Shown in pieces: positions 1 through 64,000 of a DNA stretch of 64,000 bases. The notes below the pieces were generated by a model. It was not told where the DNA came from. It searched no databases and saw only the letters and a list, made by a program, of their open reading frames with translations. Each line of letters starts with the position of its first letter. Positions within the stretch are counted from its first letter, which is position 1. Origin of the DNA: Heterohyrax brucei (Eukaryota > Chordata > Mammalia > Hyracoidea > Procaviidae); the NCBI GenBank assembly GCA_028571685.1, contig CM053156.1:87175049-87239048 (forward strand), read 5' to 3'. The position numbers and the translations under genes are program-made.

Positions 1-234
1 CAGGCTCAGACAATGCCGAGGGCACTAGGGGTCATGGGGGTGACAGTCCACACCTTCTCTCAGTCCTGCCTGACTGGCAAACATGCCAGCCCTTGACGGA
101 TTCTCAAAGAGTCTGGAGTCCCTGGCCGATAGGAAGTGGCAGCTGCAGGACCCTGCCGAGGTCCACGTGGCCAGCTCACTGAAGGACTCGTCCACTGCGT
201 CCCAGCCCAAACCCTGTTGGTACCCAGCTTTCAC

Positions 235-343
235 CTTAATTTGTAGGAATCTTTCAAAGAAGCAGTAAAGCAACAGCCCAGACCACTTGGATGGACACGG
301 AGGCCAGAGCCTTTGCGGTAATGGAATCAGCGCAAGTGCTGTT
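235..343 (-). pseudogene. PIEZO-like: PIEZO-like exon after the WAFG exon, frameshifted
   Basis: An excellent acceptor (CTTTCTCTTGCTCTACAG) precedes base 343 and a usable donor (AAG|GTGAAA) follows base 235. The previous exon ends in phase 0, and reading this one in phase 0 gives NSTCADSIT then a hydrophobic stretch VVWAVALLLL, matching the family's KHSAAADIT segment followed by a membrane helix. That frame then meets TGA. The second frame carries on with ERFLQIK, which resembles the family's DRALYLRK just before the exon end. The exon is 109 bases, about 14 shorter than the protein would need, so a frame-breaking deletion lies inside it. The splice sites look functional but the reading frame is not. 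Confidence 0.7.
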
Positions 344-573
344 CTGTAGAGCAAGAGAAAGACCACTCTATGCTATTAAGAAAGCCGGGGTCAGCCCTAC
401 CCTTGTTGACTGCCCAGTTATCAAGGCTAACTGATGGCCACGCACCTCCCTCCCCGCCAACATCAACAGACAGACTGCGTCTCCAAGAAACCGAAGTCTT
501 GGGTGGTGGCGATTCCCAGGAAAGCCAAAGAGCTGAGCTAGGCGATCTGGGCAGATGGTGGCCTGGAGGCTAC

Positions 574-721
574 CCCAAAGGCCCAGTACCCAAAGAGGAC
601 GATGGCAAAGCTCAGTGCCTCTACCAGGGCTGTGAGAGCATACACGTCGCACAATAGACTGGTCTCAGGATGGGTGAGGTTGTAGAAGAACTGGTGTATG
701 CGGTTGTAACTTTGGAGAATC
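574..721 (-). pseudogene. PIEZO-like: PIEZO-like exon ending in WAFG, frame intact
   Basis: The best-preserved exon of the locus. The acceptor CATCTCCCTTACAG lies just before base 721 and a GGG|GTAGCC donor follows base 574. The 148 bases stay open and encode QFFYNLTHPETS, DVYALTALVE and FAIVLFGYWAFG. PIEZO2 as I recall it has QFFYNLIHPEYS, DVYVLMFLAD and FIIIVFGFWAFG, giving about 23 identities in 40 ungapped residues; PIEZO1 is further away in the first block. In the family this is an inner transmembrane unit of the blade, close to the pore. Nothing in this exon alone shows loss of function, but its neighbour at 235-343 is broken. Confidence 0.88.
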
Positions 722-729
722 CTGTAAGG

Positions 730-1310
730 GAGATGGGGATGCTGTGGGCCAGCCCTCCCAGGGGGACCACCGATTATCCTTTGTCTCCAGCTGGAAGCTT
801 CTAGAAAGATGTCATGGCTAACCTCCCTGGTTGGACAAATGGGGAAGCTGAAGATAACATGTATGTTCATTTTCCCAGAACCAGTGTTTGCAAACAACAG
901 ACAGAAGCCCCTCTGGTGCTCAGGGACCAACCTTCAAGTGAATTCCCTTCTCTTCCACCACGATTACTACCTCCACTGAGGACTTGTTGTCCCTGGCCAG
1001 ATCTTATAGCTCAAACCCCACCATAAATTGTCCCGGTTGTGATCCAAGAGCAAGTCAGGTGCCGCCTGATCAAGAGCTCAGTGTGGCTGACAGAAAACCA
1101 TTCTCAACCCCTTCCTGTCTGACGTTGAGCAGGTCACTTTATTTCCAACCCCAGTCACCAGTAATCATTGCCAGAGTGATGAGCTCTGGTCTGGCTGCCA
1201 TGAGGTGGCTTCAAGGACGAAACATGGGAGCAAATGTGGCACAGCCCTGGACACGAGAAAGCATAGTGGACACGTTTGATTATCTGCAGTGTGGATGGAA
1301 TCCCGCAGGT
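730..1310. other. Anonymous intron-like sequence
   Basis: Lies upstream, in gene orientation, of the WAFG exon. No recognisable repeat or exon; open frames are short and unlike known families. Confidence 0.5.
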
Positions 1311-1830
1311 GAGCGGGTGGATGGTAGTTAGGGAAGAGAGTAGATAGACAGGTGGATGGCTGGGTGGGTGTGTAAGTGTGTGGGTGGTTAGACGGGTGGA
1401 AGGATGGTTGCACGGGTGAGTGAATGGTTGGATGGATGGATGGATGAGTGGATGGGTGGATGGATAAATGGACACATGGACAGATGGACAGATGGGTGGA
1501 TGGACAGATGGATGATAGGCAGATGGATGGATGGTGGGAGGGAAGGAAGGAGGGAGGTGGGACACATGGATAGATGAGTGGAAGGACAAATGGAAAGGTA
1601 GCTGGATCAAGAGAGAAAAGGATGGAAGGGCGCATGGGTGGGTGGATGGATGGATGGGCGGATCGACAGATGGACGGAAGAGTGGATGGGTGGGTGGGTG
1701 GATGGGTGGATGGTGGATAGCGGGAAAGAAGGGAGGAGGAATGGTAGAAGGGCTGGAGAGATGGGTGGGTGGACAAAAGGAAGAGTGGTTGGATCAGCAG
1801 ATGGATGGATGAAAGGTAAAGAGGAAGAAA
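1311..1830. repeat. Degenerate TGGA tetranucleotide array
   Basis: About 500 bases built from TGGA units with many GGTGGATGGATGG blocks and single-base variants such as CAGATGGA. The strongly biased frames on both strands (W, G, D repeats or H, P, S repeats) are artefacts of the array and not proteins. Confidence 0.95.
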
Positions 1831-3424
1831 GAAAGAATCAGAGAAGCATGCAGAGAAGGAAAGACGAAAGTTTGGGTAGTTACAAAGACAGGTAGGTGGA
1901 TTAGTGATTGGAAAGACAGACAGAAATTTCAGATATGGAACTCTGAAGTGTCTGATGCCTAAACAAAACACATGGTCTCCACTAGTCCCATAGCTGACGA
2001 GTGGCAGGTGAAGGGTGGGTGCAGTCACACTCTGCAGTAGCAGACTTGGCCCTGGAATCTCACCCAGGTGGTGCCCCTGTCTCAGGCCAGCTCCTGTCCC
2101 CGTGGTGAGCACTCCAGCGTCCTCCATCCTGAGGGCAAATGGCTCCACAGTGACTTGTCTGCGCTGGCCCCACCTGCAGCCAGAAGACTCTCTGAGAGGC
2201 GAGGGGAGGCTCCCGCCTCCGCGGCTTCCTCCTGGGCTCTCCGCTCCTGTGGCCCCTGAACGAGGTTCTCTTAATGACTGTCAGTGACCAGCTTCCTGTC
2301 TCTCTCAGCTGTTTCTGCAGTGTCCTTTCACTGACTCACTTTAGGCCCGATGGGAATTTCCTGAGCGTCCTCCATCTCCTCCTGGATCCTGGGTCTTGTG
2401 GACCCCCTGGTAAAGCACTAAGCCACAGCCTCTCCCCTTTTAGCTAGGCCCCTGATCCACTCCAGCTGGTTCCCGATCCCAACCCCCACTAGGCTAGTGG
2501 GGGCAGGATGCCACATGATTTCCGCCAGCATCTGGGCCCAGGTGGGGACTTGCTCTGTCATCTCCTCTGCCCCCAAGTCGCTGGTGCTAGACCCTGGGCT
2601 GGGAACAGGAAAGTCTGAAGGTTGGGAGGTTGGGAGCAGGCAAGGAGGCCTATGAATGGGGACAAGGAGGAAGTGTGAGGTGACCTGGTGACATCGACCA
2701 GCAAACTCCCTTCACAGCCCAAGAGTCGGGAGCCTCAGTGACCCACACTTTCCCAGGCTCTGCAGAGGTTTTGAAGCTCCTCCGTGCCCCACAGAGGGTA
2801 GGCCCAGGGCCTAGGCCAAGGGGTACATACAGCCCACCTCTGCCACCAACTCTGTACTTCCCCGTCCAGAAGGCCCAACAGTGGGCTGGCTGCAGCAGAG
2901 GGGGCTGCTGGGAGTTGGGGTCTGGCTCAGCCTGTGTCTCAAGGCAGCTCCGTCCTGCAGTCTCTCTGCTTTTCTTCTCAGCTTCCTTGAGCCTGGCTGG
3001 GCTGGCCCACAGCCCCCAGTCCTGGCATGGGCCGGCAGCAGTGAGCAGTAACAGAAGGCCTGCCCACCCCACCACACCACCCCATGCGACACATCCCTGC
3101 CCCAAAGTGAGCTGGAAGACAGAGAGGGGGAGTGGGGAAGAATGGGACCTGGAGTGTCCACGGAGCCGAGCCACTGTGGCACTGACTCTTGGCTGGTCCG
3201 TTGGCCAGCAGCAGATCTAGCCCTCTTCTAAACTGCCTTGGTCCAGGGCTCCCACAAAGCCAGACAAGGACAAGCTGGCCACAGGAAGGCCCTTGGGGTA
3301 TGACCAGGGTCTGAGGTAGGCAGCCTCACCCTACATCCCTAGCTGAAAGGCTGTTCATGTCAGTCCTGGGGTATCACTGGAACAGAGGCTGTACCCCATG
3401 TGAGTATGTGACGGCCAGCCAGTG
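1831..3424. other. Anonymous GC-rich intronic sequence
   Basis: Several overlapping open frames on both strands are expected from the GC content. I looked for the missing PIEZO segments here and found nothing I would defend. Confidence 0.45.
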
Positions 3425-3578
3425 TGTCAAAAGTGAGGATGTCACCTTGAAGACTAAAGTGCACCTGACCCAAGCCACGGTACTTTCAATCGTTTTCAAA
3501 TGCATGCAAAAGCTGGACTATGAACAAGGAAGACAGAAGGACTGATGGTGTTGGATTTGAATTGTGGTGTTGGAGAAG
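3425..3578 (+). mobile_element. RTE (BovB-type) LINE, first part of a split copy
   Basis: Matches the C-terminal part of the RTE polyprotein: DVTLKTKVHLTQATVLSIVF, then NKEDRRTDGVGFELWCW, with one frame change near 3540. The copy stops at GAGAAG (3573-3578) and resumes at 4590 with the same six bases. Confidence 0.88.
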
Positions 3579-4589
3579 TGCCAGGGGCCAGTCTCAACAG
3601 GGTCTGGGATCACGAAGGGATGGGCAGCATCAGCGAAGGAAAGAGACTCAGACAACCAGGAATCTGGAGGTCAGCAGCCCGTTAAGGCTTGTCTTTCTTT
3701 ATTTTCTATAAAATCAATGAGGTGACATGATTTCATCCTGCTCTTTGACCACATAAGCTGTTGGCTAGTAAGGAACTGATACCTCGTGGTCTCTTTTCAT
3801 GTTAATCATTAGGGCCTTCTAGGTAACGGCCTGAGACAAGTATATGGTGGTTATAATCAACAGTGAAAACAAAGCTATGCCTTGGGCTCAATCAACTCTA
3901 TCTATGCCTCCAGATTAAATGTGCAGGAAGAGGGGTAGATTCATCTAAAAGTTATGAGCTGGCTGTCTCTATTTGTTCCTTCTTTGTTCTTATTTTATCT
4001 CTTCCTGTGGGGACAGTAAAAGCCTACCATCCCCCACCCTATGCCTCTCTTAAGTTGTTCTAAGAAGTGTATTTTTTTAGTATTTGCCCACTTGCCATAC
4101 CAATTATAATAAATTTGGGAGCCTATCCATCTTCCTGATGCAGAGAGTGGGATGCCTGTATCTAAGGGCTGTGCAGGGGGTCATCCCTGGGGAGCTTCCC
4201 AGGGGCTTCCTGCAATCTTGTATTTCACATGTGGAGGGGGATGTGTGGTTAGGGAAGCCAGCGGGGCCAGGCCGACCTCGGCATTCCCGGGCTGGGCATG
4301 CTGTGTCGGGATTCATTCCTCCGAGCTCTTTTCTCTAGGAACTCCCATTCAGGTTTCCTCAACGTTATTTCATAAGCTGAGGGGGTTGTAAAGCCCCTCT
4401 TAGAAGGCACCTTCCTTAATCCTTGTGCCAGGAGATGAGAGGGTACTTTTGAGGAAGGTTTAATTAGGATGCAAAATATTATCAGGGAGAGTACAGCCAA
4501 AAATATGCCAAGAGTGAGATGCCTCTGCTCTCCATCACATAGGCATGTAGCTTTGCTACAGGGGCTTCTGTGGGTGATGGGCCTCAGCT
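3579..4589. mobile_element. 1011-bp insertion inside the RTE, possible solo LTR
   Basis: The segment begins TGCCAGGGGCC, ends GCCTCAGCT and is flanked by a six-base duplication, GAGAAG, that belongs once to the RTE sequence. It contains a TATAAA-like stretch near 3708 and AATAAA near 4108, and no coding frame I recognise. Length and duplication size fit a solo LTR of a class II-like endogenous retrovirus, but the right end lacks the usual CA and I do not recognise the family. Confidence 0.5.
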
Positions 4590-4935
4590 GAGAAGAATGT
4601 TGATGTACCCTAGGCTGCACAAAGAACAAACAGATCTGTTCCAGACTAAGTCCAACCAGTGTGCTCCTTGGAAGCCAAGATGGCGAGACTGCGTCTCACA
4701 TGCTTTGGACCTACTGTCAGGAGGGATCAGTCCCTGGAGAACGACATCAAGCTTGGCAGAGCAGTGGGTCAGTGAAAAAGAAGAAGACCCTCGATGAGAT
4801 GGATTGACACAGTGGCCACAGCAACGGGCTTAAGCATAGAAAAGATGGTGGACATGGTGCGAGACCAGGCAGTGTTTTGTTCTGTTGTTTGTGGGGTCAC
4901 CTCAAGTAGGAACTGACGTGATGGCACCTCACAAC
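4590..4935 (+). mobile_element. RTE LINE, second part to the 3' end
   Basis: Continues the copy at 3425 with the end of the RTE frame (MARLRLTY-like block, RRDQSLE-like block, GRP-x-x-RWID) and the short 3' tail GATGGCACCTCACAACA. The frame is decayed. Confidence 0.88.
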
Positions 4936-5392
4936 AAGTGGATGACTTTGTCAAAGAGAAGTTTATTCTCTCACAGCCCAGGAGGTTAAAAGTCCAACTT
5001 CAGGGCCACAGCTCCGGGGGAAGGCTTTCTGTCTGTCGGCTCTGCCATCTTTCCTTGGTATGGGAGGACCTCAGTGCAGGAACCTCACGTCCAAAGCATG
5101 TGTTCTGCTCCCAGGGCTGCTTTCTTGGTGATGTGAGGTCTTCATGTCTCTCTGCTGGCTTCTCTTTCATATCTCAAAATAGATTTTCTCCAGACCTTAT
5201 CCGATCTTGTAAACATCATCAACATAAATGCCACTAGTTCATCTTGCTTGATCATGGTGATAGAATTTACAACCCTTAAGGAAATGTCATCAGATAACTG
5301 AATGGGAGGCAATTGCACAATCGTAGGAATTGTGACCTAACCAACGTGATGGATATGGGGGGTGGGGGGACACCACTCAACCCGTGACACCT
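4936..5392 (+). repeat. Dispersed repeat family A, copy 1
   Basis: About 460 bases starting GAAGTTTATTCTCTCACAG and ending with ACACCACTCAACCCGTGACA. Similar copies lie at 11703, 28178 and 52922, always in plus orientation. It resembles a widespread mammalian interspersed repeat, but I cannot assign its class with confidence. Confidence 0.75.
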
Positions 5393-5552
5393 TCTTCTCA
5401 ATTCCAGGAAGGCAGAGCAGCGAGAATGGTTTGGCCCCGGGGAGGCCGATGTGTCACTTGTCAAATCCAAACTGCCAAGAATAACTGACTGTGACAGTTG
5501 CCTGAGGAGGAGAAGTGAGAGGCAAAGGCATTAGAGTCTGATGGAGACACAC
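5393..5552. other. Short anonymous spacer
   Basis: No feature seen. Confidence 0.4.
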
Positions 5553-5780
5553 ACAGCACACACAACCAGTGTACACACACACACACGTATCACACATGTA
5601 CACACAACTCACAAATGTATGTAAACACAACACACACACACATGTGTACACTGAGGTACGTACACACATAACATACCCATGTATAGACACATGCACACTC
5701 ACACACCATGCACACACGTGTCACCCACATACACATGTACAAACATGTGCGCACACACACACACAAACAAACACACCCCT
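5553..5780. repeat. Degenerate CA dinucleotide repeat
   Basis: Runs of ACACAC broken by ACGTAT, ATGTAC and similar interruptions over about 230 bases; an old microsatellite. The C and V rich frames on the minus strand come from it. Confidence 0.95.
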
Positions 5781-6426
5781 GTAATGAGCGAATGTCCAGG
5801 AGGGGCTGATGAGCTCCCAGCGACTGTCCTGGTGGTCAGCAGAGGCCAGAGATGAAACAGGAATAAGCCGTGAGGAGCCACGGTGAACCCAGCAGCTGGT
5901 CCCCTCTGACACTGCTGGAGGCCAGAGAGCCTTTCTCAGCATCTGCGAGTGACCGTCTCTGTTCTGATCCCTCGTAACATCTGTCACCTGCTGAATCACG
6001 TTGACACGTGGCCAGCAGGTGAACGTGGCTCTCCCCGCCCGCCAGCTCTCACCAGCAAATCACTGGGGTGGGGATTTTAGAGATTGTCTTATTAGACTAA
6101 AAATGCTCAAGAATGGCTTTTTTCCCTTTGGCAAGAGGAACAGGTCAGCCAAAATTCCCATCCTTCTATCACTGAGAGCTGTTGAGGGACCGGGGGAGGT
6201 GCCACCACCATCCATCAAGGAAGTGAGGGCCAGTATGTGGTGCAGGGCTTCTGCCTTGTTGGTGGGTGACCTACAGGGAGAGCTGGGTGCTCCCACCTCC
6301 AGGCTTCTGAAAGCCCAGTTTCCCCAGCCACATGCAGTCCTCAGGCAGTGCAAATGTCCCACCTGTCAACCATGCTCAGCTGCCAGCTGGAAGGTGGGCA
6401 GTTCATGTGCCCAGAGGCACCTTGGA

Positions 6427-6545
6427 AGGGAGGCCCAGTGATCTACTTCTGAAAAATCAGCCACTGGGGAGTATGGTCCTGCCCTGACCCACCTTGGGGT
6501 CACCGTGAGGCAGAATCAACACTACAGCCACTGGTTTTGTCTCAG
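6427..6545 (+). mobile_element. AfroSINE-related fragment
   Basis: Contains the GTGATCTACTTCTGAAAAAT block typical of the longer AfroSINE variant, followed by a decayed GGGGTCACCGTGAGGCAGAA end. Confidence 0.55.
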
Positions 6546-6979
6546 CCAGCTAGACCACCTCAGGTCCCATGGGGTCCCCAAGGGGCTGACTGCTCACACT
6601 CCTGGTTGTAGGCCACAGAGGGAGTTTGGCCACAGAGACACAGCCTGGATGGGAGGAAGCAGAGAGGCAGCCTACTGTCCCCAAGGAGGAGGGTCCACCT
6701 TTTGTTTGGTGGCTTCACAGATGTCAGCAGTACTGGCAGCTGGAGACATGGAGCTGATGGACAGAGAATCCCCTGGTGGGAGGTCAGAGCTCGGGTCTCA
6801 CTGTCAGCTCTGCCTGACATGCAGCCCGTCTTAACCTCCCTGAGGGGGGTTGGACTCACTGGCCTTTAAAGCACCTTCTTGTTTGACTGTCTGTCCAGAC
6901 TAGGTCCGACTAGGAAGAAAAGCCCACATATCTACTTCCAAAGATGAGGCAATGAAAGCCCCATGGACCACTGTGGTCT

Positions 6980-7085
6980 AGTCGTAACTGATTATGGCAA
7001 TTGTGCAGGCTGGACACAGTTTTGTTCCACAGTGCATGGGGTCACCATGTGTCAGGAGCCGACTGGACAGGAGCCAACATTACCG
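6980..7085 (+). mobile_element. RTE LINE 3' end fragment
   Basis: Carries the RTE tail signature: GGACACAGTTTTGTTCCA, GCATGGGGTCACCATG and GGAGCCGACTGGACAGG. Severely 5' truncated. Confidence 0.7.
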
Positions 7086-7439
7086 CCAACACTATCTTTA
7101 ACACTGGTCAGTCCCTACTGGGAAGGAGAGTCAGCTCCCTGGGTACCTGTCCTCCCATGGCAGCTGGGCCGTGTAGATAGTAGGGAACCCAGCCCACATC
7201 ATGACTTCACCAATTCCTTGGCAGTGACAAGCTCCAGTACAGGTGTCTGTGGTCTGCCTGCATGAAGTATGGCTCCTGATACGAGGTGGGCCATCAAAAC
7301 CTGCTCTGCAGTGGGTAGCGGGAGCTACCGAGGTCACGCTAAGGAAGACAAACAGGTTTCACCCTGACAACACACTCGGATCCAGTGAGAGTTGAGAACA
7401 GTTCCGAGGCTGTAACTGGGTCCATGGAGAAGATAGTTT

Positions 7440-7692
7440 GGGTGGATTAGTGATGTCTGCCATGGGCACTGAGCTGGGTGGATTAGTGATGTCTGTCGTA
7501 GACACTGAATGGGTAGATTAGTAATGTCTGCCACAGGCACTGAGCTGGGTGGATTTGTAACATCTGCCATAGGCAATGAGCTGAGTGGATCAGTAACGTC
7601 TGTCATGGACACTAAGCTGGGTGGATTAGTAACGTCTGCCATAGGCACTGAGCTGGATGAATTAGTAATGTCTGTTGTGAACACTAAGCTAG
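7440..7692 (+). repeat. 36-bp minisatellite, seven copies
   Basis: Seven units of 36 bases (one of 35) beginning GGGTGGATTAGTGATGTCTG and ending GCACTGAGCT. Because the unit is a multiple of three, the array gives a 12-residue repeating open frame on the plus strand; this is a by-product of period and not evidence of a protein. Confidence 0.95.
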
Positions 7693-7969
7693 GAAGACGT
7701 CACATCCATTGCAGTGTTTTCACATCTTGGTACCAAAACAATGTCCAGGAACAGGGCAGCAGGAGAACTGGACTCTAGTCAAGGACTTCAGGCATGTCCT
7801 TTTAGGCCCAGAGCCTCCTCTTCTTGTAATCTGGAGATAAGGTTTGGATTCCCTTCCATGTAGAGTTTTCTTGAGATTCAGGGGGATTAGGGAGCTAGCT
7901 AGACTCTAGACAAAACTCTTCAGTTGTGAGATGGTATTAACTAAAAGTGGGAGTTACAGGAATGCTTTT

Positions 7970-8620
7970 CTTTCTTTTAATTTTTGTATTGTGATTAAGT
8001 GGAAGTTTATCATCCAAGTCAATTTGCCCTGTAAAACCCTGAGTACCCACCTCTCTGCAGCTCCATCTGCTCCCCTCGCACTGTGACAGCACACTCATAC
8101 TTTCCACTCTTTATTTCCAGTGTCCACTCAACCAACATCTGTTCCCTCTCCTCCATCCTCTCCTCTTCCCTCTAAAAAGAAACCAGTTGGACAGCCTCAT
8201 ATGAATATTAAACCCTAAAATATACACACTAGATGCAGCATTCCATGTCCCCAAGTCCAGTCCACTCTTAGTCTCAAGTGTTGCCTTCAGTACTGGTTTC
8301 AGCTCTGGGCTAGCCGCAAGTCTAGGGGCCATGTTCTCAGGGGACCCTCTGAGTTATTAGATCATCAGTTCTGGTCTTTTAACAGAGTTCTTGATTTATA
8401 CACCCCTTTTTTTCATGCTTCATCAGGGACTCTACATTGTATCCCCGTAAGGTCTGTCTTTGGTGGTGGCCAGGCACCATCTAGTTCCTCTGGTCTCATG
8501 CCAATGTAGTCTCCCAATCCTATGGGTCCTTCTGTCTCCTGGCCTCATTTTTCTTCATGTCTTTGGTGTTCTTCGTGTCTTCTGTTCCATGATCAATTAA
8601 TGTAGGATTACAGGAATTCA
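7970..8620 (-). mobile_element. Dispersed repeat family B, copy 1
   Basis: Shares a long stretch with 60965-61640: an AT-rich start (TTGTATTGTGATTAAGTGGA), the AGCTCCATCTGCTC block, CCAAGTCCAGTCCA and GGGCACCATCTAGTTC-type blocks. The T-rich left end suggests a retroposon whose poly-A end points left. It may be an L1 3' untranslated region or an unassigned afrotherian element. Confidence 0.7.
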
Positions 8621-8711
8621 TTTCAGGAAATTCTAGTTTTAGGACACTCAGACATAAGCAGTAAACCAAATTAAGCCTGCTCCATTTATAATTAGGAGGA
8701 GCTACTTAAGT

Positions 8712-8823
8712 GCGATGGTGCCCTGGTGCCACAAATAGTTAAAAGCCTGGCTGCTAACAGGAGATTTAACCCACCCCAGGGGTTTCACGGGAGAAAGACC
8801 TGATGATCTGCTCCTACAAAGAT
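8712..8823 (+). mobile_element. Truncated AfroSINE
   Basis: Shows the tRNA-related head (GTGCCCTGGTGCCACA, AGCCTGGCTGCTAACAG) and the GAAAGACCTGATGATCTGC block, then ends where the antisense RTE begins. Confidence 0.65.
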
Positions 8824-9395
8824 TGTTGTTGTCGTCAGGTGCGTCTAGTGGGTTCTGATTCCTAACGACGCTGTGCACAACAGAACGAAACATTGTGATT
8901 GCACCACGTCCATAATCGTTTTTATGCTTAAGCCCATCGCTGCAGCCACTGCGTCAATTCATCTCATTGAGGGCCTTCCTCTTCTTCACTGACCCTCCAC
9001 TCTACCAAGCATATGCCCTTCTTCAGGAATTGATCCCTCCTGACAACACATCCAAGGTATGTAAGACACAGTCTCGTCATCTTTGCTTCCAAGAAGTACT
9101 CTGGTCGTACTTCTTCCAGAACAGATATATCTGTTCTTCTGATGGTCCATTGTACGTTCATTATTCTTCTCCAGCACTGTAATTCAAAGGCGTCAGTTCT
9201 TCTTCAGTCTTCTTAATTCACTGCCCAGCTTATGCATATGATGAGATTGAAAATAACTGTGGCTTGGGTCAGGCACACCTTAGCTTTCAAGGTGACATCT
9301 TTACTTTTCAATGATTTGAAGAGGTCCTTTGCAGTAGATTTTCCCAATGCAATGCCTCTTTTGATTTCTTGACTGCTGCTTCCATAAAGATTACA
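8824..9395 (-). mobile_element. RTE LINE fragment
   Basis: Starts at the RTE 3' end on the minus strand (TTGTTGTTGTCGTCAGGTG, CAACAGAACGAAACATTG) and reads back into the C-terminal coding part, up to the DFF-like and SSQEIKRGIALGKSTAKDL blocks of the RTE reverse-transcriptase tail. Frame broken. Confidence 0.88.
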
Positions 9396-9925
9396 GCCTA
9401 AGATGCTCTCTGGGACACTTGCACACACACACAGAGTAGCATAAGCTTTTAAAGTGCATTCCTTTTGGATTAAAATACACTCAGTAGTGATATTCACTGG
9501 TTTGTTTCGCATACTGTTTCTTCTCAGCTCTTGCAATGATAGATGATTGCAGCTCTCAAGTTGCCGACTGGACAGAGCTGAGACCACTGCTTCCTGTCCC
9601 AGGAATGCTCAGTGGTCCTGCAGAGAGGACCAAGCCAGAAAGCTTCCCTCTCTCTCTCCAGAGCCCTCCAAAGCGGGGAGTTCATTCAGCTAGGGTCATA
9701 AAAGTGGTTTGCTGGAAGAAATCACTCAGTGAGTGGGACCCAGTTTTGGTCTCCTTAATTTCACATAGAGCCTGTCTCCAAGTTTACAAATGTTGAGTCT
9801 GACTACAGAAGAGCACGGGAGAGGATGAGCTACTGGTCAGTTATGGCCAAGACACAACAGCCCAGAAACACGCGTAGCTGGAGTCCACTGGGACAGCTCC
9901 ACAACATTTACCCTATACCTACTAC
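9396..9925. other. Anonymous sequence
   Basis: No recognised repeat or exon. Confidence 0.4.
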
Positions 9926-9929
9926 GTGG

Positions 9930-10128
9930 AAGCCTTGGAGACCCAACTGTTAGATACTGGGCTATTAACCAAAAAGCTGGCAGTTCGAACCCACCGAGCA
10001 GCTCCGTGCAACACCTGGTGGTCTACTCCTTTAGAAGTTACAGCCAAGAAAACCCCATGGGCAGTTCTTCCCTGTTGTGTGGGATCACTCTGAGCTGGAT
10101 GGACTCCACAGCACCCAGCAGCAGCACC
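9930..10128 (+). mobile_element. AfroSINE, long variant
   Basis: Has CTGGCAGTTCGAACCCACCG, the GGTGGTCTACTCCTTTAG block and GGCAGTTCTTCCC, ending in GGATGGACTCCACAGCA. Confidence 0.8.
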
Positions 10129-10339
10129 TACTATGTGCAGGGCGCAGTGCGTTCTGTACAGAAGTGCCGTCATCCTGTCCTTTGACTCACAGAAGGTCAT
10201 GTGCTCATTGGAGGGAGTGATGCTGGAGGAGAGAATGCCACTTGTTTCACTGTAGGCTCCCCCTCCATGTTGGGAAGCTGGTGTCTTCTTCTAACATATT
10301 GTCATGAAGTCACACTCTAGGCGTGGGGTGGTGGCCTGT

Positions 10340-10510
10340 AGTGAGTGGAGCGCAACATTGGCTGATGCCATCTTGGCACAAATAGCACGGCCCACAGGAA
10401 AACAAGACGGTGAAAACTGTGCAGAAGATGGAGGCCGAAGGCACATGGTTCTCAGCAATCACAAAAGAGCAACAGCATCTCAGGCCTCGACTCAGCCAGC
10501 TGGTACAAAG
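10340..10510 (-). pseudogene. PIEZO-like: PIEZO-like exon with FVI..NH..SAS core, frameshifted twice
   Basis: Frame one reads LYQLAESRPEM then LLLF from base 10508; it aligns without gaps to the family's MYNTLVARSEM segment. It hits TGA at 10454-10452. A second frame carries FVIAENHVPSAS, matching FVIILNHMVSAS, and the first frame resumes with LVFLWAVLFVPR, matching LIFLWAMLSVPR. The distance from the shared F to the W is 24 codons, as in PIEZO2, so two indels cancel. The first is probably one extra T in the TTTT run at 10463-10466. The intervening stop would truncate the protein. Exon borders are not clear. Confidence 0.85.
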
Positions 10511-10519
10511 GCAAGGGCC

Positions 10520-11312
10520 AGTGTCACCTGGCAGCAGGTGCCATAAACCGTCCGTGACTGTGCCAGCTCCAAGTCCCTGTGCAGCCTGGAGAAAAGACCA
10601 GACTCTGCCATTGGTCTGGGAAGAGCAAGACTCCATCCCTTGGCAGAACAAGTGTGGTCCTGCCTGGAGAAACCCAAACAGCTTAAGAAATCTGCTTTTT
10701 CCAAAGGGGTGGAGTTTTTCACTTTTCTGGAGCTCAGTTGCAATGTTTTCTGTTTAACAGGCAACCCCCACCACACCAGATGCATTTAAAAAAATATATG
10801 TGATATGCAAAAAAAAGAACCTCGATTGCTCACAATTTCTCCATTGAGCCAAGTATTTTCAAACAAGTAGTCGAATTCAAAGAATCAATTTTTTGCCTCC
10901 TAGGCATTTTCTAGTTGGACTTGCTACCCTGAGGACAGCAGTTTGGGAGGCCAGGCTGAGTGAGAGAAACGTGTTACTGCGTCACTTGGGTTACAGGGAG
11001 TTCTTGCATTTTCAGGTACAGATGGCTGGCTGGCAGCATCGAGATGGAGCCTTCCTCATGCGGTTCTCTGGTCAGGAGGGACACGATGGGAAGGTTGGCA
11101 GCTCCAAGGCACAACAGCATCTTGCCAGCACCGTCTCTGGGCCTTTCAAGACTCTTTTCCTGGTGGATTCCTCCTCATCTTCTCATTTGTGCTTGTCCCC
11201 CTCCTGGTTGGCCCATCCCCAACTGCTGTGACCTCTTTAGATAGACTCTAAAGGTACCATTTTCTGAGAAATTTTGGCGCCCAACCAATACATTTGCATC
11301 AAAAGGCACTGT
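10520..11312. other. Anonymous intronic sequence
   Basis: Upstream of the broken PIEZO exon at 10.4 kb in gene orientation. Moderately AT-rich in the centre (about 10790-10890). No feature recognised. Confidence 0.4.
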
Positions 11313-11321
11313 AAATTTAAA

Positions 11322-11345
11322 AGAAGAAGAAGAAGAAGAAGAAGC
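11322..11345. repeat. AAG trinucleotide microsatellite
   Basis: Eight uninterrupted AAG-type units. Confidence 0.95.
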
Positions 11346-11569
11346 AGCTCATGAATTGTGAGTCCAGACTCTTCTCCTCCGGAACTGCAGTCACCAGTGA
11401 TGGCATGAGGCTGATGGATGTATTGTCAGTGACTGTGGCACTGATTCGTTCAACAGGCCTATCAGGAGACAGTGGGATTTGCCACATTCTAGGCTTTGAA
11501 TTCAACTGAAGAGATGGAAAGAGGCCAAAGGAGGCCTGCCCTCACAGGGCTTATAGTCGAGGGGCATTG

Positions 11570-11700
11570 ACAATCCTGTGATGAAGCTGATGGTCCAGGA
11601 TGAAGTAGCCAGGGCTGGGGAGCATCACATCCGAGGTGGTGGTGGTCCAGGAAGGCATTGAGGGCAGAGAGTGTCACATCCAAGGTGGCTGCGATTCAGG
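11570..11700 (+). repeat. Short imperfect tandem repeat, left part
   Basis: Units of about 60 bases containing CACATCC-AGGTGG and CCAGGAAGG/CCAGGATGAAG. Similar units (CATGTCCAAGGTGGTTG) resume at 12180 after the inserted repeat, so one array appears split by repeat A copy 2. Confidence 0.6.
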
Positions 11701-11702
11701 AT

Positions 11703-12178
11703 AGTTTAGACTATCTAGTGCTGCTGTAACAGAAATACTACAAGTGGATGGGTTTAACTAAGTTTATTCTCTCACAGTCCAGTAGGCTGAAAGGCCTAAT
11801 TTAGGGCGCTGACTCCAGGGAAAGTCTTCCTCTGTTAGCACTGCGGTAAGGTCCTTGTGATCTGTCTTCCCTGGGTCTGGGAGCATCTCAGCACAGGAAG
11901 CTCAGGTCCAAAGAACACACTCACTCCAAGTGCCGCTTTGTTGGTGGTATGAGGTCCCCTGTCTCTCTGTTCACTTCTCTCTTTTATATGTCAAAAGCGA
12001 TTGGCTTAATACACTCTCTTAAGACCCCCAATCCATCTCATTACAGCATAGTGACAGGGTTGACCACACATACGGAAATCACATCAGACAATAAAATGGT
12101 AGGCAATAGTATGATACTGGGAATAATGCCTTGGCCAAGTTGTTAGATGTTTTCAGGGGTGCAATTCAATCCACGACA
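11703..12178 (+). repeat. Dispersed repeat family A, copy 2
   Basis: Most complete copy: CTAGTGCTGCTGTAACAGAA start, AAGTTTATTCTCTCACAGTC, and the AATTCAATCCACGACA end. About 475 bases. Confidence 0.8.
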
Positions 12179-12179
12179 A

Positions 12180-12290
12180 GGATGAAGATGTTGAGGATGG
12201 GGAATGCCATGTCCAAGGTGGTTGTAGTGCAGGATGAAGGCATGGGGCCAATGGGGCCAAGCCCAAGGCGGCAGCCATGATAGTTCAGAG
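12180..12290 (+). repeat. Short imperfect tandem repeat, right part
   Basis: Continues the GGATGAAG / CCATGTCCAAGGTGG units seen left of the inserted element. Confidence 0.55.
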
Positions 12291-12799
12291 GAGGAGCTCT
12301 TTGTTCTCAATGGGGGTCTTTAGTCTCCACATGGATCTGCAGAGGTGGGGATGAAGCTGGACACCTTTCCAAAACACAGTCGGTGGTGTACAATGCCCAA
12401 CCAGGAATGATGGGAAAAGAAAGAAACCAGGAGAGTGCCCAAATTCTACACCAGGAGCTGGACAGACCTCGAGGACTTTCTGTGAGATCTGGATCATGGA
12501 CCTTGTCAGGGCTTACCCTGAGGTGAGTCTGCGCTGGGTCTTGAAGAGAAACTTGGATGGTTCAGCCAGGATTTAGACCCCACGCAGAAGTGCAAGACCT
12601 TCAGAAGATGGAAAGGGCCTCTGAGGCCAGGCTGAGTGCTTAACTTGTCATCTGTAGGAGGCAGGAAAGTCTGTGAAGGGCTGAAGAATGGAGTGACTAG
12701 AGGAGGCTCCAATAAGCTGAGGCCATCGTGAAGAGCACACAGGACTGTCTTAAAGCTTGTGAGTGGCCACCTGAGACACAGCTATTGGTCTTGACTCAT

Positions 12800-13140
12800 C
12801 CAGAGCAAAAGAGAAAGAAGAGAACAGAAGACTCAAAAAAGCAACTGGTTTATAGGACAAAATATCTATGGGAACCATGTCCTCACCTACTCTGAGATCA
12901 GAAGAGCTAGATGGTGCATGGCTACCACTGCCAACCTTTCTTATTAGGGCCACAGTAGGTGGACCCTGACAGAACAGGAGAAAAATGTGGAAACAAACCT
13001 CAAATTCCTTAAAAACAAAAAGAGATCTATGGGACTGGCAGAGACTGGAGGACTCTCCAAGACTATCACCCTGAAATACTCTTCAAACCTTAAACCAAAA
13101 CCAACTCTTGAGGTCACCTCACAGCTAAATAACAAACTGG
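12800..13140 (+). repeat. Afrotherian dispersed repeat, unassigned
   Basis: Contains AACCTCAAATTCCTTAAAAA, GGGACTGGCAGAGACTGGAG and CTCCAAGACTATCACCCTGA, blocks I associate with a common elephant interspersed element. I cannot name the family. It leads directly into the L1 segment. Confidence 0.45.
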
Positions 13141-13144
13141 CTCA

Positions 13145-14520
13145 AAAAGTAATGAATACTATTCACCAAAAGTAATGTACTCCTTTAAAAATCACCTATA
13201 TGATCCTTCTCCAGTGCACGTGGAACATTTTCCAGAATAGGCCATGTGTTAGAACCTAAAACAAGTCTCAACAAAATGCAAACCACTGAATTATTGCAAA
13301 GCATCTGCTCAGACCATAAAGCCATAAAAACTGAAATCAATAGCAGGAAAAGCATGGGTAGAAATTTGAACTCATGTAAACTGAACAACACCTCACTCAA
13401 AAATCCATGGGTTTAGTAGAAATCAAGGACCAAAAAAAAAAAAGAAAAAAAAATTACGGATTCACATAAGAACGAAAATACATCCTACCAGGACCTATGG
13501 AATACAGCCAAAGTAGTACTCAGAGGTCAATTTATCTCTAGAAATGTACACATCTGGAATGAAGAAAGGGTCAAAATAAAAAAATTAACCCTACAGTTTG
13601 AACAAATAGAAAGAGAGCAACAAAGGAATCCCTTAGGCACCGAAAGAAAACAGATAATAAAGATTAGGGCAGAAATAATGAATTAGAGAATAGAAGAACA
13701 ATTGAAAAAATTAACAAAACCAAAATCTGGTTCTTTGAAAAGATCAACAAAATTGATAAACTATTGGCTAAACTTACAAAAGAAAAACAAGAGAGGAAAC
13801 AAATAACCCTAATAAGAAATGAGATGGGAGATATCACAGCAGACTCAACTGAAATTACAAGTATCATGACAGAATACTATGAAAGACTGTATTCTAACAG
13901 ATTTGAAAACCTAGAGGAAATGGACAAATTTCTAGATTCATATCACCTACCAAAACTATCACAAGCAGAAGCAGAACAACTTAATAAACCGATCATAAAG
14001 GAAGAGATTTGAAAAAGTCATAAAAAAAAAAAAAAAAACTACCAAACCAAAACAGTCCTGGCCCAGATGGCTTTACCAGAGAATTCTACCAAACTTTTAG
14101 AGAGGAGTTAATTCTAACACTATCGAGGCTATTTCATAGCATAGAAAGGGGTTGCAAGACTCCCAAATTCGTTCTATGAAGCCAGCATAACTCTGATACT
14201 AAAGCCAGGGAAAGATCCCATAAAAAGGAGAATTACAGACCAATATCACTCATGAACCTAGATGCAACAATCTTCCATAAAATCCTTGCCAATAGAATTC
14301 AACAACATATCAAAAAAATAATTTGTCATGACCAAGTTGGATTCATACCAGGGGTGAAAGTCTGGTTCAACACCAGAAAAACAATTAATGTGATTAACCT
14401 ATTGCCATTGGGTCAGTTAGCCACATTAATAACACAAAGGATAAGAACTCGAAATATAGTGACCCAAAGGATAAAACTCACGTGATTTTGTCAACTGATG
14501 CAGAAAAGGCATCAGACAAA
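13145..14520 (+). mobile_element. L1 LINE, ORF2 endonuclease-to-RT part
   Basis: Broken ORF2 fragments in order: KLTKEKQERKQITLIRNEMG, LPKLSQAEAEQLNKPIIKEE, then [20 protein letters not shown] and [10 protein letters not shown], the conserved entry to the reverse-transcriptase fingers. Several A-runs and stops make it inactive. It ends near the LSTDAEKA block, before the YADD region. Confidence 0.92.
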
Positions 14521-15020
14521 GTCCAGCACGCTGCACTGAGCACTATCTGAGGAGCATGCGGCGTTGCTGACATCTGCACTGTAAACCACTGTCTGTACCG
14601 AGCACACCCTCTGCACTGGGCACTTTTCTGCCGTGACCTTTTATCTCAGAGCAAACTTCTCAGTCAGACTCTTTCAAGACCCTGCTGTCTCACACAAAGA
14701 GACTCTGGCCTCAAGATGTTGGTGAGTGCCCAAGGCCGTGTCAGCTAGGGGGAGGTGGGGGTGATCTCTGAGCTGGCGTCATCTCCTCTCCAACAAATCT
14801 CTTTGAAGGACAGGCGCTTTGAGGTCCCAGAGCAGGAGAGGTAGGGAGACCTTTGGTAGTGAGTGGTCCGCCCACAGAGTGGGGTGAGCCCAACGGGCAG
14901 GCTCACTTTGTGCTGGACACTTGGTTGCTCAGATCCTGGCTGTGACACTTTCCGATGGAGGGTTCTGGGGCAAATTACTTCACCTTGGCGACCATTCTGG
15001 GGCTGTTGGGACGCATACCA
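14521..15020. other. Anonymous sequence
   Basis: Between the L1 and the next AfroSINE; nothing recognised. Confidence 0.4.
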
Positions 15021-15024
15021 GACA

Positions 15025-15185
15025 CACATTACAAGCAAAGAAAACAAACCCATAGCTGTCAAGTCGATTCCAACTCACAGTGACTCTTTAGGACAGAGCA
15101 GACCTACCCCACAGGGCATTCAAGGAGCACCTGGTGGATTCAAGTGGCTGAACTTTTGGTGAGCAGACAATCTCTTAACCCCACA
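15025..15185 (-). mobile_element. AfroSINE
   Basis: Minus-strand copy: GTCGATTCCAACTCACAGTG, AAGGAGCACCTGGTGGATTC and TTTTGGTGAGCAGACA are all present. Confidence 0.88.
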
Positions 15186-15437
15186 CACATTAAGCCCTTG
15201 GTAAATGCAGATATTGGGATTATTATTGTTGCTTGGTGTACACACATGTCTATCTTTGCTAAGCCTCAAGGATACAGTCAGATCCAGCCTTCTCTTCTGT
15301 GGATCTTCACATGAAAGCAGCAGCTGGCAAGGACCAGGGGGCAATGTGGTTCCTGACCCCTACCTCTCTCCAGGGCTTCTGTTCTCTAAGGAGGGCTGGG
15401 ATGCTGGGTTCCCACATTCCAGACTCCCTTTCCAACA

Positions 15438-15632
15438 TTAAGGAGCCCTGGTGGCAAGACAGCTTAGCCCTCCAGCTGCCAACCAAGAGATGAATGGTTC
15501 GAGCTTCCCCACGGCCATGCGAGAGAAAGTGCTCGGGGCTCCGCTCGGTCAAGATCACAGCCCAGGAAAGCCTGTGCTGTGGTCCCACTTGCACCCCTGG
15601 GGTCCCTGTGAGTCAAGACTGATTGAGAGCCA
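15438..15632 (+). mobile_element. AfroSINE, long variant
   Basis: Starts GGAGCCCTGGTGGCAAGACA and ends GTGAGTCAAGACTGATTGAG; CpG decay is heavy. Confidence 0.8.
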
Positions 15633-16829
15633 CAAGTTTTTCTGTGTCACAGCCACCATGTGGCAGGACGTTCAGCAGATGCCACGGGGACCTTCGGCAC
15701 TCTCTTACTTCACGTTGGGTTCCGTCTCCCTTCTGATGTCTCTAAGCTGCAGCCCCCCATTTTCGCACCTGAGTGAGCCTGCCAGGGGGTCGCCCCTAAT
15801 TCAGGAACGGATTTCTGCAGTACAGTGGGGCCACCCTTTGTACTGAGTTCATGTGTGTTCCCTGCTTTGGCCTCATCTCTCTCTCTTGAGTCCCCCAGCT
15901 TCTGGTCTCCTGACTCCCACCAAGAAAGACTAAAGAGATGTCTGTGGGAAATGCCAGTTTGTTTTCCTTTTACGTTTTTATAACTGTTCAAGACATCCCA
16001 GTAGAGACGTCAGTATGTCTCCAGGGAGTGTATGGATAGATCACGGTTCTCGGTGGCCCACCTTAAACACACATAACGTTGCCAGCATGTTTGGGGACAT
16101 CGCTGGTACATTACAGACATTAATGTCACCTAATCTTTGTTCCAGACGCTAGCACAGGCAAGTCTGACTCAAAAGGATAGCCTTTCAAATCCGTGCTGGC
16201 TCTGCTGACTACGGGGCCCAGGCTCAGCTCCAGCGCGCGTCTCGCTTTGGGAAGATTAGGCACTCAGCAGACCACAGATTTATCTCTCTTGGCATCTGGT
16301 CACCACGTCCCCAAATGAAAGCCATTATGGAAAATAGGCTCAGAGAAATGTGCATCCTCCCGTACCCCCCATCTCTCTCGCTCACACATTGCCCCTTCAA
16401 CAACTGTTCCATTATTCCAGTCACGGGGATCACCTTCAAAATACACCCCACTTTGTGAAAGTGGATGAAAGGTCCACCGAGCTGTCTTGACACACCCATG
16501 ACCTCATTGCACCTCCAAGGTCCACTTGCTGCTGAAGGACCAAGCCCAAAGCTGGAGCCTCTTACTCCAGTGTTCCACCCGTCACCATCTGCAAGTCAAC
16601 GACACCACATGGAGCCACCTGGCCTTGGTCAGCACCTCCGTGGTGGCACCATGGAGGCCCCCTTCCCGCCATGTGTCTCCCCATCTCCCTTCACCTCCGG
16701 TCTCCCTTCACCCTTCCTTCTTGTCCTGAGAGTATGGACGTGGAAGCGCTGGGAGAGCGAGCCATAAATCCCTGCCTGGATCACCGGCTGCTTCAGACAC
16801 TGTCAACCCGGACTCTCCGTTTCTTCCTT
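15633..16829. other. Anonymous intronic sequence
   Basis: A minus-strand frame at 16224-16499 has a hydrophobic patch that can be laid against two different PIEZO segments about equally badly, so I do not call an exon. Confidence 0.4.
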
Positions 16830-17090
16830 AAAGGTCACAAAATCTAATTAGAACCATCTCTAACTGTATATCCTCGTTGTCGGCAAGCCTTAAATAATAA
16901 AAATCAGACCAAATGAGGCTAATCGAGAGAGATGGAAAATCGATGTCATATTTGTTCCGAGTAATTTCCTTTTAGAAGAGAAGTGCTCTTAGGAGCAGTT
17001 GGTGAATTTAAAAAGATGTTTAAAGTTGCATCTCGATGTCAGAACATCAAAGTCAACCCCAAACGGAATGCCCTGGGAGATCTGGCCCCT
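16830..17090. other. AT-rich block, candidate conserved non-coding element
   Basis: Contains TCTAATTAGAACC, TTAAATAATAAAAATC, GAGGCTAATCGAGAG and AAAATCGATG without any repeat signature. The look is that of conserved regulatory DNA, but conservation cannot be judged from one sequence. Confidence 0.25.
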
Positions 17091-17507
17091 CATTCCTGGA
17101 AGAGTCAGTGCTGCCCAGGGCAAATGCCGAGGCAGATGGCACCCTGTCTCTAGTCACCTTGAGGTCATTCTAGCTTTGCCAAAAGGGGGGGGAAATGGAG
17201 CCCTAAAGACAGGAGCAGAGCAATGACATGTGGGATTCCTTCCCATCCCTAAATTTTCTTCTGAGTTATTACTTTCATCTAATTCTCCCACTTAAGGAAA
17301 AAGACTAAGAATGATATAGAGATACCCCCTGCACAGCGAAAAATTAAAAACTACCAACTTCAGTGCCACTGAGTCAATTCCAACATGTGCGTAGTAAAGT
17401 TAAAGATGAAAAGGCTTCAAAGACGCTTTCCTGGAATACCCAGAGAGATGGTTGATGTGTCCTAGTCAGACCCCATCCTGTCCATTTGGTGTGTGTCTGG
17501 CAGTGGC

Positions 17508-17682
17508 AGGAACCCTGGTGGCGCTGTGGTTAACTGCTAAGTCTGCTAACCAAAAGGTCAGTGGTTCAAATCTGCCAGGTGCTCCTTGGAAACTCTGTGG
17601 AGCAGTTCTATGGTTCTGTCCTACAGGGTTGCTGTCAGTTGGAATCAACTCGACAGCTCTGGGTTTGGTTTGGGGGGTTCTA
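17508..17682 (+). mobile_element. AfroSINE, near full length
   Basis: AGGAACCCTGGTGGCGCTGT head, GCTCCTTGGAAACTCTGTGG body and GTTGGAATCAACTCGACAGC end. Confidence 0.92.
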
Positions 17683-17704
17683 GAATGGTAGTAATTTATG
17701 CTAA

Positions 17705-17867
17705 GAAGACGAGTTGATCTGGTCTAGTACAAAAGGGTCGTGAACATTCTACAGGACCCTTCTTCTCCAAGAAGTGGTCTCTCAACATCACGCAGTGATG
17801 ACAATTAGCCAGCACCAAAGCACCCCGGATGACAGGGACTCGTGAATAACCACTATTCTTTCCTAAG
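17705..17867 (-). other. Possible PIEZO-like exon (CVMLRD..KKG), weak
   Basis: A good acceptor (GGCTTATTTGTCCTCTAG) precedes 17867. The frame reads RGALVLANCHHCVMLRDHF then LEKKGPVECSRPF. The family has VLRIERCMLTREIKKGNV in the segment expected between the exons at 18.8 and 10.4 kb. The match needs a gap and is not decisive. Confidence 0.25.
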
Positions 17868-18054
17868 TGAGACGTTCCTCCTAGAGGACAAATAAGCCAG
17901 AGCTGAGGCCCTGCCCTGCTGCTCGTCTGTGTTTGTGCCATTGTAGTGGCTTGTGTGTTGCTGTGATGCCGGAACAACTTCACCACTGTCTCCAGTGCCA
18001 GCTGGGTCACCCTCGATGGACAGATCTCAGCTGAGTTTCTAGACCAAGACTAAG

Positions 18055-18140
18055 AAGGAAGGCCTGGTGATCTGCTTCTGAAAACTAGCCACTGAGAACC
18101 CTGTGGATCACAGCAGAACACTGGCTGAACCCCCTTCATT
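18055..18140 (+). mobile_element. AfroSINE-related fragment
   Basis: GGCCTGGTGATCTGCTTCTG and GAACCCTGTGGATCACAGCA, cut short by the next, opposite-strand copy. Confidence 0.6.
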
Positions 18141-18147
18141 GGACACC

Positions 18148-18303
18148 CCAAACCCAAACCCAAATCGATTCTGACCCATAGTGACCCTATAGGACAGAGG
18201 AGAACTGCTCCGTGGAATTTTCAAGGATCACCTGGCGGATTTGAACTGCCGACCTTTGGGTGAGCAGACGTAGCATTTAACCACTAGGTGACCAGAGTTT
18301 CCC
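18148..18303 (-). mobile_element. AfroSINE, near full length
   Basis: AATCGATTCTGACCCATAGT, then AGGATCACCTGGCGGATTTG and GGTGAGCAGACGTAGCATTT on the plus strand. Confidence 0.92.
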
Positions 18304-18494
18304 TACGTTGGAGGGCACTCTGAGTAGAGTACAACTTGAGAAAGGCAGAACTTGTCAGAGAAGGAAAATGAAAATATTTTCCACCAAAACGAACAACAAA
18401 AAAGTGGCACCCTCTTAAAGGCAGCAAACTTTGGTGCTCATAGGTCTCACTGCACGCTGTGGCCACAGCCGTGGGTGCCAGCACGCCATCAGCT

Positions 18495-18545
18495 GCGGAG
18501 AGGGTGCAGGACCAGGCGCCGTTTTGTTCTGTTGTGATGTGTGTC
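18495..18545 (+). mobile_element. RTE LINE 3' end fragment
   Basis: GGTGCAGGACCAGGCGCCGT followed by TTTTGTTCTGTTGTGATGTG, the RTE tail. Confidence 0.55.
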
Positions 18546-18779
18546 CCCTAGCTGGAGAGACTCGACCGCGGCTAGCAACCTCACTGTTGGCTTCTGGTAC
18601 CCCAGATCCTCACCTGCTCAGCTGAACTCAGTCGGCCTCTGACACGCACTGACGTTGAATGCACCCTCCCGTTGGGATCGTGGGCCTGTAAGGCAGGGCA
18701 CAGCCTGTCACCACCCATGCCACAGTGGGCACCTACTGTCTGCCGTTTAGCTTCTGAGTCATGCTCAAAGAAAACTTAC

Positions 18780-18947
18780 CTGAAGGCTGTTCTGGGCTTT
18801 GGCTCATTGTCTTTCCTTTCTTTCTCTCTTTCTTCCACTGGCTCTTCGTCCTCACTGTCCATGACAAAGAAGCCATGACCTACATCCCAAATCATGAAAA
18901 ACAACATCCACCAAAGAGACTGGACCTTGGACCTCTCGCCCCTTTGC
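18780..18947 (-). pseudogene. PIEZO-like: PIEZO-like acidic intracellular exon, frame intact
   Basis: The exon ends in TTCAG|GTAAGT, a perfect donor consensus, with the last exon base at 18780. A weak acceptor (GTCTGTAG) precedes 18947. The open frame gives SLWW, then GHGFFVMDSEDEEPVEE, a run of E, K and R, and PRTAF at the junction. PIEZO1 and PIEZO2 have at the same place a WW pair, SGDYYLFETDSEEEEEE, a charged stretch and RSAFQ at an exon end. In the structure this is a cytosolic acidic segment near the beam. The mix of W pair, FF-x-x-D-S-E-D-E-E and the AF junction is distinctive. No disruption is visible in this exon. Confidence 0.82.
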
Positions 18948-18959
18948 CTACAGACTCCA

Positions 18960-21015
18960 GAGCCAGTCAAGGCTCACTCAAGACAGGTTTCGGGTCTCGA
19001 TGACCTGTGAACACATTTTCTTGCTTGTGCTGTTTCCCCCTTCTGGAACTCTCTACCACAGAAGTGAGTGATGTCAGAACAGGCTTCTGTTTCCCCCTAA
19101 GTAGACTGAAACTATGTCTAAGTGTTGACATTTCACGTTAGACCCCTGTGGTTTTCTCCTTCCTCTCCATCCTCTTCGCTAGCCACGGAGTCCTCAGTCC
19201 CAGGTCTTTCTCTGCTGCAGAAACTGAGTTATTTGTGTGTGTCCTTAGTGGTAATGACAGCATACTGTCCCCCATGCTGTTGTGAAGGGTGGACACTTGA
19301 CTCTGCATGTCTAGGAGTCGCAACAGACTTGTGAGTGTGAGTCTGGTCCCAGCCACAATCCTTGTTGTGTATGGTGGCAGGCATTTCCCAGAAAATGGGC
19401 CAATTTTGGGGGATCTGGAACTGAGGAGTGCTACTTAGCCTAGCTGGCTTCTGATACATGGTTGTCAGGAGGGCTGTGCTCCAGGAAGCGGAGTTCATGC
19501 CCTTCCCACCACCGCCACCAAGAGCCCACTGACTGGAAGGATGAGTTACCTAAAGCTGCCACAACTTTTTGTCACTCTCCATCATGTCAAGGTCATTGAA
19601 ATACAGAAGGAACCCTGGACCTCTCAGTCTGGACTGCCTGGACCAGGTTGTGGCAGCTCAGAAGAGGGGCTGAGCTTAGAACAGTCAGTCTGTTCACATG
19701 GAGTAACAGAGGCGGAAGGCGAGTTGGGGGCAGGAGGAGGGGCTGGACATGCATCTGACTGCCTCCTTGAGCAGCTGCTACCCTTGGCATGAGATCAGAA
19801 GAACTACACAGTGCCTGACTACCTTGCTGAACGTGTTCATCAAAGAATTTGTACAAGTATTCTGATTAGAAGGTTGAAAATTCAGAACAGAATTTCAAAT
19901 TATTGCAGAATCCAGGCTTTGTGGAGCCATTGAGTCTGGGTGGACCCCTGAAATGATTGTCCCAGGGAAATTTTAAAACCTAAACTAAAAATTTCCCATG
20001 AAATCTCACTCAGACCAAACAATGGTTTAAGTTAATTAGTGAAGAATGTCTGCCTTGAGCACTGTGCTCTTTGAGGAATGACCTTTATGGGATCACAGTG
20101 ATGACAGCAAGTCCAAGTTGAAAGACTAGAGAGGGAACCTTAAAAGGCAGTGAGCTTATGTTAATAGGGAAGGAACAACTCAGAAGAGGTGGGGAGAACG
20201 GCAGCACCCCCAGAAGAGTGTCATCAATGTCACGGAATTGCAGGTGCAGAATCCCTGAACTGGTGTGTGTTCTGCTGTGAGTATTCTCAATAACAATAAT
20301 AAAAGTAAAATAAATTATGTTTTTCAAAAAGAGGGCCTAAATAACGGCCTTGTCAGCCTCAGAAATCAGATTCAATGTCTGAGCGTTTATTACTCCCACG
20401 CTTCCCCCACCTCAGCACCTTCGAAAATTATTAGTTGGGGTAAATTAATTAGTGCAAATAAAATGTAAAAATGTAATGTGTAAACTTAAAATTGTATGCT
20501 GTTTTGGAGTGAGTCTGCTCAGTATTTTTGCTGACAAGCCCTTCTCTCTGCTTCGAGAAGACTCTCTGGGGATATGTCCCCAGGCAGTACTTTGGGAGAC
20601 CAGTTTCAACGGTTTCTCAAACTTGAAAGTACTCGAATGGAATATTTTTTTCTTAAAAGCACTATAATTCAGTCTTGTCACTAGTTCAGACAGTCTGTTC
20701 CCCCAGTTAGGAAGGTTAAACCATACATCACGCCCTGCATGTAAATGACTGGATCACACAGCCACGTCAGCGGTGGAAAGCCAAGGAGTGACATGGTTCT
20801 CTTCAACTGGCTCAACTCAAAGCAAGAGAAAATCCAGTCCAATGTCAAAGCAGCGAATTTAAATAGATCATTTTACTTACTTTGTGACAAAGTGAGACTC
20901 CTTTCTCCCTTATCTGCATGTCCCTTTGGGGACGCTGTTCTTTCTGAAACAACTCAAAACTGAAAAGGCAGGAATCATCATTTCAGCAAGCCTTCTATTC
21001 CCAGAGAACCAGGGG
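18960..21015. other. Anonymous intronic sequence
   Basis: About 2 kb without recognised repeats. AT-rich around 20280-20480, including TAAATTAATTAGTGCAAATA, possibly a conserved non-coding block. Confidence 0.35.
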
Positions 21016-21064
21016 CCAGGCTTGCTGGGGTAGTGGTTAAGTGCTGTGTCCAATTTCAGTTGTT

Positions 21065-21200
21065 AAGAGGTGGTGTGGCGGTTAAGTCCTATGTTTGCTC
21101 ACCAAAGGCCCAGCAGTTTGAATCCACCAAGTGCTCCTTGGAAACTCTATAGGGCAGTTCTACTCTGACCTCTAGGGTCACTATGAGTTGGAATTTATTT
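21065..21200 (+). mobile_element. AfroSINE
   Basis: GTGCTCCTTGGAAACTCTAT and GGGTCACTATGAGTTGGAAT. A second partial head (GGTAGTGGTTAAGTGCTG) just upstream suggests a duplicated 5' end. Confidence 0.85.
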
Positions 21201-22664
21201 TATTTTATTTTTTTAAGAGTCTAGGCAGAAAGAGCTCTTCTTGACCAAGGACTTTTTCATCCTGCCAAAGGGGAGGTTTCTTTTGGAGAGCCGGATTTGG
21301 GTTCTGAATTGCAGCTCAGAGCATAGTACCAGGATGAACCCCCTTGACATCACAGACAAAAGGCACTTCCCGTCTGTCCGTGATCTGAAAGGGGAAATCG
21401 AGTGCCCCGTTAGCTGCTGGGGCTGGTCGAGTGGGGGCCTCAGTGGCAGTGGGACAGTTTAATGTCACTGCCTCCAGGCCCCAGGGAACAGGTCACGGCC
21501 ACGGGCTCATGGTGACTGCATCTCACAGCTCTGGAAGGCCTCTGCGCAGCTTCCTTCCTGGGCAGGCCACTCTTGCTAACGGCCAAGTCGGCCGGACTCC
21601 TGTGGCTTCTCTGCTGAGTGGCAATCTTCTCTGGCTCTGCTCTGATTTCCTCCACCCCAGCAACTGAAGACAAACAGAGAAAGCCATTTTCTCCCCCAGC
21701 AGTCAAGACTCCTTTGCCTTTTTGTTGGTTTTTGTCCTTATCTTTTACACTAAAACCAAGGCTGGCCAAATGGCTGCTCCCAAGTTTCCGCTAGCACCGG
21801 GGACGAATTACCCAATAAGCCAAGTCCGCGCAGGACCCATCCACCTGCAGTGCACAGTGTCACCTGTCCCCCATGTGAAGTTTGTCATCACTTATTAACA
21901 AGTAAAAACAAATAAGCACTGTTGCTTAATGTGGGCTGATGCCTACCATGCTTACTGGGTAGCCCACCCCAGCTTAGTGCCCAGGAGCCTCATCAACTCC
22001 CCAGTCCAAATGGCCAATGACAGTGCCTTCCTAGGTACTGCCGGGGACCAAACATGACTGGTATAGGAAGGCAGTCTGCTGTCTTGGAGCTGACGAGGTG
22101 TCGCAGAAGACAGAACACACACATTACCAGCTAACACCAGTGACATCCCCAGAGATGACTTCTCAGAAGGGTCAGGATGGCAAAAGGAGAAAAGAGTTCC
22201 ATTTTTTATCAGTCACGAAATAAAGTATCTTTCTAAATTTTTTGCTTTTAAATTGGACTGGATTTTCTCTTTCTTCGAGTTGGACCAGTTGAAGAAAATC
22301 ATGTCATCCCTTGGCTTTGCTGCTGGGATGGCTGTGTGATCCAGTCATTTATATGCAGGGCGTGATACACAAAGTTGGTGAGAGGCCCATTTGTGCTTGT
22401 GTGAGTCTTAATCCCTACGCTGCCTGATCCCGGAGACCCCTCCACCCCAGACCCTTTTCTGCAAACACCAGTGGAAATGTGTGTCCTCTACACATCAGCA
22501 TCAGCCGTCCACAGGCTTCAATTTCTCCAATATCATTTAATTTTTACGGTTGGCTTTTAGTCAGTTCATTTTCCAGCTTAGGTCCATCTTTAGCAATTAT
22601 GTCTTTGAAATCACTCGCTGGGTTTTAGGTTTTAGTTCCCATGGAGGGGCATTAAATTAGAGCC

Positions 22665-22825
22665 CGGTGACACAGGGGTTAAGAGCTGGCCTGCTGACTC
22701 GAAGAGCAGCAGTCTGAATCCATGAGCCGTCCCTCAGCCACAGCCCCCCCCTGGCAATACTGTGGAGCAGTTCTACCCAGTTCTGTGGGGTCGCTGTGAG
22801 TTAGAACTGATTGGAAAGCAAGAGG
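22665..22825 (+). mobile_element. AfroSINE
   Basis: GACACAGGGGTTAAGAGCTG head and GTGGAGCAGTTCTACCCAGT body, ending GGGGTCGCTGTGAGTTAGAA. Confidence 0.82.
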
Positions 22826-22844
22826 TTTTAAGGGCCTTGAAGAC

Positions 22845-23045
22845 TTGGTGGCCCTGTGGTTTAACCACTCAGCTGCTAACTGAAAGGTCAAGGGTTCAAG
22901 TCCACAAGCTGCTTCTCTGGAGAGAGACCTATTGATCTGTTCCCATAAAAATGACAGTCTTGGAAGCTTCTTGGGACAGTTCTGCTCTGTCCTACAGGGT
23001 CACAATGGGTTGGAATTACTTGATGGCAATGGGTTTGGTTTTCAA
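22845..23045 (+). mobile_element. AfroSINE, long variant
   Basis: Directly follows the previous copy in the same orientation; ends ACTTGATGGCAATGGGTTTG. Confidence 0.85.
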
Positions 23046-23508
23046 GGTGCGTTGAAATAAACTTTCATTTGTGTCCCACCTAAATTCCCAGGATGTCACC
23101 GAGGACCGTGTGCCAGACTTCAGAGACTGGCATGCTGAGGACAGAGTGTGGTCTTGGTTAAACAGAGTCTCACATAGCGTCCTGGCACAAGGGAGGGGCT
23201 CAGGCTCAGGACAGTGCGTGCCCTGTTTGGGGGACAGTGGGTTTAACCAGGGCAGAGGGTCCATGCTGTCGAGGGCTCAGGCATCTTCTCCTCATCTAAG
23301 AATTCCATTAGGTGATGGCTCATCCAGGCCACGTGCCCAGGGCACTCAAGGGCTCGCCTTGTTCTTGAGTTAGAGAAATCAGGCTGCAATTTGGGCCGCC
23401 GCCGTCCACTGATTGACCCACATTGTCTGGAGGACTGCCCCGTGCTCTGAACGCTGGTAGGTTTCCAGGCTGACTGCCAGCGCTTCCTCTCGGTGGAAGT
23501 CAAAAATG

Positions 23509-23582
23509 AGAGGGAAAAAAAAGAAAAAGAAAAGAATAAAGAAATAAAGAGAAGATTGTATCAAAAAAAGAAATAAGTGATA
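23509..23582. repeat. A-rich low-complexity tract
   Basis: GGGAAAAAAAAGAAAAAGAA and related runs; explains the F-rich frame on the minus strand. Confidence 0.85.
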
Positions 23583-23869
23583 AGAAAACATCCAACCCTC
23601 TGGAAGGATGTCGCCCCAGAACAGAACAAGAGAAAAGCAAACCTCCTGCTTCCTAATGACCAATCTGGAATTTTCCTCTTCTTCATGGCATTCTAGCACC
23701 TTGCTGTGAGTCAGACCCAGCAATCTGGCAGCCCTGGGTGTGCAAAAAATAAAACAATCATCTCAGCCTAAGTGGCATCTCTAGGGGTTCTGCTGATCAA
23801 AAGTCGCTACTGGCCTTGGTGATGAAGTTCAGGAAGCAATTATATCAATTGTTCATATCACAGAATCAA

Positions 23870-24022
23870 ACTCACTGCCGTCGAGTTGACTCCAACTCAC
23901 AGCGGCTCCACAAGTCAGAGCGGAACTGCCTCGTGGAGTGTCCAAGGAGCGCTGGGCAGACTTGAACTGCCGACCTTTGGTGAGCAGACGTGGCGTGTAG
24001 CCACTGCGCCACCTGAGTTTCC
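23870..24022 (-). mobile_element. AfroSINE
   Basis: CGTCGAGTTGACTCCAACTC and AACTGCCGACCTTTGGTGAG on the plus strand. Confidence 0.9.
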
Positions 24023-24186
24023 ATTTATACACACAAGACTGGCCTAAACGATCACTTGGAAAGAATCCTTCTCCTCTTGTCTCCCCAGAGAGCGTGAACC
24101 TCCAGGACACAAGACCAAGTTTAGTCCAGTGGGTCAAGGACAGAACCACAAGCCACGGAAACTTGGTGCATTGATTAACGGGTTAA

Positions 24187-24345
24187 TGAACCCTGGTGGC
24201 ACAGTGGTTAGGTCTGTTAACCAGAAGGTTGGCAGTTGGGATCCACCAGATGCTCCTTGGAAACTCTATGGGGCGGTTCTACTCCGTCCTAGAGGGCAGC
24301 TATGAGTCAGAATCGACTCAGTGGCAGCGGGTTGGGTTTGATTTG
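24187..24345 (+). mobile_element. AfroSINE
   Basis: TGAACCCTGGTGGCACAGTG to CAGAATCGACTCAGTGGCAG; little decayed. Confidence 0.93.
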
Positions 24346-24384
24346 GAAGGAACACAGTGGGGTGACATAACAGAGACTAGGAAG

Positions 24385-24465
24385 GCAGTGCAGGACTGGA
24401 CAGTGCTTTGTGTCCACTGTACGTGGGGCCAGTGTGAGCAGGAGCTGAGTGGACAGTGACTGACC
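24385..24465 (+). mobile_element. RTE LINE 3' end fragment
   Basis: GCAGTGCAGGACTGGACAGT, GTACGTGGGGCCAGTGTGAG and a GAGCTGAGTGGACAG end fit the RTE tail. Confidence 0.5.
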
Positions 24466-25263
24466 ACAGTGCGGGAGTGCTCACAAGCAGCCTGCCGATG
24501 GACGGAGCATGGCCAGGGCATCAGGGTCAAAGGGGCTGTGATGAAAGGGATCCCGTTTGACCAGTGGTGAATCTGAATCCTGGAGTACTGATCTGTGTTA
24601 TTGAAATGGACAGTGCCACTCCCTTTAAAGTGTCCCTGTCCTCCCCTTTGGGGCGGTGTTAAAAGGCAGTGCACAGTCTGGCCTTGAGGCACTGCTCCCA
24701 TTGGTTAACAAGAGCAGACCCAAGGCTGGTCGGTGAGTGGGACAGGAAAGGACTTTTAGGCCAGCTGGCTGAGCAGGTATTGCAGGAAGGAGGAGGCGTT
24801 AGGCAAGGGCTGTCCAGAGAAGTTCCCAGGGCCCCTAGTTCCCAGGGCAGGCTTGGCTTCGACTTGCAGTTTACGCATAGAAGTTGGCCAACTCCCACTG
24901 ACTCGCTGACTGCTGAATGTAGCCCTCACTGCCATGGGACCAGTGCCCCTCAGGGTGGCAATGGGTGAAGCTGGTCCTACCCTGCACCTTCCTCTGAATT
25001 GCCAAGTCAGCCTCTCCCAGGCCCTACACAGCTAGAGGCCCTAAGAGATGCCCAGGGCCCCTAAGCACAGGGCAGGGCTGCAATGGGTCCAGCTCCACCC
25101 GCGGACAAGACAGCAGCCCAGGCAGGTGACCCCTGGAGGTCTCTGCTCTTCCTCTGTTGGAAGTAGTTTCTGATGTCTCATGTCTTGGACCCTCTGACTA
25201 CAGCTCCTGCATGTTGAATGGTACCCCTGAGATTGAGTCTCTCACCCCTGGAGGGCCTGCTAC
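24466..25263. other. Anonymous intronic sequence
   Basis: GC-rich, without recognised repeats. Confidence 0.4.
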
Positions 25264-25413
25264 CTGGGTGATGAGGCTGCGGTGGCCTTCAGACCAGCTC
25301 CCAGGGAAAGGTGGTCATAGCTCAGGCAGCCCTGCTGCTGGATTAGACGAGGGTGCAGCACCCTAAGGACGCCTGCTTCCTCTGGGGGACCACAGGTCCC
25401 GTGCTCAGGATGA
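25264..25413 (-). pseudogene. PIEZO-like: PIEZO-like exon with EEAG and SYDHL..LKAT blocks
   Basis: Bounded by a strong acceptor (CGCTTCTTCCCACGCAG before 25413) and a strong donor (CCCAG|GTAGCA after 25264); 150 bases, open throughout. It encodes PPEEAGVL, then LIQQQGCLSYDHLSLG and LKATAASSP. The family has PSGEAGII, LLLQRRVFMSYYFLHVV and IKASQILASR, with an exon junction at the final R, as here. From EAG to the junction it is about two codons short, and the expected hydrophobic stretch WDSICFAFLLL has become polar (RVLHPRLIQQQ). That suggests relaxed or absent selection even though the frame is open. Confidence 0.7.
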
Positions 25414-26984
25414 CTGCGTGGGAAGAAGCGAAGCCAGGGGTTGTAGAGCCAGTAGACCTTGTGAGGGGTCCCCCTGTGGCCCCACCTGGATGGGAGGACT
25501 CTGTTCTGGTTTAGCGGAATCCCTCCTCCTCCCTTTGGACCGTGCTCCTCTTCCCTCACCCCTTCCTGCCAAAGGGCTGTCATGGGTGGGGAAAAAGGAG
25601 GGGAGGTGAGGGTGGGTAGTCGGACTTCTTTCTTTCCCCTCCCCTGCCAGCACCCTCCCTGGAGCCCTGGCCCAGCCCCCTGCATTCCTGAGGTGACAGA
25701 GCATAGAGCCTTCCTGACTGCCTGCCTCCCAAGGGTAAACAGCAGAATTCTGACCGATGGGGAACAGCTGGTAGCCCAGGGCTTGGGGAACTCCCCACGG
25801 CCTCCCTAGATATACCGAGCGCTAGTCCTTGTGTCCCCAGCACGGAGCCTGGCCTCCGGTTCTCCAGAAATTTGTCCCCAAGTGTTTTCTTGACAAACTG
25901 AGAGTGTGAGAGCCTTGCCTGCTGTCATTTAGCTGAAAGGGGGTAACAGAAACACTTGTTCTCTTTCCCTTCATTCCTAAAAGGAGACAGGGATAGCTTT
26001 GCTGGAGCAGAAGGGGCTCTTCCTCCAAGCAGTCCTGCAGCTCAGGGCACAGCATGGCCCGAATTACAGAAACTCCACCGAGGCATCGCTGGCATGCAGC
26101 AGGCACTCCCCAGTGCGCAGCAGCGGACAAGAACCTGTGGCTGTCACTGGCATAGCGTCTGGTATGGATGAACAAGTTTTATGTGGGGACCTACCTGCTC
26201 CAGCTCCACTGTGCTTTGTCCCTGGATTTTCCCTGGGGAGGATGGATGTCTCTGTTTCCACTGTGGCTTTTCTTAATGTTTCATGGGCCTGGCAAAATGA
26301 TGAAATGTAACACACAAGACTTGCTGGGATCTTGAGTCTACCTCCCCCTGTCCCACCCAGAAAGCTTAGTTGTGATTGACAAGTCAAGGCAATCAGCGAT
26401 GCCAGCAGGAGGGAACTGGAGTGGGTCTCCTCGGGGTGTGCTGACGGTGTGCTCACACAAGAGAAGGTCTCGACATCTGCGCTCTCTTGGCAGAGGTTTT
26501 GCAAAAACACACGTACACACAAAGCTGATGGGCAAAATCCACAACCACGAATCTCAGGTGGGAATATGAGTGGTCAGGGAGCTCTTTTCCCAACTGTCCA
26601 TGTGTTTAAGCTTTTTGTTTACAAAACCCGTACTCTCAGCCCCAGCTGTCCCAGTCCCACCCTGTGCTGTGCTGGTGGGCACTGTGGGCACTGACCCAGT
26701 TGGTGTTCTCTCCCTGTGCACAGCGTGCCCTAGGAAGGTACCAGACGGCTGTGGGAACCCAGCAATGGGTGCACACACGCACCCACTAACAAACAGACTC
26801 GCCTTGCTCCCTGACAATGACACCCGATGGCTTGTCCTCGCCAGCCAGGATCAACCTATGCAGCCATCCATTGTTGTCTCCTCAGCCCAGACACCGCGGT
26901 GCCAGCCGCAGAGCCAAGCAGCACTGACAGCTTCGTCAAGAGGCCAGTGACACCCCTCCTAGGAATGAAGAACCAAAGCTGACC

Positions 26985-27145
26985 CGTCGCCGCTGAGTTG
27001 ACGCTAAGTCACAGTGACCCGAAGGACAGGGTGGAACTGCCCCCAAGGCTTTCTGAGGCTGTCTCTCTCCTGCAGGGTGGCTGGTGGTGTCAGACCATGG
27101 ACCCTGCTGTTTGCAGCCAAACTCTTAGCCCCCGCACGACTCCAG
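26985..27145 (-). mobile_element. AfroSINE, decayed
   Basis: CGCTGAGTTGACGCTAAGTC and GTGACCCGAAGGACAGGGTG mark its 3' end on the minus strand. Confidence 0.65.
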
Positions 27146-27169
27146 GGACACAGTGGAGGCTTCACCTAG

Positions 27170-27360
27170 AGCCTGTGGTTCCTGGGTGGCACAGATAAGC
27201 CCAAACTACTGGCCTAAAGGTCAATGGTTCCAGTCTACCCAAAGCACCTCCGAAAATGGGTCTGGTGACCCGGTTCTGAAAGTCACAGCCTTGGGAACCC
27301 CATGCAGCACAGTTCTCCTCTGCACACGTGGCGTGGCCGTGACCTAGAATCAACAACATG
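27170..27360 (+). mobile_element. AfroSINE, decayed
   Basis: GTGGTTCCTGGGTGGCACAG head, GTGGCGTGGCCGTGACCTAG near the end. Confidence 0.65.
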
Positions 27361-27719
27361 GGAAGTCACACCAGCAGTGATAACCAAGAGGCCATGCAAG
27401 AGCCCCTTCTGCTGTGAGGGCCACGCTGAAGAATCAGAGCGACCGTGATCAACGGTGTGCCCCAGAGCAGGTCACGGCCCCTTCTCCTCTGCAAACTGAC
27501 TGCTTCCCCTCTAGAGACTCCCTGCCCCTCATGATCTGATTTTTTTACAGACAAAGACCTACTGGCCACGAGGAGGATGCATTACACTGAGAGACTCCTG
27601 GTGTCTCCGTCCACAGAGTGGCAGTAAGATGAACTCGGGATGCAAACGTCACCACTACAGGAAAAGCCGGTTTGCCTGACAGGCAATCACTCAGGAGGTC
27701 CAGGCCAGTGAGGACCAAC

Positions 27720-27877
27720 CGTCTGCAGGGCGGCTCAAGGCTGGAACCTCCAAAGGACCATTCCATTATGTTGAGTGGCGCTTTAATGCACAGCTGGGAT
27801 AGAAGGTTGTGCATGGGGCACAGCAGCTGAAACCGAAACAACAGTTCTGGGGCCGGGGACTGGGGCTCCAGTGTCTC
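27720..27877 (-). pseudogene. Possible PIEZO-like exon (MHNLLS block)
   Basis: A good acceptor (ACCATTGGCCTGTTCAG) precedes base 27877. The open frame gives LLFRFQLLCPMHNLLSQLC, comparable to the family's YNVFVITMKNILSIGAC; only the M-x-N-x-L-S core is convincing. Its position between the exons at 29.2 and 25.3 kb is the one expected for this part of the protein. The rest of the frame (EWSFGGSSLEPP) does not match. It could be a chance frame in anonymous DNA. Confidence 0.33.
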
Positions 27878-28177
27878 CTGAACAGGCCAATGGTACAGGG
27901 CTAGTCCCATGGGTCTGTGCCTTCAGCTACAACACAGAAAACTTAAATCTCTTCAACCCAAGACGAAGGCAAGTCAAGGGAGAGGGAGCGAGGAACCAGG
28001 CAGTCCCTCGAGGTCTCTTCTGGTTTTCAGGCATGTGAATTCAGCAGCCTTAAGATTTTGCTTCATGTTTTTCAAATATGACTGCACCTTGAAAGGTATT
28101 AGGCTATGTGGGTGTGTTCTGCTTCCATCAGACAAATGTGTCACTGGGAGACAGTCTCTGGGCATCTGAGTGACTTG

Positions 28178-28686
28178 GTACTGCTCTAAAAGAAATCCCA
28201 GGAGTAGATGACTTTAACAAGGAAAAGTTGGTTCTCTCACGGTCCAGTAGCCTAGAAGTCTAGAGGTAGGGTGCCGACGCCAGGAGGACACAGTTCTGAC
28301 AGCTCTGGAGGAAGGTCCTTGTGTTATCCTTTCTTTGGTCTGGGAGCATCTCAGCACAGGAACCTCAGGTCCGCAGGAACGCTGTTCTCCTGGCACTGTT
28401 TTCTTGACGGTATGAAGTCTCTGACTGCCTGCTTCCCTTTCGTCTCTGACAGGACAAAGGCTGGCTTAAGCCACACTCATGGAAACTCCCTTAGTAAGTA
28501 AGGGTGTTATAGACCCACCCTAATCCTCTTTAACGTAACCCAGTCTTGCCCTATTAACCACAGGAAGAAATTAGGATTTATAACACAGGAAAATCAGAAA
28601 ATGGAGGACAGCCACACTACCCTAGGAGTTATGGTCCAGCCAAGTTGCTGTACACAGTTTTTGTGGACACGGTTCAGTCAGTGACA
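28178..28686 (+). repeat. Dispersed repeat family A, copy 3
   Basis: Same start and order of blocks as copy 2 (CTCTCACGGTCCAGTAGCC, GAGCATCTCAGCACAGGAAC) and the same end form (CGGTTCAGTCAGTGACA). Internal variant between 28450 and 28620. Confidence 0.72.
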
Positions 28687-29117
28687 TCAGGTTATTAGCT
28701 ATTTTATAAAGCACCCCCTCCATTGAATTGCCTCCATTTGCCTCCTGGTTCCCTCTGCCCTCAGAGCTCTTCAACATGAAAAGCTTCTCCAGGAAGCACA
28801 GGCTGCAGAGAAAAACAACAACAAAAAAAACCCCACTCTTTGTCATCAAATCAACTCTGACTCACAGTGGCTGGCATATTCCAGATTGTTTTCTACTTTT
28901 CCACCCTGGATAAACATACCTCTGAAAATCTCTTTTAAGATCACTGTTGATCTTGGCAGTAGCTTTGCTAGCATATTAAGACACTAAAGATTTTTTTTTT
29001 TTTTTTAAATCATAGCCTCCAGAAAAGTTGTCCTCATACCTATAGGACAGTCTCCCAGGCTACCACCAACACTAAGGAAGCAACTAGGTGGTACTCTAGT
29101 CAGAGAAGAAATGCCAC

Positions 29118-29377
29118 AGGCTTCAGGAGAAGGTGCCTTCTGTGTAGCATCAAGCACCCAAAGACCATCGGGTACGCAGTTCCCAAGATGTTGATTCTCA
29201 TCGTTTCAGTGAGAAAACCCAGGCAAAACTCAAACTGGAAAGAATAGTGAAAAATCACAGCTTTCACCACGTCCAGGACAGATGTGGAAGATTGCAAAAC
29301 AAATACAAGGTAGGGGGGCAGCCACTTGACAAGGGACACAAAAGCATTTCCCACAGATCATCTTAAAATAGAGACAT
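29118..29377 (-). pseudogene. PIEZO-like: PIEZO-like exon with LDVVKAVIF..LLLKP, frame mostly intact
   Basis: An acceptor with a long pyrimidine tract (CTTCCATGCTTTGTTTTAG) precedes 29377, and a possible donor (CCT|GTGGCA) follows 29118. From about 29285 the frame reads LDVVKAVIFHYSFQF, then TETMRINILGTAYP and LHRRHLLLKP. PIEZO2 as recalled has LDMSKVIIFSYLFWF, TGTTRISIFCMGYL and LFGGDLLLKP. About 21 of 53 residues agree without a gap. LLLKP is PIEZO2-type; PIEZO1 has a different residue set there. The preceding PDFIHCRS part is seen only partly, as LYLFC in another frame, so a shift near 29290 is likely. This is a two-helix blade segment. Confidence 0.82.
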
Positions 29378-29671
29378 CTAAAACAAAGCATGGAAGAGAA
29401 ACACAGGGTATGAGACCCTCAGAGACAAACAGCACAGCCCCTCAGCCAGGCAGACCGTGAGAGCCGGGGTGGGTTTCAGGTCAGGTTGATTGAGGTAGGT
29501 AGTAGGTGCGGTCAGTGCCTTCTGTTTAGGTGTGTAGTGCACGCAGTCCTACTAAGCACTGCTGAAGTCAAGAACGCTTCTATGATCCCCTAAAGCTCTG
29601 GTGCCCCTTTGTAGGATGGTCCCCTTCCCGACCTCCAGGCAACATTGATCTATTTTCTTCTTCCTGATGTT

Positions 29672-29848
29672 GTTACCCATTACTGTTGAGCAGATTCAGA
29701 CTCATGGTGACCCTCTAGAACACAGCTGAAGTGCCCCATGGCACTCCCAAGGCTGTAAGTTTCATAGAAGCAGATGGCCACAGCTTCCTGCAGCTGCGTG
29801 GCCGCTGAGTCTGAACCCCTGACCTTTCAGTTAGCAGCCGAGTGTCTT
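29672..29848 (-). mobile_element. AfroSINE, long variant
   Basis: GTTGAGCAGATTCAGACTCA and CTGACCTTTCAGTTAGCAGC on the plus strand. Confidence 0.8.
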
Positions 29849-29874
29849 GATGTCCTCATGTTGGCTTTGGTCTG

Positions 29875-29985
29875 CGGCAGTGCTGTATACAGCAGAACAA
29901 AACATTGCCTTGTCCAGTGCCATCATCATGATTGCGGGCATGTTTGGGTCCACCTTGGCACGGGAGTTGCCTTCTAACCCGGGAG
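29875..29985 (-). mobile_element. RTE LINE 3' end fragment
   Basis: ATACAGCAGAACAAAACATT and GCCTTGTCCAGTGCCATCAT are the reverse of the RTE tail. Confidence 0.65.
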
Positions 29986-30015
29986 ACTCATCTTCTAGCA
30001 CTGATCAGACCTCAC

Positions 30016-30290
30016 TAGGGTGTTCACCGGGGTCCATCAGGATCTGCAGGGTGTTCATTGGGGTCCATAAGAATTCACAAGTTACTTATTGAGGGGATCC
30101 ATCGGGATACACAGGCTATTCACCAGGGTCCATCGGGATCTGCAAGCTGTTCACTGGGGTCCATCAGGACTCATAGGTTACTCACTGGAGGATCCACTGA
30201 GAACCACAAGGTATTGAGAATCATTGAGAACCCCCAGGACCCACGGGGTTTTCGTTGGGGCCCACTGAGATCCGTAGGATATTTATTGGT
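30016..30290 (+). repeat. About 36-bp degenerate minisatellite
   Basis: Repeats of GTTCACTGGGGTCCATCAGG / ATCTGCAAGCT type, with unit length varying from about 32 to 36 bases over roughly seven copies. Confidence 0.85.
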
Positions 30291-30474
30291 TGATTTTTTT
30301 GGAAGTTGATCACCAGGCCTCTCTTATTAGTCTGCCTTGGTCTGCAAGCTCTGCTGAAACCTGTCTACTCTAGGTTACCTTGATGGCATGGGAAGGACCA
30401 GCAGTGCAGCTTATACCATCACAGCAAGACGCAAGCTGCTGTGCTGTGACAAACTGACGGACAGTCCGTGGTTT

Positions 30475-30576
30475 GGCCATGTAACTTTGCCTTTTTCAAA
30501 ATACCACATAAACGGATTCGAGCAGCATGTCGCCTTTTGCATCTGGCTCTGTCACTTGGTGGAATGTCCTGAGACA
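30475..30576 (-). mobile_element. L1 LINE 3' region, part left of the Tigger insertion
   Basis: The reverse of the classic L1 3' block: CCTTTTGCATCTGGCTCTGT, GTCACTTGGTGGAATG. It continues directly at 33367 with CATCCATGTTGCTGCGTGCA. Confidence 0.85.
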
Positions 30577-30828
30577 CAGGCGTGCCAGGTTTTACCATGC
30601 TTCATTTTATTGTGCCTTGCAGACCGTGAGTTTATTACAAATGGAAGGTCTCTGGCAACCCTGCATGGAGCAAGTCTATCAGCACCATTTTCTCAAGGGC
30701 ACGTGCTCACCTTGTGTCTCCATGTCACATTTTGGTAAGTCTTGCAACATTTGACACTTTTCCATTCCTGTTATATGCACGATGGTGATCTGCTATCAGT
30801 GATTTTTGATGGTCCTATTATAATTGTT

Positions 30829-30993
30829 GGAAACCCTGGTGGTGAGGTGGTTAAGAGCTACAGCTGCTAATCAAAAGGTCGGCAGTTCAGATCTATCAGG
30901 TGCTCCTTAGAAACTCTATGGAGCAGTTCTACTCTGTTCTATTGGGTCATTATGAGTGAGAATCAACTTGACGGCAGTGGTTGTTTTTGGTAT
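30829..30993 (+). mobile_element. AfroSINE inside the Tigger
   Basis: GGAAACCCTGGTGGTGAGGT to GAATCAACTTGACGGCAGTG, nearly complete. Confidence 0.93.
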
Positions 30994-32136
30994 TGTAACG
31001 CAATGTGGCACCACAAACCACACCCAAGACGGCAAACCTACTTGGTAAACACATGTGTTCTGACTGCTCCGTCACCAACCATGCCCCCATCTCTCTCTCT
31101 CCTCTTGGGCTTCCGTAGTCCACGAGACACAACAATATTCAAAGTTAGGCAGTTAATAACACTACAGTGGCCTCTAAGTATTCCTGCCAAAAGAAGAGTC
31201 TTACGTCTTTCACTTGAAGTCAAAAGCTTGAAACGATGAAGCTTCGTGAGAATGGCAAGAGCCAAGCTGAGGTGGGCTGACAGCTAAGGCCTCTTGCACC
31301 AAATGGTTGGCCAAGCTGCGGGTAGAAAGGAAGTTCTTAAAGGAAATTAAACATACTCCTCTGGTGAGCACACAAACGGTAAGGAAGAGAAACAGCCTGT
31401 TGCTGACATGGAGAACATTTGAGGGGTCTGGATAGAGCAAGGACCTAAGTCTCTCCAATTCCATAAGGACTGAGAGGGATGAGGAGGCCACAGATGACAG
31501 GTGTGAAGCTAGCAGAGGTTGGTTCCTGAGGGTTAAGGAAAGAAGCCGCCTCCGTCACAAAAGTTCAAGGCCAAGCAGTAGGCCCTGATGGAGAAGCTGC
31601 AGCGACTGATCCAGAAGATCCGTCTCAGATCACGGACGAAGGCAGCCACACTAACCAATAGATTCTCAGTGTCGATGAAACAGTCTTACGCTGGAAGAAG
31701 ACGCCCTGTAGGACTTGCACAGCTGGGAAGGCAAATCAATGCCCAGCTTTAAAGTTGGCCCTCCTGTTGGGGACTAAAAGCAGCTGGTGATTGTAAGTGG
31801 AAGCCAGTGCTCACATCCTGCTCTGAAAATCATAGGGCCCTTCAGAGTTACGCCAGATCTACTCCGACTGTGCTCCACAAATGGAAGAACAAAGGCTAGA
31901 TGGCAGCACGTCTGTTTGCAACATGGTTTACTGAGTATTTTAAGCCCACTTGGCTGGGCTGGCTGGTTGAGACCTACTGCTCAGACAAGTCACCTAATGG
32001 CTCTGATCGAGAGGTACCAGGAGATGGATGTTGCTTCCATGGCTGCTGACAGAGCATCATTATGTCATAGTATCGCTATGTCGTAGCATTTCTGCGAGTC
32101 AGACCTGACTTGACGGCAGTGGGCTTACACAGCACA

Positions 32137-32290
32137 GGGAGCTTGAGTGACTCAGTGGTTAAGAGCTCATCTGCTGACCTAAAAGTTAGCAGTTCAAATC
32201 CACCAGCCACTCTTGGAAACCCTGTGAGGCATTTCTACTCTGTCCTGTAGGGTCTTTATCAATTGGAACTGACTCAGTGGCAACAGATAA
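32137..32290 (+). mobile_element. AfroSINE inside the Tigger
   Basis: GACTCAGTGGTTAAGAGCTC to GGAACTGACTCAGTGGCAAC. Confidence 0.88.
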
Positions 32291-32377
32291 CACGATACCC
32301 ATTCTGCAGCCCATGGATTAAGGCGTAACTTTGACTTTCAAGTTTTATTACTTAAGAAGCATAATTCGTAAGGCTAC

Positions 32378-32460
32378 CAAGGAGCACCTGTTGGATTTGA
32401 ACTGCCAAACTTTTGCTTAGCAGCTGTATCACTTAACCACTATGCAGCCAGAGTTTCCTC
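32378..32460 (-). mobile_element. AfroSINE fragment inside the Tigger
   Basis: AAGGAGCACCTG and CACTTAACCACTATGCAGCC on the plus strand; 3' half missing. Confidence 0.82.
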
Positions 32461-33366
32461 TTTGTTTGTTTGTTTGTTCGTTTTTGCAGCCACCATAGTA
32501 ATTCCGCTGATGGATCCGGGCAAAGAAAACTGAAAACCTTCTGGAAAGGTTTCACCATTCTGGATGCAATTAAGAACATTTGTGAGGTTAAAATACCAAC
32601 ATTAACAAGAGTCTGGAAGGAGTTGATTCCCACCCCTAAGGGTGACTGTGGGGTGTTCAGAACTTCAGCGGAAGAAGGAACTGCAGACAGGGTGGAAAGA
32701 GCTCTGAAGACAGATGGCATGGCTGCCAGCTCGCAGTAAAACTTGAGTGAATGAGGAGGTGCTTCTTAGGGATGAACAAAGAAAATGATTTTCTAAGATG
32801 AAGTCGACTCCTGGTGGAGATGTCGTGAACATTGTTGGGTAGACATCAAGCCATTTAGAAGGTCACGTGGCTTGATAAAGCAGTGGTACAGCTGAAAAGC
32901 ACTGACTCCAATTTCGTTAGTTCTCCTGAGGGTGAAGTGCCATCAGGCAGCATCTCACGCCACAGAGACATCTTCCACGAAAGGAAGAATCAATCAACAC
33001 GGCAAGTCGCATTGATGTCTCATTTTAAGAAACGGCTGCAGCCACCTCAGCGTCTAGCGCCGGCTACTGCAGTCAGTCGGCAGTCCTCAACACCACGGCA
33101 AGACCCTCCACCAGCTGAAGGGTTATGACTCACAGAAAGCTCAGACAATGATTAGCATTTTTTGGCAATAAAGTGTTTTTTAATTAAAGTATATACTTTT
33201 TTTAGACATACTGCTATCACACACTTAATAGGCTAACCCAGTACTGTTGACTCAATTCTGATGTGCAAGCTGGGAAACCTCAAAATTCATGTGACTCACC
33301 GTATTGCCCTGTTGACTTTGTTGCAGTGTCTGGGACGGAAGCCAGCAGTATCTCCCAGAATGCCTG

Positions 33367-34880
33367 CACATCCATGTTGCTGCGTGCATCAGTCCTTAGG
33401 TCCTTTTTATTGCTGACTAGTGTTCTGTTGTATGGATTTGTCCCTTCTCCAGTTAAGGCACATTTGTGTTGTTTACAATTTTTCAGTAATTATGATTGAA
33501 GGTGCCATAAATATTTAGCTACATGCTTTTTGGCATATGTGTGAACGTAAGTGTTTATTTTACTTGGGCAAATACCTAGGAGCAGAATTGCTGAGTCAGA
33601 CAAGAAATGGACATTTAACTGTAGAAGAAACTGCCAGACTGTTTTCCAAAAATGGCTTTACCATTTTCCATCCCATCAGCCATGTGGGAGAAACCCTTTT
33701 GTTCTGTGTTCTTTCCAGTCTGTTCTAATGAATGCGCAGAGTATCTCACTGTAGGCCTGGTGGTCCAGAGGTCAAAGGACTTGGTTGCCGAATGAGAGGT
33801 CAGCAGTTGAAACCCACCACTGCTACTTCTAAGAAGGCATGGCCACTGCTTCTGTAAGATTGTACAGCCTTGGAAATTCTACCGGGAAGTTCTCCTCTGT
33901 CCTGTACAATCTTTGAGTCAGGATTGGTTCAATGGTGTTTTTTTTTTTTTAACTCATACTCATTTTTAATTTACATTTCTCTAATTGAGCATCTTTTTAT
34001 ATTGGTTTACGATCATATATCTGTTCATGTTTCACCCATTTTTAAAATCAGACTTCTTACCCAGCTGTGAAAGTTCCTTTTCTATTCTGGATACAAGTTG
34101 TTTACCAAACACACAGTTGACAAAGATGTTATCACAGTCCATGTCGTGTCTTTTCCTGATTTCAGTAATGCATTTTGAAGAACAGAAGTTGTTTAGCTTT
34201 TTGAGAAAGTCCAGTTGATCAACCTTTTCCTTTTATGGCTCATGTTTTCTATGTCTTCTTAAAAAATCTTCCTCTAACTCAAGGTCACAAATTTTGAAGA
34301 CTTTTTGCTTTGTTTGGCTTTGCTTTAAACTTTCTTAGTACTGCAAAAATGTATATAACGAAACATTTGCTAATGTGATAATTCTTACAAGGATGATTAC
34401 TGGCAGTGGTCGTGTTCCTCTTGCCGAGTGGCATCACACTCTTCTGTGTCATCCTGCCCCCATTAACAGAAATCTAGTGCCCTCCAAGAAATGCCTCCTA
34501 ATTTTTTTTTTGTTTTGTTTGAAAGTTTCTCAGTTTGGGGTTTCAAATTTAGGCCTATGATCCATTTTGTGTCAGTATGTTGAGTGAGGTAAGAATCAAG
34601 GCTTTTTGTCTTCATTTGAATGCAGATATTTCATTGCTCCGGCCCTGTCAGTTGAAAAGACTGTTCCTTCTAAATCATCTCTTCTATTCTTCAGTGTCTG
34701 CCCCTTTCTCAGCCCCTCCTCAGCTTGCCAGCTATAGTTTAAAGCAAGTCTTGAAACCATGTAGTATGAATCATCCAGCTTTGACCTTCATTTTCCAAAT
34801 TATTTTGTATATTACAGAATACACAAAACAATTTGGTTTTCGTATAAATTTGTCAATTTCCACCAAAAAATGTCTTCTAG
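33367..34880 (-). mobile_element. L1 LINE, part right of the Tigger insertion
   Basis: Reverse-strand L1 continuing from 30576: TGCTGACTAGTGTTCTGTTG, later TATGATCCATTTTGTGTCAG, GTTGAAAAGACTGTTCCTTC and TAAATTTGTCAATTTCCACC, in the known order of the L1 ORF2 end and 3' region. Interrupted by an AfroSINE at 33752. Confidence 0.88.
33752..33937 (+). mobile_element. AfroSINE inside the antisense L1
   Basis: GGTCAGCAGTTGAAACCCAC and GAGTCAGGATTGGTTCAATG, followed by a T-run. Confidence 0.8.
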
Positions 34881-35039
34881 GATAAAAGTGGGAATCTTTG
34901 TCTCTTTTTTCTGCTGATTTCCTAGTGCCTTGAACAAGCCTGGCATGTAGTCAGTGTTCCATAAATATTCATGAGCATATGAACCCCTACCTAGCACATG
35001 GCATGGACCCAATCACGTGTGCCACTAGGAAGGGATGCA

Positions 35040-35445
35040 TTCAGAAAGTCACAGAAGATGGCATAGCAATTTTGGAAACCATTTAGCAATTTTCTACAAC
35101 ACTGGGTACACACGTGCTCCGTGACTCCATAGTTCCAACGGAAATGAAAACATGTCCACAAAAACCTTGTGCAAAAATGGTCATGGTAGTTTTATTAACA
35201 TTAGCTTCAAACTGTAAACAACCCAGAAGTCCATCAGCAGATGGATATATAAACACAAGGTGGTCTGTCCCTATAACGGAATGCTACTCAGAATAAAAAT
35301 GAGCAGCTGCCTGAAAAACACAACAAAATGGATGAATCTCAAGAATATAATCCTACATGCCAGAAATCAAACATAGGAAGAACATACTGTGTGGCTGTGT
35401 TTAGACAAAATTCTAGAAATGGTTAAACTAAACTAACCTATGACG
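35040..35445 (+). mobile_element. L1 LINE 3' end fragment
   Basis: GGAAATGAAAACATGTCCAC, CAACCCAGAAGTCCATCAGC and GGAATGCTACTCAGAATAAA follow the L1 ORF2 tail. Confidence 0.9.
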
Positions 35446-36929
35446 AGAGACGTCCTCTCAGTGTTAGCTTGGGAGGAAGGACTGGCTGAGAACAGGCATG
35501 AGGGGAAGTTCCGGGACAAGGAAAATGTTCCATGCCTTTGTCTGCATCAATCAGAAATCATTGACTGTTACCATCAAGACCAGAACATCTCACTGAAGGT
35601 GTCCCTGAACTTAAAAGCGTTTTTTAAATGAAAAGGAGAGAGTCGTAGTAATGTCTTCTCCAGAGGCAGCCACTCCTGGTCGTGCGGTCCTAAGGAGTGA
35701 AGGTGCTCGCTCTGGGGGCTTCTCCAGCAAGGGGTCACTTCTCACCTACAGAAAAGGAAGTGGGAGCAAGACTGAGCTGGGCAAAGCTTCTGCCGATCTC
35801 TACACTGTCTCCGACCCAAGTTCTCACTAATGCTTTGCTCTCACCCACTGACACCTGTCACTGCAGGGAAGCCACAAGGGGAAGCAAGAAGTCACCTGTA
35901 AAGACGCAAGGAGATGCCATGGCTCTGGGCCACAACGGCCGTGTTCCATGGTTACAGTAGAGTCCACACTTTGAGGAGCCACCCCACATGGACACTACCT
36001 TGGGCCAGTGAGGCCAGGCTGGCCTGGTTTGTCCTCTCAGTTCACTTGGGAGCTCACTGGTGCCTTCTCAGTGGGAGGACCACGCAAAGACAGTGTCATG
36101 AGTTTCTAGGAGACATAATGGCACTTTGTCCCATTGGTCCCCTCACTCCACTCTGAGAGTGACCCAGACCCACTTGCAGAGGGCTAGTTGCACCTCATGG
36201 AATCTGTGCAGTTCTCTGGATTCCAAGGTACCCCCTTGCCTCTACCAACCATTTGAATGGCTCTGTAGGGTGAGACTTTGCTCGCCTTCTCCTTGCTGCA
36301 TTTCCTAACTCAGGGCAGCGCTGGGCACACAGTATGGGCTTATCTCTATTTGTTCAATGAACAAATAAATTTTAAAAAGGATTTTGCATGGGACAGAAAT
36401 CAGGGAAAATGTAAGAAATAGATGATGTATATGTAAAAATGGCTATTTCTATAGTTCACAGTTACATTTACTCAGATGCAACCTAGGCTGTTTTCAAGAA
36501 GATAAATGTCTTCTATAGAATGAACCACAGGCTCAACTCCTTGAAGAACACACAGAGTGAGCCCCATTTTGGATTGCTAATGGTGGACCCTCAAAATCCA
36601 AATTTTGGAAGACTTTGATTTGAGATCATTTGGAAATCTTAAGTGCAAATCAACCACTCCCTTTTTTATTTGATGTCTAAGGCTCTGCAATTTAAATCAT
36701 TGAAAGCTCTATCCCCAACTCCCCCACCCCATTATCAGAATAATGGTTAGAAATTAAAATTCTCTCCCACACAGGCATCTTTTAATTAGATGGAGACCTT
36801 GGAACCTGGTAACTGTATTTCTTCTCTGAGTACCGTCTGGGTGATTACAAGAAGATGAAATGGAGAAATATCGGAATGAAGATTGGCAAAGAAAGAAGAC
36901 TGAGATGCCACTTGGCATGTCCTAAGTTC
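35446..36929. other. Anonymous intronic sequence
   Basis: Plus-strand frames at 35.7-36.3 kb show no family resemblance. AT-rich from 36350 on. Confidence 0.4.
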
Positions 36930-37085
36930 TCAATTGCTTGGCCAATCTGAAGTTCCCAGAGTGAAGAGGCACTCAGGCCCCAAGTACTCAAAGGATAACA
37001 AATTGGCAGCCGGCTCCTTGCCAAAATCTGGGTAATACAACCACTTAATGAGATCTGGACGTATTGGTGGCTCTCCACGGGTAAT
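36930..37085 (-). pseudogene. PIEZO-like: PIEZO-like exon with DYPWR and LIKWLYYPDF, frameshifted
   Basis: The acceptor GCCCTTTCCTTCACAG precedes 37085. The first bases read DYPWR (D completed by the previous exon), a signature present in both vertebrate PIEZOs. LIKWLYYPDF follows in another frame from 37052, matching LIKWLYLPDF. Only 19 bases separate the two blocks where the family needs about 30, so an 11-base deletion fits. After NLLS the match moves frame again: GLSASSLWELQ resembles the family's LLCASQQWQVF. Two frame breaks in one exon are strong evidence that the gene is inactive. Confidence 0.85.
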
Positions 37086-37499
37086 CTGTGAAGGAAAGGG
37101 CAATTTTCTTTTTGTCTTCATTATCTTTTCTAAAGATCGTTGAATCTATGTTCTATTAATGCTTCCTTCAAATTATACGGGATGACTAAGATGTCAGAGA
37201 CGATTTCAGGGTCAAGATAAGGACTCTTTTTTATACAAAGTCTTACTTTTTTATTATTTTAAAAAGTCTTACTTTTTTATTATATAAGAGAAGTTGAGAA
37301 GATCTTGGGAACAATTTCCCAAAGCCTGACAACTGGCTTGTCCAGGGGACTGTGATGGTGCCTGTCTCGTGGTATTTGGGGACAGTGAGCAAGGTGCTTC
37401 ATGAAGAGCACTACCCTAGCTGGTGCTCAGAAAAGGGCATCTGTGGAAAAGTTTCAAGCGGCATATCCTGGTGACGCTCTCCACTCTGGCACCCGGGAG

Positions 37500-37810
37500 G
37501 CAGGAACTAGGCAAGGCCAAGAGGGCGTCAGTTGGGAGAAGACAGAGGGGAGAGAAGAGGCAGTGGCTGGAGCGGAGAGTATAAGAGCCCAGGTAGACGG
37601 GAGGGGGTACGGAGGAGGAAGGTGGAGAAGAAGGAACTAGAGGGAGGAGGGAATGGAAAGGAAGAGGAGGAAAAGGAGGACGAGGAAGGGAAAGAAGAGC
37701 CTGGAAAGAACAACTGAGTGAAAAAAGGAAGAGAGAGGGAGAGAAAGACAAAAGAGGAGGATGGATGAGCCCAGGGAGAGAGGGATGAAGGAGGTACAGA
37801 CGGAGAGGAG
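37500..37810. repeat. Purine-rich (GA) low-complexity tract
   Basis: Runs of GGAGG, GAAGAAGG and AGAGAGGGAG over about 300 bases, giving P/S/F-rich frames on the minus strand. Confidence 0.85.
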
Positions 37811-38825
37811 GACTCATTCATTCACCACAGAAACATGGAGTCTACTAGGACAACAGTCCCTCAGAACAAAATGAAGAGTTTCCATCTGAGTCATGGCGAG
37901 GTTTCTGCATTTCTGCTGTGGTGAGACGTAGGACCCAAGGCTCCCGTTAGGTTGTGCTGCCAAGAGCTGCTCTGTGACTGGCAGTCAGCAGTGTACATTC
38001 CTCCACAGCCTCAGTTTCTCATTCGTGGGCTTGGGAGGTTGGTGTCTGGTGGAGCAGATCTAGCAGGATTGTTGGTCTGGGAAGGAGGTAGGAAACATTT
38101 GGGAAGCTAAGGACACAGGCAAGTGAAGTGGCCTGATTCTCCCTGTTTCCTGCTCTCTTCCTCCGCATTCACACTTGAAAGCAGAGTTGAACCAGTCTCC
38201 CTCTCCAGGAAGGCCTGGCTGGGCATGGTGGGGCTGTGACTTGGAGTGGGCCGTGTCTTCAGGCGTCAACCATTCCCTAGAACACCTTAGGTATTGGACC
38301 GAATCACTCCAGGTTTCCTTAACATGGCATCTCCCCTACGAAAAGAAACTGAGGCACTGTGTCTCAGCTCCCTTGCCTGAAGGTCTCCCAGTGTGTCTAC
38401 CACGAAGTCAGCATGCCCCGGCTGAGCCACCATGGGCAGGTTGTTCAGCTGGCCTTTGCAAGAAGCAGGAGGAAGCCTGGGGCACAGAAAATGCTGAGAA
38501 GTCCCAAGACTGATGAGAAAACCACAGCACCGAGGCCATACCTCAGTGATTGCCTTTCTCTACTGAAGATTCAGCAGATAAATCACCCAGACAATACAAA
38601 TGAGGGAAAAGAAGCCCACACCCTGCCCAACAGCACCAAGGGTGGCCACAAGGCACAGCTGAAAGGAAGATGGCAGAGGAGCACCCACGAGCACCAATCA
38701 GTCAAAGCACTGGCATTCTCAGCCCCGGGGGGAAAGGAGTGCTGGGATTGGGGTGGGGTTTGTTTGCTTGATTTGCTTTCTTGCTTACACAAAGCACCCC
38801 ATAGCCCAGAAATCCATCACCAGCA
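37811..38825. other. Anonymous sequence
   Basis: A 168-codon plus-strand frame at 38359-38865 runs into an AfroSINE and shows no recognisable domain. Confidence 0.4.
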
Positions 38826-38828
38826 TTT

Positions 38829-38970
38829 GCTGTTGAGTCAATTCAGACTCATAGAGACCATATAGGACAGAGTAGAAGTGTCCCAGAGAGTTTCCTAGGA
38901 GTGCTTGGAGGATTCAAGCTGCTGACCTTGTAGGTAACAGGCATAGCCCTTAACCACTACACCCCCAGGA
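38829..38970 (-). mobile_element. AfroSINE
   Basis: GTTGAGTCAATTCAGACTCA and TAGCCCTTAACCACTACACC on the plus strand. Confidence 0.88.
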
Positions 38971-40950
38971 ATTCCAGGTAAGTAACAGACTCGACTGATT
39001 AATGACTATCCAAAGAGAAAAATGCAGGCTTGTCAGCCACAGGGTAACAGGTGAGTCTGGATGCTTAGGGGTGAGCACTGTGGCCCCACAGGCACTTTGT
39101 GGGTCTGAGATTTTAAAATCAGGGAAATCAGGGACTGAAACTCTTGCAAAGGTCCCAGGTCAGGAAGGGGAGGGATTCTCTGCCCAAAGAGGAGACCATC
39201 TGAGCACCAGTAAAACCACAAGTGCCGTGGACTTAAACATTGGCAATTTAGGAGTCTCCACAGCGGGAGGAGACTGGCAAATAAAGGTAAAGAAAGTGGT
39301 AAATAAAGGGAGATCAACTAAACATTTCTCTTGCTTTCTAAGAAGTGTATCTCAGGGTCTCTTTATAAAAGTCTTCCAGTAAGGAAGAAATGATAAAAGC
39401 ATATTATTATTATTTTGAATGACACGAGGGGGATGCCATCAGCGAAATTTAGACTCTGAAAGTTGATAGTATTGGACTCAGTTCCCTCAACAAATAAATT
39501 ACAAGGAGAGAGAAGCTGTAGATGAGGAGACCTAAGAGATGTATAACCAAGTAACAAATTGCAACGTGCAGATATTATCTGGATCAGAATTCAACAAATT
39601 TTTTAACAGCCAGTCAGGAAAATCTAGAGATGGTTTAGGGAGTTGGTGTTGAAGAAGTGTGTATTTTTGTTTCCTTTTGAAGAGGCCATGTCTTCTAGAG
39701 AGCTATACAGAAATACTCACAGTACCTGACATTTTCTTCAGAATAATCCATTGGTGGGGGAGGAGGATGACGCCACAGGGGAAACAAGATTGACTGCACA
39801 CTGGTAACTGCTGAAGATGGGTAGAGGGTCTGCATGGGGTTATGACGTTATTTGCTTTACTTGGATGTGTTTAACACTTTCCTTACTGAAGAAATTGGAA
39901 AGTGGGGGTGCTCCGGGACATCACCTTAAGTCCTGAGAAGCAGTTTTGTGCCTGCCAAAACCTCACCCGGACAAATGCATGAAATGTCCATCCATGCTCT
40001 CTGCCCTAAAGTCCTCCAGAAAACTGTGGTTGTGACAATCCCAGCCTTTCACCATCCAAGCCATACTTGCTCTCTTCCAGGAGAATGCTTCTGAAGAAAG
40101 AATGACTACTTTCAAGCCCAGGTTATCACTAGGACTGAAGAAGTTCTGAACAATTTCCCAGGCATTTCCATTCATTTCTTCCTATCATGGATGAGCTCCA
40201 CAAATATCAAGGTATTGATTGTGTAATTGATCTAGGTGGAGAACTCCTCTCACAGCTGTGACTTTTGACGAGCCGAGAATAAGAAGCCAGCCATAATGAG
40301 TTCACTGATTTGCTTGATTCTATTACAGCATCACACAACTTGTGCACCAGCACAGCCTTCCAGAGACACATCCCCGCATCTGAGCTGCTGGGCCTTCAGA
40401 ACAAGGCCGGTGAAACTGAGATCCATTTTGCTACATGCTACGTGTATTTAAAACCCATCCTCAGGGTTTGGTTTTATTTTAGGGTGTGCTATGGTGTCTT
40501 TCCTGTGCCAGGAAGACTTGATGGATAGAGAGCGAATGAGTCAGTTTTGGAGATGGGAAATAGAGGGTGTTTTTGAAAGCTTAATTGTTGGTTATAAATA
40601 TGCTGTATTTCCTATTGATTATACGACACAGAGCTGGGAAGGATTACCTTGTTAGATCATACTGAGCCATGAACATGCTCTGCAAGCTTCCACCGGGGCA
40701 CTTGCTGGAGACTAATTATCTGGGATGAAGAGTGCACTTTGTTGGCGTCCGCACAGTCCACACGTTGCCCCTGTTCCACACAGATGCCCTCGGACACCCC
40801 GCTGCCTTTCAGGGACCTCATAGATCTGTCCTGTCCTGGCCCACCTCCTGCGGCCATGCCATGGCCGCTCCTGTATCTTCTCAGAAAATTAGGTGATGGA
40901 CATTAAATAAGACTGCGTTTTGCACATCTCTGAGCTGGCTTGAACTTGTT
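38971..40950. other. Anonymous sequence
   Basis: A minus-strand segment at 39978-40100 has an acceptor-like TCATTCTTTCTTCAG and a GTGAGG donor, but its translation (AFSWKRASMAWMVKGW) does not match a PIEZO segment well enough to call. Confidence 0.35.
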
Positions 40951-40954
40951 TATG

Positions 40955-41360
40955 AATATCTTCTCTCTGAATTTTATTGTGGAGAAACAGACATAAAAAA
41001 AGTGAGCTGTTTCAACACATCTTAAGTGGACAATCCAGTGACTATCATTACATTCACCAGATGAGGTGACCATGGCCACGATTTCCTTCCAGAAATTTCT
41101 TACTCCACCCACTCCCAGTTGGAGCTGAATCTCAGCAGCCCTAAGTAGGAACTCCTGTTCCCTCCCCACCAGTCACTGGTGGCTGCTGACCCACTTCCTG
41201 TCTCTCTCTATTTTCTTCTTCTAGATGTTTCCTGCAAGTGGGCTCATCCAATATTTGTCCTTGTGTGTCTGACTTCTGTCACTCAGCGTTGCATTTTCAA
41301 GGTTCATCCAGGTCATAGAAAGTGTCGGCGTTTAGTTCTTTTTGGCTGAATAAGATTCTC
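40955..41360 (-). mobile_element. L1-derived antisense fragments
   Basis: ATTTTATTGTGGAGAAACAG and GTGGACAATCCAGTGACTAT near 40970-41045, and GTTCATCCAGGTCATAG at 41300, are reverse L1 3' pieces. Confidence 0.65.
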
Positions 41361-42079
41361 TTGTTTGGACTACCACATGAAACCACTGTCCAGGCACAGA
41401 GGGTACAAAGGTGGCCAGCCAAGAATCTCAGAGGCAGGAACCTGGGGTGCCAACAATAAAAAGCAGCTGGTATTTGTGGGCCCAGAGCTCTGTCCCCTCA
41501 CAGCCTCCCCAGGGGGCTGGTTTAGTTTCAAGGTTTCAGTCCATCACATTTGCTCACTGGGTCTCCTGCCACCCACAAGGAAGGGTGTCTGTGATGAGGA
41601 CCCAGTCTGGGGGCTCGCCAGCAGCCACTCAGAAAGAGGCAGAGGTGGAGTGAGTCTAAGGTTTGTTTTCACCATAGAAACTCACAGACCACAGGGCTAT
41701 GAACCCCCAGATGGAGACATAGGATGAGACAAAAGGCAAGGACAGGCATCCTTGCTCATCAAGCAAAAGATCCACCATTCTTAAGACATGTTGTTAAGAA
41801 GATGAGAAGAGCAGAATCCAGCACTGAACCAGTTACCCCCGAGACTAACAAAGAAGTCTGGTGGGGCAGGTGAGGTAGGGAGTTGGGGATCAGGGTCAAG
41901 CCCATGGCTCTGTCCGGAGCCACCTGGTCTCTGACATGGTTCATGTTCACAGAATTTGGGGAACTGACATCTTATGATAATACATTTTTCTCAAGAGCAT
42001 GAGGCTCAGCCCCCGACTTTAACCAAAACACTTCTAGAAAGCAGAGGAAAAGACATCATTAGTCCTCAGGGAAAATACA

Positions 42080-42790
42080 AATGAAAACCTGGAGGAGACG
42101 CCACCTTACCTCCACTAGGATGGCTGCTGCCAGAAAACATGATGAGTGTTGAGGAGGAGGTGGAGGAACTGGAATGCTTGTACGCTGCTGGTGGGATTGT
42201 AAAGGGTGCAACCCCGGTGGAAACCAGGAAACACAGAATTACCATATGATCCAGCAATCCCACTCCTGGGTGTATATTCAGCAAACTTGAAAGCAGGGAT
42301 CAAACAGACAGTTGTTCACCAAAATTCACTGCAGGGTTATTCACAATGGCCAAAAGGTAGAAGCAACCGAAATGTCCACCTACAGATGAATGGACAAACA
42401 CAGTATGGTGTACACACACAACAGAAAAACGCTTGGTCATAAAGACAACATGGTCCTGGCACACGTATGGCATGGATGAACCTTCAAGATGTGCTGCTGA
42501 GAGAGAGGAGCCAGACATAGGAGGACAGGTATTGGACAATCACACTTCCAGGAAACATCTAGAAGAGACAGATGTAAAGAGACAGGACATGGGTCAGTGG
42601 CTATCAGTGGCTAAAGAGGAAGGAATGCAAGTTCTGACTTAGGGGTGCTGAGACTCTGCTTCCTTGGGGAGGGATGAGAAACTTTTGGAAGCAGATTGTG
42701 GCCACAGTCGCCTCACCTGGTGAATATAATGATAGTCACTGGATTGTCCACTTAAAAAAGGGTTAAAATGGCCCACTTTCTGTCACCTGT
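42080..42790 (+). mobile_element. L1 LINE 3' end
   Basis: ATGATCCAGCAATCCCACTC, GGTTATTCACAATGGCCAAA, CAGATGAATGGACAAACACA and a CTAAAGAGGAAGGAATGCAA tail follow L1 order through ORF2 end and 3' region. Confidence 0.92.
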
Positions 42791-42884
42791 GTTTCTCCAG
42801 AATGCATTTCTTTTTAAAACATAAAAAGAGTGAGAGAGAGAAAGTTCCTGCCAACCCCAGGCAGGGACAGGGGCTCTAGAAGGA

Positions 42885-43090
42885 GAATAATTAATCTCCC
42901 TGTTGGTACAGCAGCTGCTCCCTGGCCTCCATTTTGGCTGAGTTGTTTAATTTTCATTTCCGCTAACAGCCCGTCTTTAATGTTACCTCTCTCCCGATTT
43001 ATCTTGGGCTTCCCAAGCTGCCACAGAAACCTCTCTAGGCAAAACAGTAAAAGTGAATGACCCTTCCGAGCCAGCCCCGCTCTTCTAATA
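42885..43090. other. Candidate conserved non-coding block
   Basis: Repeat-free, with ATAATTAATCTCCCTGTTGG, GTTTAATTTTCATTTCCGC and TTTAATGTTACCTCTCTCCC. The style suggests regulatory DNA; unproven. Confidence 0.25.
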
Positions 43091-45020
43091 TATAACTTGG
43101 CCACCAAGCCAATTACTTAACGTGACGTTCCATGGGAAGGGCTGGGATGCTGAGCATACTGAGTGGGTGCCAGCCATGGGCCAGGCCTTGAGCTGGGCAC
43201 TTCATCTCACTAATCCTTCCTGGCCCATGTGTCCTGGAGGTCTGCAACGTTTTACTGATATTCTGCATGACAGCCCCAAGCATTACCTGGTCCTACCTGC
43301 AGCCAGAGCAGCACCTGGTACACAGCACTTCCTCAGTGCTCCTTGCTGAGTGTCTGGGCCACGGGCTGAAGGTCAAGGATCAACGGTCCCACGAGCTCAG
43401 CTGGGAGATGCAGCTCACTTCCTTGCCACACCTGATGAGGGGAAACGTGGTGTCCACAGTGGTGCTGCCACCCCATCTGTCACCCTGCCCCCAGCCTGAC
43501 CCTAGTGCCCAGGCAGCACTCTAGGCAGGTCCCTTGGTCTAGCTAAGCCTCAGTTTCCCCATCTGTAAAAGAACAAACTGGATCAGAAGGCCCTTCCTCT
43601 TTCCTTTTGGCGAGTCCTTGAGGACGGGTGACTGTCCCTCCTCCCAGGCTTCTTTCCTGATACCTGACAGTCCACCCTCCCCCCAGGGGCCTCCCCAGGT
43701 AGACGCAGCCTATCACGGCCAGTGACCCATGTCCTGTTCCCAGACTCCTGCCTCCAAGAAGCCACAACCTCAAGAGTCCCCTCCCCACCCTACAGGGCCT
43801 GACAGTGGTCAAGGTTTTCAATGCGAGATGACATCTGCCTCTCCAGCCCCTCCCTTCGTCCTCACCTTCCATTCCCCGTCTCCCCACTTCCCTCATCCCT
43901 CACCCCTGGCTCTGCACCTCCCCCACCCCCACTCCCACTCTTGGCCACCTCCCTCCTCCTGTGTCCTCTCGGAAGGCTGGGCCAGGATCCCCTCCTTGCC
44001 TTCTTGCAGCAGCAAGGGGTCTGGAGCTGAGGACTTGCCCTCGCTTCACCTCGGGGCTGCTGTGCTTGCCACTCGTCTTCCTGGCGTGCTCTTCCCTACG
44101 GACCCACTGCCCTTCACATGCCCTGCACAGGTGATACCCTCCTCCCCACCCCTGCACCCCCACTTACCTGGCACCCTCTGATCCCCTTCCCTTTCAGCCG
44201 TCTCCACTGCCTGGCCCACCACCTTCCACTACAGCGTCTCTGCTGACTTGTGTCTGTCTGTCTGTCCCTTTAGGATGTCCATTCCAAGAGGACAGATCTC
44301 ATTCTTGTCTGGGTGCCTTCCTGTGTCCCTTACACCCGTAACCAAACCCTAGTGTCTGGCCTAGAACAGGCACCCAGAAACACTTGTTGAATGAATGTGC
44401 CCACAAGGTCTTCAGCCCCAGCCGTTCTGGGGCCACCTTTAAACGGATGCCCTTGGGGTCTGTCCCATTACTTGTGTTTGCACAGTCATGGGAGAGCCCT
44501 CCCTTGAACAAATTTTATCAGGGCAGACTCTGGTAGGAGAGGTTCAGGTCCTACCTCCCTCAAAGATCCCCCCACGGGGTCAGGAGACGAGCTGGTCTGG
44601 AACCGAGCGCACCTCTGAGCAGCTGGGGGAGTGGGGCAAGGGCTCGAGGCACTTCAACTGGTGCATCATTTTGCAGGTGACTCTCAGGGACACCCAGGGG
44701 CGAAAATGCAGGATGCCCACGGGGGTGACTCCGCACAGGGCAGCCCAGGGAGAGCATCAGAGAAACCTACAGCAGGACTGGCGTGGGGGGTGGGGGGCCT
44801 TGGCTTGGTTTCTCTTCCCTGACTGCGGCCAGAGCAGCCAGCTCCTCAGAGTGCCACAGTCAGGTTGGCCCCGGCGCACGGTGTCCCAGCGTGCGGACAG
44901 CCTAGTCCTGTGCCTGCCCCGGGGGCCTGCTCAGGACCACTGTCATCTATCGGGTCACCACTGTCTGATTTTCAGAACGAAATTGCCAGGCCTTGCCTCT
45001 GCCCGGGGAATCCTGATTCC
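43091..45020. other. Anonymous GC-rich sequence
   Basis: A short ancient MIR or L2-like tail (CAGAAACACTTGTTGAATGA) sits near 44370. Otherwise no feature recognised despite long open frames. Confidence 0.4.
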
Positions 45021-45024
45021 CATC

Positions 45025-45218
45025 ACAGCACCGTGGGCACCTCCTCTGACAGTGGGGCGGGGCTAGGCCACACGACAGCACCGTGGGCACCTCCTCTGAC
45101 AGTGGGGCGGGCCTATGGCCATGTCACAGCACCGTGGGCGCCTCCGCCGACAGAGGGCCGGGGCTATGGCACCTCACGGCACCGTGGACGCCGCTGCCAA
45201 CGGAGGGCGGTGGCCGTG
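45025..45218 (+). repeat. 50-bp GC-rich minisatellite, four copies
   Basis: Units start at about 45025, 45075, 45126 and 45176 with ACAGCACCGTGGGCACCTCC, followed by a GGGGCGGG box. The last unit is the most diverged. Confidence 0.9.
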
Positions 45219-45784
45219 CTCGAGGTGCGGCAGTCAGGACGGAACCTGCTCCTCCCACATGGGCGGTGAGGACCCACCGCTGAACCATCACTGGTCACAA
45301 GGCAGAACAGGAGCTAACCGTCCGCTCACCAGACCATCCGTCAGAACTCGTCTCTGGGCCAAAGGACAGGAGAACAGTTCTCAAACCGGGACTCTACATC
45401 TCTAAAACCAGAGCGTACACGGGGCTCCCAAAAGGACACCAGCCTCCTGGAGCAGGAGTTGGGTGAGCACGGCGGATGCTGGCTTCGTGGTGCGTATTTC
45501 CAGAGGCCGCCACAGAAGCACTCGAGTTCCAGAAGCTTCCAAACACCAGAAGCAAGCTTGTTGCGTACCATGCCGCAGTCACCCACGTCCTCAGAGGGGA
45601 ACAGAAAGGTCCTAACGGGCTACTCAGGTTGCTGGTGACCTGCTGGTCTGGTTCCTTCCAGTCACAGTACAAAGTGCCTGTGTTCCCCTCCTCACTGTCT
45701 CAATGTTGTCATGTCGCCCTCTGTGATAACAGGGTTCTCATGTGTTCAGTGATCTGTAAATACCTCTGCTTCTCTCTCTAGACC

Positions 45785-46095
45785 AGGGATTGGCAACCCG
45801 TTTCTGTGAAAGGCCAGATAGTAAGTATTTTGGACTGAGCAGACCAAAGAGCCTCTAGCACAGCTCTTCCAGTCCCTCTGTGTGTGGACACAGCCACAGA
45901 CAATATAGAAATGCATGTGGCTTCATCTGCCGAAACAGGAGAGCTGGAGACACACATCACTGACCCCCTGGTCCAGATGTTGCCCTTCTTGAAGAGAGAG
46001 GCAATACTTAGCTCCCTGAACTTCCAAGGCTTAGCACAGCACACGGCACCCTGAGGCAGTGACAACCACGGACACACAAGACAACACAAAACCAC
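45785..46095. mobile_element. Ancient hAT-type MER element
   Basis: GGGATTGGCAACCCGTTTCT, GAAAGGCCAGATAGTAAGTA and TTTTGGACT follow the order of a widespread mammalian non-autonomous hAT repeat. Exact subfamily not assigned. Confidence 0.55.
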
Positions 46096-47900
46096 ACCAA
46101 CTGCCCTGGAGAAACGGAACGTGAATCACTGCTCAAAGGAATTCTATCTGCATTTGCTGTTCTTAATGATGGAGAAAGACTGTAATTTCATAAAATGAAA
46201 GAGGCTGCCAGCTAGTCGGGACTCAGAACCAGGCAGGCATCTTCGTTCGTATTTCAGTCCCCACCACAGCTGAGGGAAATATCACCCGCTCTGGAATCAC
46301 CCATAGGCAGTTCTCCAAGTGAGCAAACAGACTGCAGATATCTCTGTCACTCTTCATCCCCAAGCTCTGTTTTTGTTGAAAGCACGGTGGCAACAGTCAA
46401 CCCAGCAGCTGTGGGAATGGCTGTAGAATTCTAAACTCGCAGGTCCAACAAACTCAAACTTGTGCCCCATCTGCCATGGAAATACAGACGTGGCGGCTGA
46501 GGCAGGGACGGCCAGGGGACAGGATGTCACCTCCTCCTCGCCAGGTCAGTGGGCTGTCCCCTCTTTGCATGTCACCTCAACTAGAACGTAGGGAGATGGG
46601 GTCCCAGCAGTGCTGAATCAGTGCACCAACCTTGAAGGATTTTCCTTTTCTTTTAAAGATTTTTCTTGAAATGAATTAACTGTTTGCCTGAGCCTCCAGA
46701 CTTCTGGGTCACACCACAGGGCCACCAGACAGTACCACACAGTGTGCCTTGGGAGAAAGCAGCATTCCTACCTTTCTGGGACCGCCCAGCCCTCACCCCA
46801 CCCCCCACCTGCCTCCATGGCTCACCCTCCACACCACCACTTGCTTTCGGCTGGGTTCCCCGTGTTCCCCAACTGGGTCCTAGAGGAAAATCAAAGGCAG
46901 GGTACTGTTAGGCATTTGAAGGTAGAGAACTGAATGTTGACTTGCTATCCTGTTTTATCAAATCTCATCCAAACTACTGGCTAGTGTTAGTAGGAGACAC
47001 GGTCCATGATTTGGTCCTTAAAAAAGAAGAAAGTTTGATTTGGTTTCATTTGCAGTGTTGGAAACTCCACCAATACTTTTCTTACATTCCCCAGGGAACC
47101 ATTAACTCCAGAAATCAAGGTGGAAGCATGCATTTTTTTCATTATTTAGTTCTTGCCTCTTCCCAAGTGTCCAAATTGTATCCTTAAGCCTGAGAACAAT
47201 ATAGTGGAGGGAGGAAGAGAAAGGGGGAAAGAGAGAGGCAGGAAGAGAATGAGAGAGCCTGTTTCTAAAAGTCTTCATTTTCCATTGGATTTATTTAACA
47301 TTTTAGATTTTTTTACATTTTATTCATTTATTATGTGGATGGGAAAATGCAGACTCATGGTGAAAAAGAATAATTCAAAAGCTATGAGATGTCTACAGTG
47401 AGAAGAGTCTCCTTCCCATCTTTGTCTCTAGCCCCTAGACTAAGCCTCATCACAGGTTTCTTCTGTTTTCTTCCAAAGGTAGGCCGTGTTTGGACAAGCA
47501 TGGGCATAGCTACATATCTTCCTCAACAAAGAGTCGCAGACTCTGCACGGCAATCTGCACCTTCCTCCACTCGGCAGTGCATCTTGGAGCTCGCTCTCTA
47601 TCTGTGCAGAGACAACAGCTTCATCCTTCACACTGGCTGCAGAGCACCAGGCTGCAGAAGCACAGCGTAATTTGTTTAATCAGGGCCCTTGTCATGGGCA
47701 TTTAGTCCCTGCTGGAGTTTTTCAAAGAACGAGATTAACACTCAAGCGAACAGACTCACAGCCACTGAGCAAGGTGAGATGTTACCACCGTGCCCAGTGC
47801 AGGGCTGTGGCTCTCAGAGGAGAGCCCCCTTGAAAAAGGGATAGTGAAGAGGAGAGACTCACGTCTGTAGAGGCTGCACACATATTCCCACCACCATGTT
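46096..47900. other. Anonymous sequence with a GA-rich patch
   Basis: Near 47205-47255 there is a GGAAGAGAAAGGGGGAAAGA stretch; no gene or repeat family recognised elsewhere. Confidence 0.4.
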
Positions 47901-47918
47901 GCTGGGGTGCATATCCCA

Positions 47919-47919
<1 letters not shown>

Positions 47920-47977
<58 letters not shown>
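47920..47977. repeat. GT dinucleotide microsatellite
   Basis: About 28 uninterrupted GT units, so probably length-variable between individuals. Confidence 0.98.
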
Positions 47978-47978
<1 letters not shown>

Positions 47979-47989
47979 GAAATGCAGCA

Positions 47990-49990
47990 ACAGCTGGTGT
48001 TTACATATGCCCCAATGCTGGCTGGGTTTCTAAACATGGTCACCCTCCTTCATACCATTGAAACCACAGGTCCACTGAAAACCGCACCCCTTCCCACCAT
48101 TCACAGGTCAGTCCCTGCGGGCCCAGGCCCTCATAGGGGATAGTCTCCCCAGCCTTCCTTCCCTTCTCCAGCAGGCCTCACATTTCTGCTTGTTATTGCA
48201 GGGGATGGGGGAAAGAATGCACCCTCATCCGCCTGGCTTCCTGCATCCCCAGAGACCCAACCATCTCACCTCCCCCCTCTCCCTTCTGCTCCCAACCCCA
48301 CTGTAAGTAAGAACAAGGCAGGCTAGAAACCAAAGCCAAATGACACCTTGTTGACAAGAAAGACTATTCTGTAACCCCTGGGGAAAAAGAGACTTTGGGT
48401 GCACTTTCTCATACACAGTGCTACGGCTCTTGCTCACTTTGCTCAGAAAAACAGATTCGAGCACTCAGCCTACAGCCTGCAGCTTAATTTTTCTTCGTAA
48501 GAAAATGAATTGCTTTGGCAATGTACCACCTTTGGAAATGAGAATTCTGCGAAATACTCTAGCATATTAGTGACTCAGTCTGAAAATTAAAAAACCTTTA
48601 AAAGCCAAGTTTCATGGCCAGCTTCTTAATTTAGTTAAAGCACAGAATGGTAAAAACAAAAATAAAACCAATCCTTAAGCACCCACCAAGCAGACGGCTT
48701 GGCATTTCAGGGCATCTCAGAGGTCGTCCATGCCAACCACATCCCAGCTCCCTCACAGGGGGCACAGGATGACTGTGATCCTGCCAACAGAGACTCTGGG
48801 CAGGAAATAAATGTCCCCTGTCCTGTCTGCTCACCCCGCAAAGACGCAGGAGGCGGCAGCTTCGCCACCAATGTCCCGAGCATGCTCACAAATGGATGAC
48901 TCAGAAGATGGAAAGCAAATCTAATTCCCGTCTCCTGAGCCGAACCCGTCTTGGAGTCTATTAGCAGAGTGTCCTGGTGCCACCCGGGGACAGCAGTACC
49001 TGTCAGACAAGCCTTGGCACTTAATAGGGGTCGCACATAGGCGGGTGGTCTTCAGGAAATCATCATCACAGTGGAAAAGCTGAAGGACATGCGCCAGCAT
49101 CGAGGCGGCCGGATCTCCGCGGATAGCTTCCCTGGGTTGGGCAATGCCAGGCCCATGGTCCAGCCTGGAGCAGGGACCCCCCACTGGGCAAAACTATCTG
49201 CCTTGGGAAGACTACCACCCTTTTTCCAGATAACCAAACAGCACTGGGGTCCAGCCCCCGAGACTGTATGGTCTCCACAAGCACCCACCCTCACCTGGAG
49301 TCTGGGTGGTACCATTTTGGACTCCCACACAGTTCCCCGACAGGTGGGCTCAGGTATTTGAGAAAGCCTAGGATTCTCAGAGTCAGGAACTCAGAAGGAA
49401 CCACAGAGAACATACCTTTTTTGGCACAAACTGAGTCTTGCAGCTGAAATCGGATTGGGGGGGACAAGCTGTGAAGAGGGTTCTGGAAAAGTTTGCAGGA
49501 GGCCACGGAGAGGTGAAAGGCAGACCAGTGGGTGTTAGCATTCTGGGGCTCCAGGGACTCACAGAGTGTGTGCTATCTGGCCACAAGGTCTTGATGAGGT
49601 CAAGCCATGTGCTACCCTCTCCTTGCACTGAGCCACTCGGACCTTGAAGCCATTGCCACTGGGAGAAATGTCTCCAAGAGCCCTGAGAAACCAGGAACTC
49701 TGCAGAAGCACCCAGGAATGGGACAGAACCAACAAGCAGCAGCCTTCCACACACTTGTCCTAAGGCGGGGGGCTTCTTCATTCCCCAGGTTGCCAAGTCT
49801 GTCATGGCAACCACTTTGGCAAACCCAGGTCTCTGTAAATAACCCCTTTAGGGTTCTACAAGGTTCTACTTAGGAGTCCATGGGGCTAGTTTAGTCTGAT
49901 GCTTGCCTCCCCTGGCCCCAGAGCCCAGTAATTCTGGCAAAACTGGGGACTTCTAGCAAATACCACCAAGCTGCAGATCCCCACTGGCCC
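47990..49990. other. Anonymous sequence
   Basis: Expected to hold the highly conserved middle-blade exons of the PIEZO-like gene, but none could be recognised; they may be deleted, decayed or further left. Confidence 0.4.
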
Positions 49991-49994
49991 ACCC

Positions 49995-50134
49995 CTCTTC
50001 AGAGAGTCCCAGGGTTTGGTTGAAAAGTCCAAAACCAGTGTGAAGCCAGAAGGGTAGACAGCAATAAGGACTTCCATGGAGTAAGGGATCCCCACCACCC
50101 AGCACTTCAGGGTCTTTCTCCAGTGGCAGAGTCT
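49995..50134 (-). pseudogene. PIEZO-like: PIEZO-like exon with HWRKTLK..VLIAVY
   Basis: The acceptor TGTGGCTGCATTGCAG precedes 50134. The open frame reads RLCHWRKTLKCWVVG, PYSMEVLIAVYPSGF and LDFSTKPWDSL. PIEZO1 has SLWRKLLKAFWWLVV, AYTMLVLIAVYTFQF and QDFPAYWRNL. The W-R-K, L-K and VLIAVY positions align almost without gaps. No stop or shift is visible until past the matching part. The donor is unclear. This is an early blade helix, consistent with the exons just to the right encoding the segment before it. Confidence 0.82.
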
Positions 50135-51685
50135 CTGCAATGCAGCCACAACCCCGAGAACATGTACAGAAGCTTATTAGGGGAATGGGCAGATGGTGGT
50201 GACCGACAGGAGCCCCGAAACCCAGAGAGCCAGTCACGGGTTCAGAAGCCCCCTCTCTCACCCCATCACATGTAGAACGATGCCTTCCCACAGAGTCTTG
50301 GCTGGCTGGAGTCTAGACTCCTTCTCATAGGGCCATCTAAACAACTTTTTAGAAAACAGGAAAGGAAGTCCAGGGGGCTTCATGCCGGGGGCTGAGTGGC
50401 CTTCAGGAAACCCAAACTGGAAGCAGGGATGGATTCCACGCAAGGCTCATGCAGCCTCGCAGCTGCTTCCTTCCTGATTTGTAGCGCACGGTTCACTGCT
50501 TTATCCAAGGTGTGGTGGAATCGTGCCTTAGGGACTGCAGATTAGGAAGGAAACACTACTAGGCTGGTGTCAGCCATGTTGCCTGTAACTCCACACACAC
50601 GGGTTCACGCACCCTGGCTGGGAGCCTGGCGATGACCACCTCAGAAGCCTGTGAGCAGCCAGGTTAGGAGTCCTGTCTGTTTATTGAACAATCTGGGAGG
50701 TATTGGAAATTGATCTTCCTCTCTCCCACACACGCACCGTCTCCTGATGGCCCATGATGCAGGGTTATCTGAAGGCAATGGTCGCTGCGTCCAGCAGCAG
50801 ACAGAGCTGGGCGGCTGTATTGATCCACACAGATGGACTCTCTCCTGCGGCCACTCTCCGCACACCCACGAGGAGACAGCCGACCCCGTGCTGGCCAGCA
50901 CCTGGGCCCCTGGGGAGCCGATGGGTTAGGGCAGACAGCTCGCCGCTCCCTGGCCCACCTGGGTCTGTGCTTTCCCCAGCTCTGGGGCCTGTGGTGCCAG
51001 CGGGAAAAACACGGGTGGCTGGCCCAGGTGCACAGGGCTGCCCAGCCCACCTCCTCGGCCTCCAAACTCTGCTGGTCCCCAGGGTGCAAAATCCAACTGA
51101 GGCCCGAGGCTTGGCCTCACAGGACAGGACACCAAGTGCTGGCCTTTTACCTCAGTAGAGCTTCCTTGTCCCTTGGTGGTACTGCTTCTGTCACAAGACA
51201 GCGGTGTTCGAAAGAACTGTCTGCGGAATCCAGTCGTCCGCAGCAACCCGTCAGGTGAAAGAGGAGGCCGGGGTGGGTAGGAAGTTCTGACGGTGAGGGA
51301 GGAGCGACTTAGGAAACGAGGGCGAGGACAGCCACACAACCTGAAGAATGTCATCACTGTCACTGACTTGCTCATACAGGAAGGGTTGATGTTCTGCTGT
51401 GTATGTTCCGAACAACTCAAAAAGAAAGAAAGGCAGCGATCTGCCCCATGCACTCCTGGTGGCTTTAGCCTGGTTGGAGACCCAGGCCCTCACTGAGTAG
51501 CAGGTGTGTCAGGAGTCCGAGGAGCCACCACTGGGGACACCGCAGCGCCAAGGTCGCTCTGTCTGCACGGAAGGCAGGCCTGCGGGCAGCGGGCAGGGTT
51601 GCTTGCAGCTGCACAGGGTCTCCCGGTGTAGGCCCCCGGGGCGGGAAGAGGGGCATGCAGGCCAGCTGGGACACTTCCACCTCAC

Positions 51686-51795
51686 CAGTGAAGCTGACGA
51701 AGCAGAACAGAACCCCGCAGACGTAGAGCTGGTACTTGACCAGCAGGCCCCAGAGGAAGGAGCCCTGGAGCTCCAAACACAGTGTTTGGACAAAG
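51686..51795 (-). pseudogene. PIEZO-like: PIEZO-like exon with VKYQLYVCGVLF
   Basis: A pyrimidine-rich acceptor ending TACTGAG precedes 51795 and a consensus-like donor ACTG|GTGAGG follows 51686. The frame reads FVQTLCLELQGSF then LLVKYQLYVCGVLFCFVSFT. The family has a QTLL start in PIEZO1 and VKYWIYVCGGMFFFVSFEG in PIEZO2. Beyond the donor the same frame continues EVEVSQLACMPLF, which lines up position by position with KIVMYKIIYMVLF, so the exon may really be longer and the GTGAGG a coincidence. No disruption is visible. Confidence 0.82.
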
Positions 51796-52044
51796 CTCAG
51801 TACGCGGGAGGAGCCCCTGCCCCTACCTAGGGTGCCTCACTGGACAAGGGGTTGCCCCTGAATTACCTGGGACACTACCTTGATCCCAGCCAGGGAAGGC
51901 AGGTTGGATGTAGTGAACATGTCCCTAGATTTGCCCTACGGCTCTGAGGTTCCCGGGAAGATGAGTGGGGGCTCAATGAGGCATGTAACGGCCCCGCTGA
52001 TGTGGGCAGGTGGCAGCGGTGGGTCTTAGGATGGCTGCCGGGTC

Positions 52045-52261
52045 CTCGTTCTGGAGCCCGGCCCTCAGCTCTGCCAGTGCCTGCCTCTCCAGTACCTGCT
52101 GCCACAGCAGCACCCACAGCAGCGGCGGGAAGAGCTCTGCAGTGAGACTCACGTGACTGTCACAGGACAGGCAGAAGCCCCCTCGTCGCTGACGCTGGAG
52201 GATACAGCATGCTCCCATCATTCTGGGAGGACCTGTCTTCTGGAGGTGGAGCTGCAGTGGC
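52045..52261 (-). pseudogene. PIEZO-like: PIEZO-like exon with LQKTG..LWVLLWQQVLE
   Basis: A strong acceptor (CTGACATCCTTTCTCCAG) precedes 52261. The frame gives LHLQKTG, ILQRQRRGGFCLS and LLWVLLWQQVLERQAL. PIEZO2 as recalled has ELPKTIG, LQRYKDTCLDL and TFWLILRQHLTEQKAL. The middle is a few residues longer than in the family. The frame stays open to about 51970, but I see no clear donor after the matching part. Together with the segment to its right, the junction gives Y-x-x-x-x-x-L-x-x-x-L-x-K-T in exact family spacing. Confidence 0.72.
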
Positions 52262-52325
52262 CTGGAGAAAGGATGTCAGGGGAAAGCAAGGGACGTGATC
52301 GTCCCTATTCTGGCACATGCCTGAC

Positions 52326-52365
52326 CTGCGTCCCCTGTACCTCACCCTACAAGGCCCCAAGTGTC
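52326..52365 (-). pseudogene. End of a preceding PIEZO-like exon (CRVRYRGR)
   Basis: The frame HLGPCRVRYRGR ends at a CAG|GTCAGG donor after base 52326. The family has LLCGLQYVWAM here. Splicing the last two bases to the acceptor before 52261 restores the family spacing between the Y and the downstream K-T pair exactly. The implied intron is only 64 bases. Further upstream the frame has a TGA, so either the exon start is close or it is broken. Short, so support is mainly positional. Confidence 0.45.
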
Positions 52366-52562
52366 AGAGCATGGGGGCCAGTGAAGGTGATCCCACCATC
52401 TTGCAGAGGAGGAAGTTGACTCCCACACAGGTCCCCAGGTCCCCAGCCCCCACCCCTCCTGCTCTTCACACCCCTGTGACCAGCCTGCAGTTGCCACCCC
52501 TTCTGGAACAAGAAGCTCCTTGGCTCCTGGCCCTGAAAGCCTTCCCAGAGCCCCGTTCCCTC

Positions 52563-52710
52563 TGCTGTCATGTTGATTCTGATGCATAGCAACCCTCAAG
52601 GTCAGAGTAGAACTGCCCCATACAGTTTTCAAGGAGCACCTGGTAGATTTGAACCACTAAAGTTTTGGTGAGCAGACATAGCACTTAACCACTATACCAC
52701 CAGAGTTTCC
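52563..52710 (-). mobile_element. AfroSINE
   Basis: AAGGAGCACCTGGTAGATTT and CACTATACCACCAGAGTTTC on the plus strand. Confidence 0.9.
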
Positions 52711-52734
52711 TTAGAGTTGAAAACGAAAATCCAA

Positions 52735-52921
52735 GTGAAAGGGGTCAAAATTTATTCAGTGCAGAAGAAAGAGTCTCTAACAAATGGTGCTGGTGAAACT
52801 GAATATCCACTAACTGACGAATGAAAAAAGATCCATACCTCACACCATACACACCAAACTAAACGTGGAATAAAGAGCTAAATATTAAAGCTAAAACTAA
52901 AGTTCACAGATGATAAGCATT
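52735..52921 (+). mobile_element. L1 LINE, ORF2 tail left of an insertion
   Basis: AGAGTCTCTAACAAATGGTG and GAAAAAAGATCCATACCTCA are L1 ORF2 C-terminal sequence; it resumes at 53436. Confidence 0.85.
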
Positions 52922-53435
52922 ATCTTGTGATGCTACAACGGAAATACCACAAGTGGACTGCTCTAACAACGAGAAGTTTATTCTGTCACAGGCTAGCAGG
53001 CTGGAAGTCTACATGTAGGATGTCAGCTCCAGAGGAAGGCTTTCCCTCTCTGGGAAAAGGTCCTTGGTCTCAATCTTCCCCTAGACTAGGGACTTCTCAG
53101 TGCAGGGACCCCAGGTCAAAGGATGCACTATTCTCCCAGCCCTTGCTTCTTGGTAGTATGAGGTTCCCCTGTATCTCTGCTCACTTCTCTCTTTCATATC
53201 TCAGAAGAGATTGGCTCAAGACAGAATTCAGTCTTACAGATTGAGTTCCGCCTCATTAACATCAGCACTGCTAAGCCCCCCTCATCAGCATCATAGAAAT
53301 ACGATGTACAACCCATAGGGAAACCACATCCGATTACAGAAGGGCGGACAATCACCCGGTATTGGGAATCATGGCCTAACCTGATTATATAGATATTGAG
53401 GAGGGGGGACACTATTCAGTTCATGATAATAACAT
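52922..53435 (+). repeat. Dispersed repeat family A, copy 4, inside L1
   Basis: Runs from TGTGATGCTACAACGGAAAT through GAAGTTTATTCTGTCACAGG to CACTATTCAGTTCATGATAA. Confidence 0.82.
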
Positions 53436-54172
53436 GGGGAAAGAACTATGGTATCTAAAATTTTCTGAAATAGATCATCAAACAAACGTACAAACAATGG
53501 GAGAAAAATTATGTAAGTGGAACCTCCTAAAAATTAAATACAGTGCTCATCAAAAGAGTGAAAAGAGAACCCACAGACTGGGAGCAACAAATATAATAAG
53601 GGTCTAATCTCTAAAATATTTTTTTAAAAATATTCAACAATTCAGCAGCAGAAAGACAAGCAATCCAATTTAAAAAAGGCCAAAGGACATGGACAAACAC
53701 TTCACCAAAGAGAACATTCAAGTGGCCAACAAACCCATGAAAGGATGTTCGTGATCATTAGCCATTAGAAAGATGCAAACGAAAACTAAGCTGAAGTGTC
53801 ATCTCAGCCCACAGCACCGGCACTGATTTAAAAGAGGAAAACAACCAACGCTGGAGAGGTCGTGAGGAGATTGGAACCCTTTTCCGCTGCTGGTGGAACT
53901 GGAAAATGGTGCAGCCACTTTGGAGAACAGCGTGGTGCTTTCCCGGAAAGCTACAAATAGAAACACCTTATGATATGAGCACCAGTCCCATGCCGAGGTG
54001 CATACCTTAAAGATCTAGCCACAGGCCAACAGACAGATGCACACACACGCTCATCGCAGCATTGTTCACAATGGCAAAAACGTGGAAACAACTAAGTGCC
54101 CACTGATGGATGAAAGGATCAAAATGTGGCACAGGCACACAACAAAATGCCATGCAGCTATAAAGAACTAAG
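53436..54172 (+). mobile_element. L1 LINE, 3' part right of the insertion
   Basis: CATCAAAAGAGTGAAAAGAG, AAGGATGTTCGTGATCATTA, ATTGTTCACAATGGCAAAAA and AACAAAATGCCATGCAGCTA are L1 3' landmarks in order. Confidence 0.92.
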
Positions 54173-54174
54173 CA

Positions 54175-55672
54175 CTGCCTGCCCGGTCCTGCTCCGCGTC
54201 CACCGTTGTTATTCGCCTGAGCCCGCTGTCGCAGCCGCTGTGTCCATCCGCCTTGTTGAGGGTCTTCCTCTTTCTCACTGGCCCTCTACTTTACCAAGAG
54301 TGACGTCCTTCTTCAGAGGCTCATCTCTCCTGACAACACGTCCCAAGCGTGTGAGATGCAGTCTCCCGTCTTTGGTTCTAAAGAGCACGCTGGTTTTACA
54401 TCTTCCAAGAGAGATCTGTTTGTTCTTTTAGTCCATGGTATATACAGTCTTCTCCATCACCACAATTCAAAGCATTAATTCTTCTTCTGTCTTCCTTATT
54501 CACTGTCCAGCTTTCACAAGCACACAAATATGATGAAATTGAAAATACTATGGCTTGTGTCAAGCACACCTTAGTCTTCAAGGTGACTTTGGTTTTCAGA
54601 ACTTTAAAGAGGTCTTTTGCAACAGATTTACCCAACACAATGTGTCTTCTGATTTTGTGACTGCTGCTTCCATGGATGTTGATTGTGTAGCCAAGCAAAA
54701 TGACAACCTCAATCTTCTCTCCATTTATGATGTTGCTTACTGGTCCAATTGTGAGGATTTTTGTTTTCTTGATGGTGAGGTGTGATCCATATAGAAGGCT
54801 GTGGTCTTTGATCTTCATTAGTAAGTGTTTCAAGTTCTCTTCATTTTCAGCAAGCCACGTTGTGTCATCTACATATAGCGAGTTGTTAATGAGTCTTCCT
54901 CCAGTCCTGATGCCTCATTCTTCTTCGTATAGTCCAGCTTCTTGGATTATTTGCTCAGCATACAGACTGGAAAGTTATAATGAAAGGATATAACCCTGAT
55001 GCACGCCTTTCCTGGCTTTAAACCATGCAGTGTCCCCTTGTTGGGTTTAAATGACTGCCCTTTGATCCATGTACAGGTTCTTCATGAGCATAACTAAGTG
55101 TTCTGGAATTTCCATTCTTCACAGTGCTATCTGTAATTTATTATGATCCACACAGTCCAACACCTTTGCATAGCCAGTAAAACACAAGTAAACACCTCTC
55201 AGGTATTCTCTGCTTTCAGCCAGGATCCATCTGATATCAGCAGTGATGCCCCTGGTTCCATGTCCTCTTCTGAATCCAGCCTGAATTTCAAGCAGTTGCA
55301 TATCGACATGCTACAGCCATTCTGAGTGATCTTCAGCGGAATTTTACTTGCATATGGTATTAATGGCCATTTGGGTCACCTTTCTTGGGGACGGGTAAAC
55401 ACGGATCTCTTCCAGTCAGTTGCCCAGGTAGCTGTCTTCCAAATTTCTTGGCATAAAAGAGTGAGCCCTTCTGGTGCTGCATCTGCTTGTTGAAATATCT
55501 CGGGTGACAGTCCTTCCATTGCTGGAGCCTGGTTTGTCGCCAGGGCCTTCAATGCAGCTTCCAGTTCTTCCTTCAGTGCCGTTGGTTTCTGATCACATGC
55601 TGCCTCTTGAAAAGGCTGAATGTTGACCAGTTCTTTTAGGTATGACTCTGTGTATTCCTCCCAGCTTCTTTT
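54175..55672 (-). mobile_element. RTE LINE, long copy
   Basis: Reads on the minus strand from the ORF end to inside the reverse transcriptase: AFQEEPTALKEELEAALKAL-like block near 55560, FRRGHGTRGITADIRWIL near 55250, VYLCFTGYAKVLDCVDHNKL near 55170 (the FIDYAKAFDCVDH active-site strand, here with the first catalytic D changed to G), and GSSSHKIRRHIVLGKS near 54640. Several frame changes. Inactive. Confidence 0.93.
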
Positions 55673-55764
55673 GATACTTAGATAGACATATATGCATATA
55701 TGTGCATAAGAAGGTATGTTTGTATATGTATGTGTGTACTCGCAGGTATATCTGTCCAAAAAAC

Positions 55765-55962
55765 CCAAACCTATTATCCAGTTGATTCCAGCTCATAGCA
55801 ACCCTATAGGACAGAAGAGAACTGCCCATAGGGTTTCCAAGGCTGTAATCTTTACCAAAGAAGACTGCCACATCTCTCTCTCATGGAGTGATTGGTGGAT
55901 GCAAGCCACCAGCCTTTCAATTAGCAGCTGAGAGCTAAACCACTGTAACACCAGACTTCACT
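55765..55962 (-). mobile_element. AfroSINE, long variant
   Basis: CCAGTTGATTCCAGCTCATA, TAGGGTTTCCAAGGCTGTAA and TTTCAATTAGCAGCTGAGAG on the plus strand. Confidence 0.9.
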
Positions 55963-56104
55963 GTGTATCTGAAGGCATATTTATATGCATGAATGTGTGT
56001 GTTGCACATATAGTCATGTATATAACAAAGCACACAAGGTTTCCTGTTACAAATATTCCCTAGATGTAAACAAACACCACAGGAATCAAATTAGCTACAT
56101 CTGT

Positions 56105-57515
56105 AGAAAGAGATGATGGAAAAGCTCGATATTATTGGTCAGAACAAGGCCAGGGGCTGACTGCAGAACAGACCATCAATTGCTCATGTGCAAATTCAAG
56201 TTGAAGCTAAAGAAAATTAAAACGAGACCACAAGAGCCAAACTATGACCTTGAATATATCCCATCTGGATTTAGAGACCATCTCAGGAATAGATTTGATG
56301 CATTGAATACTAATGACCAAAGACCAGATGAGTTATGGAATGACATCAAAGACATTATACATGAAGAAAGAGGTCATTAAAAAGACAGGAAAGAAAGAGA
56401 AGACTAAAATGGATAGAGGGAACTCTGAAACTTACTCTTGAATGTCAAGTAGCTAAAGCACATTGAAGAAATGATGAACTAAAAGAGCTGGACGGAAGAT
56501 TTCAAAGGGAGACTGGGGAAGACAAAGTATCATGATGACTTGTGCCAGCACCTGGAGCTGGAAAACCAAGGAGGAAGAGCATGCCCAGCATTCCTCAAGC
56601 TGAAAGAACTGAAGAAAAAAAAAATTCAAGTCTTTATTTGCAGTCTTGAAGGAAAATAGTAAAGGATGCGGAAGCATTGAAAGAAGACAGAGGGACATAG
56701 AGTCACTGCACCAAAAAGGATGGGTCAGCGTTTCAGAAGGTAGCATATGATCAGGAACTGATGGTACCTAAGAAAGGTGCCCAAGCTGCACTGAAAGCAT
56801 TGGTGAAAACCTGCCTCCAGGAACTGGTGGGATACCCTCCGGGATAGTTCAACAAGTGGAGACAGCCCTGGACATGCTCCCCCATCTGTGACAAGAGATT
56901 TGGAGGACAGCCACCTGGTCAGTGGACTGGAGACATGCACGCTTGTGCGTACTGCAAGGAAAGGTGACCCAACTGAAAGTGGGAATTATCAAACAATCAT
57001 TACTATCACACACACAAGTCAAATTCTGCTGAACACCCCTCAAAAGTGGCTGTGGCAGTATATCGACAGGGAACTGACAGAAATTGAAGCCAGATTTGGA
57101 AGACGATGTGAAACTTTGCTGATGTCAGATGGATCTTGGCTGAAAACAGAGATGTTTACCTGTGTTTTATTGATTATGCAAAGTCATTGGACTGTGTGGA
57201 TCATAACAAATTATGAATAACATTGCAAAGAATGGCAATTCCAGAATGCTTAATTCTGCTCGTGAGGAAGCTATACTTACACCAAGAGCAGTTGTTCAAC
57301 GAGAACAAGGGGACACTGTGCAGTTTAAGTCAGTAAAGGTGTGTGTCTGGGTTGGGTCCTTTCACTATACTGATTTAACCTTCTGCTGAGCAAATAACCC
57401 AGAGAAGCTGGACTGTGTGAAGAAGAATGCAGCACCAGAGACGGAGGAAGACTCACTAACAATTTACGTTATGCAGGTGACAAAAACTTGCTTGCTGACA
57501 CTGAAATTGCTGACA
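56105..57515 (+). mobile_element. RTE LINE, long copy with endonuclease end
   Basis: The first open frame gives PGADCRTDHQLLMCKFK, the GAD...DH-x-L motif that closes the APE-type endonuclease, then YDLEYIPSGFRDHLRNRFDA. Downstream are NYQTIITITHTSQIL (the reverse-transcriptase entry) and FTCVLLIMQSHWTVWIITNY, a decayed FIDYAKAFDCVDHNKL strand. Stops and shifts throughout. Confidence 0.93.
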
Positions 57516-57519
57516 GTGA

Positions 57520-57857
57520 AAGTCTTTGTTGTCAGGTGCCGTCCCGCATGTTCTGACACACAGCAACCCGGTGTACACCAGGGTGAAATGCTGCCCGCTC
57601 CCGTGCCCTCCTTGCAGTCATTGTCACGTTTTGTTTAGCCCATTGTTACAGCTCCTTCATTCCAGCTCCCTGAGAGGCTTCCTCTTTTTCACTGACCTCT
57701 ACTTGACCAAGCTTGATGTCCTTCTCCAGGGACTGATCTCTCCTGATAACATGTCCAAAGTATCTGAGGCACAGCCTCACCATCCTTGTTTCTAAGGAGC
57801 TTTGTGGCTGTACTTCTAAGAAAGACTGGCTTGTTCTTTTGGCAGTCAGTGTGCATA
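57520..57857 (-). mobile_element. RTE LINE fragment, part left of the mariner
   Basis: Starts with TTGTTGTCAGGTGCCGTC, the RTE 3' end in reverse, and reads back through GACTGATCTCTCCTGATAAC to TTGGCAGTCAGTGTGCATA, where the mariner begins. Confidence 0.88.
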
Positions 57858-58341
57858 CGAGGTCCAACAATTAAGTTCGCAAACTTCATTGTTAAAGTGC
57901 TACAGACCTCATTGCAGACTATCGCTATGATTGCCTTCAAAGCACTCCCTTGGGAAGCTATCCACAAACACCAGCATCTGTCTACCCTTCAAAGAAATTT
58001 TGGAACTCTTTCTGGAATGGCCATTGAGCACGGTGGCACAGTTGCAAGTTCGCAAACTTAATTGTCTAGTTGTTTGTGAGGGCGTTTTTAGCCAGTAAAC
58101 AAATAACTGTATCGGAACACCCTCTCTACTCACCTGATCTGGCCCCCAGTGACTTTTTCCTTTACTCAGAGATAAAGGAAATGTTGAAAGGAAGATATTT
58201 TGATGACATTCAGGACATCGAGGGTAATGTGTGAACAGCTCTGGTGCCCATTCCAGAAAAACAGTTCCCAAATTGCTTTGAAGGGTGGAGGTATGGAGCA
58301 TGTTTTCTAGGGTGAGTTTGTGAACTTAATTGTCAGACCTC
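57858..58341 (+). mobile_element. Mariner-type transposon, rearranged
   Basis: Inserted at a TA in the RTE. Terminal inverted repeats: CGAGGTCCAACAATTAAGTT at 57858 and, reversed at the right end, TGAGGTCTGACAATTAAGTT. The right arm encodes the end of the transposase, YSPDLAPSDFFLYSEI, whose D in the SPDLAPSD block is the third catalytic residue of the DD34D triad, then MLKGRYFDDIQ, a stop and PEKQFPNCFEGW. The left arm repeats the same 3' end in inverted orientation. A third terminus, AAGTTCGCAAACTTAATTG, lies at about 58046-58064. Most of the transposase is missing. Confidence 0.85.
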
Positions 58342-58505
58342 ATATTCCATATTCTTTGCCAACACCACAGCTCAAATGCATCAGTTTTTCTTTGCTGTTC
58401 CTTCCTCGTTTTCTAGGTTTGTGCACATATGAAGAGACTGAAAACTACACAGTCTGGGTCAGAAAGACCTTAATCATCAAGGTGGTATCTATACTTCTTA
58501 AAAAA
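58342..58505 (-). mobile_element. RTE LINE fragment, part right of the mariner
   Basis: Continues the reverse RTE: TATTCCATATTCTTTGCCAA, then TTGTGCACATATGAAGAGAC and TCAGAAAGACC; stops near an A-run at 58500. Confidence 0.85.
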
Positions 58506-58511
58506 AAAAAG

Positions 58512-58840
58512 TTAAAGAGGTCTTCTGCAACAAAGCAAAGAAGACTTGAAGCACTTACTGATGAAGATCAAAGAAAACAGCCTTTAGTCTGGATTGCACC
58601 TCGACATAAAGAAAACAAAAATCCTCACAACTGGACCAATAAGCAACAGCCTAACAAATGGAGCAATGATTGAAGTTGTCAAGGATTTCATTTTACTTGA
58701 GTCTACCGTCAACATCCATGGAAGCAGCAGTCAAAAATTCAACTGATGCATTGGGAAAATTTGCTACAAAAGACTTCTTTACAGTGTTAAAAGCCAAAGA
58801 TGTCACTTTGATGACTAAACAAAGAGTGTTTATAAAAAAC
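58512..58840 (+). mobile_element. RTE LINE fragment
   Basis: CTTGAAGCACTTACTGATGA, CTCACAACTGGACCAATAAG, GGATTTCATTTTACTTGAGT and AAAGATGTCACTTTGATGAC; opposite in orientation to the fragment on its left. Confidence 0.88.
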
Positions 58841-58849
58841 CTACAGCTA

Positions 58850-59308
58850 ATCCCATAGTCAAGATTGAGACCTTTCTCATTAAGTTCAGAAACAGATAAA
58901 GATGCCCCCTGTTCACTGCTCATCAGCATCATTCTGGAAATCCTAGCCAGAGCAATTAGGGTATGGGGACAAAAAAATATGTCCAAACCAGAAAGGGGTA
59001 CTAAAACTATCCCATTTCACAAATGACATGGTCCTATACACAGAAAACTCCAAAGACTATCACAAGGAAGCTACAAGAACTTATAAATGAATTCAGCAAA
59101 GTGGCAGAGTACAAGGTCAACACACAGGCAGTGAGGTTTCTATACACAAACAATGAGCAAGCAAAAAAAAAATTAAGGAAACATTATCATTTCAAATACC
59201 TTCCAAAAGAATAAAGTGCCTAGAAATGTATTTAACCAAGAAAGTGGAAGATTTGTACACAGAGAACTCTGAAACATTATTAAAAGAAGTTAAAGACCTA
59301 AATAAAGG
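58850..59308 (+). mobile_element. L1 LINE, first of four segments
   Basis: Decayed ORF2 after the YADD region: RKLQELINEFSKVAEYKVNT, AVRFLYTNNEQAKKKL, YLPKE. Stops where an RTE was inserted. Confidence 0.92.
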
Positions 59309-60179
59309 GATCCTGGCTGAGAACAGAGAATACCAGAAAGATGTTTACCTGTGTTTTACTGACTAGGCAAAGGGATTCAACTGGGTGGATCATAACAAAT
59401 TATGGATAACATGATGGAGAATGGGAATTCCAGAACACTCAGTTGTGCTCTTGAGGAATCTGTACATAGATCAAGAGGCAATAGTTTGAGCGGAACAAGG
59501 GGACACTTTAAGGTTTAAAATCAGAAAAGATGCATGTCAGCCTTGTATTCTTTCATCATGTTTATTCAATCTGTATACTGAGCAAATAACCCAAGAAGCT
59601 GGACTGCATGCAGAAGAAGAGGCATTAGGAGTGGAAGAAGACACATTAAAGCCTTCATTATGCAGACGACACAACCCTCCCTGCTGAAAGTGGAGATGAC
59701 TTGAAGCACTTACTAATAACGATCAAAGACCTTCAGTATAGATTATACTTCACCATAAAGGAAACAAAAGTCTTCACAACTGGTCCAATAAGCAACATCA
59801 TGATAAACAGAGAAGACTGACGTCAGTGATTTCGTTTTACTTAGATCCACAATCAATGCCCACGAAAACAACAGTCAAGAGATCAAAGGATGCATTGCAC
59901 TGGACAAATCAGCTCCAGAAGGCCTCTTGTTAAAAAGCAGTAATGTCACTTTGATTTCTAAGTTGTGCCTGATCCAAGCCACGGCATTTTCAATTGCCTC
60001 ACATGTGTGCAAAGGTCGGACAATGAATGCAGAAGACCAAACAAGAACTGATCCGTTTGAATTACGGTGCTGGCAATGAACAAATCTGCCTTGGAAGAAG
60101 TCCTGCCAGAATATCCCTGAGAAGTAAGGATAGCGAGACTTCATCTCAGCTACTTTGGACATGTTACCGAAAAAAAAAA
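59309..60179 (+). mobile_element. RTE LINE inside L1, first part
   Basis: TACCTGTGTTTTACTGAC, GGATCATAACAAATTATGGA (DCVDHNKLW strand), GCAGACGACACAACCCTCCC (YADDTTLL, here broken) and GACAAATCAGCTCCAG. Interrupted by an AfroSINE at 60180. Confidence 0.92.
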
Positions 60180-60331
60180 ACCCAAACCAAGCCCCCTGCA
60201 CGTGAATCAGTGACCCTACAGGATAGAGACGAAATGTCCCACAGGGTTTCCAAGAAGTGCCTGGTGGATTCCAACTGCCAACTGGTCGGTTACCAGCCGT
60301 AACTCTTAACCACTATGCCACCAGGGTTTCT
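60180..60331 (-). mobile_element. AfroSINE inside the RTE
   Basis: AGAAGTGCCTGGTGGATTCC and CACTATGCCACCAGGGTTTC on the plus strand. Confidence 0.9.
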
Positions 60332-60570
60332 AGGACATGCCATCAGGAGGGACAAATCCCTAGAGAAGGACATCATGCTTAGTAAAGTAGAGGGTCAGAG
60401 AAAAAGAGGAAGACCCTCAGCCAGATGAACTGGCTCAGTGGCTTTGACAACAGACTCAAGCACAGCGACAATTGTGAGGACAGCACAGGACCCAGCGACA
60501 CTTTATTCTGTCATTCACGAAGTGGATGTGAGTCAGAGCTGACTCAACAGCCTGTAACAAAAAAAGCTGG
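60332..60570 (+). mobile_element. RTE LINE inside L1, 3' part
   Basis: GGACATGCCATCAGGAGGGA, AAAAGAGGAAGACCCTCAGC (KRGRP block) and the GAGTCAGAGCTGACTCAACA tail. Confidence 0.92.
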
Positions 60571-60584
60571 ATGGAGGGTATTAT

Positions 60585-60964
60585 GTGTTTATGGGCTGGA
60601 AGGCATAACAGATTTAAGATGTTAACGCTACCCGAAGCAATCTATCAGTTCAGTGCAATCCCCATCAAAATTTCAATCACCTTTTTTGTGTAGATGGGAA
60701 AGTCAATCCTCAAATATCTACGAAAGGAAAAAGGACACTGAATAGCAAAAGCGATCTTGAAGAAGGAGAAGAAAATAGGAAGACTCACACTTTCTGATTT
60801 TAAAACAAAGTATAAAGCCAAAGTAATTAAAACAGACTGGTACTGGTATACTAATAAACACACGGACCCACAGACACAGCACTGAGAGTCCAAAAGTAAA
60901 TCCATACATCTCTGGTCAACTGATTTTGGACAAGGATAACAAATCCATCCAGCAGAGAAGGAGT
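60585..60964 (+). mobile_element. L1 LINE, second segment
   Basis: CCCGAAGCAATCTATCAGTT, then the frame KIGRLTLSDFKTKYKAKVIK-like, consistent with L1 ORF2 thumb sequence. Confidence 0.92.
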
Positions 60965-61639
60965 CTTTTTTATTTTTTAATTGTGATTAAGTGAAAGTAT
61001 ATAATTCAAATTGATTTTGCATGCTGACCTATGTGCAGCTCCCTCTGCTCTCTCCACCTGGTAACAACATACTTTTCCTTTTCACTCTGTATATCTAGTA
61101 TCCTCTAAACAAGCATCTATCTCCCTCCTCCACCCTTTTCTCTCCCACCTAGAAAGAGACCAGTAGGAAAGTGTCCTATAAATGCATAGAACCATAAAGT
61201 GCTCACACCATATGGTCACACTGCATCCCCAAATCCAGTCCATTCTTGTCTGAAGTATTGACCTCATTACTGGTTTCCAGTCAGGGACAGCAGCAGGTCT
61301 AGGGGTCACATTCCCAGAGGATCCTCCAGGCTGTTGGACCATCAGTGCAGGTCTTTCAGGAGAGTTCTTGGCTGCACACCTCTTTTTCTCATATTGCCTC
61401 CGGGACTCTCTTCCCCCGTCATGGCCAACTTGGGTGGTGGCTGGGCACCATCTGGTTCTTCTGGTCTCATGTTGATACAGTCTTCTGTTTGTAGGCATCC
61501 TTCTGTCTCCTGGACTCCTTTCTCCTCCTATTTCTGTTGTTCTTGGTGATCATCTGTTCCAGATGGAGTGGGACCATTTGGTATGCCTCAGATGGCAGCT
61601 TGCTAGCTTTTAAGACCCCAGATGCCACTCACCACTATG
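60965..61639 (-). mobile_element. Dispersed repeat family B, copy 2, inside L1
   Basis: T-rich left end (TTTTTTATTTTTTAATTGTG), shared blocks with 7970-8620, and an additional right end TTTTAAGACCCCAGATGCCA. Flanks CAGAGAAGGAGTCT and CAGAAAGAGTCT suggest a duplicated target. Confidence 0.82.
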
Positions 61640-62171
61640 ACATGCAGAAGACAGAAAGAGTCTCTTAAATAACGGTGCTGGGAAAACTGGATTTCCACAT
61701 ACAGAAGAATGAATCAGGATCCACACCTCACACTGTACACAGAAATCAAGTCAAAATGGATCAAGAACCGACACGTGAAAACTAAAATCATAAGATTCTT
61801 AGAAAACAATCTAGAGACAAGACTGAGGGATCTAGTTTTTAACGAAAGGATATCAGATACACCAACCAGAACACAAGGAGCAAAAGACAAATTTTATTGA
61901 AATTGTCTAAAAATATCTCATAAAAATGAATTCTTCTGTTCATAAAAGGATTTTTATCAATAAAGTGAAAAGACAACCTACAGGTTGGGAATTTGGGGGA
62001 ACTATATATTTGATAAGGGTCTAATATTCAAAACATATTTTAAAACTTCTACAACATAACAGCAGAAGGACTAACAACCTAATCAAAAATGGCCAAAGGG
62101 TCTGAACAGATACTTTACCAAAGAGGATATTCAAGTGGCCAAGAAACACACGAGAAGACACTGGATGTGAT
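61640..62171 (+). mobile_element. L1 LINE, third segment
   Basis: AATAACGGTGCTGGGAAAAC and the frame KIIRFLENNLETRLRDLVFN, end of ORF2. Confidence 0.92.
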
Positions 62172-62337
62172 TAACTGTTGTCACTGTTATATCAGGTCGG
62201 TTCCTACTCACAGTGACCCTACAGGACAGAGCATGGCTGACCCACAAGGTTTCCAAGGAGAGGCTGATGGATTCAAACTGCTGCCCTTCCAGTTAGCAGC
62301 CACAGCTCTTAACCATTGTGCCCCCAGGGCTCTCCCA
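62172..62337 (-). mobile_element. AfroSINE inside L1
   Basis: CAGTGACCCTACAGGACAGA and AGCTCTTAACCATTGTGCCC on the plus strand. Confidence 0.88.
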
Positions 62338-63040
62338 ATAGCCATTAGGAAGATGCAAATCAAAACCACAGTGGGATAAGACCTGACCCGTGTTAGAAGT
62401 CAATAAACCCCACAAATGGAAAACGCCAGGTATTGATGAGATTGTGGAAACTGGAAACCTCATCCACTGGAGGTGGGGATGCAAAATGGCACAGCCACTG
62501 TGAAAAAATGGGGAATCCTCCTCCAGTGAATGTAGAACTACCATGCAACCTGGCAAGCCCGTCTGTATGCACATACCCAGAAGAAGTGAAGACAGGGACA
62601 CAGAGCAGCCTGTCCTCCAGCACCCATTCTGGCTTTATCCACAGTAGGCAAAATGCACAGACAACCAAAACATCCCTCAGCAGAAAGGCAGACAGACACA
62701 AGGTGTCCATACACACACTGCGGAATACTACGGAGTCACGAAGAGGAATGAAATCCTGAGGCAGTCAGCCCCCAAATGAAAAATACACTGCGGTCTCATG
62801 TATATGAAATAAGCAAATACATAAGAGCCAAAGATTGCTAGTGATGGGGGGCAGGGATGGCTTGCCTGGGGATCAGCGAGTTTCCTTAACGGCAGTGGGG
62901 TCATCTGGGAAAGGATGGGTGTGGCACAGCACACAGGACACAGTTTCAGTCCCTGAGTTGTACATGGTTGGACTCTTGAATCAGTAAACACTTCAGTGCA
63001 TGTATTTTCATCACAATAAAAACAAACCAAACCAAAAAAG
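62338..63040 (+). mobile_element. L1 LINE, fourth segment to the poly-A
   Basis: ATAGCCATTAGGAAGATGCA, CTGTATGCACATACCCAGAA and GTTGTACATGGTTGGACTCT, ending in AATAAAAACAAACCAAACCA. Confidence 0.93.
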
Positions 63041-63649
63041 CCCTCTGTGCATCTGGGGTGCTAGCCTCCAGCCCCACCCTTCCTTCCAGCCCAGCCCCAG
63101 TTGGCTGCTGGGAAAGACCCAGCGAATTCCATTGGATTTCCCACCATGGGCCTCTCTGAGATGTCGTTCAGCATGTTGGGGCCGAGGAGCATTTTCTCCT
63201 TAAACACAAGGCCCAGAGTCACTCCCAAGGGCCACAAGACTGGGTGAGATCCAAGTGGGCTCTGTCCCCAAGTCACCCATCAAAGCAGCCAAGTATTCAC
63301 ATTGAAGGGGAGAAGAAGTTGGGAATCAGGTGACAGGCACACAAAAACATGACCCTTTCTGGATTTTGCTCAGATTCGATAAACCTTGGCAGGAGCAAGC
63401 CTTCTCTCCGCCCTGAACCCCCTTCACCCCCCCTAAAAGATGGATCCCAAGTCTGGCCAGAGCTGGGCACCCGCGGGAAGGAACACCACCTTCCCCACGG
63501 GCAGGGACAGGCTGTCCAGTGCTGAGGACCACAGGGGACAAATGTGACTGCGTTCCGCTTGTCCCCACTCCCTGATGTCCACTTTTGAGGCCAGGAGGTA
63601 CCCCAAACAGCCCGCTCTCTCTCGTTGTAGTTAGATGTCACTATGAGCG
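63041..63649. other. Anonymous GC-rich sequence
   Basis: Not a known repeat. Minus-strand frames here were checked for N-terminal PIEZO segments without a defensible match. Confidence 0.4.
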
Positions 63650-63840
63650 GCCACTGTGGGTTACTTCTGACTCCTAGCTAACCCACTGACGGTGTGGAAC
63701 CACCCCAAAAGGTTTCCGAGACCGTAACCTCTCCAGCAGCAGACTGCCTGGTCTTTTCTCCCACAGACTGGCTCGTGTCTTTGAACCACTGGCCTTTGGG
63801 TTAGCAGCTGAGAGCTTAATCATCGCACCATCAGGGATCT
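63650..63840 (-). mobile_element. AfroSINE, long variant, decayed
   Basis: CAAAAGGTTTCCGAGACCGT and GGCCTTTGGGTTAGCAGCTG on the plus strand. Confidence 0.8.
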
Positions 63841-64000
63841 TTTCATGCCCCTTCCACAGCCATGATGCAAAGGCTTCACCAAGGAGTTCTTTCTTGAAGC
63901 AAGAAGCACCCCACCAAGCTCCACCTCCAACAAGGACCACCCCGCGTCTGCCCAGGAGGACACAGGGCACCTTCTTCCCAGGCTCACCCTCATAGTCACT

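Follow-up and report, generated by a model that had tools for sequence, protein, structure and literature searches.

Work on mammalian touch, proprioception and cell volume is based on two PIEZO genes. A 64,000-nt stretch of contig C17 of Heterohyrax brucei (the window) carries PIEZO-like segments, which a first-pass annotation took for the vestige of a third vertebrate PIEZO that had survived into the mammalian or afrotherian line and then decayed. A tail motif of an afrotherian SINE matches 4 times with at most 4 mismatches, and a second motif, taken from the middle of that SINE, has 0 matches even with 6 allowed; from the sequence, an afrotherian host is plausible. Do these segments (the relic) descend from PIEZO1, from PIEZO2, or from a gene that mammals no longer possess?

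The translated search proposed in that annotation, with mouse PIEZO1 and PIEZO2 as tblastn queries, gave at E <1 only minus-strand matches, all in PIEZO order from 51,788 to 574 (best E 4.7e-13 and 8.9e-11); reversed PIEZO proteins, used as a control, gave no match in the window better than E 2.5. Pfam scans of 15-kb read-through frames (positions 1 to about 15,000, in two minus-strand frames out of three) returned no family, though one frame contains E10, because long queries swamp short exons; a single whole-protein profile gave only four matches >8 bits in the window, and single window ORFs were all below cut-off for PF24874 and PF24871. Exon-by-exon profiles were used in place of the read-through scans and the whole-protein profile. 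Across 244 kb and both strands, 10 of 47 exon profiles scored highest where collinearity would put them (12.9 to 51.1 bits), out-of-place top matches of the remaining profiles reached 11.3 and 10.7 bits, and 34 profiles were left without a usable piece. The ten matched exons, all minus-strand and collinear with PIEZO, extend over 76 kb, or 85 kb with three weaker pieces (Table 1). The top ordered minus-strand chain scored 298.7 bits (46 profiles), compared with 38.0 bits on the plus strand, 46.8 and 48.5 bits in reversed sequence, and 34.6 to 68.4 bits in block shuffles (six shuffles, two strands, 12 scans, 46 profiles). As the top single match in the shuffle chains reached 15.1 bits, the two weakest of the ten exons (E6, 13.4 bits; E7, 12.9 bits) would be unconvincing alone; both are backed by tblastn. 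One match in the 244 kb was out of order (PIEZO1 2329-2361 at 148,944-148,846, E 0.017).

The locus is a member of the PIEZO family, as gene or pseudogene, with collinear homology to multiple parts of the protein. Neither of two outcomes that would have spoken against the first-pass annotation, better non-PIEZO matches or a breakdown of order, was found: the segments are PIEZO by tblastn, phmmer and PF15917, and the chain lies far above all controls. The span given there, 235..52370, needs revision at both ends, with no PIEZO exon found between 574 and 235 or between 51,788 and 52,370 (52,134-52,054 match only at tblastn E 3.5), and the gene outruns the window.

Table 1 Recognised pieces of the PIEZO relic, in 5′ to 3′ order of the gene (window coordinates unless stated).
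Feature	Position	Strand	Evidence and remarks
Relic span in window	1..64000	-	gene runs past both window ends
Whole relic, most 5′ to most 3′ recognised piece	C17:87,164,496-87,249,274 (window coordinates -10,552 to 74,226)	-	~85 kb; exon order and chain score
E1	74,226-74,104, beyond window (L015:104-226)	-	E 1.3e-8; frame open, splice sites kept
E2, like PIEZO2 676-719	51645..51788	-	tblastn E 5.0e-5; profile 23.2 bits
E3, like PIEZO2 about 733-760	50042..50125	-	profile 15.5 bits; tblastn E 0.21 to PIEZO1
E4, like PIEZO1 844-883	44613..44708	-	profile 18.5 bits; tblastn E 0.031
E5, like PIEZO2 1141-1210	38455..38664	-	tblastn E 4.7e-13; profile 46.4 bits
E6, like PIEZO2 1211-1248	36981..37086	-	tblastn E 0.062; profile 13.4 bits
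E7, like PIEZO2 1239-1294	35762..35914	-	tblastn E 1.7e-4; profile 12.9 bits
E8, like PIEZO2 1301-1380	29043..29285	-	PF15917 45.9 bits (match covers 28,941-29,285; stretch below 29,043 reads past donor); profile 25.0 bits
E9, like PIEZO1 1691-1724, two frames	10368..10474	-	profile 7.9 and 7.1 bits; tblastn E 0.36; weak alone, placed by order
E10, like PIEZO2 2233-2282	574..723	-	tblastn E 8.9e-11; profile 51.1 bits; PDB phmmer E 8e-11 to PIEZO2
E11	-525 to -741, beyond window (L013:9368-9475 and 9259-9291)	-	noise-level score alone
E12	-1,655 to -1,795, beyond window (L013:8205-8345)	-	E 2.4e-4
E13 (probably)	-10,466 to -10,552, beyond window (L012:9448-9534)	-	E 0.10; noise-level score alone

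Among the best candidates scored in whole-genome scans, PF15917 identified three loci, PIEZO1, PIEZO2 and the relic, the window piece being well above the curated cut-off of 27 bits and the remaining nine matches all belonging to PIEZO1 and PIEZO2. Scans with PF12166 and PF24874 found nothing on C17, which counts against a third PIEZO gene. No intact copy of the relic gene was identified with these three families among the best candidates scored, PIEZO1 and PIEZO2 being the only other PIEZO loci, and the relic is a unitary pseudogene. A candidate fourth locus on C6 (PF24874, 27.6 bits, or 28.2 bits with neighbours) was judged a chance match; the C6 DNA matched PIEZO1 and PIEZO2 no better than E 0.23, and the fly protein at E 0.037. 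A PF24874 match on C27 (22.4 bits) lies below cut-off.

On C17 the relic is found among STX16, NPEPL1, mir-296, NESP55, XLas and GNAS, and the order APCDD1L-STX16-NPEPL1-relic-GNAS mirrors APCDD1-PIEZO2-(GNAL) on C13 of the same genome. On each contig an APCDD1-like gene flanks PIEZO on its far side, in differing orientation relative to PIEZO, and the C13 G-alpha gene has a GNAS-type exon break and is head to head with PIEZO2. Besides that orientation, the distances speak against the parallel: ~1.9 Mb from the G-alpha gene to the PIEZO2 exons found on C13, and ~60 kb from the first relic exon found to NESP55 on C17. The relic neighbours (APCDD1-like, Gs-type) are paralogous to those of PIEZO2, and this mirrored neighbourhood supports a duplicate of early-vertebrate age and an original mammalian set that was probably of three PIEZO genes, not two.

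Over the 13 pieces, 254 of 586 residues are identical to mouse PIEZO2 and 234 of 582 to mouse PIEZO1, and the best blocks reach about half, the figure that the first-pass annotation gave for PIEZO2. In a tree of six sequences, without non-mammalian vertebrates and on pieces selected by us, the best topology makes the relic sister to PIEZO2, and the AU test does not separate sister-to-PIEZO1, sister-to-PIEZO2 and outside-both. A decayed, neutrally drifted duplicate of mammalian PIEZO2 would fit the greater identity to PIEZO2 and the best tree, and nesting within mammalian PIEZO2 is not rejected by the conservative SH test (0.17 to 0.26), although the AU test does reject it (0.005 to 0.018). Neutral decay predicts equal retention at all PIEZO2 positions, whereas the relic retains 194 of 351 residues at which PIEZO1 and PIEZO2 agree and only 58 of the 231 PIEZO2 residues at which they differ (Fisher, 4e-13); the ten strong exons alone give 153/277 shared and 49/191 PIEZO2-specific. 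Simulated neutral decay of PIEZO2 kept ~0.5 of PIEZO2-specific residues and matched PIEZO1-specific ones at 0.05; the relic has 0.25 and 0.17, respectively (the latter being 40/231). Moreover, the genes around the relic are paralogs of those around PIEZO2, and PIEZO2 itself is not next to it. A PIEZO2 duplicate is consequently improbable. By site pattern and AU test the relic branches outside mammalian PIEZO1 and PIEZO2, with SH allowing PIEZO2 nesting; grouping inside either gene, the outcome named beforehand as contrary to a third paralog, is thus not what AU supports.

The relic gene is dead. Frames are broken in three exons, and in-frame stops, lost splice sites and unrecognisable exons add to these. 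Lesions (stops, broken frames, lost splice sites) are spread over E5, E6, E7, E8, E9, E11 and E12: E5 has one in-frame stop and has kept its acceptor AG and lost its donor GT; E6 is in two parts in broken frame, with the acceptor AG kept; E7 has one in-frame stop and its acceptor AG; and E8 has a stop inside and another in the final codon ahead of the donor, with the donor GT kept and the acceptor AG lost. E10 has an open frame with both AG and GT. AG is present at 6/7 acceptors and GT at 5/7 donors examined (11/14 sites), and relic exon borders, where compared, equal those of the host PIEZO1 (E1, E5, E6, E7, E8, E11, and the donors of E10 and E12). A retrocopy is ruled out, as the exons lie apart with AG/GT kept. 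No open reading frame runs through pore and cap, as a working channel would need. Judged from the sequence, a third PIEZO still partly expressed, perhaps through a short protein or RNA made from intact exons, might be read into the open frames and kept splice sites of E1 and E10, a third-position GC of 0.69 in recognised codons (0.487 for the window) and only three stops in 566 codons; with seven exons damaged and 34 of 47 profiles lacking a usable piece, it is very unlikely.

Three stops in 566 codons put neutral change after the loss of frame at ~0.05 substitutions per site (95% 0.011 to 0.150). This estimate comes from the best-preserved pieces, in frames picked by similarity, and the extra stop that ends E8 falls just beyond the codons counted. 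All-neutral divergence from PIEZO2 would need roughly 0.2 to 0.3 substitutions per site, and the lower estimate for frame loss hints at fast evolution before death.

Descent from PIEZO1, as the name of the human pseudogene PIEZO1P2 would have it, agrees with PIEZO1 identities not far below those to PIEZO2. The relic matches PIEZO1 at only 40 of the 231 differing positions, against 194/351 shared (Fisher, 7e-21; 29/191 in the ten strong exons), and nesting in mammalian PIEZO1 is rejected by both AU (3.7e-6 or less) and SH (0.0004 or less); site pattern and both tests rule out a PIEZO1 copy, which retains hardly any credibility. Chance likeness of hydrophobic helices, to which E9, E11 and E13 would be open at their noise-level scores, is effectively dismissed by a chain of 298.7 bits against at most 68.4 in controls and by AG/GT at the exon borders.

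The relic is thus very probably what remains of a third vertebrate PIEZO, ohnologous to PIEZO1 and PIEZO2 and now a unitary pseudogene. An ancestral block of APCDD1, PIEZO and a Gs-type G-alpha gene would have been duplicated when early vertebrate genomes doubled (2R), presumably giving rise to APCDD1-PIEZO2-GNAL and APCDD1L-PIEZO3-GNAS. The third gene would have encoded a PIEZO-type force-gated cation channel that diverged further from the other PIEZOs and later lost frames and exons, and from these losses it presumably makes no channel now; if the locus retains a role, it would act as DNA within the GNAS domain and not as a channel. Somewhat favoured is a wider history: early vertebrates had a third PIEZO mechanosensor beside GNAS, its frame remained open until well after mammals arose, more than one placental line then lost the gene, and it survives in other vertebrates under PIEZO1-like or PIEZO2-like names.

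A dead third PIEZO in a mammal makes the two-gene state a loss. The interval from NPEPL1 to GNAS is the exact place in which to seek living copies in other vertebrates, and a mammal bearing the relic is a natural knock-out for comparison with them. A literature search, with subscription papers and preprints largely outside its scope and some sources available in part, turned up no description of a third PIEZO in vertebrates that mammals have lost.

Of the known PIEZO genes, PIEZO2 is the closest relative of the relic by identity and best tree, and has similar exon content; on C13 most of its Pfam matches are stop-free inside, and the relic departs from it at most PIEZO2-specific positions. PIEZO1 is compact and lies on C22, where exons covering most of its length were found; its exon borders equal those of the relic where compared, and the relic does not group with it. 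In a published human gene list the order is NPEPL1, PIEZO1P2, MIR296, GNAS-AS1, GNAS, which puts the annotated pseudogene PIEZO1P2 (20q13.32) at the same place as the relic, under the name of a gene from which the relic does not derive. By place and name, we infer that PIEZO1P2 is the orthologous relic. The third paralog of the first-pass annotation stands, by AU and synteny, and confinement of the relic to an afrotherian line is improbable; with PIEZO1P2 between NPEPL1 and MIR296/GNAS, the relic is probably common to placentals and the human name misleading. A SNP upstream of PIEZO1P2 has led to its proposal as a target of obesity-related research (PMC6437195); the present comparison suggests that a dead third paralog next to GNAS describes this pseudogene better than a copy of PIEZO1 does. 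In zebrafish, piezo1b is described as a second piezo1 ortholog (PMC10094979) and is not among the three piezo genes counted elsewhere (PMC10801085); as a vertebrate PIEZO beyond piezo1, piezo2a and piezo2b, it might, speculatively, be a living counterpart of the relic.

The minus strand of the window carries PIEZO exons of a broken gene (hereafter the relic). In tblastn of mouse PIEZO1 and PIEZO2 against the window (CpG observed/expected 0.28), all matches with E <1 follow PIEZO order, and the reversed proteins gave a best E of only 2.5. With one window ORF as phmmer query against PDB, 15 PIEZO chains (best 8e-11) rank above one unrelated chain. Both strands of the window plus 180 kb flanks (244 kb) were scanned with 47 exon profiles of PIEZO1, PIEZO2 and, for part of them, fly, with boundaries set by exon matches of the host's own PIEZO1. 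Ten profiles (the strong exons) are matched best where collinearity puts them (12.9 to 51.1 bits); the other profiles have out-of-place best matches of up to 11.3 and 10.7 bits. Using 46 profiles (one short overlapping profile left out), the top ordered minus-strand chain has 15 matches, five at noise level singly, and scores 298.7 bits, versus 38.0 on the plus strand, 46.8 and 48.5 in reversed sequence and 34.6 to 68.4 in block shuffles (six shuffles, two strands; top single match 15.1 bits). The collinearity claimed in the first-pass annotation is therefore upheld. A single match in the enlarged region, within the XLas part (E 0.017), does not follow PIEZO order, and we regard it as chance.

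The relic reaches beyond both window ends (tblastn, window plus flanks), with 13 recognised pieces (E1-E13, 5' to 3'). Among the borders examined, AG is present at 6 of 7 acceptors and GT at 5 of 7 donors; 11 of these 14 sites were compared with the host PIEZO1 border (all except the acceptors of E10 and E12 and the donor of E13). The relic is therefore a gene decayed in place, and a retrocopy is ruled out. Three in-frame stops occur in 566 recognised codons, with another at the last codon of E8, and a Pfam match over E8, extending past its donor, contains six. Frames are broken in E6, E9 and E11, splice sites are lost in E5, E8 and E12, and 34 of the 47 profiles, including the conserved last exon, lack a usable piece in the 244-kb scan. 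Because of these lesions the relic is unable to make a channel. In its current state the locus most likely yields no protein. A His-Pro-Ser/Thr repeat pattern dominates minus-frame ORFs at 1155-2000, which suggests that one of the relic's introns holds short units repeated in tandem. ORFs at 13668-14485 (+) and 54396-54914 (-) resemble, by eye, fragments of L1 ORF2 and an RTE-type reverse transcriptase, respectively.

Host PIEZO1 and PIEZO2 (genome 3.49 Gb, 62 contigs) lie on contigs C22 and C13, the relic on C17, where the window spans 87,175,049-87,239,048. Among the best-scoring candidates of whole-genome Pfam scans, all five PF12166 matches are on C22 or C13 and none on C17; nine of ten PF15917 matches are on C13 or C22 and the tenth is the relic; and 10 of 12 PF24874 matches are on C13 or C22, with none on C17. 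PF24874 also has one match below cut-off on C27 and a marginal one with two stops on C6 (L034, the stretch C6:73,416,601-73,418,000), the latter probably chance, as its DNA matches PIEZO1 or PIEZO2 no better than E 0.23.

Across the 13 aligned pieces, the two mouse paralogs have the same residue at 351 sites, of which the relic retains 194; at sites that distinguish the paralogs, it has the PIEZO2 residue at 58/231 and the PIEZO1 residue at 40/231 (Fisher, shared versus paralog-specific retention, 4e-13 for PIEZO2 and 7e-21 for PIEZO1). In simulations, PIEZO2 decaying neutrally to the relic's level keeps ~0.5 of PIEZO2-specific residues and matches ~0.05 of PIEZO1-specific ones; PIEZO1 decay gives the mirror image. 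Fly-shared residues are best retained (87/141 where fly, PIEZO1 and PIEZO2 agree), and at sites shared by PIEZO1 and PIEZO2 but not fly the vertebrate residue is found at 73/159 and the fly residue at 13/159. In the strong exons the counts are 153/277 shared, 49/191 PIEZO2-specific and 29/191 PIEZO1-specific. The preference for PIEZO2 is weak (p 0.085 for all pieces, 0.03 for strong exons). By its residue pattern the relic is a vertebrate PIEZO that branched close to where PIEZO1 and PIEZO2 parted and stayed under selection for a long time.

In the main tree tests (593 columns, JTT+G4), the best topology places the relic as sister to PIEZO2 (AU 0.85), with sister to PIEZO1 (AU 0.25) and outside both (AU 0.10) not excluded by AU. 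A recent duplicate of PIEZO2, nested with the human or mouse gene, is excluded under AU (0.005) and KH (0.008), though SH (0.17) does not reject it; with strong exons (JTT and LG), AU is 0.0125 to 0.018 and SH 0.25 to 0.26, so the separation from PIEZO2 stands by AU and not by SH. Placing the relic inside PIEZO1, with the host or the mouse gene, fails every test (strong exons, AU 3.7e-6 or less).

Relic pieces and gene neighbourhoods (window-coordinates unless a contig is named; values below 1 or above 64,000 are flanks)
Feature	Position	Strand	Support
APCDD1-like gene	C17:86.83-86.84 Mb		49 and 54% identity to human APCDD1
STX16	-56.9 to -51.8 kb	+	protein query
NPEPL1	-28.6 to -12.4 kb	+	protein query
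Relic	74.2 to -10.6 kb	-	
Weaker relic piece	-10,466 to -10,552	-	E 0.10
PIEZO2 2354-2408-like piece	-1,655 to -1,795	-	E 2.4e-4
Weaker relic piece	-525 to -741	-	E 0.10
PIEZO2 2233-2282-like piece	window	-	tblastn E 8.9e-11
PIEZO2 1239-1294-like piece	window	-	tblastn E 1.7e-4
PIEZO2 1141-1210-like piece	window	-	tblastn E 4.7e-13 (strongest)
PIEZO2 676-719-like piece	window	-	tblastn E 5.0e-5
PIEZO2 266-306-like piece	74,226-74,104	-	E 1.3e-8
mir-296 precursor	105,373-105,451 (flank stretch L018:1373-1451)	-	Rfam RF00733, 91.9 bits
NESP55	133.0 kb	+	protein query
XLas	146.0 kb	+	protein query
GNAS G-alpha exons	about 200 kb	+	protein query
APCDD1	C13:14.13-14.15 Mb		85 to 92% identity to human APCDD1
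PIEZO2 exons found	C13:13.68-13.78 Mb	+	
G-alpha gene	C13:11.69-11.82 Mb	-	

The GNAS domain adjoins the window (STX16, NPEPL1, NESP55, XLas and GNAS located with protein queries). The APCDD1-like gene on C17 is taken for APCDD1L, and the C13 G-alpha gene for GNAL, since among 67 G-alpha matches only it and GNAS have an exon start at model position 246; the latter assignment agrees with human gene order. On both contigs PIEZO faces the G-alpha gene head to head (gap about 1.9 Mb on C13 versus about 60 kb on C17). Past the PIEZO 3' end, at 0.32 to 0.35 Mb, each contig has its APCDD1-like gene, whose orientation relative to PIEZO differs between C13 and C17. Early vertebrate genome duplications leave paralogous neighbours around paralogous genes, which is the pattern around the relic and PIEZO2.

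The relic is very probably a third PIEZO ohnolog. Its ancestral product, by homology, would most likely have been a large trimer with a cation pore opening under membrane tension, like PIEZO1 and PIEZO2. That a third PIEZO still lives in other vertebrates is somewhat favoured. Zebrafish papers disagree on piezo1b: one describes two orthologs of piezo1, named piezo1a and piezo1b (PMC10094979), whereas another counts piezo1, piezo2a and piezo2b only (PMC10801085). That piezo1b may be a living counterpart is a lead rather than a result.

In human, the gene table for a chr20 deletion in a clinical paper runs NPEPL1, PIEZO1P2, MIR296, MIR298, GNAS-AS1, GNAS, on to EDN3 and PIEZO1P1 (PMC10178786). 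Its order is non-alphabetical and is taken here as positional; PIEZO1P2 then has the relic's place, and mir-296 sits between relic and GNAS as in that list. In a parent-of-origin methylation study, SNP rs6100212 is placed 5' of pseudogene PIEZO1P2, which the authors propose, together with its regulatory regions, as a subject for research on obesity (PMC6437195). PIEZO1P2 is very probably the same relic, with orthology by position and name only, and if so the signal of that study is more likely to stem from the GNAS domain.
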